A stretch of 64,000 bases of DNA, from the NCBI GenBank assembly GCA_029718625.1, contig CM056395.1, positions 26,654,160 through 26,718,159 on the forward strand. Reading direction: 5' to 3'. The position numbers and the translations under genes are program-made. The notes beneath the pieces are model-generated. The model was not told where the DNA came from. It made no database searches and saw nothing but the letters and a program-made list of their open reading frames with translations. The DNA is from Synaphobranchus kaupii (taxonomy: Eukaryota; Chordata; Actinopteri; Anguilliformes; Synaphobranchidae). Shown here piece by piece: positions 1 to 64,000 of the stretch; the first letter of the stretch is position 1, and each line of letters begins with the position of its first letter.

Positions 1-3000
1 GCGTTGTGTGGTGGTTAGAGATTCAGTTGTTGCAGGCCTTTCAGTTGTGGTTGGAATATTTGTTGTGGTGTGAGCTGCACTTGTAGTTGGATGAATTGTT
101 GTGGTTGGTGCTAGAGTTGTAGTTTTTGCTGCTGTTGTAGTGTGAGGTACAGTTGTAGTTGCTTTGCGATGTGTGGTGGTAAGAGATTCAGTTGTTGCAG
201 GACTTTCAGTTGTGGTTGGAACATTTGTTTGGCTTGGAACTGCACTTGTAGTTGGCGGTATTGTTGTAATTGCTGCAGCAGCTGTTGTTCCCACAGTTGT
301 TGTGGTGGGAGATACAGTTGTAGTTCTTGGACGATGTGTGGTGGTTAGAGATTCAGTTGTTGCAGGACTTTCAGTTGTGGTTGGAATATTTGTTTGGGTT
401 GGAGGTACACTTGTAGTTGGAGCAATTGTTGTAATTGCTGCAACAGTTGTAGTTTCTGCACTTGTTGTGATGGGAGATACAGTTGTAGTTGCCTGGCGTT
501 GTGTGGTGGTTAGAGATTCAGTTGTTGCAGGCCTTTCAGTTGTGGTTGGAATATTTGTTGTGGTGTGAGCTGCACTTGTAGTTGGATGAATTGTTGTGGT
601 TGGTGCTAGAGTTGTAGTTTTTGCTGCTGTTGTAGTGTGAGGTACAGTTGTAGTTGCTTTGCGATGTGTGGTGGTAAGAGATTCAGTTGTTGCAGGACTT
701 TCAGTTGTGGTTGGAACATTTGTTTGGCTTGGAGCTGCACTTGTAGTTGGCGGTATTGTTGTAATTGCTGCAGCAGCTGTTGTTCCCACAGTTGTTGTGG
801 TGGGAGATACAGTTGTAGTTCTTGGACGATGTGTGGTGGTTAGAGATTCAGTTGTTGCAGGCCTTTCAGTTGTGGTTGGAATATTTGTTGTGGTGTGAGC
901 TGCACTTGTAGTTGGATGAATTGTTGTGGTTGGTGCTAGAGTTGTAGTTTTTGCTGCTGTTGTAGTGTGAGGTACAGTTGTAGTTGCTTGGCGATGTGTG
1001 GTGGTAAGATATTCAGTTGTTGCAGGACTTTCAGTTCTGGTTGGAACATTTGTTTGGCTTGGAGCTGCACTTGTAGTTGGCGGTATTGTTGTAATTGCTG
1101 CAGCAGCTGTTGCTCCCGCAGTTGTTGTGGTGGGAGATACAGTTGTAGTTCTTGGACGATGTGTGGTGGTTAGAGATTCAGTTGTTGCAAGACTTTCAGT
1201 TGTGGTTGGAACATTTGTTGCGGTTGGAACTACACTTGTAGTTGGAGCAATTGTTGTAATTGCTGCAACAGTTGTAGTTTCTGCACTTGTTGTGGTGGGA
1301 GATACAGTTGTAGCTGCCTGGCGTTGTGTGGTGGTTAGAGATTCAGTTGTTGCAGGACTTTCAGTTGTGGTTGGAACATTTGTTTGGCTTGGAACTGCAC
1401 TTGTAGTTGGCGGTATTGTTGTAATTGCTGCAGCAACTGTTGTTCCCACAGTTGTTGTGGTGGGAGATACAGTTGTAGTTCTTGGACGATGTGTGGTGGT
1501 TAGAGATTCAGTTGTTGCAGGCCTTTCAGTTGTGGTTGGAATATTTGTTGTGGTGTGAGCTGCACTTGTAGTTGGATGAATTGTTGTGGTTGGTGCTAGA
1601 GTTGTAATTTTTGCTGCTGTTGTAGTGTGAGGTACAGTTGTAGTTGCTTTGCGATGTGTGGTGGTAAGAGATTCAGTTGTTGCAGGACTTTCAGTTGTGG
1701 TTGGAACATTTGTTTGGCTTGGAGCTGCACTTGTAGTTGGCGGTATTGTTGTAATTGCTGCAGCAGCTGTTGTTCCCACAGTTGTTGTGGTGGGAGATAC
1801 AGTTGTAGTTCTTGGACGATGTGTGGTGGTAAGAGATTCAGTTGTTGCAGGACTTTCAGTTGTTGTTGGAGCATTTGTTTGGCTTGGAGCTGCACTTGTA
1901 GTTGGCCGTATTGTTGTAATTGCTACAGCAGTTGTTGTTCCCACATTTGTAGTGGTGGGAGATACAGTTGTAGTTCTTGGATGTTGTGTGGTGGTTAGCG
2001 ATTCAGTTGTTGCAGGACTTTCAGTTGTGGTTGGAATATTTGTTGTGGTGTGCGCTGCACTTGTACTTGGAAGAATTGTTGTGGTTGGTTCTACAGTTGT
2101 AGTTTTTGCTGCTGCTGTAGTGCGAGGTACAGTTGTAGTTGCTTGGCGTTGTGTGGTGGTTAGAGATTCAGTTGTTGCCGGTCTTTCTGTTGTGGTTGGA
2201 ACATTTGATGTGGTGTGAGCTGCACTTGTAGTTGGCGGTATTGTTGTAATTGCTGCAGCAGCTGTTGTTCCCACAGTTGTTGTGGTGGGAGATACAGTTG
2301 TAGTTCTTGGACGATGTGTGGTGGTTAGAGATTCAGTTGTTGCAGGACTTTCAGTTGTGGTTGGAATATTTGTTTGTGTTGGAGGTACACTTTTAGTTGG
2401 AGCAATTGTTGTAATTGCTGCAACAGTTGTAGTTTCTGCACTTGTAGTGGTGGGAGATACAGTTGTAGTTCTTGGATGTTGTGTGGTGGTTAGCGATTCA
2501 GTTGTTGCAGGACTTTCAGTTGTGGTTGGAACATTTGTTTGGCTTGGAGCTGCACTTGTAGTTGGCGGTATTGTAATTGCTGCAGCAGCTGTTGTTCCCA
2601 CAGTTGTTGTGGTGGGAGATACAGTTGTAGTTCTTGGACGATGTGTGGTGGTAAGAGATTCAGTTGTTGCAGGCCTTTCAGTTGTGGTTGGAATATTTGT
2701 TTGGGTTGGAGGTACACTTGTAGTTGGAGCAATTGTTGTAATTGCTGCAACAGTTCTAGTTTCTGCACTTGTTGTGGTGGGAGATATAGTTGTAGCTGCC
2801 TGGCGTTGTGTGGTGGTTAGAGATTCAGTTGTTGCAGGACTTTCAGTTGTGGTTGGAACATTTGTTTGGCTTGGAACTGCACTTGTAGTTGGCGGTATTG
2901 TTGTAATTGCTGCAGCAGCTGTTGTTCCCACAGTTGTTGTGGTGGGAGATACAGTTGTAGTTCTTGGACGATGTGTGGTGGTTAGAGATTCAGTTGTTGC

Positions 3001-6000
3001 AGGACTTTCAGTTGTGGTTGGAATATTTGTTTGGGTTGGAGGTACACTTGTACTTGGAGCAATTGTTGTAATTGCTGCAACAGTTGTAGTTTCTGCACTT
3101 GTTGTGGTGGGAGATACAGTTGTAGTTGCCTGGCGTTGTGTGGTGGTTAGAGATTCAGTTGTTGCAGGCCTTTCAGTTGTGGTTGGAATATTTGTTGTGG
3201 TGTGAGCTGCACTTGTAGTTGGATGAATTGTTGTGGTTGGTGCTAGAGTTGTAGTTTTTGCTGCTGTTGTAGTGTGAGGTACAGTTGTAGTTGCTTTGCG
3301 ATGTGTGGTGGTAAGAGATTCAGTTGTTGCAGGACTTTCAGTTGTGGTTGGAACATTTGTTTGGCTTGGAGCTGCACTTGTAGTTGGCGGTATTGTTGTA
3401 ATTGCTGCAGCAGCTGTTGTTCCCACAGTTGTTGTGGTGGGAGATACAGTTGTAGTTCTAGGACGATGTGTGGTGGTAAGAGATTCAGTTGTTGCAGGAC
3501 TTTCAGTTGTCGTTGGAGCATTTGTTTGGCTTGGAGCTGCACTTGTAGTTGGCGGTATTGTTGTAATTGCTGCAGCAGCTGTTGTTCCCACAGTTGTTGT
3601 GGTGGGAGATACAGTTGTAGTTCTTGGACGATGTGTGGTGGTTAGAGATTCAGTTGTTGCAGGATTTTCAGTTGTGGTTGGAATATTTGTTTGGGTTGGA
3701 GGTACACTTGTAGTTGGAGCAATTGTTGTAATTGCTGCAACAGTTGTAGTTTCTGCACTTGTTGTGGTGGGAGATACAGTTGTAGTTGCCTGGTGTTGTG
3801 TGGTGGTTAGAGATTCAGTTGTTGCAGGCCTTTCAGTTGTGGTTGGAATATTTGTTGTGGTGTGAGCTGCACTTGTAGTTGGATGAATTGTTGTGGTTGG
3901 TGCTAGAGTTGTAGTTTTTGCTGCTGTTGTAGTGTGAGGTACAGTTGTAGTTGCTTGGCGATGTTCGGTGGTAAGAGATTCAGTTGTTCCAGGACTTTCA
4001 GTTGTGGTTGGAACATTTGTTTGGCTTGGAGCTGCACTTGTAGTTGGCGGTATTGTTGTAATTGCTGCAGCAGCTGTTGTTCCCACAGTTGTTGTGGTGG
4101 GAGATACATTTGTAGTTCTTGGACGATGTGTGGTGGTTAGAGATTCAGTTGTTGCAGGACTTTCAGTTGTGGTTGGAATATTTGTTGTGGTGTGAGCTGC
4201 ACTTGTAGTTGGATGAATTGTTGTGGTTGGTGCTAGAGTTGTAGTTTTTGCTGCTGTTGTAGTGTGAGGTACAGTTGTAGTTGCTTGGCGATGTGTGGTG
4301 GTAAGAGATTCAGTTGTTGCAGGACTTTCAGTTGTGGTTGGAACATTTGTTTGGCTTGGAGCTGCACTTGTAGTTAGCGGTATTGTTGTAATTGCTGCAG
4401 CAGTTGTAGTTTCTGCACTTGTTGTGGTGGGAGATACAGTTGTAGTTGCCTGGCGTTGTGTGGTGGTTAGAGATTCAGTTGTTGCAGGCCTTTCAGTTGT
4501 GGTTGGAATATTTGTTGTGGTGTGAGCTGCACTTGTAGTTGGATGAATTGTTGTGGTTGGTGCTAGAGTTGTAGTTTTTGCTGCTGTTGTAGTGTGAGGT
4601 ACAGTTGTAGTTGCTTTGCGATGTGTGGTGGTAAGAGATTCAGTTGTTGCAGGACTTTCAGTTGTGGTTGGAACATTTGTTTGGCTTGGAGCTGCACTTG
4701 TAGTTGGCGGTATTGTTGTAATTGCTGCAGCAGCTGTTTTTCCCACAGTTGTTGTGGTGGGAGATACAGTTGTAGTTCTTGGACGATGTGTGGTGGTAAG
4801 AGATTCAGTTGTTGCAGGACTTTCAGTTGTCGTTGGAGCATTTGTTTGGCTTGGAGCTGCACTTGTAGTTGGCCGTATTGTTGTAATTGCTATAGCAGTT
4901 GTTGTTCCCTCATTTGTAGTGGTGGGAGATACAGTTGTAGTTCTTGGATGTTGTGTGGTGGTTAGCGATTCAGTTGTTGCAGGACTTTCAGTTGTGGTTG
5001 GAATATTTGTTGTGGTGTGCGCTGCACTTGTACTTGGAAGAATTGTTGTGGTTGGTTCTACAGTTGTAGTTTTTGCTGCTGCTGTAGTGCGAGGTACAGT
5101 TGTAGTTGCTTGGCGTTGTGTGGTGGTTAGAGATTCAGTTGTTGCCGGTCTTTCTGTTGTGGTTGGAACATTTGATGTGGTGTGAGCTGCACTTGTAGTT
5201 GGCGGTATTGTTGTAATTGCTGCAGCAGCTGTTGTTCCCACAGTTGTTGTGGTGGGAGATACAGTTGTAGTTCTTGGACGATGTGTGGTGGTTAGAGATT
5301 CAGTTGTTGCAGGACTTTCAGTTGTGGTTGGAATATTTGTTTGTGTTGGAGGTACACTTTTAGTTGGAGCAATTGTTGTAATTGCTGCAACAGTTGTAGT
5401 TCCTGCACTTGTAGTGGTGGGAGATACAGTTGTAGTTCTTGGATGTTGTGTGGTGGTTAGCGATTCAGTTGTTGCAGGACTTTCAGTTGTGGTTGGAACA
5501 TTTGTTTGGCTTGGAGCTGCACTTGTAGTTGGCGGTATTGTTGTAATTGCTGCAGCAGCTGTTGTTCCCACAGTTGTTGTGGTGGGAGATACAGTTGTAG
5601 TTCTTGGACGATGTGTGGTGGTAAGAGATTCAGTTGTTGCAGGCCTTTCAGTTGTGGTTGGAATATTTGTTTGGGTTGGAGGTACACTTGTAGTTGGAGC
5701 AATTGTTGTAATTGCTGCAACAGTTCTAGTTTCTGCACTTGTTGTGGTGGGAGATATAGTTGTAGCTGCCTGGCGTTGTGTGGTGGTTAGAGATTCAGTT
5801 GTTGCAGGACTTTCAGTTGTGGTTGGAACATTTGTTTGGCTTGGAACTGCACTTGTAGTTGGCGGTATTGTTGTAATTGCTGCAGCAGCTGTTGTTCCCA
5901 CAGTTGTTGTGGTGGGAGATACAGTTGTAGTTCTTGGACGATGTGTGATGGTTAGAGATTCAGTTGTTGCAGGACTTTCAGTTGTGGTTGGAATATTTGT

Positions 6001-9000
6001 TTGGGTTGGAGGTACACTTGTACTTGGAGCAATTGTTGTAATTGCTGCAACAGTTGTAGTTTCTGCACTTGTTGTGGTGGGAGATACAGTTGTAGTTGCC
6101 TGGCGTTGTGTGGTGGTTAGAGATTCAGTTGTTGCAGGCCTTTCAGTTGTGGTTGGAATATTTGTTGTGGTGTGAGCTGCACTTGTAGTTGGATGAATTG
6201 TTGTGGTTGGTGCTAGAGTTGTAGTTTTTGCTGCTGTTGTAGTGTGAGGTACAGTTGTAGTTGCTTTGCGATGTGTGGTGGTAAGAGATTCAGTTGTTGC
6301 AGGACTTTCAGTTGTGGTTGGAACATTTGTTTGGCTTGGAGCTGCACTTGTAGTTGGCGGTATTGTTGTAATTGCTGCAGCAGCTGTTGTTCCCACAGTT
6401 GTTGTGGTGGGAGATACAGTTGTAGTTCTAGGACGATGTGTGGTGGTAAGAGATTCAGTTGTTGCAGGACTTTCAGTTGTCGTTGGAGCATTTGTTTGGC
6501 TTGGAGCTGCACTTGTAGTTGGCGGTATTGTTGTAATTGCTGCAGCAGCTGTTGTTCCCACAGTTGTTGTGGTGGGAGATAAAGTTGTAGTTCTTGGACG
6601 ATGTGTGGTGGTTAGAGATTCAGTTGTTGCAGGACTTTCAGTTGTGGTTGGAATATTTGTTTGGGTTGGAGGTACACTTGTAGTTGGAGCAATTGTTGTA
6701 ATTGCTGCAACAGTTGTAGTTTCTGCACTTGTTGTGGTGGGAGATACAGTTGTAGTTGCCTGGTGTTGTGTGGTGGTTAGAGATTCAGTTGTTGCAGGCC
6801 TTTCAGTTGTGGTTGGAATATTTGTTGTGGTGTGAGCTGCACTTGTAGTTGGATGAATTGTTGTGGTTGGTGCTAGAGTTGTAGTTTTTGCTGCTGTTGT
6901 AGTGTGAGGTACAGTTGTAGTTGCTTGGCGATGTTCGGTGGTAAGAGATTCAGTTGTTCCAGGACTTTCAGTTGTGGTTGGAACATTTGTTTGGCTTGGA
7001 GCTGCACTTGTAGTTGGCGGTATTGTTGTAATTGCTGCAGCAGCTGTTTTTCCCACAGTTGTTGTGGTGGGAGATACAGTTGTAGTTCTTGGACGATGTG
7101 TGGTGGTAAGAGATTCAGTTGTTGCAGGACTTTCAGTTGTGGTTGGAATATTTGTTTGTGTTGGAGGTACACTTTTAGTTGGAGCAATTGTTGTAATTGC
7201 TGCAACAGTTGTAGTTCCTGCACTTGTAGTGGTGGGAGATACAGTTGTAGTTCTTGGATGTTGTGTGGTGGTTAGCGATTCAGTTGTTGCAGGACTTTCA
7301 GTTGTGGTTGGAACATTTGTTTGGCTTGGAGCTGCACTTGTAGTTGGCGGTATTGTTGTAATTGCTGCAGCAGCTGTTGTTCCCACAGTTGTTGTGGTGG
7401 GAGATACAGTTGTAGTTCTTGGACGATGTGTGGTGGTAAGAGATTCAGTTGTTGCAGGCCTTTCAGTTGTGGTTGGAATATTTGTTTGGGTTGGAGGTAC
7501 ACTTGTAGTTGGAGCAATTGTTGTAATTGCTGCAACAGTTCTAGTTTCTGCACTTGTTGTGGTGGGAGATATAGTTGTAGCTGCCTGGCGTTGTGTGGTG
7601 GTTAGAGATTCAGTTGTTGCAGGACTTTCAGTTGTGGTTGGAACATTTGTTTGGCTTGGAACTGCACTTGTAGTTGGCGGTATTGTTGTAATTGCTGCAG
7701 CAGCTGTTGTTCCCACAGTTGTTGTGGTGGGAGATACAGTTGTAGTTCTAGGACGATGTGTGGTGGTAAGAGATTCAGTTGTTGCAGGACTTTCAGTTGT
7801 CGTTGGAGCATTTGTTTGGCTTGGAGCTGCACTTGTAGTTGGCGGTATTGTTGTAATTGCTGCAGCAGCTGTTGTTCCCACAGTTGTTGTGGTGGGAGAT
7901 AAAGTTGTAGTTCTTGGACGATGTGTGGTGGTTAGAGATTCAGTTGTTGCAGGACTTTCAGTTGTGGTTGGAATATTTGTTTGGGTTGGAGGTACACTTG
8001 TAGTTGGAGCAATTGTTGTAATTGCTGCAACAGTTGTAGTTTCTGCACTTGTTGTGGTGGGAGATACAGTTGTAGTTGCCTGGTGTTGTGTGGTGGTTAG
8101 AGATTCAGTTGTTGCAGGCCTTTCAGTTGTGGTTGGAATATTTGTTGTGGTGTGAGCTGCACTTGTAGTTGGATGAATTGTTGTGGTTGGTGCTAGAGTT
8201 GTAGTTTTTGCTGCTGTTGTAGTGTGAGGTACAGTTGTAGTTGCTTGGCGATGTTCGGTGGTAAGAGATTCAGTTGTTCCAGGACTTTCAGTTGTGGTTG
8301 GAACATTTGTTTGGCTTGGAGCTGCACTTGTAGTTGGCGGTATTGTTGTAATTGCTGCAGCAGCTGTTGTTCCCACAGTTGTTGTGGTGGGAGATACATT
8401 TGTAGTTCTTGGACGATGTGTGGTGGTTAGAGATTCAGTTGTTGCAGGACTTTCAGTTGTCGTTGGAGCATTTGTTTGTCTTGGAGCTGCACTTGTAGTT
8501 GGCGGTATTGTTGTAATTGCTGCAGCAGCTGTTGTTCCCACAGTTGTTGTGGTGGGAGATAAAGTTGTAGTTCTTGGACGATGTGTGGTGGTTAGAGATT
8601 CAGTTGTTGCAGGACTTTCAGTTGTGGTTGGAATATTTGTTTGGGTTGGAGGTACACTTGTAGTTGGAGCAATTGTTGTAATTGCTGCAACAGTTGTAGT
8701 TTCTGCACTTGTTGTGGTGGGAGATACAGTTGTAGTTGCCTGGTGTTGTGTGGTGGTTAGAGATTCAGTTGTTGCAGGCCTTTCAGTTGTGGTTGGAATA
8801 TTTGTTGTGGTGTGAGCTGCACTTGTAGTTGGATGAATTGTTGTGGTTGGTGCTAGAGTTGTAGTTTTTGCTGCTGTTGTAGTGTGAGGTACAGTTGTAG
8901 TTGCTTGGCGATGTTCGGTGGTAAGAGATTCAGTTGTTCCAGGACTTTCAGTTGTGGTTGGAACATTTGTTTGGCTTGGAGCTGCACTTGTAGTTGGCGG

Positions 9001-12000
9001 TATTGTTGTAATTGCTGCAGCAGCTGTTGTTCCCACAGTTGTTGTGGTGGGAGATACATTTGTAGTTCTTGGACGATGTGTGGTGGTTAGAGATTCAGTT
9101 GTTGCAGGACTTTCAGTTGTGGTTGGAATATTTGTTGTGGTGTGAGCTGCACTTGTAGTTGGATGAATTGTTGTGGTTGGTGCTAGAGTTGTAGTTTTTG
9201 CTGCTGTTGTAGTGTGAGGTACAGTTGTAGTTGCTTGGCGATGTGTGGTGGTAAGAGATTCAGTTGTTGCAGGACTTTCAGTTGTGGTTGGAACATTTGT
9301 TTGGCTTGGAGCTGCACTTGTAGTTAGCGGTATTGTTGTAATTGCTGCAGCAGTTGTAGTTTCTGCACTTGTTGTGGTGGGAGATACAGTTGTAGTTGCC
9401 TGGCGTTGTGTGGTGGTTAGAGATTCAGTTGTTGCAGGCCTTTCAGTTGTGGTTGGAATATTTGTTGTGGTGTGAGCTGCACTTGTAGTTGGATGAATTG
9501 TTGTGGTTGGTGCTAGAGTTGTAGTTTTTGCTGCTGTTGTAGTGTGAGGTACAGTTGTAGTTGCTTTGCGATGTGTGGTGGTAAGAGATTCAGTTGTTGC
9601 AGGACTTTCAGTTGTGGTTGGAACATTTGTTTGGCTTGGAGCTGCACTTGTAGTTGGCGGTATTGTTGTAATTGCTGCAGCAGCTGTTGTTCCCACAGTT
9701 GTTGTGGTGGGAGATACAGTTGTAGTTCTTGGACGATGTGTGGTGGTAAGAGATTCAGTTGTTGCAGGACTTTCAGTTGTCGTTGGAGCATTTGTTTGGC
9801 TTGGAGCTGCACTTGTAGTTGGCCGTATTGTTGTAATTGCTATAGCAGTTGTTGTTCCCTCATTTGTAGTGGTGGGAGATACAGTTGTAGTTCTTGGATG
9901 TTGTGTGGTGGTTAGCGATTCAGTTGTTGCAGGACTTTCAGTTGTGGTTGGAATATTTGTTGTGGTGTGCGCTGCACTTGTACTTGGAAGAATTGTTGTG
10001 GTTGGTTCTACAGTTGTAGTTTTTGCTGCTGCTGTAGTGCGAGGTACAGTTGTAGTTGCTTGGCGTTGTGTGGTGGTTAGAGATTCAGTTGTTGCCGGTC
10101 TTTCTGTTGTGGTTGGAACATTTGATGTGGTGTGAGCTGCACTTGTAGTTGGCGGTATTGTTGTAATTGCTGCAGCAGCTGTTGTTCCCACAGTTGTTGT
10201 GGTGGGAGATACAGTTGTAGTTCTTGGACGATGTGTGGTGGTTAGAGATTCAGTTGTTGCAGGACTTTCAGTTGTGGTTGGAATATTTGTTTGTGTTGGA
10301 GGTACACTTTTAGTTGGAGCAATTGTTGTAATTGCTGCAACAGTTGTAGTTCCTGCACTTGTAGTGGTGGGAGATACAGTTGTAGTTCTTGGATGTTGTG
10401 TGGTGGTTAGCGATTCAGTTGTTGCAGGACTTTCAGTTGTGGTTGGAACATTTGTTTGGCTTGGAGCTGCACTTGTAGTTGGCGGTATTGTTGTAATTGC
10501 TGCAGCAGCTGTTGTTCCCACAGTTGTTGTGGTGGGAGATACAGTTGTAGTTCTTGGACGATGTGTGGTGGTAAGAGATTCAGTTGTTGCAGGCCTTTCA
10601 GTTGTGGTTGGAATATTTGTTTGGGTTGGAGGTACACTTGTAGTTGGAGCAATTGTTGTAATTGCTGCAACAGTTCTAGTTTCTGCACTTGTTGTGGTGG
10701 GAGATATAGTTGTAGCTGCCTGGCGTTGTGTGGTGGTTAGAGATTCAGTTGTTGCAGGACTTTCAGTTGTGGTTGGAACATTTGTTTGGCTTGGAACTGC
10801 ACTTGTAGTTGGCGGTATTGTTGTAATTGCTGCAGCAGCTGTTGTTCCCACAGTTGTTGTGGTGGGAGATACAGTTGTAGTTCTTGGACGATGTGTGGTG
10901 GTTAGAGATTCAGTTGTTGCAGGACTTTCAGTTGTGGTTGGAATATTTGTTTGGGTTGGAGGTACACTTGTACTTGGAGCAATTGTTGTAATTGCTGCAA
11001 CAGTTGTAGTTTCTGCACTTGTTGTGGTGGGAGATACAGTTGTAGTTGCCTGGCGTTGTGTGGTGGTTAGAGATTCAGTTGTTGCAGGCCTTTCAGTTGT
11101 GGTTGGAATATTTGTTGTGGTGTGAGCTGCACTTGTAGTTGGATGAATTGTTGTGGTTGGTGCTAGAGTTGTAGTTTTTGCTGCTGTTGTAGTGTGAGGT
11201 ACAGTTGTAGTTGCTTTGCGATGTGTGGTGGTAAGAGATTCAGTTGTTGCAGGACTTTCAGTTGTGGTTGGAACATTTGTTTGGCTTGGAGCTGCACTTG
11301 TAGTTGGCGGTATTGTTGTAATTGCTGCAGCAGCTGTTGTTCCCACAGTTGTTGTGGTGGGAGATACAGTTGTAGTTCTAGGACGATGTGTGGTGGTAAG
11401 AGATTCAGTTGTTGCAGGACTTTCAGTTGTCGTTGGAGCATTTGTTTGTCTTGGAGCTGCACTTGTAGTTGGCGGTATTGTTGTAATTGCTGCAGCAGCT
11501 GTTGTTCCCACAGTTGTTGTGGTGGGAGATAAAGTTGTAGTTCTTGGACGATGTGTGGTGGTTAGAGATTCAGTTGTTGCAGGACTTTCAGTTGTGGTTG
11601 GAATATTTGTTTGGGTTGGAGGTACACTTGTAGTTGGAGCAATTGTTGTAATTGCTGCAACAGTTGTAGTTTCTGCACTTGTTGTGGTGGGAGATACAGT
11701 TGTAGTTGCCTGGTGTTGTGTGGTGGTTAGAGATTCAGTTGTTGCAGGCCTTTCAGTTGTGGTTGGAATATTTGTTGTGGTGTGAGCTGCACTTGTAGTT
11801 GGATGAATTGTTGTGGTTGGTGCTAGAGTTGTAGTTTTTGCTGCTGTTGTAGTGTGAGGTACAGTTGTAGTTGCTTGGCGATGTTCGGTGGTAAGAGATT
11901 CAGTTGTTCCAGGACTTTCAGTTGTGGTTGGAACATTTGTTTGGCTTGGAGCTGCACTTGTAGTTGGCGGTATTGTTGTAATTGCTGCAGCAGCTGTTGT

Positions 12001-15000
12001 TCCCACAGTTGTTGTGGTGGGAGATACATTTGTAGTTCTTGGACGATGTGTGGTGGTTAGAGATTCAGTTGTTGCAGGACTTTCAGTTGTGGTTGGAATA
12101 TTTGTTGTGGTGTGAGCTGCACTTGTAGTTGGATGAATTGTTGTGGTTGGTGCTAGAGTTGTAGTTTTTGCTGCTGTTGTAGTGTGAGGTACAGTTGTAG
12201 TTGCTTGGCGATGTGTGGTGGTAAGAGATTCAGTTGTTGCAGGACTTTCAGTTGTGGTTGGAACATTTGTTTGGCTTGGAGCTGCACTTGTAGTTAGCGG
12301 TATTGTTGTAATTGCTGCAGCAGTTGTAGTTTCTGCACTTGTTGTGGTGGGAGATACAGTTGTAGTTGCCTGGCGTTGTGTGGTGGTTAGAGATTCAGTT
12401 GTTGCAGGCCTTTCAGTTGTGGTTGGAATATTTGTTGTGGTGTGAGCTGCACTTGTAGTTGGATGAATTGTTGTGGTTGGTGCTAGAGTTGTAGTTTTTG
12501 CTGCTTTTGTAGTGTGAGGTACAGTTGTAGTTGCTTTGCGATGTGTGGTGGTAAGAGATTCAGTTGTTGCAGGACTTTCAGTTGTGGTTGGAACATTTGT
12601 TTGGCTTGGAGCTGCACTTGTAGTTGGCGGTATTGTTGTAATTGCTGCAGCAGCTGTTGTTCCCACAGTTGTTGTGGTGGGAGATACAGTTGTAGTTCTT
12701 GGACGATGTGTGGTGGTAAGAGATTCAGTTGTTGCAGGACTTTCAGTTGTCGTTGGAGCATTTGTTTGGCTTGGAGCTGCACTTGTAGTTGGCCGTATTG
12801 TTGTAATTGCTATAGCAGTTGTTGTTCCCTCATTTGTAGTGGTGGGAGATACAGTTGTAGTTCTTGGATGTTGTGTGGTGGTTAGCGATTCAGTTGTTGC
12901 AGGACTTTCAGTTGTGGTTGGAATATTTGTTGTGGTGTGCGCTGCACTTGTACTTGGAAGAATTGTTGTGGTTGGTTCTACAGTTGTAGTTTTTGCTGCT
13001 GCTGTAGTGCGAGGTACAGTTGTAGTTGCTTGGCGTTGTGTGGTGGTTAGAGATTCAGTTGTTGCCGGTCTTTCTGTTGTGGTTGGAACATTTGATGTGG
13101 TGTGAGCTGCACTTGTAGTTGGCGGTATTGTTGTAATTGCTGCAGCAGCTGTTGTTCCCACAGTTGTTGTGGTGGGAGATACAGTTGTAGTTCTTGGACG
13201 ATGTGTGGTGGTTAGAGATTCAGTTGTTGCAGGACTTTCAGTTGTGGTTGGAACATTTGTTTGGCTTGGAGCTGCACTTGTAGTTGGCGGTATTGTTGTA
13301 ATTGCTGCAGCAGCTGTTGTTCCCACAGTTGTTGTGGTGGGAGATACATTTGTAGTTCTTGGACGATGTGTGGTGGTTAGAGATTCAGTTGTTGCAGGAC
13401 TTTCAGTTGTGGTTGGAATATTTGTTGTGGTGTGAGCTGCACTTGTAGTTGGATGAATTGTTGTGGTTGGTGCTAGAGTTGTAGTTTTTGCTGCTGTTGT
13501 AGTGTGAGGTACAGTTGTAGTTGCTTGGCGATGTGTGGTGGTAAGAGATTCAGTTGTTGCAGGACTTTCAGTTGTGGTTGGAACATTTGTTTGGCTTGGA
13601 GCTGCACTTGTAGTTAGCGGTATTGTTGTAATTTCTGCAGCAGTTGTAGTTTCTGCACTTGTTGTGGTGGGAGATACAGTTGTAGTTGCCTGGCGTTGTG
13701 TGGTGGTTAGAGATTCAGTTGTTGCAGGCCTTTCAGTTGTGGTTGGAATATTTGTTGTGGTGTGAGCTGCACTTGTAGTTGGATGAATTGTTGTGGTTGG
13801 TGCTAGAGTTGTAGTTTTTGCTGCTTTTGTAGTGTGAGGTACAGTTGTAGTTGCTTTGCGATGTGTGGTGGTAAGAGATTCAGTTGTTGCAGGACTTTCA
13901 GTTGTGGTTGGAACATTTGTTTGGCTTGGAGCTGCACTTGTAGTTGGCGGTATTGTTGTAATTGCTGCAGCAGCTGTTGTTCCCACAGTTGTTGTGGTGG
14001 GAGATACAGTTGTAGTTCTTGGACGATGTGTGGTGGTAAGAGATTCAGTTGTTGCAGGACTTTCAGTTGTCGTTGGAGCATTTGTTTGGCTTGGAGCTGC
14101 ACTTGTAGTTGGCCGTATTGTTGTAATTGCTATAGCAGTTGTTGTTCCCTCATTTGTAGTGGTGGGAGATACAGTTGTAGTTCTTGGATGTTGTGTGGTG
14201 GTTAGCGATTCAGTTGTTGCAGGACTTTCAGTTGTGGTTGGAATATTTGTTGTGGTGTGCGCTGCACTTGTACTTGGAAGAATTGTTGTGGTTGGTTCTA
14301 CAGTTGTAGTTTTTGCTGCTGCTGTAGTGCGAGGTACAGTTGTAGTTGCTTGGCGTTGTGTGGTGGTTAGAGATTCAGTTGTTGCCGGTCTTTCTGTTGT
14401 GGTTGGAACATTTGATGTGGTGTGAGCTGCACTTGTAGTTGGCGGTATTGTTGTAATTGCTGCAGCAGCTGTTGTTCCCACAGTTGTTGTGGTGGGAGAT
14501 ACAGTTGTAGTTCTTGGACGATGTGTGGTGGTTAGAGATTCAGTTGTTGCAGGACTTTCAGTTGTGGTTGGAATATTTGTTTGTGTTGGAGGTACACTTT
14601 TAGTTGGAGCAATTGTTGTAATTGCTGCAACAGTTGTAGTTCCTGCACTTGTAGTGGTGGGAGATACAGTTGTAGTTCTTGGATGTTGTGTGGTGGTTAG
14701 CGATTCAGTTGTTGCAGGACTTTCAGTTGTGGTTGGAATATTTGTTGTGGTGTGCGCTGCACTTGTACTTGGAAGAATTGTTGTGGTTGGTTCTACAGTT
14801 GTAGTTTTTGCTGCTGCTGTAGTGCGAGGTACAGTTGTAGTTGCTTGGCGTTGTGTGGTGGTTAGAGATTCAGTTGTTGCCGGTCTTTCTGTTGTGGTTG
14901 GAACATTTGATGTGGTGTGAGCTGCACTTGTAGTTGGCCGTATTGTTGTAATTGCTATAGCAGTTGTTGTTCCCTCATTTGTAGTGGTGGGAGATACAGT

Positions 15001-18000
15001 TGTAGTTCTTGGATGTTGTGTGGTGGTTAGCGATTCAGTTGTTGCAGGACTTTCAGTTGTGGTTGGAATATTTGTTGTGGTGTGCGCTGCACTTGTACTT
15101 GGAAGAATTGTTGTGGTTGGTTCTACAGTTGTAGTTTTTGCTGCTGCTGTAGTGCGAGGTACAGTTGTAGTTGCTTGGCGTTGTGTGGTGGTTAGAGATT
15201 CAGTTGTTGCCGGTCTTTCTGTTGTGGTTGGAACATTTGATGTGGTGTGAGCTGCACTTGTAGTTGGCGGTATTGTTGTAATTGCTGCAGCAGCTGTTGT
15301 TCCCACAGTTGTTGTGGTGGGAGATACAGTTGTAGTTCTTGGACGATGTGTGGTGGTTAGAGATTCAGTTGTTGCAGGACTTTCAGTTGTGGTTGGAATA
15401 TTTGTTTGTGTTGGAGGTACACTTTTAGTTGGAGCAATTGTTGTAATTGCTGCAACAGTTGTAGTTCCTGCACTTGTAGTGGTGGGAGATACAGTTGTAG
15501 TTCTTGGATGTTGTGTGGTGGTTAGCGATTCAGTTGTTGCAGGACTTTCAGTTGTGGTTGGAACATTTGTTTGGCTTGGAGCTGCACTTGTAGTTGGCGG
15601 TATTGTTGTAATTGCTGCAGCAGCTGTTGTTCCCACAGTTGTTGTGGTGGGAGATACAGTTGTAGTTCTTGGACGATGTGTGGTGGTAAGAGATTCAGTT
15701 GTTGCAGGCCTTTCAGTTGTGGTTGGAATATTTGTTTGGGTTGGAGGTACACTTGTAGTTGGAGCAATTGTTGTAATTGCTGCAACAGTTCTAGTTTCTG
15801 CACTTGTTGTGGTGGGAGATATAGTTGTAGCTGCCTGGCGTTGTGTGGTGGTTAGAGATTCAGTTGTTGCAGGACTTTCAGTTGTGGTTGGAACATTTGT
15901 TTGGCTTGGAACTGCACTTGTAGTTGGCGGTATTGTTGTAATTGCTGCAGCAGCTGTTGTTCCCACAGTTCTTGTGGTGGGAGATACAGTTGTAGTTCTT
16001 GGACGATGTGTGGTGGTTAGAGATTCAGTTGTTGCAGGACTTTCAGTTGTGGTTGGAATATTTGTTTGGGTTGGAGGTACACTTGTACTTGGAGCAATTG
16101 TTGTAATTGCTGCAACAGTTGTAGTTTCTGCACTTGTTGTGGTGGGAGATACAGTTGTAGTTGCCTGGCGTTGTGTGGTGGTTAGAGATTCAGTTGTTGC
16201 AGGCCTTTCAGTTGTGGTTGGAATATTTGTTGTGGTGTGAGCTGCACTTGTAGTTGGATGAATTGTTGTGGTTGGTGCTAGAGTTGTAGTTTTTGCTGCT
16301 GTTGTAGTGTGAGGTACAGTTGTAGTTGCTTTGCGATGTGTGGTGGTAAGAGATTCAGTTGTTGCAGGACTTTCAGTTGTGGTTGGAACATTTGTTTGGC
16401 TTGGAGCTGCACTTGTAGTTGGCGGTATTGTTGTAATTGCTGCAGCAGCTGTTGTTCCCACAGTTGTTGTGGTGGGAGATACAGTTGTAGTTCTAGGACG
16501 ATGTGTGGTGGTAAGAGATTCAGTTGTTGCAGGACTTTCAGTTGTCGTTGGAGCATTTGTTTGGCTTGGAGCTGCACTTGTAGTTGGCGGTATTGTTGTA
16601 ATTGCTGCAGCAGCTGTTGTTCCCACAGTTGTTGTGGTGGGAGATAAAGTTGTAGTTCTTGGACGATGTGTGGTGGTTAGAGATTCAGTTGTTGCAGGAC
16701 TTTCAGTTGTGGTTGGAATATTTGTTTGGGTTGGAGGTACACTTGTAGTTGGAGCAATTGTTGTAATTGCTGCAACAGTTGTAGTTTCTGCACTTGTTGT
16801 GGTGGGAGATACAGTTGTAGTTGCCTGGTGTTGTGTGGTGGTTAGAGATTCAGTTGTTGCAGGCCTTTCAGTTGTGGTTGGAATATTTGTTGTGGTGTGA
16901 GCTGCACTTGTAGTTGGATGAATTGTTGTGGTTGGTGCTAGAGTTGTAGTTTTTGCTGCTGTTGTAGTGTGAGGTACAGTTGTAGTTGCTTGGCGATGTT
17001 CGGTGGTAAGAGATTCAGTTGTTCCAGGACTTTCAGTTGTGGTTGGAACATTTGTTTGGCTTGGAGCTGCACTTGTAGTTGGCGGTATTGTTGTAATTGC
17101 TGCAGCAGCTGTTGTTCCCACAGTTGTTGTGGTGGGAGATACATTTGTAGTTCTTGGACGATGTGTGGTGGTTAGAGATTCAGTTGTTGCAGGACTTTCA
17201 GTTGTGGTTGGAATATTTGTTGTGGTGTGAGCTGCACTTGTAGTTGGATGAATTGTTGTGGTTGGTGCTAGAGTTGTAGTTTTTGCTGCTGTTGTAGTGT
17301 GAGGTACAGTTGTAGTTGCTTGGCGATGTGTGGTGGTAAGAGATTCAGTTGTTGCAGGACTTTCAGTTGTGGTTGGAACATTTGTTTGGCTTGGAGCTGC
17401 ACTTGTAGTTAGCGGTATTGTTGTAATTGCTGCAGCAGTTGTAGTTTCTGCACTTGTTGTGGTGGGAGATACAGTTGTAGTTGCCTGGCGTTGTGTGGTG
17501 GTTAGAGATTCAGTTGTTGCAGGCCTTTCAGTTGTGGTTGGAATATTTGTTGTGGTGTGAGCTGCACTTGTAGTTGGATGAATTGTTGTGGTTGGTGCTA
17601 GAGTTGTAGTTTTTGCTGCTGTTGTAGTGTGAGGTACAGTTGTAGTTGCTTTGCGATGTGTGGTGGTAAGAGATTCAGTTGTTGCAGGACTTTCAGTTGT
17701 GGTTGGAACATTTGTTTGGCTTGGAGCTGCACTTGTAGTTGGCGGTATTGTTGTAATTGCTGCAGCAGCTGTTGTTCCCACAGTTGTTGTGGTGGGAGAT
17801 ACAGTTGTAGTTCTTGGACGATGTGTGGTGGTAAGAGATTCAGTTGTTGCAGGACTTTCAGTTGTCGTTGGAGCATTTGTTTGGCTTGGAGCTGCACTTG
17901 TAGTTGGCCGTATTGTTGTAATTGCTATAGCAGTTGTTGTTCCCACATTTGTAGTGGTGGGAGATACAGTTGTAGTTCTTGGATGTTGTGTGGTGGTTAG

Positions 18001-21000
18001 CGATTCAGTTGTTGCAGGACTTTCAGTTGTGGTTGGAATATTTGTTGTGGTGTGCGCTGCACTTGTACTTGGAAGAATTGTTGTGGTTGGTTCTACAGTT
18101 GTAGTTTTTGCTGCTGCTGTAGTGTGAGGTACAGTTGTAGTTGCTTGGCGTTGTGTGGTGGTTAGAGATTCAGTTGTTGCCGGTCTTTCTGTTGTGGTTG
18201 GAACATTTGATGTGGTGTGAGCTGCACTTGTAGTTGGCGGTATTGTTGTAATTGCTGCAGCAGCTGTTGTTCCCACAGTTGTTGTGGTGGGAGATACAGT
18301 TGTAGTTCTTGGACGATGTGTGGTGGTTAGAGATTCAGTTGTTGCAGGACTTTCAGTTGTGGTTGGAATATTTGTTTGTGTTGGAGGTACACTTTTAGTT
18401 GGAGCAATTGTTGTAATTGCTGCAACAGTTGTAGTTCCTGCACTTGTAGTGGTGGGAGATACAGTTGTAGTTCTTGGATGTTGTGTGGTGGTTAGCGATT
18501 CAGTTGTTGCAGGACTTTCAGTTGTGGTTGGAACATTTGTTTGGCTTGGAGCTGCACTTGTAGTTGGCGGTATTGTTGTAATTGCTGCAGCAGCTGTTGT
18601 TCCCACAGTTGTTGTGGTGGGAGATACAGTTGTAGTTCTTGGACGATGTGTGGTGGTAAGAGATTCAGTTGTTGCAGGCCTTTCAGTTGTGGTTGGAATA
18701 TTTGTTTGGGTTGGAGGTACACTTGTAGTTGGAGCAATTGTTGTAATTGCTGCAACAGTTCTAGTTTCTGCACTTGTTGTGGTGGGAGATATAGTTGTAG
18801 CTGCCTGGCGTTGTGTGGTGGTTAGAGATTCAGTTGTTGCAGGACTTTCAGTTGTGGTTGGAACATTTGTTTGGCTTGGAACTGCACTTGTAGTTGGCGG
18901 TATTGTTGTAATTGCTGCAGCAGCTGTTGTTCCCACAGTTGTTGTGGTGGGAGATACAGTTGTAGTTCTTGGACGATGTGTGGTGGTTAGAGATTCAGTT
19001 GTTGCAGGACTTTCAGTTGTGGTTGGAATATTTGTTTGGGTTGGAGGTACACTTGTAGTTGGAGCAATTGTTGTAATTGCTGCAACAGTTGTAGTTTCTG
19101 CACTTGTTGTGGTGGGAGATACAGTTGTAGTTGCCTGGCGTTGTGTGGTGGTTAGAGATTCAGTTGTTGCAGGCCTTTCAGTTGTGGTTGGAATATTTGT
19201 TGTGGTGTCAGCTGCACTTGTAGTTGGATGAATTGTTGTGGTTGGTGCTAGAGTTGTAGTTTTTGCTGCTGTTGTAGTGTGAGGTACAGTTGTAGTTGCT
19301 TTGCGATGTGTGGTGGTAAGAGATTCAGTTGTTGCAGGACTTTCAGTTGTGGTTGGAACATTTGTTTGGCTTGGAGCTGCACTTGTAGTTGGCGGTATTG
19401 TTGTAATTGCTGCAGCAGCTGTTGTTCCCACAGTTGTTGTGGTGGGAGATACAGTTGTAGTTCTTGGACGATGTGTGGTGGTAAGAGATTCAGTTGTTGC
19501 AGGACTTTCAGTTGTCGTTGGAGCATTTGTTTGGCTTGGAGCTGCACTTGTAGTTGGCGGTATTGTTGTAATTGCTGCAGCAGCTGTTGTTCCCACAGTT
19601 GTTGTGGTGGGAGATACAGTTGTAGTTCTTGGACGATGTGTGGTGGTTAGAGATTCAGTTGTTGCAGGACTTTCAGTTGTGGTTGGAATATTTGTTTGGG
19701 TTGGAGGTACACTTGTAGTTGGAGCAATTGTTGTAATTGCTGCAACAGTTGTAGTTTCTGCACTTGTTGTGGTGGGAGATACAGTTGTAGTTGCCTGGCG
19801 TTGTGTGGTGGTTAGAGATTCAGTTGTTGCAGGCCTTTCAGTTGTGGTTGGAATATTTGTTGTGGTGTGAGCTGCACTTGAAGTTGGATGAATTGTTGTG
19901 GTTGGTGCTAGAGTTGTAGTTTTTGCTGCTGTTGTAGTGTGAGGTACAGTTGTAGTTGCTTGGCGATGTGTGGTGGTAAGATATTCAGTTGTTGCAGGAC
20001 TTTCAGTTCTGGTTGGAACATTTGTTTGGCTTGGAGCTGCACTTGTAGTTGGCGGTATTGTTGTAATTGCTGCAGCAGCTGTTGCTCCCGCAGTTGTTGT
20101 GGTGGGAGATACAGTTGTAGTTCTTGGACGATGTGTGGTGGTTAGAGATTCAGTTGTTGCAGGACTTTCAGTTGTGGTTGGAACATTTGTTGGGGTTGGA
20201 ACTACACTTGTAGTTGGAGCAATTGTTGTAATTGCTGCAACAGTTGTAGTTTCTGCACTTGTTGTGGTGGGAGATACAGTTGTAGCTGCCTGGCGTTGTG
20301 TGGTGGTTAGAGATTCAGTTGTTGCAGGACTTTCAGTTGTGGTTGGAACATTTGTTTGGCTTGGAACTGCACTTGTAGTTGGCGGTATTGTTGTAATTGC
20401 TGCAGCAACTGTTGTTCCCACAGTTGTTGTGGTGGGAGATACAGTTGTAGTTCTTGGACGATGTGTGGTGGTTAGAGATTCAGTTGTTGCAGGCCTTTCA
20501 GTTGTGGTTGGAATATTTGTTGTGGTGTGAGCTGCACTTGTAGTTGGATGAATTGTTGTGGTTGGTGCTAGAGTTGTAGTTTTTGCTGCTGTTGTAGTGT
20601 GAGGTACAGTTGTAGTTGCTTTGCGATGTGTGGTGGTAAGAGATTCAGTTGTTGCAGGACTTTTAGTTGTGGTTGGAACATTTGTTTGGCTTGGAGCTGC
20701 ACTTGTAGTTGGCGGTATTGTTGTAATTGCTGCAGCAGCTGTTGTTCCCACAGTTGTTGTGGTGGGAGATACAGTTGTAGTTCTTGGACGATGTGTGGTG
20801 GTAAGAGATTCAGTTGTTGCAGGACTTTCAGTTGTTGTTGGAGCATTTGTTTGGCTTGGAGCTGCACTTGTAGTTGGCCGTATTGTTGTAATTGCTACAG
20901 CAGTTGTTGTTCCCACATTTGTAGTGGTGGGAGATACAGTTGTAGTTCTTGGATGTTGTGTGGTGGTTAGCGATTCAGTTGTTGCAGGACTTTCAGTTGT

Positions 21001-24000
21001 GGTTGGAATATTTGTTGTGGTGTGCGCTGCACTTGTACTTGGAAGAATTGTTGTGGTTGGTTCTACAGTTGTAGTTTTTGCTGCTGCTGTAGTGCGAGGT
21101 ACAGTTGTAGTTGCTTGGCGTTGTGTGGTGGTTAGAGATTCAGTTGTTGCCGGTCTTTCTGTTGTGGTTGGAACATTTGATGTGGTGTGAGCTGCACTTG
21201 TAGTTGGCGGTATTGTTGTAATTGCTGCAGCAGCTGTTGTTCCCACAGTTGTTGTGGTGGGAGATACAGTTGTAGTTCTTGGACGATGTGTGGTGGTTAG
21301 AGATTCAGTTGTTGCAGGACTTTCAGTTGTGGTTGGAATATTTGTTTGTGTTGGAGGTACACTTTTAGTTGGAGCAATTGTTGTAATTGCTGCAACAGTT
21401 GTAGTTTCTGCACTTGTAGTGGTGGGAGATACAGTTGTAGTTCTTGGATGTTGTGTGGTGGTTAGCGATTCAGTTGTTGCAGGACTTTCAGTTGTGGTTG
21501 GAACATTTGTTTGGCTTGGAGCTGCACTTGTAGTTGGCGGTATTGTTGTAATTGCTGCAGCAGCTGTTGTTCCCACAGTTGTTGTGGTGGGAGATACAGT
21601 TGTAGTTCTTGGACGATGTGTGGTGGTAAGAGATTCAGTTGTTGCAGGCCTTTCAGTTGTGGTTGGAATATTTGTTTGGGTTGGAGGTACACTTGTAGTT
21701 GGAGCAATTGTTGTAATTGCTGCAACAGTTCTAGTTTCTGCACTTGTTGTGGTGGGAGATATAGTTGTAGCTGCCTGGCGTTGTGTGGTGGTTAGAGATT
21801 CAGTTGTTGCAGGACTTTCAGTTGTGGTTGGAACATTTGTTTGGCTTGGAACTGCACTTGTAGTTGGCGGTATTGTTGTAATTGCTGCAGCAGCTGTTGT
21901 TCCCACAGTTGTTGTGGTGGGAGATACAGTTGTAGTTCTTGGACGATGTGTGGTGGTTAGAGATTCAGTTGTTGCAGGACTTTCAGTTGTGGTTGGAATA
22001 TTTGTTTGGGTTGGAGGTACACTTGTACTTGGAGCAATTGTTGTAATTGCTGCAACAGTTGTAGTTTCTGCACTTGTTGTGGGGGGAGATACAGTTGTAG
22101 TTGCCTGGCGTTGTGTGGTGGTTAGAGATTCAGTTGTTGCAGGCCTTTCAGTTGTGGTTGGAATATTTGTTGTGGTGTGAGCTGCACTTGTAGTTGGATG
22201 AATTGTTGTGGTTGGTGCTAGAGTTGTAGTTTTTGCTGCTGTTGTAGTGTGAGGTACAGTTGTAGTTGCTTTGCGATGTGTGGTGGTAAGAGATTCAGTT
22301 GTTGCAGGACTTTCAGTTGTGGTTGGAACATTTGTTTGGCTTGGAGCTGCACTTGTAGTTGGCAGTATTGTTGTAATTGCTCTAGCAGCTGTTGTTCCCA
22401 CAGTTGTTGTGGTGGGAGATACAGTTGTAGTTCTTGGACGATGTGTGGTGGTAAGAGATTCAGTTGTTGCAGGACTTTCAGTTGTCGTTGGAGCATTTGT
22501 TTGGCTTGGAGCTGCACTTGTAGTTGGCCGTATTTTTGTAATTGCTGTAGCAGTTGTTGTTCCCACATTTGTAGTGTTGGGAGATACAGTTGTAGTTCTT
22601 GGATGTTGTGTGGTGGTTTGCGATTCAGTTGTTGCAGGACTTTCAGTTGTGGTTGGAATATTTGTTGTGGTGTGAGCTGCACTTGTACTTGGAAGAATTG
22701 TTGTGGTTGGTGCTAGAGTTGTAGTTTTTGCTGCTGTTGTAGTGTGAGGTACAGTTGTAGTTGCTTGGCGTTGTGTGGTGGTTAGAGATTCAGTTGTTGC
22801 AGGACTTTCAGTTGTCGTTGGAACATTTGTTTGGCTTGGAACTGCACTTGTAGTTGGCAGTATTGTTGTAATTGCTGCAGCAGCTGTTGTTCCCACAGTT
22901 GTTGTGGTGGGAGATACAGTTGTAGTTCTTGGACGATGTGTGGTGGTTAGAGATTCAGTTGTTGCAGGCCTTTCAGTTGTGGTTGGAACATTTGTTTGGC
23001 TTGCAGCTGCACTTGTAGTTGGCGGTATTGTTGTAATTGCTCTAGCAGCTGTTGTTCCCACAGTTGTTGTGGTGGGAGATACAGGTGTAGTTCTTGGACG
23101 ATGTGTGGTGGTAAGAGATTCAGTTGTTGCAGGACTTTCAGTTGTGGTTGGAGCATTTGTTTGGCTTGGAGCTGCGCTTGTAGTTGGCCGTATTGTTGTA
23201 ATTGCTGCAGCAGTTGTTGTTCCCACAGTTGTTGTGGTGGGAGATACAGTTGTAGTTCTTGGACGATGTGTGGTGGTTAGAGATTCAGTTGTTGCAGGAC
23301 TTTCAGTTGTGGTTGGAGCATTTGATTGGCTTGGAGCTGCACTTGTAGTTGGCCGTATTGTTGTAATTGCTGCAGCAGTTGTTGTTCCCACATTTGTAGT
23401 GGTGGGAGATACAGTTGTAGTTCTTGGATGTTGTGTGGTGGTTAGAGATTCAGTTGTTGCAGGACTTTCAGTTGTGGTTGGAACATTTGTTTGGCTTGGA
23501 GCTGCACCTGTAGTTGGCGGTATTGTTGTAATTGCTGCAGCAACTGTTGTTCCCACAGTTGTTGTGGTGGGAGATACAGTTGTAGTTCTTGGATGTTGTG
23601 TGGTGGTTAGCGATTCAGTTGTTGCAGGACTTTCAGTTGTGGTTGGAATATTTGTTGTGGTGTGAGCTGCACTTGTACTTGGAAGAATTGTTGTGGTTGG
23701 TTCTACAGTTGTAGTTTTTGCTGCTGCTGTAGTACCAGGTACAGTTGTAGTTGCTTGGCGTTGTGTGGTGGTTAGAGATTCAGTTGTTGCCGGTCTTTCA
23801 GTTGTGGTTGGAACATTTGATGTGGTGTGAGCTGCACTTGTAGTTGGCGGTATTGTTGTAATTGCTGCAGCAGCTGTTGTTCCCACAGTTGTTGTGGTGG
23901 GAGATACAGTTATAGCTGCCTGGCGTTGTGTGGTGGTTAGAGATTCAGTTGTTGCAGGACTTTCAGTTGTGGTTTTAACATTTGTTTGGCTTGGAACTGC

Positions 24001-27000
24001 ACTTGTAGTTGGCGGTATTGTTGTAATTGCTGCAGCAGCTGTTGTTCCCACAGTTGTTGTGGTGGGAGATACAGTTGTAGTTCTTGGACGATGTGTGGTG
24101 GTTAGAGATTCAGTTGTTGCAGGACTTTCAGTTGTGATTGGAGCATTTGATTGGCTTGCAGCTGCACTTGTAGTTGGCCGTATTGTTGTAATTGCTGCAG
24201 CAGTTGTTGTTCCCACATTTGTAGTGGTGGGAGATACAGTTGTAGTTCTTGGATGTTGTGTGGTGGTTAGCGATTCAGTTGTTGCAGGACTTTCAGTTGT
24301 GGTTGGAATATTTGTTGTGGTGTGAGCTGCACTTGTACTTGGAAGAATTGTTGCGGTTGGTTCTACAGTTGTAGTTTTTGCTGCTGCTGTAGTACCAGGT
24401 ACAGTTGTAGTTGCTTGGCGTTGTGTGGTGGTTAGAGATTCAGTTGTTGCCGGTCTTTCAGTTGTGGTTGGAACATTTGATGTGGTGTGAGCTGCACTTG
24501 TAGTTGGCGGTATTGTTGTAATTGCTGCAGCAGCTGTTGTTCCCACAGTTGTTGTGGTGGGAGATACAGTTGTAGTTCTTGGACGATGTGTGGTGGTTAG
24601 AGATTCAGTTGTTGCAGGCCTTTCAGTTGTGGTTGGAATATTTGTTGTGGTGTGAGCTGCACTTGTAATTGGATGAATTGTTGTGGTTGGTGCTAGAGTT
24701 GTACTTTTTGCTGCTGTTGTAATGTGAGGTACAGGTGTAGTTACTTGGCGATGTGTGGTGGTAACAGATTCAGTTGTTGCAGGACTTTCAGTTGTGGTTG
24801 GAACATTTGTTTGGCTTGGAGCTGCACTTGTAGTTGGCGGTATTGTTGTAATTGCTGCAGCAGCTGTTGTTCCCACAGTTGTTGTGGGGGGAGATACAGT
24901 TGTAGTTCTTCGACGATGTGTGGTGGTTAGAGATTCAGTTGTTGCAGGACTTTCAGTTGTGGTTGGAGCATTTGATTGGCTTGGAGCTGCACTTGTAGTT
25001 GGCCATATTGTTGTAATTGCTGCAGCAGTTGTTGTTCCCACATTTGTAGTGGTGGGAGATACAGTTGTAGTTCTTGGATGTTGTGTGGTGGTTAGAGATT
25101 CAGTTGTTGCAGGACTTTCAGTTGTGGTTGGAACATTTGTTTGGCTTGGAACTGCACTTGTAGTTGGCGGTATTGTTGTAATTGCTGCAGCAGCTGTTGT
25201 TCCCACAGTTGTTGTGGTGGGAGATACAGTTGTAGTTCTTGGACGATGTGTGGTGGTTAGCGATTCAGTTGTTGCAGGACTTTCAGTTGTGGTTGGAATA
25301 TTTGTTGTGGTGTGAGCTGCACTTGTACTTGGAAGAATTGTTGTGGTTGGTGCTAGAGTTGTAGTTTTTGCTGCTGTTGTAATGTGAGGTACAGGTGTAG
25401 TTACTTGGCGATGTGTGGTGGTAACAGATTCAGTTGTTGCAGGGCTTTCAGTTGTGGTTGGAACATTTGTTTGGCTTTGAGCTGCACTTGTAGTTGGCGG
25501 TATTGTTGTAATTGCTGCAGCAGCTGTTGTTCCCACAGTTGTTGTGGTGGGAGATACAGTTGTAGTTCTTGGACGATGTGTGGTGGTTAGAGATTCAGTT
25601 GTTGCAGGACTTTCAGTTGTGGTTGGAGCATTTGATTGGCTTGGAGCTGCACTTGTAGTTGGCCGTATTGTTGTAATTGCTGCAGCAGTTGTTGTTCCCA
25701 CATTTGTAGTGGTGGGAGATACAGTTGTAGTTCTTGGATGTTGTGTGGTGGTTAGAGATTCAGTTGTTGCAGGACTTTCAGTTGTGGTTGGAATATTTGT
25801 TGTGGTGTGAGCTGCACTTGTACTTGGAAGAATTGTTGTGGTTGGTTCTAAAGTCGTAGTTTTTGCTGCTGCTGTAGTGCGAGGTACAGTTGTAGTTGCT
25901 TGGCGTTGTGTGGTGGTTAGAGATTCAGTTGTTGCCGGCCTTTCAGTTGTGGTTGGAACATTTGATGTGGTGTGAGCTGCACTTGTAGTTGGCGGTATTG
26001 TTGTAATTGCTGCAGCAGCTGTTGTTCCCACAGTTGTTGTGGTGGGAGATACTGTTGTAGTTCTTGGACGATGTGTGGTGGTTAGAGATTCAGTTGTTGC
26101 AGGACTTTCAGTTGTGGTTGGAATATTTGTTTGGGTTGGAGGTACACTTTTAGTTGGAACAATTGTTGTAATTGCTGCAACAGTTGTAGTTTCTGCACTT
26201 GTTGTGGTGGGAGATACAGTTGTAGTTGCCTGGCGTTGTGTGGTGGTTAGAGATTCAGTTGTTGCAGGCCTTTCAGTTGTGGTTGGAATATTTGTTGTGG
26301 TGTGAGCTGCACTTGTAGTTGGATGAATTGTTGTGGTTGGTGCTAGAGTTGTAGTTTTTGCTGCTGTTGTAGTGTGAGGTACAGTTGTCGTTGCTTTGCG
26401 ATGTGTGGTGGTAAGAGATTCAGTTGTTGCATGACTTTCAGTTGTGGTTGGAACATTTGTTTGGCTTGGAGCTGCACTTGTAGTTGGCGGTATTGTTGTA
26501 ATTGCTGCAGCAGCTGTTGTTCCCACAGTTGTTGTGGTGGGAGATACAGTTGTAGTTCTTGGACGATGTGTGGTGGTAAGAGATTCAGTTGTTGCAGGAC
26601 TTTCAGTTGTCGTTGGAGCATTTGTTTGGCTTGGAGCTGCACTTGTAGTTGGCCGTATTGTTGTAATTGCTGCAGCAGTTGTTCCCACATTTGTAGTGGT
26701 GGGAGATACAGTTGTAGTTCTTGGATGTTGTGTGGTGGTTAGCGATTCAGTTGTTGCAGGACTCTCAGTTGTGGTTGGAATATTTGTTGTGATGTGAGCT
26801 GCACTTGTACTTGGAAGAATTGTTGTGGTTGGTGCTAGAGTTGTAGTTTTTGCTGCTGTTGTAATGTGAGGTACAGGTGTAGTTACTTGGCGATGTGTGG
26901 TGGTAACAGATTCAGTTGTTGCAGGACTTTCAGTTGTGGTTGGAACATTTGTTTGGCTTTGAGCTGCACTTGTAGTTGGCGGTATTGTTGTAATTGCTGC

Positions 27001-30000
27001 AGCAGCTGGTGTTCCCACAGTTGTTGTGGTGGGAGATACAGTTGTAGTTCTTGGATGTTGTGTGGTGGTTAGCGATTCAGTTGTTGCAGGACTTTCAGTT
27101 GTGGTTGGAATATTTGTTGTGGTGTGAGCTGCACTTGTACTTGGAAGAATTGTTGTGGTTGGTTCTAAAGTCGTAGTTTTTGCTGCTGCTGTAGTGCGAG
27201 GTACAGTTGTAGTTGCTTGGCGTTGTGTGGTGGTTAGAGATTCAGTTGTTGCCGGTCTTTCAGTTGTGGTTGGAACATTTGATGTGGTGTGAGCTGCACT
27301 TGTAGTTGGCGGTATTGTTGTAATTGCTGCAGCAGCTGTTGTTCCCACAGTTGTTGTGGTGGGAGATACAGTTGTAGTTCTTGGACGATGTGTGCTGGTT
27401 AGAGATTCAGTTGTTGCAGGACTTTCAGTTGTGGTTGGAATATTTGTTGTGGTGTGAGCTGCACTTGTAGTTGGATGAATTATTGTGGTTGGTGCTAAAG
27501 TTGTAGTTTCTGCACTTGTTGTGGTGGGAGATACAGTTGTAGTTCCCTGGCGTTGTGTGGTGGTTAGAGATTCAGTTGTTGCAGGCCTTTCAGTTGTGGT
27601 TGGAATATTTGTTGTGGTGTGAGCTGCACTTGTACTTGGAAGAATTGTTGTGGATGGTGCTAGAGTTGTAGTTTTTGCTGCTGTTGTAGTGTGAGGTACA
27701 GTTGTAGTTGCTTGGCGATGTGTGGTGGTAAGAGATTCAGTTGTTGCAGGACTTTCAGTTGTGGTTGGAACATTTGTTTGGCTTGGAGCTGCACTTGTAG
27801 TTGGCAGTATTGTTGTAATTGCTGCAGCAGCTGTTGTTCCCACAGTTGTTGTGGTGGGAGATACAGTTGTAGTTCTTGGACGATGTGTGGTAGTTAGAGA
27901 TTCAGTTGTTGCAGGACTTTCAGTTGTGGTTGGAATATTTGTTGTGGTGTGAGCTGCACTTGTACTTGGAAGAATTGTTGTGGTTGGTGCTAGAGTTGTA
28001 GTTTTTGCTGCTGTTGTAGTGTGAGGTACAGTTGTAGTTGCTTGGCGATGTGTGGTGGTAAGAGATTCAGTTGTTGCAGGACTTTCAGTTGTGGTTGGAA
28101 CATTTGTTTGGCTTGGAGCTGCACTTGTAGTTGGCGGTATTGTTGTAATTGCTGCAGCAGCTGTTGTTCCCACAGTTGTTGTGGTGGGAGATACAGTTGT
28201 AGTTCTTGGACGATGTGTGGTGGTTAGAGATTCAGTTGTTGCAGGACTTTCAGTTGTGGTTGGAATATTTTTTTGGGTTGGAGGTACTCTTGTAGTTGGA
28301 GCAATTGTTGTAATTGCTGCAACAGTTCTAGTTTCTGCACTTGTTATGGTGGGAGATACAGTTGTAGTTCTTGGACGATGTGTGGTGGTAAGAGATTCAG
28401 TTGTTGCAGGACTTTCAGTTGTCGTTGGAGCATTTGTTTGGCTTGGAGCTGCACTTGTAGTTGGCCGTATTGTTGTAATTGCTGCAGCAGTTGTTGTTCC
28501 CACATTTGTAGTGGTGGGAGATACAGTTGTAGTTCTTGGATGTTGTGTGGTGGTTAGCGATTCAGTTGTTGCAGGACTTTCAGTTGTGGTTGGAATATTT
28601 GTTGTGGTGTGAGCTGCACTTGTAGTTGGATGAATTGTTGTGGTTGGTGCTAGAGTTGTAGTTTTTGCTGCTGTTGTAGTGTGAGGTACAGTTGTAGTTG
28701 CTTGGCGTTGTGTGGTGGTTAGAGATTCAGTTGTTGCCGGTCTTTCAGTTGTGGTTGGAACATTTGATGTGGTGTGAGCTGCACTTGTAGTTGGCGGTAT
28801 TGTTGTAATTGCTGCAGCAGCTGTTGTTCCCACAGTTGTTGTGGTGGGAGATACAGTTGTAGTTCTTGGACGATGTGTGGTGGTTAGAGATTCAGTTGTT
28901 GCAGGACTTTCAGTTGTGGTTGGAATATTTGTTTGGGTTGGAGGTACACTTTTAGTTGGAGCAATTGTTGTAATTGCTGCAACAGTTGTAGTTTCTGCAC
29001 TTGTTGTGGTGGGAGATACAGTTGTAGTTGCCTGGCGTTGTGTGGTGGTTAGAGATTCAGTTGTTGCAGGCCTTTCAGTTGTGGTTGGAATATTTGTTGT
29101 GGTGTGAGCTGCACTTGTAGTTGGATGAATTGTTGTGGTTGGTGCTAGAGTTGTAGTTTTTGCTGCTGTTGTAGTGTGAGGTACAGTTGTAGTTGCTTGG
29201 CGATGTGTGGTGGTAAGAGATTCAGTTGTTGCAGGACTTTCAGTTGTGGTGGGAACATTTGTTTGGCTTGGAGCTGCACTTGTAGTTAGCGGTATTGTTG
29301 TAATTGCTGCAGCAGCTGTTGTTCCCACAGTTGTTGTGGTGGGAGATACAGTTGTAGTTCTTGGATGTTGTGTGGTGGTTAGCGATTCAGTTGTTGCAGG
29401 ACTTTCAGTTGTGGTTGGAATATTTTTTGTGGTGTGAGCTGCACTTCTACTTGGAAGAATTGTTGTGGTTGGTTCTACAGTTGTAGTTTTTGCTGCTGCT
29501 GTAGTGCGAGGTACAGTTGTAGTTGCTTGGCGTTGTGTGGTGGTTAGAGATTCAGTTGTTGCCGGTCTTTCAGTTGTGGTTGGAACATTTGATGTGGTGT
29601 GAGCTGCACTTGTGGTTGGCGGTATTGTTGTAATTGCTGCAGCAGCTGTTGTTCCCACAGTTGTTGTGGTGGGAGATACAGTTGTAGTTGCCTGGCGTTG
29701 TGTGGTGGTTAGAGATTCAGTTGTTGCAGGCCTTTCAGTTGTGATTGGAATATTTGTTGTGGTGTGAGCTGCACTTCTACTTGGAAGAATTGTTGTGGTT
29801 GGTTCTACAGTTGTAGTTTTTGCTGCTGCTGTAGTGCGAGGTACAGTTGTAGTTGCTTGGCGTTGTGTGGTGGTTAGAGATTCAGTTGTTGCCGGTCTTT
29901 CAGTTGTGGTTGGAACATTTGATGTGGTGTGAGCTGCACTTGTAGTTGGCAGTATTGTTGTAATTGCTGCAGCAGCTGTTGTTCCCACAGTTGTTGTGGT

Positions 30001-33000
30001 GGGAGATACAGTTGTAGTTCTTGGACGATGTGTGGTAGTTAGAGATTCAGTTGTTGCAGGACTTTCAGTTGTGGTTGGAATATTTGTTGTGGTGTGAGCT
30101 GCACTTGTACTTGGAAGAATTGTTGTGGTTGGTGCTAGAGTTGTAGTTTTTGCTGCTGTTGTAGTGTGAGGTACAGTTGTAGTTGCTTGGCGATGTGTGG
30201 TGGTAAGAGATTCAGTTGTTGCAGGACTTTCAGTTGTGGTTGGAACATTTGTTTGGCTTGGAGCTGCACTTGTAGTTGGCGGTATTGTTGTAATTGCTGC
30301 AGCAGCTGTTGTTCCCACAGTTGTTGTGGTGGGAGATACAGTTGTAGTTCTTGGACGATGTGTGGTGGTTAGAGATTCAGTTGTTGCAGGACTTTCAGTT
30401 GTGGTTGGAATATTTTTTTGGGTTGGAGGTACTCTTGTAGTTGGAGCAATTGTTGTAATTGCTGCAACAGTTCTAGTTTCTGCACTTGTTATGGTGGGAG
30501 ATACAGTTGTAGTTCTTGGACGATGTGTGGTGGTAAGAGATTCAGTTGTTGCAGGACTTTCAGTTGTCGTTGGAGCATTTGTTTGGCTTGGAGCTGCACT
30601 TGTAGTTGGCCGTATTGTTGTAATTGCTGCAGCAGTTGTTGTTCCCACATTTGTAGTGGTGGGAGATACAGTTGTAGTTCTTGGATGTTGTGTGGTGGTT
30701 AGCGATTCAGTTGTTGCAGGACTTTCAGTTGTGGTTGGAATATTTGTTGTGGTGTGAGCTGCACTTGTAGTTGGATGAATTGTTGTGGTTGGTGCTAGAG
30801 TTGTAGTTTTTGCTGCTGTTGTAGTGTGAGGTACAGTTGTAGTTGCTTGGCGTTGTGTGGTGGTTAGAGATTCAGTTGTTGCCGGTCTTTCAGTTGTGGT
30901 TGGAACATTTGATGTGGTGTGAGCTGCACTTGTAGTTGGCGGTATTGTTGTAATTGCTGCAGCAGCTGTTGTTCCCACAGTTGTTGTGGTGGGAGATACA
31001 GTTGTAGTTCTTGGACGATGTGTGGTGGTTAGAGATTCAGTTGTTGCAGGACTTTCAGTTGTGGTTGGAATATTTGTTTGGGTTGGAGGTACACTTTTAG
31101 TTGGAGCAATTGTTGTAATTGCTGCAACAGTTGTAGTTTCTGCACTTGTTGTGGTGGGAGATACAGTTGTAGTTGCCTGGCGTTGTGTGGTGGTTAGAGA
31201 TTCAGTTGTTGCAGGCCTTTCAGTTGTGGTTGGAATATTTGTTGTGGTGTGAGCTGCACTTGTAGTTGGATGAATTGTTGTGGTTGGTGCTAGAGTTGTA
31301 GTTTTTGCTGCTGTTGTAGTGTGAGGTACAGTTGTAGTTGCTTGGCGATGTGTGGTGGTAAGAGATTCAGTTGTTGCAGGACTTTCAGTTGTGGTGGGAA
31401 CATTTGTTTGGCTTGGAGCTGCACTTGTAGTTAGCGGTATTGTTGTAATTGCTGCAGCAGCTGTTGTTCCCACAGTTGTTGTGGTGGGAGATACAGTTGT
31501 AGTTCTTGGATGTTGTGTGGTGGTTAGCGATTCAGTTGTTGCAGGACTTTCAGTTGTGGTTGGAATATTTTTTGTGGTGTGAGCTGCACTTCTACTTGGA
31601 AGAATTGTTGTGGTTGGTTCTACAGTTGTAGTTTTTGCTGCTGCTGTAGTGCGAGGTACAGTTGTAGTTGCTTGGCGTTGTGTGGTGGTTAGAGATTCAG
31701 TTGTTGCCGGTCTTTCAGTTGTGGTTGGAACATTTGATGTGGTGTGAGCTGCACTTGTGGTTGGCGGTATTGTTGTAATTGCTGCAGCAGCTGTTGTTCC
31801 CACAGTTGTTGTGGTGGGAGATACAGTTGTAGTTGCCTGGCGTTGTGTGGTGGTTAGAGATTCAGTTGTTGCAGGCCTTTCAGTTGTGATTGGAATATTT
31901 GTTGTGGTGTGAGCTGCAATTGTAGTTGGATGAATTGTTGTGGTTGGTGCTAGAATTGTAGTTTTTGCTGCTGTTGTAATGTGAGGTACAGGTGTAGTTA
32001 CTTGGCGATGTGTGGTAGTAACAGATTCAGTTGTTGCAGGACTTTCAGTTGTGGTTGGAACATTTGTTTGGCTTTGAGCTGCACTTGTAGTTGGCGGTAT
32101 TTTTGTAATTGCTGCAGCAGCTGTTGTTCCCACAGTTGTTGTGGTGGGAGATACAGTTGTAGTTCTTGGACGATATGTGGTGGTTAGAGATTCAGTTGTT
32201 GCAGGACTTTCAGTTGTGGTTGGAATATTTGTTTGGGTTGGAGGTACACTTTTAGTTGGAGCAATTGTTGTAATTGCTGCAACAGTTGTAGTTTCTGCAC
32301 TTGTTGTGGTGGGAGATACAGTTGTAGTTCTTGGATGTTGTGTGGTGGTTAGCGATTCAGTTGTTGCAGGACTTTCAGTTGTGGTTGGAATATTTGTTGT
32401 GGTGTGAGCTGCACTTGTAGTTGGATGAATTGTTGTGGTTGGTGCTAGAGTTGTAGTTTTTGCTGCTGTTGTAGTGTGAGGTACAGTTGTAGTTGCTTGG
32501 CGTTGTGTGGTGGTTAGAGATTCAGTTGTTGCCGGTCTTTCAGTTGTGGTTGGAACATTTGATGTGGTGTGAGCTGCACTTGTAGTTGGCGGTATTGTTG
32601 TAATTGCTGCAGCAGCTGTTGTTCCCACAGTTGTTGTGGTGGGAGATACAGTTGTAGTTCTTGGACGATGTGTGGTGGTTAGAGATTCAGTTGTTGCAGG
32701 ACTTTCAGTTGTGGTCGGAATATTTGTTTGGGTTGGAGGTACACTTTTAGTTGGAGCAATTGTTGTAATTGCTGCAACAGTTGTAGTTTCTGCACTTGTT
32801 GTGGTGGGAGATACAGTTGTAGTTGCCTGGCGTTGTGTGGTGGTTAGAGATTCAGTTCTTGCAGGCCTTTCAGTTGTGGTTGGAATATTTGTTGTGGTGT
32901 GAGCTGCACTTGTAGTTGGATGAATTGTTGTGGTTGGTGCTAGAGTTGTAGTTTTTGCTGCTGTTGTAGTGTGAGGTACAGTTGTAGTTGCTTGGCGATG

Positions 33001-36000
33001 TGTGGTGGTAAGAGATTCAGTTGTTGCAGGACTTTCAGTTGTGGTGGGAACATTTGTTTGGCTTGGAGCTGCACTTGTAGTTAGCGGTATTGTTGTAATT
33101 GCTCTAGCAGCTGTTGTTCCCACAGTTGTTGTGGTGGGAGATACAGTTGTAGTTCTTGGACGATGTGTGGTGGTAAGAGATTCAGTTGTTGCAGGACTTT
33201 CAGTTGTCGTTGGAGCATTTGTTTGGCTTGGAGCTGCACTTGTAGTTGGCCGTATTTTTGTAATTGCTGTAGCAGTTGTTGTTCCCACATTTGTAGTGTT
33301 GGGAGATACAGTTGTAGTTCTTGGATGTTGTGTGGTGGTTTGCGATTCAGTTGTTGCAGGACTTTCAGTTGTGGTTGGAATATTTGTTGTGGTGTGAGCT
33401 GCACTTGTACTTGGAAGAATTGTTGTGGTTGGTGCTAGAGTTGTAGTTTTTGCTGCTGTTGTAGTGTGAGGTACAGTTGTAGTTGCTTGGCGTTGTGTGG
33501 TGGTTAGAGATTCAGTTGTTGCAGGACTTTCAGTTGTCGTTGGAACATTTGTTTGGCTTGGAACTGCACTTGTAGTTGGCAGTATTGTTGTAATTGCTGC
33601 AGCAGCTGTTGTTCCCACAGTTGTTGTGGTGGGAGATACAGTTGTAGTTCTTGGACGATGTGTGGTGGTTAGAGATTCAGTTGTTGCAGGCCTTTCAGTT
33701 GTGGTTGGAACATTTGTTTGGCTTGCAGCTGCACTTGTAGTTGGCGGTATTGTTGTAATTGCTCTAGCAGCTGTTGTTCCCACAGTTGTTGTGGTGGGAG
33801 ATACAGGTGTAGTTCTTGGACGATGTGTGGTGGTAAGAGATTCAGTTGTTGCAGGACTTTCAGTTGTGGTTGGAGCATTTGTTTGGCTTGGAGCTGCGCT
33901 TGTAGTTGGCCGTATTGTTGTAATTGCTGCAGCAGTTGTTGTTCCCACAGTTGTTGTGGTGGGAGATACAGTTGTAGTTCTTGGACGATGTGTGGTGGTT
34001 AGAGATTCAGTTGTTGCAGGACTTTCAGTTGTGGTTGGAGCATTTGATTGGCTTGGAGCTGCACTTGTAGTTGGCCGTATTGTTGTAATTGCTGCAGCAG
34101 TTGTTGTTCCCACATTTGTAGTGGTGGGAGATACAGTTGTAGTTCTTGGATGTTGTGTGGTGGTTAGAGATTCAGTTGTTGCAGGACTTTCAGTTGTGGT
34201 TGGAACATTTGTTTGGCTTGGAGCTGCACCTGTAGTTGGCGGTATTGTTGTAATTGCTGCAGCAACTGTTGTTCCCACAGTTGTTGTGGTGGGAGATACA
34301 GTTGTAGTTCTTGGATGTTGTGTGGTGGTTAGCGATTCAGTTGTTGCAGGACTTTCAGTTGTGGTTGGAATATTTGTTGTGGTGTGAGCTGCACTTGTAC
34401 TTGGAAGAATTGTTGTGGTTGGTTCTACAGTTGTAGTTTTTGCTGCTGCTGTAGTACCAGGTACAGTTGTAGTTGCTTGGCGTTGTGTGGTGGTTAGAGA
34501 TTCAGTTGTTGCCGGTCTTTCAGTTGTGGTTGGAACATTTGATGTGGTGTGAGCTGCACTTGTAGTTGGCGGTATTGTTGTAATTGCTGCAGCAGCTGTT
34601 GTTCCCACAGTTGTTGTGGTGGGAGATACAGTTATAGCTGCCTGGCGTTGTGTGGTGGTTAGAGATTCAGTTGTTGCAGGACTTTCAGTTGTGGTTTTAA
34701 CATTTGTTTGGCTTGGAACTGCACTTGTAGTTGGCGGTATTGTTGTAATTGCTGCAGCAGCTGTTGTTCCCACAGTTGTTGTGGTGGGAGATACAGTTGT
34801 AGTTCTTGGACGATGTGTGGTGGTTAGAGATTCAGTTGTTGCAGGACTTTCAGTTGTGATTGGAGCATTTGATTGGCTTGCAGCTGCACTTGTAGTTGGC
34901 CGTATTGTTGTAATTGCTGCAGCAGTTGTTGTTCCCACATTTGTAGTGGTGGGAGATACAGTTGTAGTTCTTGGATGTTGTGTGGTGGTTAGCGATTCAG
35001 TTGTTGCAGGACTTTCAGTTGTGGTTGGAATATTTGTTGTGGTGTGAGCTGCACTTGTACTTGGAAGAATTGTTGCGGTTGGTTCTACAGTTGTAGTTTT
35101 TGCTGCTGCTGTAGTACCAGGTACAGTTGTAGTTGCTTGGCGTTGTGTGGTGGTTAGAGATTCAGTTGTTGCCGGTCTTTCAGTTGTGGTTGGAACATTT
35201 GATGTGGTGTGAGCTGCACTTGTAGTTGGCGGTATTGTTGTAATTGCTGCAGCAGCTGTTGTTCCCACAGTTGTTGTGGTGGGAGATACAGTTGTAGTTC
35301 TTGGACGATGTGTGGTGGTTAGAGATTCAGTTGTTGCAGGCCTTTCAGTTGTGGTTGGAATATTTGTTGTGGTGTGAGCTGCACTTGTAATTGGATGAAT
35401 TGTTGTGGTTGGTGCTAGAGTTGTACTTTTTGCTGCTGTTGTAATGTGAGGTACAGGTGTAGTTACTTGGCGATGTGTGGTGGTAACAGATTCAGTTGTT
35501 GCAGGACTTTCAGTTGTGGTTGGAACATTTGTTTGGCTTGGAGCTGCACTTGTAGTTGGCGGTATTGTTGTAATTGCTGCAGCAGCTGTTGTTCCCACAG
35601 TTGTTGTGGGGGGAGATACAGTTGTAGTTCTTCGACGATGTGTGGTGGTTAGAGATTCAGTTGTTGCAGGACTTTCAGTTGTGGTTGGAGCATTTGATTG
35701 GCTTGGAGCTGCACTTGTAGTTGGCCATATTGTTGTAATTGCTGCAGCAGTTGTTGTTCCCACATTTGTAGTGGTGGGAGATACAGTTGTAGTTCTTGGA
35801 TGTTGTGTGGTGGTTAGAGATTCAGTTGTTGCAGGACTTTCAGTTGTGGTTGGAACATTTGTTTGGCTTGGAACTGCACTTGTAGTTGGCGGTATTGTTG
35901 TAATTGCTGCAGCAGCTGTTGTTCCCACAGTTGTTGTGGTGGGAGATACAGTTGTAGTTCTTGGACGATGTGTGGTGGTTAGCGATTCAGTTGTTGCAGG

Positions 36001-39000
36001 ACTTTCAGTTGTGGTTGGAATATTTGTTGTGGTGTGAGCTGCACTTGTACTTGGAAGAATTGTTGTGGTTGGTGCTAGAGTTGTAGTTTTTGCTGCTGTT
36101 GTAATGTGAGGTACAGGTGTAGTTACTTGGCGATGTGTGGTGGTAACAGATTCAGTTGTTGCAGGGCTTTCAGTTGTGGTTGGAACATTTGTTTGGCTTT
36201 GAGCTGCACTTGTAGTTGGCGGTATTGTTGTAATTGCTGCAGCAGCTGTTGTTCCCACAGTTGTTGTGGTGGGAGATACAGTTGTAGTTCTTGGACGATG
36301 TGTGGTGGTTAGAGATTCAGTTGTTGCAGGACTTTCAGTTGTGGTTGGAGCATTTGATTGGCTTGGAGCTGCACTTGTAGTTGGCCGTATTGTTGTAATT
36401 GCTGCAGCAGTTGTTGTTCCCACATTTGTAGTGGTGGGAGATACAGTTGTAGTTCTTGGATGTTGTGTGGTGGTTAGAGATTCAGTTGTTGCAGGACTTT
36501 CAGTTGTGGTTGGAATATTTGTTGTGGTGTGAGCTGCACTTGTACTTGGAAGAATTGTTGTGGTTGGTTCTAAAGTCGTAGTTTTTGCTGCTGCTGTAGT
36601 GCGAGGTACAGTTGTAGTTGCTTGGCGTTGTGTGGTGGTTAGAGATTCAGTTGTTGCCGGCCTTTCAGTTGTGGTTGGAACATTTGATGTGGTGTGAGCT
36701 GCACTTGTAGTTGGCGGTATTGTTGTAATTGCTGCAGCAGCTGTTGTTCCCACAGTTGTTGTGGTGGGAGATACTGTTGTAGTTCTTGGACGATGTGTGG
36801 TGGTTAGAGATTCAGTTGTTGCAGGACTTTCAGTTGTGGTTGGAATATTTGTTTGGGTTGGAGGTACACTTTTAGTTGGAACAATTGTTGTAATTGCTGC
36901 AACAGTTGTAGTTTCTGCACTTGTTGTGGTGGGAGATACAGTTGTAGTTGCCTGGCGTTGTGTGGTGGTTAGAGATTCAGTTGTTGCAGGCCTTTCAGTT
37001 GTGGTTGGAATATTTGTTGTGGTGTGAGCTGCACTTGTAGTTGGATGAATTGTTGTGGTTGGTGCTAGAGTTGTAGTTTTTGCTGCTGTTGTAGTGTGAG
37101 GTACAGTTGTCGTTGCTTTGCGATGTGTGGTGGTAAGAGATTCAGTTGTTGCATGACTTTCAGTTGTGGTTGGAACATTTGTTTGGCTTGGAGCTGCACT
37201 TGTAGTTGGCGGTATTGTTGTAATTGCTGCAGCAGCTGTTGTTCCCACAGTTGTTGTGGTGGGAGATACAGTTGTAGTTCTTGGACGATGTGTGGTGGTA
37301 AGAGATTCAGTTGTTGCAGGACTTTCAGTTGTCGTTGGAGCATTTGTTTGGCTTGGAGCTGCACTTGTAGTTGGCCGTATTGTTGTAATTGCTGCAGCAG
37401 TTGTTCCCACATTTGTAGTGGTGGGAGATACAGTTGTAGTTCTTGGATGTTGTGTGGTGGTTAGCGATTCAGTTGTTGCAGGACTCTCAGTTGTGGTTGG
37501 AATATTTGTTGTGGTGTGAGCTGCACTTGTACTTGGAAGAATTGTTGTGGTTGGTGCTAGAGTTGTAGTTTTTGCTGCTGTTGTAATGTGAGGTACAGGT
37601 GTAGTTACTTGGCGATGTGTGGTGGTAACAGATTCAGTTGTTGCAGGACTTTCAGTTGTGGTTGGAACATTTGTTTGGCTTTGAGCTGCACTTGTAGTTG
37701 GCGGTATTGTTGTAATTGCTGCAGCAGCTGGTGTTCCCACAGTTGTTGTGGTGGGAGATACAGTTGTAGTTCTTGGATGTTGTGTGGTGGTTAGCGATTC
37801 AGTTGTTGCAGGACTTTCAGTTGTGGTTGGAATATTTGTTGTGGTGTGAGCTGCACTTGTACTTGGAAGAATTGTTGTGGTTGGTTCTAAAGTCGTAGTT
37901 TTTGCTGCTGCTGTAGTGCGAGGTACAGTTGTAGTTGCTTGGCGTTGTGTGGTGGTTAGAGATTCAGTTGTTGCCGGTCTTTCAGTTGTGGTTGGAACAT
38001 TTGATGTGGTGTGAGCTGCACTTGTAGTTGGCGGTATTGTTGTAATTGCTGCAGCAGCTGTTGTTCCCACAGTTGTTGTGGTGGGAGATACAGTTGTAGT
38101 TCTTGGACGATGTGTGCTGGTTAGAGATTCAGTTGTTGCAGGACTTTCAGTTGTGGTTGGAATATTTGTTGTGGTGTGAGCTGCACTTGTAGTTGGATGA
38201 ATTATTGTGGTTGGTGCTAAAGTTGTAGTTTCTGCACTTGTTGTGGTGGGAGATACAGTTGTAGTTCCCTGGCGTTGTGTGGTGGTTAGAGATTCAGTTG
38301 TTGCAGGCCTTTCAGTTGTGGTTGGAATATTTGTTGTGGTGTGAGCTGCACTTGTACTTGGAAGAATTGTTGTGGATGGTGCTAGAGTTGTAGTTTTTGC
38401 TGCTGTTGTAGTGTGAGGTACAGTTGTAGTTGCTTGGCGATGTGTGGTGGTAAGAGATTCAGTTGTTGCAGGACTTTCAGTTGTGGTTGGAACATTTGTT
38501 TGGCTTGGAGCTGCACTTGTAGTTGGCAGTATTGTTGTAATTGCTGCAGCAGCTGTTGTTCCCACAGTTGTTGTGGTGGGAGATACAGTTGTAGTTCTTG
38601 GACGATGTGTGGTAGTTAGAGATTCAGTTGTTGCAGGACTTTCAGTTGTGGTTGGAATATTTGTTGTGGTGTGAGCTGCACTTGTACTTGGAAGAATTGT
38701 TGTGGTTGGTGCTAGAGTTGTAGTTTTTGCTGCTGTTGTAGTGTGAGGTACAGTTGTAGTTGCTTGGCGATGTGTGGTGGTAAGAGATTCAGTTGTTGCA
38801 GGACTTTCAGTTGTGGTTGGAACATTTGTTTGGCTTGGAGCTGCACTTGTAGTTGGCGGTATTGTTGTAATTGCTGCAGCAGCTGTTGTTCCCACAGTTG
38901 TTGTGGTGGGAGATACAGTTGTAGTTCTTGGACGATGTGTGGTGGTTAGAGATTCAGTTGTTGCAGGACTTTCAGTTGTGGTTGGAATATTTTTTTGGGT

Positions 39001-42000
39001 TGGAGGTACTCTTGTAGTTGGAGCAATTGTTGTAATTGCTGCAACAGTTCTAGTTTCTGCACTTGTTATGGTGGGAGATACAGTTGTAGTTCTTGGACGA
39101 TGTGTGGTGGTAAGAGATTCAGTTGTTGCAGGACTTTCAGTTGTCGTTGGAGCATTTGTTTGGCTTGGAGCTGCACTTGTAGTTGGCCGTATTGTTGTAA
39201 TTGCTGCAGCAGTTGTTGTTCCCACATTTGTAGTGGTGGGAGATACAGTTGTAGTTCTTGGATGTTGTGTGGTGGTTAGCGATTCAGTTGTTGCAGGACT
39301 TTCAGTTGTGGTTGGAATATTTGTTGTGGTGTGAGCTGCACTTGTAGTTGGATGAATTGTTGTGGTTGGTGCTAGAGTTGTAGTTTTTGCTGCTGTTGTA
39401 GTGTGAGGTACAGTTGTAGTTGCTTGGCGTTGTGTGGTGGTTAGAGATTCAGTTGTTGCCGGTCTTTCAGTTGTGGTTGGAACATTTGATGTGGTGTGAG
39501 CTGCACTTGTAGTTGGCGGTATTGTTGTAATTGCTGCAGCAGCTGTTGTTCCCACAGTTGTTGTGGTGGGAGATACAGTTGTAGTTCTTGGACGATGTGT
39601 GGTGGTTAGAGATTCAGTTGTTGCAGGACTTTCAGTTGTGGTTGGAATATTTGTTTGGGTTGGAGGTACACTTTTAGTTGGAGCAATTGTTGTAATTGCT
39701 GCAACAGTTGTAGTTTCTGCACTTGTTGTGGTGGGAGATACAGTTGTAGTTGCCTGGCGTTGTGTGGTGGTTAGAGATTCAGTTGTTGCAGGCCTTTCAG
39801 TTGTGGTTGGAATATTTGTTGTGGTGTGAGCTGCACTTGTAGTTGGATGAATTGTTGTGGTTGGTGCTAGAGTTGTAGTTTTTGCTGCTGTTGTAGTGTG
39901 AGGTACAGTTGTAGTTGCTTGGCGATGTGTGGTGGTAAGAGATTCAGTTGTTGCAGGACTTTCAGTTGTGGTGGGAACATTTGTTTGGCTTGGAGCTGCA
40001 CTTGTAGTTAGCGGTATTGTTGTAATTGCTGCAGCAGCTGTTGTTCCCACAGTTGTTGTGGTGGGAGATACAGTTGTAGTTCTTGGATGTTGTGTGGTGG
40101 TTAGCGATTCAGTTGTTGCAGGACTTTCAGTTGTGGTTGGAATATTTTTTGTGGTGTGAGCTGCACTTCTACTTGGAAGAATTGTTGTGGTTGGTTCTAC
40201 AGTTGTAGTTTTTGCTGCTGCTGTAGTGCGAGGTACAGTTGTAGTTGCTTGGCGTTGTGTGGTGGTTAGAGATTCAGTTGTTGCCGGTCTTTCAGTTGTG
40301 GTTGGAACATTTGATGTGGTGTGAGCTGCACTTGTGGTTGGCGGTATTGTTGTAATTGCTGCAGCAGCTGTTGTTCCCACAGTTGTTGTGGTGGGAGATA
40401 CAGTTGTAGTTGCCTGGCGTTGTGTGGTGGTTAGAGATTCAGTTGTTGCAGGCCTTTCAGTTGTGATTGGAATATTTGTTGTGGTGTGAGCTGCACTTCT
40501 ACTTGGAAGAATTGTTGTGGTTGGTTCTACAGTTGTAGTTTTTGCTGCTGCTGTAGTGCGAGGTACAGTTGTAGTTGCTTGGCGTTGTGTGGTGGTTAGA
40601 GATTCAGTTGTTGCCGGTCTTTCAGTTGTGGTTGGAACATTTGATGTGGTGTGAGCTGCACTTGTAGTTGGCAGTATTGTTGTAATTGCTGCAGCAGCTG
40701 TTGTTCCCACAGTTGTTGTGGTGGGAGATACAGTTGTAGTTCTTGGACGATGTGTGGTAGTTAGAGATTCAGTTGTTGCAGGACTTTCAGTTGTGGTTGG
40801 AATATTTGTTGTGGTGTGAGCTGCACTTGTACTTGGAAGAATTGTTGTGGTTGGTGCTAGAGTTGTAGTTTTTGCTGCTGTTGTAGTGTGAGGTACAGTT
40901 GTAGTTGCTTGGCGATGTGTGGTGGTAAGAGATTCAGTTGTTGCAGGACTTTCAGTTGTGGTTGGAACATTTGTTTGGCTTGGAGCTGCACTTGTAGTTG
41001 GCGGTATTGTTGTAATTGCTGCAGCAGCTGTTGTTCCCACAGTTGTTGTGGTGGGAGATACAGTTGTAGTTCTTGGACGATGTGTGGTGGTTAGAGATTC
41101 AGTTGTTGCAGGACTTTCAGTTGTGGTTGGAATATTTTTTTGGGTTGGAGGTACTCTTGTAGTTGGAGCAATTGTTGTAATTGCTGCAACAGTTCTAGTT
41201 TCTGCACTTGTTATGGTGGGAGATACAGTTGTAGTTCTTGGACGATGTGTGGTGGTAAGAGATTCAGTTGTTGCAGGACTTTCAGTTGTCGTTGGAGCAT
41301 TTGTTTGGCTTGGAGCTGCACTTGTAGTTGGCCGTATTGTTGTAATTGCTGCAGCAGTTGTTGTTCCCACATTTGTAGTGGTGGGAGATACAGTTGTAGT
41401 TCTTGGATGTTGTGTGGTGGTTAGCGATTCAGTTGTTGCAGGACTTTCAGTTGTGGTTGGAATATTTGTTGTGGTGTGAGCTGCACTTGTAGTTGGATGA
41501 ATTGTTGTGGTTGGTGCTAGAGTTGTAGTTTTTGCTGCTGTTGTAGTGTGAGGTACAGTTGTAGTTGCTTGGCGTTGTGTGGTGGTTAGAGATTCAGTTG
41601 TTGCCGGTCTTTCAGTTGTGGTTGGAACATTTGATGTGGTGTGAGCTGCACTTGTAGTTGGCGGTATTGTTGTAATTGCTGCAGCAGCTGTTGTTCCCAC
41701 AGTTGTTGTGGTGGGAGATACAGTTGTAGTTCTTGGACGATGTGTGGTGGTTAGAGATTCAGTTGTTGCAGGACTTTCAGTTGTGGTTGGAATATTTGTT
41801 TGGGTTGGAGGTACACTTTTAGTTGGAGCAATTGTTGTAATTGCTGCAACAGTTGTAGTTTCTGCACTTGTTGTGGTGGGAGATACAGTTGTAGTTGCCT
41901 GGCGTTGTGTGGTGGTTAGAGATTCAGTTGTTGCAGGCCTTTCAGTTGTGGTTGGAATATTTGTTGTGGTGTGAGCTGCACTTGTAGTTGGATGAATTGT

Positions 42001-45000
42001 TGTGGTTGGTGCTAGAGTTGTAGTTTTTGCTGCTGTTGTAGTGTGAGGTACAGTTGTAGTTGCTTGGCGATGTGTGGTGGTAAGAGATTCAGTTGTTGCA
42101 GGACTTTCAGTTGTGGTGGGAACATTTGTTTGGCTTGGAGCTGCACTTGTAGTTAGCGGTATTGTTGTAATTGCTGCAGCAGCTGTTGTTCCCACAGTTG
42201 TTGTGGTGGGAGATACAGTTGTAGTTCTTGGATGTTGTGTGGTGGTTAGCGATTCAGTTGTTGCAGGACTTTCAGTTGTGGTTGGAATATTTTTTGTGGT
42301 GTGAGCTGCACTTCTACTTGGAAGAATTGTTGTGGTTGGTTCTACAGTTGTAGTTTTTGCTGCTGCTGTAGTGCGAGGTACAGTTGTAGTTGCTTGGCGT
42401 TGTGTGGTGGTTAGAGATTCAGTTGTTGCCGGTCTTTCAGTTGTGGTTGGAACATTTGATGTGGTGTGAGCTGCACTTGTGGTTGGCGGTATTGTTGTAA
42501 TTGCTGCAGCAGCTGTTGTTCCCACAGTTGTTGTGGTGGGAGATACAGTTGTAGTTGCCTGGCGTTGTGTGGTGGTTAGAGATTCAGTTGTTGCAGGCCT
42601 TTCAGTTGTGATTGGAATATTTGTTGTGGTGTGAGCTGCAATTGTAGTTGGATGAATTGTTGTGGTTGGTGCTAGAATTGTAGTTTTTGCTGCTGTTGTA
42701 ATGTGAGGTACAGGTGTAGTTACTTGGCGATGTGTGGTAGTAACAGATTCAGTTGTTGCAGGACTTTCAGTTGTGGTTGGAACATTTGTTTGGCTTTGAG
42801 CTGCACTTGTAGTTGGCGGTATTTTTGTAATTGCTGCAGCAGCTGTTGTTCCCACAGTTGTTGTGGTGGGAGATACAGTTGTAGTTCTTGGACGATGTGT
42901 GGTGGTTAGAGATTCAGTTGTTGCAGGACTTTCAGTTGTGGTTGGAATATTTGTTTGGGTTGGAGGTACACTTTTAGTTGGAGCAATTGTTGTAATTGCT
43001 GCAACAGTTGTAGTTTCTGCACTTGTTGTGGTGGGAGATACAGTTGTAGTTCTTGGATGTTGTGTGGTGGTTAGCGATTCAGTTGTTGCAGGACTTTCAG
43101 TTGTGGTTGGAATATTTGTTGTGGTGTGAGCTGCACTTGTAGTTGGATGAATTGTTGTGGTTGGTGCTAGAGTTGTAGTTTTTGCTGCTGTTGTAGTGTG
43201 AGGTACAGTTGTAGTTGCTTGGCGTTGTGTGGTGGTTAGAGATTCAGTTGTTGCCGGTCTTTCAGTTGTGGTTGGAACATTTGATGTGGTGTGAGCTGCA
43301 CTTGTAGTTGGCGGTATTGTTGTAATTGCTGCAGCAGCTGTTGTTCCCACAGTTGTTGTGGTGGGAGATACAGTTGTAGTTCTTGGACGATGTGTGGTGG
43401 TTAGAGATTCAGTTGTTGCAGGACTTTCAGTTGTGGTCGGAATATTTGTTTGGGTTGGAGGTACACTTTTAGTTGGAGCAATTGTTGTAATTGCTGCAAC
43501 AGTTGTAGTTTCTGCACTTGTTGTGGTGGGAGATACAGTTGTAGTTGCCTGGCGTTGTGTGGTGGTTAGAGATTCAGTTCTTGCAGGCCTTTCAGTTGTG
43601 GTTGGAATATTTGTTGTGGTGTGAGCTGCACTTGTAGTTGGATGAATTGTTGTGGTTGGTGCTAGAGTTGTAGTTTTTGCTGCTGTTGTAGTGTGAGGTA
43701 CAGTTGTAGTTGCTTGGCGATGTGTGGTGGTAAGAGATTCAGTTGTTGCAGGACTTTCAGTTGTGGTGGGAACATTTGTTTGGCTTGGAGCTGCACTTGT
43801 AGTTAGCGGTATTGTTGTAATTGCTGCAGCAGCTGTTGTTCCCACAGTTGTTGTGGTGGGAGATACAGTTGTAGTTCTTGGATGTTGTGTGGTGGTTAGC
43901 GATTCAGTTGTTGCAGGACTTTCAGTTGTGGTTGGAATATTTTTTGTGGTGTGAGCTGCACTTCTACTTGGAAGAATTGTTGTGGTTGGTTCTACAGTTG
44001 TAGTTTTTGCTGCTGCTGTAGTGCGAGGTACAGTTGTAGTTGCTTTGCGTTGTGTGGTGGTTAGAGATTCAGTTGTTGCCGGTCTTTCAGTTGTGGTTGG
44101 AACATTTGATGTAGTGTGAGCTGCACTTGTGGTTGGCGGTATTGTTGTAATTGCTGCAGCAGCTGTTGTTCCCACAGTTGTTGTGGTGGGAGATACAGTT
44201 GTAGTTGCCTGGCGTTGTGTGGTGGTTAGAGATTCAGTTGTTGCAGGCCTTTCAGTTGTGATTGGAATATTTGTTGTGGTGTGAGCTGCACTTGTAGTTG
44301 GATGAATTGTTGTGGTTGGTGCTAGAATTGTAGTTTTTGCTGCTGTTGTAATGTGAGGTACAGGTGTAGTTACTTGGCGATGTGTGGTAGTAACAGATTC
44401 AGTTGTTGCAGGACTTTCAGTTGTGGTTGGAACATTTGTTTGGCTTTGAGCTGCACTTGTAGTTGGCGGTATTTTTGTAATTGCTGCAGCAGCTGTTGTT
44501 CCCACAGTTGTTGTTGTGGGAGATACAGTTGTAGTTCTTGGACGATGTGTGGTGGTTAGAGATTCAGTTGTTGCAGGACTTTCAGTTGTGGTTGGAATAT
44601 TTGTTTGGGTTGGAGGTACACTTTTAGTTGGAGCAATTGTTGTAATTGCTGCAACAGTTGTAGTTTCTGCACTTGTTGTGGTGGGAGATACAGTTGTAGT
44701 TCTTGGATGTTGTGTGGTGGTTAGCGATTCAGTTGTTGCAGGACTTTCAGTTGTGGTTGGAATATTTGTTGTGGTGTGAGCTGCACTTGTAGTTGGATGA
44801 ATTGTTGTGGTTGGTGCTAGAGTTGTAGTTTTTGCTGCTGTTGTAGTTTGAGGTACAGTTGTAGTTGCTTGGCGTTGTGTGGTGGTTAGAGATTCAGTTG
44901 TTGCCGGTCTTTCAGTTGTGGTTGGAACATTTGATGTGGTGTGAGCTGCACTTGTAGTTGGCGGTATTGTTGTAATTGCTGCAGCAGCTGTTGTTCCCAC

Positions 45001-48000
45001 AGTTGTTGTGGTGGGAGATACAGTTGTAGTTCTTGGACGATGTGTGGTGGTTAGAGATTCAGTTGTTGCAGGACTTTCAGTTGTGATTGGAATATTTGTT
45101 GTGGTGTGAGCTGCACTTGTAGTTGGATGAATTGTTGTGGTTGGTGCTAGAATTGTAGTTTTTGCTGCTGTTGTAATGTGAGGTACAGGTGTAGTTACTT
45201 GGCGATGTGTGGTAGTAACAGATTCAGTTGTTGCAGGACTTTCAGTTGTGGTTGGAACATTTGTTTGGCTTTGAGCTGCACTTGTAGTTGGCGGTATTTT
45301 TGTAATTGCTGCAGCAGCTGTTGTTCCCACAGTTGTTGTGGTGGGAGATACAGTTGTAGTTCTTGGACGATGTGTGGTGGTTAGAGATTCAGTTGTTGCA
45401 GGACTTTCAGTTGTGGTTGGAATATTTGTTTGGGTTGGAGGTACACTTGTAGTTGGAGCAATTGTTGTAATTGCAGCAACAGTTGTAGTTTCTGCACTTG
45501 TTGTGGTGGGAGATACAGTTGTAGTTGCCTGGCGTTGTGTGGTGGTTAGAGATTCAGTTGTTGCAGGCCTTTCAGTTGTGGTTGGAATATTTGTTGTGGT
45601 GTGAGCTGCACTTGTAGTTGGATGAATTGTTGTGGTTGGTGCTAGAGTTGTAGTTTTTGCTGCTGTTGTAGTGTGAGGTACAGTTGTAGTTGCTTGGCGA
45701 TGTGTGGTGGTAAGAGATTCAGTTGTTGCAGGACTTTCAGTTGTCGTTGGAGCATTTGTTTGGCTTGGAGCTGCACTTGTAGTTGGCCGTATTGTTGTAT
45801 TTGCTGCAGCAGTTGTTGTTCCCACATTTGTAGTGGTGGGAGATACAGTTGTAGTTCTTGGATGTTGTGTGGTGGTTAGCGATTCAGTTGTTGCAGGACT
45901 TTCAGTTGTGGTTGGAATATTTGTTGTGGTGTGAGCTGCACTTGTAGTTGGATGAATTGTTGTGGTTGGTGCTAGAGTTGTAGTTTTTGCTGCTGTTGTA
46001 GTGTGAGGTACAGTTGTATTTGCTTGGCGTTGTGTGGTGGTTAGAGATTCAGTTGTTGCCGGTCTTTCAGTTGTGGTTGGAACATTTGATGTGGTGTGAG
46101 CTGCACTTGTAGTTGGCGGTATTGTTGTAATTGCTGCAGCAGCTGTTGTTCCCACAGTTGTTTTGGTGGGAGATACAGTTGTAGTTCTTGGACGATGTGT
46201 GGTGGTTAGAGATTCAGTTGTTGCAGGACTTTCAGTTGTGGTTGGAATATTTGTTTGGGTTGGAGGTACACTTTTAGTTGGAGCAATTGTTGTAATTGCT
46301 GCAACAGTTGTAGTTTCTGCACTTGTTGTGGTGGGAGATACAGTTGTAGTTGCCTGGCGTTGTGTGGTGGTTAGAGATTCAGTTGTTGCAGGCCTTTCAG
46401 TTGTGGTTGGAATATTTGTTGTGGTGTGAGCTGCACTTGTAGTTGGATGAATTGTTGTGGTTGGTGCTAGAGTTGTAGTTTTTGCTGCTGTTGTAGTGTG
46501 AGGTACAGTTGTAGTTGCTTGGCGATGTGTGGTGGTAAGAGATTCAGTTGTTGCAGGACTTTCAGTTGTGGTGGGAACATTTGTTTGGCTTGGAGCTGCA
46601 CTTGTAGTTAGCGGTATTGTTGTAATTGCTGCAGCAGCTGTTGTTCCCACAGTTGTTGTGGTGGGAGATACAGTTGTAGTTCTTGGATGTTGTGTGGTGG
46701 TTAGCGATTCAGTTGTTGCAGGACTTTCAGTTGTGGTTGGAATATTTTTTGTGGTGTGAGCTGCACTTCTACTTGGAAGAATTGTTGTGGTTGGTTCTAC
46801 AGTTGTAGTTTTTGCTGCTGCTGTAGTGCGAGGTACAGTTGTAGTTGCTTGGCGTTGTGTGGTGGTTAGAGATTCAGTTGTTGCCGGTCTTTCAGTTGTG
46901 GTTGGAACATTTGATGTGGTGTGAGCTGCACTTGTGGTTGGCGGTATTGTTGTAATTGCTGCAGCAGCTGTTGTTCCCACAGTTGTTGTGGTGGGAGATA
47001 CAGTTGTAGTTGCCTGGCGTTGTGTGGTGGTTAGAGATTCAGTTGTTGCAGGCCTTTCAGTTGTGATTGGAATATTTGTTGTGGTGTGAGCTGCAATTGT
47101 AGTTGGATGAATTGTTGTGGTTGGTGCTAGAATTGTAGTTTTTGCTGCTGTTGTAATGTGAGGTACAGGTGTAGTTACTTGGCGATGTGTGGTAGTAACA
47201 GATTCAGTTGTTGCAGGACTTTCAGTTGTGGTTGGAACATTTGTTTGGCTTTGAGCTGCACTTGTAGTTGGCGGTATTTTTGTAATTGCTGCAGCAGCTG
47301 TTGTTCCCACAGTTGTTGTGGTGGGAGATACAGTTGTAGTTCTTGGACGATGTGTGGTGGTTAGAGATTCAGTTGTTGCAGGACTTTCAGTTGTGGTTGG
47401 AATATTTGTTTGGGTTGGAGGTACACTTTTAGTTGGAGCAATTGTTGTAATTGCTGCAACAGTTGTAGTTTCTGCACTTGTTGTGGTGGGAGATACAGTT
47501 GTAGTTCTTGGATGTTGTGTGGTGGTTAGCGATTCAGTTGTTGCAGGACTTTCAGTTGTGGTTGGAATATTTGTTGTGGTGTGAGCTGCACTTGTAGTTG
47601 GATGAATTGTTGTGGTTGGTGCTAGAGTTGTAGTTTTTGCTGCTGTTGTAGTGTGAGGTACAGTTGTAGTTGCTTGGCGTTGTGTGGTGGTTAGAGATTC
47701 AGTTGTTGCCGGTCTTTCAGTTGTGGTTGGAACATTTGATGTGGTGTGACCTGCACTTGTAGTTGGCGGTATTGTTGTAATTGCTGCAGCAGCTGTTGTT
47801 CCCACAGTTGTTGTGGTGGGAGATACAGTTGTAGTTCTTGGACGATGTGTGGTGGTTAGAGATTCAGTTGTTGCAGGACTTTCAGTTGTGGTCGGAATAT
47901 TTGTTTGGGTTGGAGGTACACTTTTAGTTGGAGCAATTGTTGTAATTGCTGCAACAGTAGTAGTTTCTGCACTTGTTGTGGTGGGAGATACAGTTGTAGT

Positions 48001-51000
48001 TGCCTGGCGTTGTGTGGTGGTTAAAGATTCAGTTCTTGCAGGCCTTTCAGTTGTGGTTGGAATATTTGTTGTGGTGTGAGCTGCACTTGTAGTTGGATGA
48101 ATTGTTGTGGTTGGTGCTAGAGTTGTAGTTTTTGCTGCTGTTGTAGTGTGAGGTACAGTTGTAGTTGCTTGGCGATGTGTGGTGGTAAGAGATTCAGTTG
48201 TTGCAGGACTTTCAGTTGTGGTGGGAACATTTGTTTGGCTTGGAGCTGCACTTGTAGTTAGCGGTATTGTTGTAATTGCTGCAGCAGCTGTTGTTCCCAC
48301 AGTTGTTGTGGTGGGAGATACAGTTGTAGTTCTTGGATGTTGTGTGGTGGTTAGCGATTCAGTTGTTGCAGGACTTTCAGTTGTGGTTGGAATATTTTTT
48401 GTGGTGTGAGCTGCACTTCTACTTGGAAGAATTGTTGTGGTTGGTTCTACAGTTGTAGTTTTTGCTGCTGCTGTAGTGCGAGGTACAGTTGTAGTTGCTT
48501 TGCGTTGTGTGGTGGTTAGAGATTCAGTTGTTGCCGGTCTTTCAGTTGTGGTTGGAACATTTGATGTAGTGTGAGCTGCACTTGTGGTTGGCGGTATTGT
48601 TGTAATTGCTGCAGCAGCTGTTGTTCCCACAGTTGTTGTGGTGGGAGATACAGTTGTAGTTGCCTGGCGTTGTGTGGTGGTTAGAGATTCAGTTGTTGCA
48701 GGCCTTTCAGTTGTGATTGGAATATTTGTTGTGGTGTGAGCTGCACTTGTAGTTGGATGAATTGTTGTGGTTGGTGCTAGAATTGTAGTTTTTGCTGCTG
48801 TTGTAATGTGAGGTACAGGTGTAGTTACTTGGCGATGTGTGGTAGTAACAGATTCAGTTGTTGCAGGACTTTCAGTTGTGGTTGGAACATTTGTTTGGCT
48901 TTGAGCTGCACTTGTAGTTGGCGGTATTTTTGTAATTGCTGCAGCAGCTGTTGTTCCCACAGTTGTTGTTGTGGGAGATACAGTTGTAGTTCTTGGACGA
49001 TGTGTGGTGGTTAGAGATTCAGTTGTTGCAGGACTTTCAGTTGTGGTTGGAATATTTGTTTGGGTTGGAGGTACACTTTTAGTTGGAGCAATTGTTGTAA
49101 TTGCTGCAACAGTTGTAGTTTCTGCACTTGTTGTGGTGGGAGATACAGTTGTAGTTCTTGGATGTTGTGTGGTGGTTAGCGATTCAGTTGTTGCAGGACT
49201 TTCAGTTGTGGTTGGAATATTTGTTGTGGTGTGAGCTGCACTTGTAGTTGGATGAATTGTTGTGGTTGGTGCTAGAGTTGTAGTTTTTGCTGCTGTTGTA
49301 GTTTGAGGTACAGTTGTAGTTGCTTGGCGTTGTGTGGTGGTTAGAGATTCAGTTGTTGCCGGTCTTTCAGTTGTGGTTGGAACATTTGATGTGGTGTGAG
49401 CTGCACTTGTAGTTGGCGGTATTGTTGTAATTGCTGCAGCAGCTGTTGTTCCCACAGTTGTTGTGGTGGGAGATACAGTTGTAGTTCTTGGACGATGTGT
49501 GGTGGTTAGAGATTCAGTTGTTGCAGGACTTTCAGTTGTGATTGGAATATTTGTTGTGGTGTGAGCTGCACTTGTAGTTGGATGAATTGTTGTGGTTGGT
49601 GCTAGAATTGTAGTTTTTGCTGCTGTTGTAATGTGAGGTACAGGTGTAGTTACTTGGCGATGTGTGGTAGTAACAGATTCAGTTGTTGCAGGACTTTCAG
49701 TTGTGGTTGGAACATTTGTTTGGCTTTGAGCTGCACTTGTAGTTGGCGGTATTTTTGTAATTGCTGCAGCAGCTGTTGTTCCCACAGTTGTTGTGGTGGG
49801 AGATACAGTTGTAGTTCTTGGACGATGTGTGGTGGTTAGAGATTCAGTTGTTGCAGGACTTTCAGTTGTGGTTGGAATATTTGTTTGGGTTGGAGGTACA
49901 CTTGTAGTTGGAGCAATTGTTGTAATTGCAGCAACAGTTGTAGTTTCTGCACTTGTTGTGGTGGGAGATACAGTTGTAGTTGCCTGGCGTTGTGTGGTGG
50001 TTAGAGATTCAGTTGTTGCAGGCCTTTCAGTTGTGGTTGGAATATTTGTTGTGGTGTGAGCTGCACTTGTAGTTGGATGAATTGTTGTGGTTGGTGCTAG
50101 AGTTGTAGTTTTTGCTGCTGTTGTAGTGTGAGGTACAGTTGTAGTTGCTTGGCGATGTGTGGTGGTAAGAGATTCAGTTGTTGCAGGACTTTCAGTTGTG
50201 GTGGGAACATTTGTTTGGCTTGGAGCTGCACTTGTAGTTAGCGGTATTGTTGTAATTGCTGCAGCAGCTGTTGTTCCCACAGTTGTTGTGGTGGGAGATA
50301 CAGTTGTAGTTCTTGGATGTTGTGTGGTGGTTAGCGATTCAGTTGTTGCAGGACTTTCAGTTGTGGTTGGAATATTTTTTGTGGTGTGAGCTGCACTTCT
50401 ACTTGGAAGAATTGTTGTGGTTGGTTCTACAGTTGTAGTTTTTGCTGCTGCTGTAGTGCGAGGTACAGTTGTAGTTGCTTGGCGTTGTGTGGTGGTTAGA
50501 GATTCAGTTGTTGCCGGTCTTTCAGTTGTGGTTGGAACATTTGATGTGGTGTGAGCTGCACTTGTGGTTGGCGGTATTGTTGTAATTGCTGCAGCAGCTG
50601 TTGTTCCCACAGTTGTTGTGGTGGGAGATACAGTTGTAGTTGCCTGCCGTTGTGTGGTGGTTAGAGATTCAGTTGTTGCAGGCCTTTCAGTTGTGATTGG
50701 AATATTTGTTGTGGTGTGAGCTGCAATTGTAGTTGGATGAATTGTTGTGGTTGGTGCTAGAATTGTAGTTTTTGCTGCTGTTGTAATGTGAGGTACAGGT
50801 GTAGTTACTTGGCGATGTGTGGTAGTAACAGATTCAGTTGTTGCAGGACTTTCAGTTGTGGTTGGAACATTTGTTTGGCTTTGAGCTGCACTTGTAGTTG
50901 GCGGTATTTTTGTAATTGCTGCAGCAGCTGTTGTTCCCACAGTTGTTGTGGTGGGAGATACAGTTGTAGTTCTTGGACGATGTGTGGTGGTTAGAGATTC

Positions 51001-54000
51001 AGTTGTTGCAGGACTTTCAGTTGTGGTTGGAATATTTGTTTGGGTTGGAGGTACACTTTTAGTTGGAGCAATTGTTGTAATTGCTGCAACAGTTGTAGTT
51101 TCTGCACTTGTTGTGGTGGGAGATACAGTTGTAGTTCTTGGATGTTGTGTGGTGGTTAGCGATTCAGTTGTTGCAGGACTTTCAGTTGTGGTTGGAATAT
51201 TTGTTGTGGTGTGAGCTGCACTTGTAGTTGGATGAATTGTTGTGGTTGGTGCTAGAGTTGTAGTTTTTGCTGCTGTTGTAGTGTGAGGTACAGTTGTAGT
51301 TGCTTGGCGTTGTGTGGTGGTTAGAGATTCAGTTGTTGCCGGTCTTTCAGTTGTGGTTGGAACATTTGATGTGGTGTGAGCTGCACTTGTAGTTGGCGGT
51401 ATTGTTGTAATTGCTGCAGCAGCTGTTGTTCCCACAGTTGTTGTGGTGGGAGATACAGTTGTAGTTCTTGGACGATGTGTGGTGGTTAGAGATTCAGTTG
51501 TTGCAGGACTTTCAGTTGTGGTTGGAATATTTGTTTGGGTTGGAGGTACACTTTTAGTTGGAGCAATTGTTGTAATTGCTGCAACAGTTGTAGTTTCTGC
51601 ACTTGTTGTGGTGGGAGATACAGTTGTAGTTGCCTGGCGTTGTGTGGTGGTTAGAGATTCAGTTCTTGCAGGCCTTTCAGTTGTGGTTGGAATATTTGTT
51701 GTGGTGTGAGCTGCACTTGTAGTTGGATGAATTGTTGTGGTTGGTGCTAGAGTTGTAGTTTTTGCTGCTGTTGTAGTGTGAGGTACAGTTGTAGTTGCTT
51801 GGCGATGTGTGGTGGTAAGAGATTCAGTTGTTGCAGGACTTTCAGTTGTGGTGGGAACATTTGTTTGGCTTGGAGCTGCACTTGTAGTTAGCGGTATTGT
51901 TGTAATTGCTGCAGCAGCTGTTGTTCCCACAGTTGTTGTGGTGGGAGATACAGTTGTAGTTCTTGGATGTTGTGTGGTGGTTAGCGATTCAGTTGTTGCA
52001 GGACTTTCAGTTGTGGTTGGAATATTTTTTGTGGTGTGAGCTGCACTTCTACTTGGAAGAATTGTTGTGGTTGGTTCTACAGTTGTAGTTTTTGCTGCTG
52101 CTGTAGTGCGAGGTACAGTTGTAGTTGCTTGGCGTTGTGTGGTGGTTAGAGATTCAGTTGTTGCCGGTCTTTCAGTTGTGGTTGGAACATTTGATGTAGT
52201 GTGAGCTGCACTTGTGGTTGGCGGTATTGTTGTAATTGCTGCAGCAGCTGTTGTTCCCACAGTTGTTGTGGTGGGAGATACAGTTGTAGTTGCCTGGCGT
52301 TGTGTGGTGGTTAGAGATTCAGTTGTTGCTGGCCTTTCAGTTGTGATTGGAATATTTGTTGTGGTGTGAGCTGCACTTGTAGTTGGATGAATTGTTGTGG
52401 TTGGTGCTAGAATTGTAGTTTTTGCTGCTGTTGTAATGTGAGGTACAGGTGTAGTTACTTGGCGATGTGTGGTAGTAACAGATTCAGTTGTTGCAGGACT
52501 TTCAGTTGTGGTTGGAACATTTGTTTGGCTTTGAGCTGCACTTGTAGTTGGCGGTATTTTTGTAATTGCTGCAGCAGCTGTTGTTCCCACAGTTGTTGTT
52601 GTGGGAGATACAGTTGTAGTTCTTGGACGATGTGTGGTGGTTAGAGATTCAGTTGTTGCAGGACTTTCAGTTGTGGTTGGAATATTTGTTTGGGTTGGAG
52701 GTACACTTTTAGTTGGAGCAATTGTTGTAATTGCTGCAACAGTTGTAGTTTCTGCACTTGTTGTGGTGGGAGATACAGTTGTAGTTCTTGGATGTTGTGT
52801 GGTGGTTAGCGATTCAGTTGTTGCAGGACTTTCAGTTGTGGTTGGAATATTTGTTGTGGTGTGAGCTGCACTTGTAGTTGGATGAATTGTTGTGGTTGGT
52901 GCTAGAGTTGTAGTTTTTGCTGCTGTTGTAGTGTGAGGTACAGTTGTAGTTGCTTGGCGTTGTGTGGTGGTTAGAGATTCAGTTGTTGCCGGTCTTTCAG
53001 TTGTGGTTGGAACATTTGATGTGGTGTGAGCTGCACTTGTAGTTGGCGGTATTGTTGTAATTGCTGCAGCAGCTGTTGTTCCCACAGTTGTTGTGGTGGG
53101 AGATACAGTTGTAGTTCTTGGACGATGTGTGGTGGTTAGAGATTCAGTTGTTGCAGGACTTTCAGTTGTGATTGGAATATTTGTTGTGGTGTGAGCTGCA
53201 CTTGTAGTTGGATGAATTGTTGTGGTTGGTGCTAGAATTGTAGTTTTTGCTGCTGTTGTAATGTGAGGTACAGGTGTAGTTACTTGGCGATGTGTGGTAG
53301 TAACAGATTCAGTTGTTGCAGGACTTTCAGTTGTGGTTGGAACATTTGTTTGGCTTTGAGCTGCACTTGTAGTTGGCGGTATTTTTGTAATTGCTGCAGC
53401 AGCTGTTGTTCCCACAGTTGTTGTGGTGGGAGATACAGTTGTAGTTCTTGGACGATGTGTGGTGGTTAGAGATTCAGTTGTTGCAGGACTTTCAGTTGTG
53501 GTTGGAATATTTGTTTGGGTTGGAGATACACTTGTAGTTGGAGCAATTGTTGTAATTGCAGCAACAGTTGTAGTTTCTGCACTTGTTGTGGTGGGAGATA
53601 CAGTTGTAGTTGCCTGACGTTGTGTGGTGGTTAGAGATTCAGTTGTTGCAGGCCTTTCAGTTGTGGTTGGAATATTTGTTGTGGTGTGAGCTGCACTTGT
53701 AGTTGGATAAATTGTTGTGGTTGGTGCTAGAGTTGTAGTTTTTGCTGCTGTTGTAGTGTGAGGTACAGTTGTAGTTGCTTTGCGATGTGTGGTGGTAAGA
53801 GATTCAGTTGTTGCAGGACTTTCAGTTGTGGTTGGAACATTTGTTTGGCTTGGAGCTGCACTTGTAGTTGGCGGTATTGTTGTAATCGCTGCAGCACCTG
53901 TTGTTCCCACAGTTGTTGTGGTGGGAGATACAGTTGTAGTTCTTGGACGATGTGTGGTGGTAAGAGATTCAGTTGTTGCAGGACTTTCAGTTGTCGTTGG

Positions 54001-57000
54001 AGTATTTGTTTGGCTTGGAGCTGCACTTGTAGTTGGCCGTATTGTTGTAATTGCTGCAGCAGTTGTTGTTCCCACATTTGTAGTGGTGGGAGATACAGTT
54101 GTAGTTCTTGGATGTTCTGTGGTGGTTAGCGATTCAGTTGTTGCAGGACTTTCAGTTGTGGTTGGAATATTTGTTGTGGTGTGAGCTGCACTTGGACTTG
54201 GAAGAATTGTTGTGGTTGGTGCTAGAGTTGTAGTTTTTGCTGCTGTTGTAGTGTGAGGTACAGTTGTAGTTGCTTGGCGATGTGTGGTGGTAAGAGATTC
54301 AGTTGTTGCAGGACTTTCAGTTGTGGTTGGAACATTTGTTTGGCTTGGAGCTGCACTTGTAGTTGGCAGTATTTTTGTAATTGCTGCAGCAGCTGTTGTT
54401 CCCACAGTTGTTGTGGTGGGAGATACAGTTGTAGTTCTTGGACGATGTGTGGTGGTTAGAGATTCAGTTGTTGCAGGACTTTCAGTTGTGGTTGGAATAT
54501 TTGTTGTGGTGTGAGCTGCACTTGTACTTGGAAGAATTGTTGTGGTTGGTGCTAGAGTTGTAGTTTTTGCTGCTGTTGTAGTGTGAGGTACAGTTGTAGT
54601 TGCTTGGCGATGTGTGGTGGTAAGAGATTCAGTTGTTGCAGGACTTTCAGTTGTGGTTGGAATATTTGTTTGGGTTGGAGGTACACTTTTAGTTGGAGCA
54701 ATTGTTGTAATTGCTGCAGCAGTTGTTGTTCCCACATTTGTAGTGGTGGGAGATACAGTTGTAGTTCTTGGATGTTGTGTGGTGGTTAGCGATTCAGTTG
54801 TTGCAGGACTTTCAGTTGTGGTTGGAATATTTGTTGTGGTGTGAGCTGCACTTCTACTTGGAAGAATTGTTGTGGTTGGTGCTAGAGTTGTAGTTTTTGC
54901 TGCTGTTGTAGTGTGAGGTACAGTTGTAGTTGCTTGGCGATGTGTGGTGGTAAGAGATTCAGTTGTTGCAGGACTTTCAGTTGTGGTTGGAATATTTGTT
55001 TGGGTTGGAGGTACACTTTTAGTTGGAGCAATTGTTGTAATTGCTGCAGCAGTTGTTGTTCCCACATTTGTAGTGGTGGGAGATACAGTTGTAGTTCTTG
55101 GATGTTGTGTGGTGGTTAGCGATTCAGTTGTTGCAGGACTTTCAGTTGTGGTTGGAATATTTGTTGTGGTGTGAGCTGCACTTCTACTTGGAAGAATTGT
55201 TGTGGTTGGTTCTACAGTTGTAGTTTTTGCTGCTGCTGTAGTGCGAGGTACAGTTGTAGTTGCTTGGCGTTGTGTGGTGGTTAGAGATTCAGTTGTTGCA
55301 GGCCTTTCAGTTGTCATTGGAATATTTGTTGTGGTGTGAGCTGCACTTGTAGTTGGATGAATTGTTGTGGTTGGTGCTAGAATTGTAGTTTTTGCTGCTG
55401 TTGTAATGTGAGGTACAGGTGTAGTTACTTGGCGATGTGTGGTGGTAACAGATTCAGTTGTTGCAGGACTTTCCGTTGTGGTTGGTACATTTGATGTGGT
55501 GTGAGCTGCACTTGTAGTTGGCGGTATTGTTGTAATTGCTGCAGCAGCTGTTGTTCCCACAGTTGTTGTTGTGGGAGATACAGTTGTAGTTCTTGGACGA
55601 TGTGTGGTGGTTAGAGATTCAGTTGTTGCAGGACTTTCAATTGTGGTTGGAATATTTGTTTGGGTTGGAGGTATACTTTTAGTTGGAGCAATTGTTGTAA
55701 TTGCTGCAACAGTTGTAGTTTCTGCACTTGTTGTGGTGGGAGATACAGTTGTAGTTGCCTGGCGTTGTGTGGTGGTTATAGATTCAGTTTTTGCAGGCCT
55801 TTCAGTTGTGGTTGGAATATTTGTTGTGGTGTGAGCTGCACTTGTAGTTGGATGAATTGTTGTGGTTGGTGCTAGAGTTGTAGTTTTTGCTGCTGTTGTA
55901 GTGTGAGGTACAGTTGTAGTTGCTTGGCGATGTGTGGTGGTAAGAGATTCAGTTGTTGCAGGACTTTCAGTTGTGGTTGGAACATTTGTTTGGCTTGGAG
56001 CGGCACTTGTAGTTGGCGGTATTGTTGTAATAGCTGCAGCAGCTGTTGTTCCCACAGTTGTTGTGGTGGGAGATACAGTTGTAGTTCTTGGACGATGTGT
56101 GGTGGTAAGAGATTCAGTTGTTGCAGGACTTTCAGTTGTCGTTGGAGCATTTGTTTGGCTTGGAGCTGCACTTGTAGTTGGCGGTATTGTTGTAATTGCT
56201 GCAGCAGTTGTTGTTCCCACATTTGTAGTGGTGTGAGATACAGTTGTAGTTCTTGGATGTTGTGTGGTGGTTAGCGATTCAGTTGTTGCAGGACTTTCAG
56301 TTGTGGTTGGAATATTTGTTGTGGTGTGAGCTGCACTTCTACTTGGAAGAATTGTTGTGGTTGGTTCTACAGTTGTAGTTTTTCCTGCTGCTGTAGTGCG
56401 AGGTACAGTTGTAGTTGCTTGGCGTTGTGTGGTGGTTAGAGATTCAGTTGTTGCCGGTCTTTCAGTTGTGGTTGGAACATTTGATGTGGTGTGAGCTGCA
56501 CTTGTAGTTGGCGGTATTGTTGTAATTGCTGCAGCAGCTGTTGTTCCCACAGTTGTTGTGGTGGGAGATACAGTTGTAGTTCTTGGACGATGTGTGGTGG
56601 TTAGAGATTCAGTTGTTGCAGGACTTTCAGTTGTGGTTGGAATATTTGTTTGGGTTGGAGGTACACTTTTAGTTGGAGCAATTGTTGTAATTGCTGCAAC
56701 AGTTGTAGTTTCTGCACTTGTTGTGGTGGGAGATACAGTTGTAGTTGCCTGGCGTTGTGTGGTGGTTAGAGATTCAGTTGTTGCAGGCCTTTCAGTTGTG
56801 GTTGGAATATTTGTTGTGGTGTGAGCTGCACTTGTAGTTGGATGAATTGTTGTGGTTGGTGCTAGAGTTGTAGTTTTTGCTGCTGTTGTAGTGTGAGGTA
56901 CAGTTGTAGTTGCTTGGCGATGTGTGGTGGTAAGAGATTCAGTTGTTGCAGGACTTTCAGTTGTGGTTGGAACATTTGTTTGGCTTGGAGCTGCACTTGT

Positions 57001-60000
57001 ATTTAGCGGTATTGTTGTAATTGCTGCAGCAGCTGTTGTTCCCACAGTTGTTGTGGTGGGAGATACAGTTGTAGTTATTGGACGATGTGTGGTGGTAAGA
57101 GATTCAGTTGTTGCAGGACTTTCAGTTGTCGTTGGAGCATTTGTTTGGCTTGGAGCTGCACTTGTATTTGGCCGTATTGTTGTAATTGCTGCAGCAGTTG
57201 TTGTTCCCACATTTGTAGTGGTGGGAGATACAGTTGTAGTTCTTGGATGTTGTGTGGTGGTTAGCGATTCAGTTGTTGCAGGACTTTCAGTTGTGGTTGG
57301 AATATTTGTTGTGGTGTGAGCTGCACTTGTAGTTGGATGAATTGTTGTGGTTGGTGCTAGAGTTGTAGTTTTTACTGCTGTTGTAATGTGAGGTACAGGT
57401 GTAGTTACTTGGCGATGTGTGGTGGTAACAGATTCAGTTGTTGCAGGACTTTCAGTTGTGGTTGGAACATTTGATGTGGTGTGAGCTGCACTTGTAGTTG
57501 GCGGTATTGTTGTAATTGCTGCAGCAGCTGTTGTTCCCACAGTTGTTGTGGTGGGAGATACAGTTGTAGTTCTTGGACGATGTGTGGTGGTTAGAGATTC
57601 AGTTGTTGCAGGACTTTCAGTTGTGGTTGGAATATTTGTTTGGGTTGGAGGTACACTTTTAGTTGGAGCAATTGTTGTAATTGCTGCAACAGTTGTAGTT
57701 TCTGCACTTGTTGTGGTGGGAGATACAGTTGTAGTTGCCTGGCGTTGTGTGGTGGTTAGGGATTCAGTTGTTGCAGGCCTTTCAGTTGTGGTTGGAATAT
57801 TTGTTGTGGTGTGAGCTGCACTTGTAGTTGGATGAATTGTTGTGGTTGGTGCTAGAGTTGTAGTTTTTGCTGCTGTTGTAGTGTGAGGTACAGTTGTAGT
57901 TGCTTGGCGTTGTGTGGTGGTTAGAGATTCAGTTGTTGCCGGTCTTTCAGTTGTGGTTGGAACATTTGATGTGGTGTGAGCTGCACTTGTAGTTGGCGGT
58001 ATTGTTGTAATTGCTGCAGCAGCTGTTGTTCCCACAGTTGTGGTGGGAGATACAGTTGTAGTTCTTGGACGATGTGTGGTGGTAAGAGATTCAGTTGTTG
58101 CAGGACTTTCAGTTGTGGTTGGAACATTTGTTTGGCTTGGAGCGGCACTTGTAGTTGGCGTTATTGTTGTAATTGCTGCAGCAGCTGTTGTTCCCACAGT
58201 TGTGGTGGGAGATACAGTTGTAGTTCTTGGACGATGTGTGGTGGTAAGAGATTCAGTTGTTGCAGGACTTTCAGTTGTCGTTGGAGCATTTGTTTGGCTT
58301 GGAGCTGCACTTGTAGTTGGCGGTATTGTTGTAATTGCTGCAGCAGTTGTTGTTCCCACATTTGTAGTGGTGTGAGATACAGTTGTAGTTCTTGGATGTT
58401 GTGTGGTGGTTAGCGATTCAGTTGTTGCAGGACTTTCAGTTGTGGTTGGAATATTTGTTGTGGTGTGAGCAGCACTTCTACTTGGAAGAATTTTTGTGGT
58501 TGGTTCTACAGTTGTAGTTTTTCCTGCTGCTGTAGTGCGAGGTACAGTTGTAGTTGCTTGGCGATGTGTGGTGGTAAGAGATTCAGTTGTTGCAGGACTT
58601 TCAGTTGTGGTTGGAACATTTGTTTGGCTTGGAGCTGCACTTGTAGTTAGCGGTATTGTTGTAATTGCTGCAGCAGCTGTTGTTCCCACAGTTGTTGTGG
58701 TGGGAGATACAGTTGTAGTTCTTGGACGATGTGTGGTGGTTAGAGATTCAGTTGTTGCAGGACTTTCAGTTGTGGTTGGAATATTTGTTTGGGTTGGAGG
58801 TACACTTTTAGTTGGAGCAATTGTTGTAATTGCTGCAACAGTTGTAGTTTCTGCACTTGTTGTGGTGGGAGATACAGTTGTAGTTGCCTGGCGTTGTGTG
58901 GTGGTTAGAGATTCAGTTGTTGCAGGCCTTTCAGTTGTGGTTGGAATATTTGTTGTGGTGTGAGCTGCACTTGTAGTTGGATGAATTGTTGTGGTTGGTG
59001 CTAGAGTTGTAGTTTTTGCTGCTGTTGTAGTGTGAGGTACAGTTGTATTTGCTTGGCGATGTGTGGTGGTAAGAGATTCAGTTGTTGCAGGACTTTCAGT
59101 TGTCGTTGGAGCATTTGTTTGGCTTGGAGCTGCACTTGTAGTTGGCCGTATTGTTGTAATTGCTGCAGCAGTTGTTCCCACATTTGTAGTGGTGGGAGAT
59201 ACAGTTGTAGTTCTTGGATGTTGTGTGGTGGTTAGCGATTCAGTTGTTGCAGGACTTTCAGTTGTGGTTGGAATATTTGTTGTGGTGTGAGCTGCACTTC
59301 TACTTGGAAGAATTGTTGTGGTTGGTTCTACAGTTGTAGTTTTTGCTGCTGCTGTAGTGCGAGGTACAGTTGTAGTTGCTTGGCGTTGTGTGGTGGTTAG
59401 AGATTCAGTTGTTGCCGGTCTTTCAGTTGTGGTTGGAACATTTGATGTGGTGTGAGCTGCACTTGTAGTTGGCGGTATTGTTGTAATTGCTGCAGCAGCT
59501 GTTGTTCCCACAGTTGTTGTGGTGGGAGATACAGTTGTAGTTCTTGGACGATGTGTGGTGGTTAGAGATTCAGTTGTTGCAGGACTTTCAGTTGTGGTTG
59601 GAATATTTGTTTGGGTTGGAGGTACACTTTTAGTTGGAGCAATTGTTGTAATTGCTGCAACAGTTGTAGTTTCTGCACTTGTTGTGGTGGGAGATACAGT
59701 TGTAGTTGCCTGGCGTTGTGTGGTGGATAGAGATTCAGTTGTTGCAGGACTTTCAGTTGTCTTTGGTGCATTTGGTTGGCTTGGAGCTGCACTTGTAGTT
59801 GGCCGTATTGTTGTAATTGCTGCAGCAGTTGTTGTTCCCACATTTGTAGTGGTGGGAGATACAGTTGTAGTTCTTGGATGTTGTGTGGTGGTTAGCGATT
59901 CAGTTGTTGCAGGACTTTCAGTTGTGGTTGGAACATTTGATGTGGTGTGAGCTGCACTTGTAGTTGGCGGTATTGTTGTAATTGCTGCAGCAGCTGTTGT

Positions 60001-63000
60001 TCCCACAGTTGTTGTGGTGGGAGATACAGTTGTAGTTCTTGGATGTTGTGTGGTGGTAAGAGATTCAGTTGTTGCAGGACTTTCAGTTGTCGTTGGAGCA
60101 TTTGTTTGGCTTGGAGCTGCACTTGTAGTTGGCCGTATTGTTGTAATTGCTGCAGCAGTTGTTGTTCCCACATTTGTAGTGGTGGGAGATACAGTTGTAG
60201 TTCTTGGATGTTGTGTGGTGGTTAGCGATTCAGTTGTTGCAGGACTTTCAGTTGTGGTTGGAATATTTGTTGTGGTGTGAGCTGCACTTCTACTTGGAAG
60301 AATTGTTGTGGTTGGTTCTACAGTTGTAGTTTTTGCTGCTGCTGTAGTGCGAGGTACAGTTGTAGTTGCTTGGCGTTGTGTGGTGGTTAGAGATTCAGTT
60401 GTTGCCGATCTTTCAGTTGTGGTTGGAACATTTGATGTGGTGTGAGCTGCACTTGTAGTTGGCGGTATTGTTGTAATTGCTGCAGCAGCTGTTGTTCCCA
60501 CAGTTGTTGTGGTGGGAGATACAGTTGTAGTTCTTGGACGATGTGTGGTGGTTGGAGATTCAGTTGTTGCAGGACTTTCAGTTGTGGTTGGAATATTTGT
60601 TTGGGTTGGAGGTACACTTTTAGTTGGAGCAATTGTTGTAATTGCTGCAACAGTTGTAGTTTCTGCACTTGTTGTGGTGGGAGATACAGTTGTAGTTGCC
60701 TGGCGTTGTGTGGTGGTTAGAGATTCAGTTGTTGCAGGCCTTTCAGTTGTGGTTGGAATATTTGTTGTGGTGTGAGCTGCACTTGTAGTTGGATGAATTG
60801 TTGTGGTTGGTGCTAGAGTTGTAGTTTTTGCTGCTGTTGTAGTGTGAGGTACAGTTGTATTTGCTTGGCGATGTGTGGTGGTAAGAGATTCAGTTGTTGC
60901 AGGACTTTCAGTTGTCGTTGGAGCATTTGTTTGGCTTGGAGCTGCACTTGTAGTTGGCCGTATTGTTGTAATTGCTGCAGCAGTTGTTCCCACATTTGTA
61001 GTGGTGGGAGATACAGTTGTAGTTCTTGGATGTTGTGTGGTGGTTAGCGATTCAGTTGTTGCAGGACTTTCAGTTGTGGTTGGAATATTTGTTGTGGTGT
61101 GAGCTGCACTTCTACTTGGAAGAATTGTTGTGGTTGGTTCTACAGTTGTAGTTTTTGCTGCTGCTGTAGTGCGAGGTACAGTTGTAGTTGCTTGGCGTTG
61201 TGTGGTGGTTAGAGATTCAGTTGTTGCCGGTCTTTCAGTTGTGGTTGGAACATTTGATGTGGTGTGAGCTGCACTTGTAGTTGGCGGTATTGTTGTAATT
61301 GCTGCAGCAGCTGTTGTTCCCACAGTTGTTGTGGTGGGAGATACAGTTGTAGTTCTTGGACGATGTGTGGTGGTTAGAGATTCAGTTGTTGCAGGACTTT
61401 CAGTTGTGGTTGGAATATTTGTTTGGGTTGGAGGTACACTTTTAGTTGGAGCAATTGTTGTAATTGCTGCAACAGTTGTAGTTTCTGCACTTGTTGTGGT
61501 GGGAGATACAGTTGTAGTTGCCTGGCGTTGTGTGGTGGATAGAGATTCAGTTGTTGCAGGACTTTCAGTTGTCTTTGGTGCATTTGGTTGGCTTGGAGCT
61601 GCACTTGTAGTTGGCCGTATTGTTGTAATTGCTGCAGCAGTTGTTGTTCCCACATTTGTAGTGGTGGGAGATACAGTTGTAGTTCTTGGATGTTGTGTGG
61701 TGGTTAGCGATTCAGTTGTTGCAGGACTTTCAGTTGTGGTTGGAACATTTGATGTGGTGTGAGCTGCACTTGTAGTTGGCGGTATTGTTGTAATTGCTGC
61801 AGCAGCTGTTGTTCCCACAGTTGTTGTGGTGGGAGATACAGTTGTAGTTCTTGGATGTTGTGTGGTGGTAAGAGATTCAGTTGTTGCAGGACTTTCAGTT
61901 GTCGTTGGAGCATTTGTTTGGCTTGGAGCTGCACTTGTAGTTGGCCGTATTGTTGTAATTGCTGCAGCAGTTGTTGTTCCCACATTTGTAGTGGTGGGAG
62001 ATACAGTTGTAGTTCTTGGATGTTGTGTGGTGGTTAGCGATTCAGTTGTTGCAGGACTTTCAGTTGTGGTTGGAATATTTGTTGTGGTGTGAGCTGCACT
62101 TCTACTTGGAAGAATTGTTGTGGTTGGTTCTACAGTTGTAGTTTTTGCTGCTGCTGTAGTGCGAGGTACAGTTGTAGTTGCTTGGCGTTGTGTGGTGGTT
62201 AGAGATTCAGTTGTTGCCGATCTTTCAGTTGTGGTTGGAACATTTGATGTGGTGTGAGCTGCACTTGTAGTTGGCGGTATTGTTGTAATTGCTGCAGCAG
62301 CTGTTGTTCCCACAGTTGTTGTGGTGGGAGATACAGTTGTAGTTCTTGGACGATGTGTGGTGGTTGGAGATTCAGTTGTTGCAGGACTTTCAGTTGTGGT
62401 TGGAATATTTGTTTGGGTTGGAGGTACACTTTTAGTTGGAGCAATTGTTGTAATTGCTGCAACAGTTGTAGTTTCTGCACTTGTTGTGGTGGGAGATACA
62501 GTTGTAGTTGCCTGGCGTTGTGTGGTGGTTAGAGATTCAGTTGTTGCAGGCCTTTCAGTTGTGGTTGGAATATTTGTTGTGGTGTGAGCTGCACTTGTAG
62601 TTGGATGAATTGTTGTGGTTGGTGCTAGAGTTGTAGTTTTTGCTGCTGTTGTAGTGTGAGGTACAGTTGTAGTTGCTTGGCGATGTGTGGTGGTAAGAGA
62701 TTCAGTTGTTGCAGGACTTTCAGTTGTGGTTGGAACATTTGTTTGGCTTGGAGCGGCACTTGTAGTTGGCGGTATTGTTGTAATTGCTGCAGCAGCTGTT
62801 GTTCCCACAGTTGTTGTGGTGGGAGATACAGTTGTAGTTCTTGGACGATGTGTGGTGGTAAGAGATTCAGTTGTTGCAGGACTTTCAGTTGTCGTTGGAA
62901 TATTTGTTTGGGTTGGAGGTACACTTTTAGTTGGAGCAATTGTTGTAATTGCTGCAACAGTTGTAGTTTCTGCACTTGTTGTGGTGGGAGATACAGTTGT

Positions 63001-64000
63001 AGTTGCCTGGCGTTGTGTGGTGGTTAGAGATTCAGTTGTTGCAGGACTTTCAGTTGTGGTTGGAACATTTGTTTGGCTTGGAGCTGCACTTGTAGTTAGC
63101 GGTCTTGTTGTAATTGCTGCAGCAATTGTTGTTCCCACATTTGTAGTGGTGGGAGATACAGTTGTAGTTCTTGGATGTTGTGTGGTGGTTAGAGATTCAG
63201 TTGTTGCAGGACTTTCAGTTGTGGTTGGAATATATGTTGTGGTGTGAGCTGCACTTGTACTTGAAAGAATTGTTGTGGTTGGTTCTACAGTTGTAGTTTT
63301 TGCTGCTGCTGTAGTGCGTGGTACAGTTGTAGTTGCTTGGCGTTGTGTGGTGGTTAGAGATTCAGTTGTTGCCGGTCTTTCAGTTGTGGTTGGAACATTT
63401 GATGTGGTGTGAGCTGCACTTGTAGTTGGCGGTATTGTTGTAATTGCTGCAGCAGCTGTTGTTCCCACAGTTGTTGTGGTGGGAGATACAGTTGTAGTTC
63501 TTGGACGATGTGTGGTGGTAAGAGATTCAGTTGTTGCAGGACTTTCAGTTGTCGTTGGAGCATTTGTTTGGCTTGGAGCTGCACTTGTAGTTGGCCGTAT
63601 TGTTGTAATTGCTGCAGCAGTTGTTGTTCCCACATTTGTAGTGGTGTGAGATACAGTTGTAGTTGCCTGGCGTTGTGTGGTGGTTAGAGATTCAGTTGTT
63701 GCAGGCCTTTCAGTTGTGGTTGAAATATTTGTTGTGGTGTGAGCTGCACTTGTAGTTGGATGAATTGTTGTGGTTGGTGCTAGAGTTGTAGTTTTTACTG
63801 CTGTTGTAATGTGAGGTACAGGTGTAGTTACTTGGCGATGTGTGGTGGTAACAGATTCAGTTGTTGCAGGACTTTCAGTTGTGGTTGGAACATTTGATGT
63901 GGTGTGAGCTGCACTTGTAGTTGGCGGTATTGTTGTAATTGCTGCAGCAGCTGTTGTTCCCACAGTTGTTGTGGTGGGAGATACAGTTGTAGTTCTTGGA
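1..64000 (-). CDS. Giant mucin-like PTS-repeat protein, internal part of one exon (both ends outside window)
   Basis: Read on the complement with codon boundaries at + positions 1, 4, 7 and so on, the window is open from end to end, about 21,333 codons. I looked for + codons TTA, CTA and TCA in this phase, checking each variant site by eye, and found none. The product is 55-residue repeats rich in Thr (22-25 of 55), Pro and Ser, with few charged residues (E, R, H, K), no Cys seen and almost no Met or aromatics. This is the composition of the O-glycosylated tandem-repeat domains of mucins, which form extended, hydrated, protease-resistant glycoproteins. No signal peptide, von Willebrand domain, SEA domain, chitin-binding domain or membrane segment lies in the window, so secreted versus membrane form is unknown. 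There is no N-terminal start: the single in-frame ATG (55,315-55,317) is a point variant of a Thr/Ile codon. The gene runs right to left. The main alternative is a non-coding satellite. I do not recognise the specific gene. Confidence 0.85.
187..351 (-). repeat. Monomer family W (representative copy)
   Basis: This family is marked on the + strand by tttggcttgga followed by ggcggtattg and gttcttggacgatg. On the coding strand it reads SLTTTHRPRTTT, then VSPTTTTVGTTAAAA, then ITTIPPTTSAAPSQTNVP, then TTTESPATTE. Twenty-two of 55 residues are Thr, 7 Pro and 5 Ser. It is one of the commonest families across the array. Sub-variants have ggaactgc (S for A before the PS) or a Leu codon spelled CTT rather than CTA. 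Confidence 0.9.
352..516 (-). repeat. Monomer family G (representative copy)
   Basis: This family is marked by tttgggttggaggtaca, agcaattg, gctgcaacag and gttgcctggcgttg on the + strand. Coding-strand segments are SLTTTQRQATTT, VSPTTTSAETTTVAA, ITTIAPTTSVPPTQTNIP and TTTESPATTE. It shares the first and last segments with family W but differs through the centre. A sub-variant with tttgtgttgg and acttttag marks the higher-order repeats in the left third, and acttttag copies dominate right of about 26 kb. Confidence 0.9.
517..681 (-). repeat. Monomer family V/m (representative copy)
   Basis: This family is marked by tgttgtggtgtgagctg, ggatgaattg and ggtgctagag on the + strand. Coding-strand segments are SLTTTHRKATTT, VPHTTTAAKTTTLAP, TTTIHPTTSAAHTTTNIP and TTTERPATTE. 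It is the most Thr-rich family (25 of 55). The repeated TGA in tggtgtgagc is what breaks the Val-rich + strand frame, and ctagag breaks the Gln-rich minus frame. Neither breaks the mucin frame. Confidence 0.9.
1837..2001 (-). repeat. Monomer family p (representative copy)
   Basis: Related to family W but with ggccgtattg, a run gcagttgttgttcccacatttg and gttcttggatgttg on the + strand. On the coding strand this gives ITTIRPTTS in place of ITTIPPTTS. The upstream half of many copies has ttgtcgttggagc (a Thr codon ACG and a V-to-A change). The 3-bp deleted copies near 26,680, 37,402, 59,173 and 60,985 all belong to this family. Confidence 0.85.
2002..2166 (-). repeat. Monomer family k (representative copy)
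   Basis: A relative of V/m with acttggaagaattg, ggttctacag and gctgctgctgtagtgcgagg on the + strand. The coding strand gives VPRTTAAAKTTTVEP and TTTILPSTSAAHTTTNIP. It is usually followed on the + strand by a copy of family D. A sub-variant from about 29.4 kb rightwards has acttctac instead of acttgtac. Confidence 0.85.
2167..2331 (-). repeat. Monomer family D, hybrid of V/m front and W back (representative copy)
   Basis: This family is marked by gttgccggtctttc and aacatttgatgtggtgtgagc and then continues as family W from ggcggtattg. On the coding strand the tail reads SAAHTTSNVP then TTTERPATTE. The join of V-like and W-like halves inside one monomer suggests that the family arose by exchange within monomers and then spread with the higher-order repeats. 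Confidence 0.8.
2215..22370. repeat. Irregular higher-order repeat zone built on an 18-monomer (2,970-bp) unit
   Basis: The marker tgtttgtgtt occurs at about 2,371, 5,338, 7,153, 10,288, 14,578, 15,403, 18,373 and 21,343. Spacings are 2,967, 1,815, 3,135, 4,290, 825, 2,970 and 2,970 bp. Every spacing is a whole number of monomers, and the first is 18 monomers less one 3-bp deletion. A second marker, the p monomer with gctatagc, recurs in the same units. Shortened and lengthened units point to unequal exchange between repeats out of register. Confidence 0.85.
19807..22365. repeat. Long-range duplicated block, copy 2 (partner 835-3,390)
   Basis: Matches the block 18,972-18,975 bp to the left. 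I see a few differences, for example at 19,881 (gaag for gtag), about 20,191 (tggggt for tgcggt) and 20,663 (tttag for ttcag). The right edge is where ggcggt at the left copy is replaced by ggcagt at 22,361-22,370, immediately before the 10.7-kb duplication begins. Confidence 0.8.
22374..33095. repeat. 10,722-bp tandem duplication, copy 1
   Basis: Sixty-five monomers, one carrying a 3-bp deletion (26,678-26,684). The order of families and the private variants (gctctagcag, tacaggtgtag, gtggttttaac, ggccatattg, tgcatgac, gtcgtag) repeat in copy 2 at +10,722. I noticed only two differences: 26,792 (a, against g at 37,514) and 32,175 (a, against g at 42,897). The left junction lies just right of 22,364. 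Confidence 0.92.
27786..31917. repeat. 2,145-bp tandem duplication nested in the 10.7-kb copy 1
   Basis: Thirteen monomers are repeated in tandem, about 27,786-29,930 and 29,931-31,917. Markers such as ttggcagt (27,801 and 29,946), atttttttggg (about 28,267 and 30,412) and gttatggtggg recur at +2,145. The match ends at about 29,773 versus 31,918, where acttctac in the first is caattgtag in the second. Confidence 0.87.
33096..43817. repeat. 10,722-bp tandem duplication, copy 2
   Basis: Near-identical to 22,374-33,095. The junction between copies lies between about 33,087 and 33,104. There an agttagcgg monomer is joined to the gctctagcag monomer, replacing the ggcagt form seen at 22,361. The right end is where gctctagcag would be expected at 43,822 but gctgcagcag is found. 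It also repeats the 3-bp deletion at 37,400-37,406. Confidence 0.92.
38508..42639. repeat. 2,145-bp tandem duplication nested in the 10.7-kb copy 2
   Basis: The same nested pair as at 27,786-31,917, shifted by 10,722 bp. Since both large copies contain it, the 2,145-bp event happened before the 10,722-bp duplication. Its right end again shows the gctgcaattg variant (about 42,636). Confidence 0.87.
41245..50190. repeat. 4,455-bp tandem duplication (27 monomers), overlapping the 10.7-kb copy 2
   Basis: Matching monomers lie 4,455 bp apart, about 41,245-45,699 and 45,700-50,154. Shared private variants include gatgtagtgtgagc (about 44,109 and 48,564), gttgttgttgtggg (about 44,505 and 48,960) and gtagtttgagg (about 44,842 and 49,297). 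The second copy has its own changes, such as gtatttgctg (about 45,797), gtttttggtggg-type loss of a G near 46,163, gtgacctgc (about 47,746) and gttaaag (about 48,020). It begins inside the right end of the 10.7-kb duplication, so it is probably younger than that event. Confidence 0.85.
46300..53780. repeat. 3,630-bp tandem duplication (22 monomers)
   Basis: Monomers from about 46,300 recur at +3,630 up to about 50,150 versus 53,780. Examples are the starts of the same family at 46,529/50,159, 47,158/50,788, 48,808/52,438 and 49,633/53,263. The gttgcagcaac variant is shared between about 49,925 and 53,555. The repeat overlaps the 4,455-bp duplication, so the same kind of segment was copied twice with different endpoints. 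Confidence 0.85.
54540..55195. repeat. 330-bp (two-monomer) direct duplication
   Basis: A pair of monomers is repeated 330 bp apart. Each pair contains a hybrid with a family G front (tttgggttggaggtacactttta) and a family p back (gctgcagcagttgttgttccc), at about 54,661-54,780 and 54,991-55,110. This hybrid junction seems confined to this spot, which supports a recent local duplication. Confidence 0.8.
57976..58413. repeat. Two adjacent 162-bp monomers with the same 3-bp deletion
   Basis: Consecutive monomers both read cccacagttgtggtggg, lacking one ttg, at about 58,036-58,042 and 58,199-58,205. This removes one Thr codon from each without changing the frame. Sharing the same deletion side by side suggests duplication of a single monomer after the deletion. 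The second copy also has gcgttattg, which gives a Pro-to-Thr change. Confidence 0.75.
58743..62671. repeat. 1,812-bp tandem duplication (11 monomers, one shortened by 3 bp)
   Basis: Sequence from about 58,743 recurs at +1,812, up to about 62,671. Shared private variants are ttgtatttgcttgg (59,041 and 60,853), the 3-bp deletion (about 59,173 and 60,985), gtggatagag (about 59,724 and 61,536), gtctttggtgc and gttgccgatc (about 60,412 and 62,215). The period is 11 monomers less 3 bp. I noticed no differences within the repeated part. Confidence 0.88.

Follow-up and report, generated by a model that had tools for sequence, protein, structure and literature searches.

Mucins are defined by a domain rich in proline, threonine and serine (PTS) together with a VWD or a SEA domain, and the PTS region usually, but not universally, lies in one large exon, according to the available sections of PMC1552070. 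For human MUC12, a 2026 preprint describes alleles with predicted products of up to 23,080 aa and, in the portion accessible to us, ranks the exon concerned above all others in the human genome (PMC13345508). Giant repetitive products are also found outside the mucins. In the spider aggregate spidroin AgSp1, a gene of 42,270 bp with two exons encodes a Gly-rich product of extreme length that is likely O-glycosylated on Thr, and the available text mentions no membrane segment (PMC6553539). In the bacterial Omnitrophota, some open frames are giant and probably code for surface proteins, one in Velamenicoccus archaeovorus reaching 39,678 aa; they carry many membrane helices, and no mucin-like repeat is mentioned in the excerpt at hand (PMC10066038).

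The DNA analysed here, which we call the window, is a stretch of 64,000 nucleotides (C20:26654160-26718159) from a genome of 1,503,245,316 bases in 94 contigs. Translation of the whole window in the minus-strand frame anchored at base 63,999 gave 21,333 codons with no stop and a single Met, and the remaining five frames contained 358 to 1,511 stops each. After shuffling of the same strand (first-order Markov, 20 replicates), the longest open runs in its three frames were 209 to 356 codons. Tandem Repeats Finder detected an array of 165-nt units from base 5 to base 64,000, in 388 copies. Splitting at the conserved start yielded 388 unit starts. Of the 387 complete units, 380 encode 55 aa and 7 encode 54 aa; these units occur in 148 distinct DNA and 126 distinct protein versions. 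The part encoded by the window amounts to 2.17 MDa, with 48.5% Thr+Ser. Positions 1 to 64,000 (minus strand) thus look like the interior of a giant PTS-like repeat exon. A previous sequence-only reading had claimed a stop-free, almost Met-free frame over the 64 kb, a 55-residue Thr/Pro/Ser-rich repeat and a chain of about 2 MDa from the window alone. All three hold for the sequence, and the stop-free frame had been understated.

To follow the frame outwards, 100 kb was fetched on each side, then probes farther out, and then the intervening 25 kb. On the 5′ side, the 100-kb extension did not reach the end of the open frame. The first 4 of 20 probes placed beyond this point lay within the array, in the same frame and without stops; of the other 16, none lay in this array and one fell in a different Thr-rich array. 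The complete stop-to-stop frame runs from 26,840,654 down to 26,611,863 (228,792 nt, 76,263 codons, no stop), which bears out the assertion that neither of its ends falls in the window, and the 289 kb read around it contains no N. It holds 1,373 unit starts, and the pieces that these delimit comprise 457 distinct DNA sequences and 389 distinct protein sequences. On either side the array passes into unique sequence in the same open frame; the absence of such sequence had been named beforehand as speaking against the reading, as had in-frame stops, of which there are none.

The start of the frame is diverged and has an acceptor-like border (TATTTTTAG followed by AGCAACAAC), and its end has a donor-like border (AGAAT/GTACGT) that is short of ideal. 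We therefore predict, from one stop-free frame with splice-like borders, a single exon (exon A; C20:26611918-26840574, window -42241 to 186415, minus strand) of 228,657 nt. This length is a multiple of 3, and the phase is equal at both ends as we read it. The predicted product has a mass of about 7.75 MDa and 36,976 Thr+Ser (48.5%). Over its 76,218 aa the composition is T 40.6%, A 12.1%, P 10.6%, S 7.9% and Gly 1.0%; the exon thus encodes a long, mostly tandemly repeated Pro/Thr/Ser-rich domain of the kind required of a mucin. The proposal that the window is the interior of one exon of at least 64 kb is supported: the window would lie wholly inside a predicted exon about 3.6 times its length, belonging to a mucin-like protein of about 76,000 aa. 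Such an exon and protein would rank among the largest proposed so far. One predicted protein of bacteria is larger still, at about 85,800 aa. Among the matches listed in our literature searches there was no larger single coding exon, which is not proof that there is none.

The locus resembles MUC12, in which, as far as the partial text of the preprint goes, the in-frame tandem repeats of a tethered mucin fill a single very large exon (PMC13345508). Here, the chain predicted exceeds that of the longest of those alleles about 3.3-fold, the unit is of 55 aa, and no juxtamembrane domain is recognised. The MUC12 alleles set a precedent against the claim that 64 kb exceeds known mucin exons; by analogy they make a mucin exon of 64 kb credible, and 228 kb goes well beyond them. 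In the predicted gene model a PTS region is followed by small exons and then by a putative membrane segment, an order like that of the SEA-type mucins MUC1, MUC13 and MUC16, as these are presented in the available sections of PMC1552070, but Pfam found no SEA domain here. Likewise, of the comparison with MUC16 made from the sequence, the general PTS likeness stands, but no mucin domain came up when portions of the frame and the following exons were searched against Pfam and PDB. AgSp1 resembles the predicted product in its extreme length and repetitiveness, and the two may also share O-glycosylation on Thr, but the Gly-rich repeats typical of aggregate spidroins are absent from exon A. What is shared with the Omnitrophota is a giant open frame that likely codes for a surface protein.

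The gene to which exon A is assigned (gene 1) appears to contain several smaller exons, all predicted on the minus strand of C20. Upstream, two exons of 40 nt (26840685-26840724) and 65 nt (26842336-26842400) have borders that are matched in a paralogue. Downstream follow exon B (152 nt, 26611645-26611796, beginning TGKVLIFIHLVFITNKTIPNDCEVLTLANTLLDTRIRQ), exon C (122 nt, 26611276-26611397, beginning KLSENSFAMRLGYQMNNMSM), exon D (101 nt, 26609945-26610045, beginning DMPREIQATEEYVFQQPDIQRPSNFLSAI) and a putative membrane exon (179 nt, 26606763-26606941, ending in LPGWALAIIIPCGIAIILLLFWILLG). The last one encodes a hydrophobic segment with a Kyte-Doolittle mean of 2.97 over a 19-aa window. By our reading of the phases, the joins from A to B, from B to C and from D to the membrane exon are compatible; an exon linking C to D, which the phase requires, was not found. 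No signal peptide was recognised by eye among the upstream peptides in about 12.6 kb.

Searches with exons B, C, D and the membrane exon of gene 1 gave no SEA, VWD or any other Pfam domain at the cut-off, and exons B, C and D of the paralogue gave no Pfam domain at the cut-off either; for the exons of both genes the Pfam matches were at chance level (best E 0.062). An NCBIfam search agreed with Pfam in finding no domain. The profile of B+C had no hit in PDB, and a protein database search with the same two exons returned no match. To our eyes exons B and C have a β-α-β-β-α look, but naming them a SEA domain was considered and rejected. A divergent SEA-like fold could still be present. Because Pfam finds neither SEA nor VWD, we use the label mucin-like only and assign neither class of mucin.

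The repeats themselves had no recognisable relatives in databases, several of which may leave out records of the window's own genome. Rfam gave no hit on the window, Pfam none on the 6 kb at either end of it (E up to 1), PDB none with one 1,000-residue piece of the frame, and the plasmid and phage search none with one 5,000-base piece. The 6 pattern matches in viral contigs and the 42 in genome contigs included no relative. Likewise, none of 7,991 scored protein candidates reached E 0.001. The 4 of 7,996 protein candidates that passed at E up to 10 (best 0.013) were short proteins containing Thr-rich low-complexity stretches and were rejected as relatives. In the surroundings, a UnaL2 LINE 3′ element, of a LINE linked to fish, scored above the Rfam cut-off in a flanking piece (L044, 4508-4561), and by eye a 335-codon frame on the minus strand near 26850555 resembles part of a LINE. 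A split frame between gene 1 and the paralogue (26602471-26603121, minus strand) is presumably that of a Tc1/mariner-like transposase. CpG observed/expected in the non-exonic stretches was 0.48 to 0.61, a mild depletion. CpG depletion was rejected as a mark of vertebrate DNA, since the values first obtained came largely from the array itself and those outside exons are so mild. A bony fish is the likely source.

The paralogue (gene 2) lies to the left of gene 1 on the same contig. It contains a second giant Thr-rich frame, stop-free over 53,043 nt and 17,680 codons on the minus strand, from 26588452 to 26535410 (window -118749 to -65707), with 46% Thr and a base unit of 141 nt, unlike the 165-nt unit of gene 1. 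The two genes share the two small upstream exons, the exon borders and exons B, C and D, and over B+C their identity is 56%. Thus, two arrays that are unlike each other are both open over their full length between matching borders. The 6 kb surrounding the end of gene 2 showed no membrane exon of the gene 1 type; the product of gene 2 may be secreted, or gene 2 may form one gene together with the next array. The Ka/Ks of B+C+D between the two genes was 0.75 (B 0.82, C 0.49, D 1.09), and the shifted frames gave 0.86 and 1.18. Judged from Ka/Ks, the constraint on these exons would be weak.

Probes suggest two further Thr-rich arrays beside genes 1 and 2. A third giant array is likely at 26484160-26530559, where 9 of 9 probes were open in one frame; some carried gene-1-type units and others gene-2-type units, and this mixture suggests that units move between neighbouring genes. 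Another Thr-rich array (TTTQAPTTTSAP), likewise known from probes only, appears to lie upstream of gene 1 at 26893160-26904559, near an exon-B-like peptide at 26890160.

We then asked whether the frame is kept by selection. Among 430 distinct 165-nt units connected by edges of at most 3 steps, 320 distinct substitutions were inferred (234 non-synonymous, 86 synonymous, 0 stop), where the observed mutation spectrum would predict 231.9, 84.5 and 3.6 (P 0.026 for stops); mutations were treated as independent in these counts, an assumption that gene conversion can violate. Restriction to one-step edges left 182 substitutions (134 non-synonymous, 48 synonymous, 0 stop; expected 133.4, 46.6 and 2.0; stop P 0.14), and the window alone gave 122 (89, 33 and 0). 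Without removal of duplicates one change was scored as a stop, though no unit contains a stop. The ω value among repeat units was about 0.99, and losses of Thr and Ser (72 versus 82.8 expected) showed no clear protection. By these counts the amino-acid changes among units look neutral, and the absence of stops is by itself weak to modest evidence for selection.

When pieces longer than 180 nt (6 distinct ones) were set aside, the indels among the remaining 451 distinct units fell into 11 distinct patterns, all multiples of 3 (sizes 3, 9, 15 and 18); several of them overlap and may represent fewer events, and indels in any open frame are in frame by construction. As a control, 11 nearby non-exonic tandem arrays were used, in which 15 of 18 small indels were not multiples of 3 (Fisher P about 1e-5 versus the exon), the control indels being counted against the consensus rather than a tree and the exon indels against other units. 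All 18 indels lie in 4 arrays, a single CA-rich array accounting for 9 of them; in the other 7 arrays there was no small indel. Omission of the CA-rich array left 8 of 9 that were not multiples of 3 (P about 7e-5). The count of 18 excludes the 11 of 29 indels that were 19 nt or longer, taken as alignment-edge effects; with all indels kept, 22 of 29 were not multiples of 3 (P about 1e-5). Indels were also rarer per substitution in the exon (11:320) than in the control (18:78; P about 2e-6). The control indicates that arrays in this region do accept frame-breaking indels.

The length of the frame is a weaker proof of coding than it appears. Only 8,258 of the 76,219 codons in the exon are one substitution away from a stop, and one antisense frame of gene 2 (26535410-26588452) is open for 3,805 codons, presumably from composition alone. 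It is the indel test and the flanking exons, not the length, that carry the case for coding.

Taken together, we consider it probable that a single exon of 228,657 nt specifies the extracellular, O-glycosylated portion of a mucin-like protein tethered to the membrane. The exact length of the array is also open to assembly error because of its near-identical blocks. Recurring blocks of at least 3 kb make up 57% of the exon; the largest are two adjoining copies of 10.7 kb (window positions 22365..33103 and 33087..43825, minus strand), which differ by 2 mismatches in 10,739 nt and could result either from recent unequal exchange or from duplication in the assembly. An identical twin exists for 1,090 of the 1,322 full-length (55-aa) units. 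The mean differences to the nearest unit are 4.0 for the first 30 units, 1.6 for the last 30 and 0.2 in the middle, and such diverged ends, together with the twinned units, are the pattern expected of unequal exchange. A real gene with a shorter mucin-like exon, inflated by misjoining of such blocks, is nevertheless unlikely: the longest exact repeat in the exon is 6,333 nt, a length that typical accurate long reads exceed, the region is free of N, and the 457 distinct DNA units argue against wholesale duplication. We hold it to be just as doubtful that cryptic introns remove most of the array, so that mature messages keep only part of it and the protein is far smaller. The PTS domain of chicken Muc13 is split over several exons, as stated in the accessible part of PMC1552070, but GTAAGT and GTGAGT are absent from the sense strand of exon A and the frame is intact throughout, which spliced-out parts would not require.

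The array might instead be a non-coding satellite, or the gene might be dead, the founder unit having been open by chance and its Thr/Pro/Ala codons buffering it against stops. The neutral amino-acid changes, the scarcity of codons one step from a stop and the open antisense frame of gene 2 fit with this. We find it improbable all the same, since none of the 11 indel patterns breaks the frame though nearby arrays have such indels, unique in-frame sequence occurs at both array ends, and the unlike arrays of genes 1 and 2 are both open between matching borders. Finally, the hydrophobic segment downstream of exon A and the nearby UnaL2 LINE end, which suggests fish, make it very improbable that the product is not mucin-like but a secreted fibrous or glue protein similar to spidroins or insect glues. 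Giant Thr-containing repeat genes do exist in spider glue, with AgSp1 as the example, but glycine amounts to about 22% in the AgSp1 repeats, as given in the available part of PMC6553539, versus 1.0% here.

If the locus indeed encodes a tethered mucin-like protein, the predicted splice sites of exon A would be used, the downstream hydrophobic segment would serve as its membrane anchor, and the Thr and Ser residues would carry O-glycans. The resulting rod might form a very tall glycocalyx or a shed mucus barrier. The rod, the sugars, the anchor and the barrier role are deduced from composition and exon order. Unequal exchange between units whose length is a multiple of three would amplify the open frame. 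Substitutions may drift neutrally because any Thr/Pro/Ala/Ser-rich text would give the same stiff glycan brush, and a frameshift would remove the membrane end, so that selection would purge it.

Such an exon would be overlooked by gene callers that mask repeats or depend on finding the two ends of a frame. Translation of such a chain would take hours, and its extended length would be many micrometres. If real, it would increase the maximum size of exons and of animal proteins several fold, and it raises the question of how a cell transcribes, exon-defines, exports, translates without slip and glycosylates 76,000 residues. The tandem gene cluster would permit a comparison of growth among such arrays. 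The locus would also offer a natural example of coding repeats whose frame, but not whose amino acids, selection seems to preserve.
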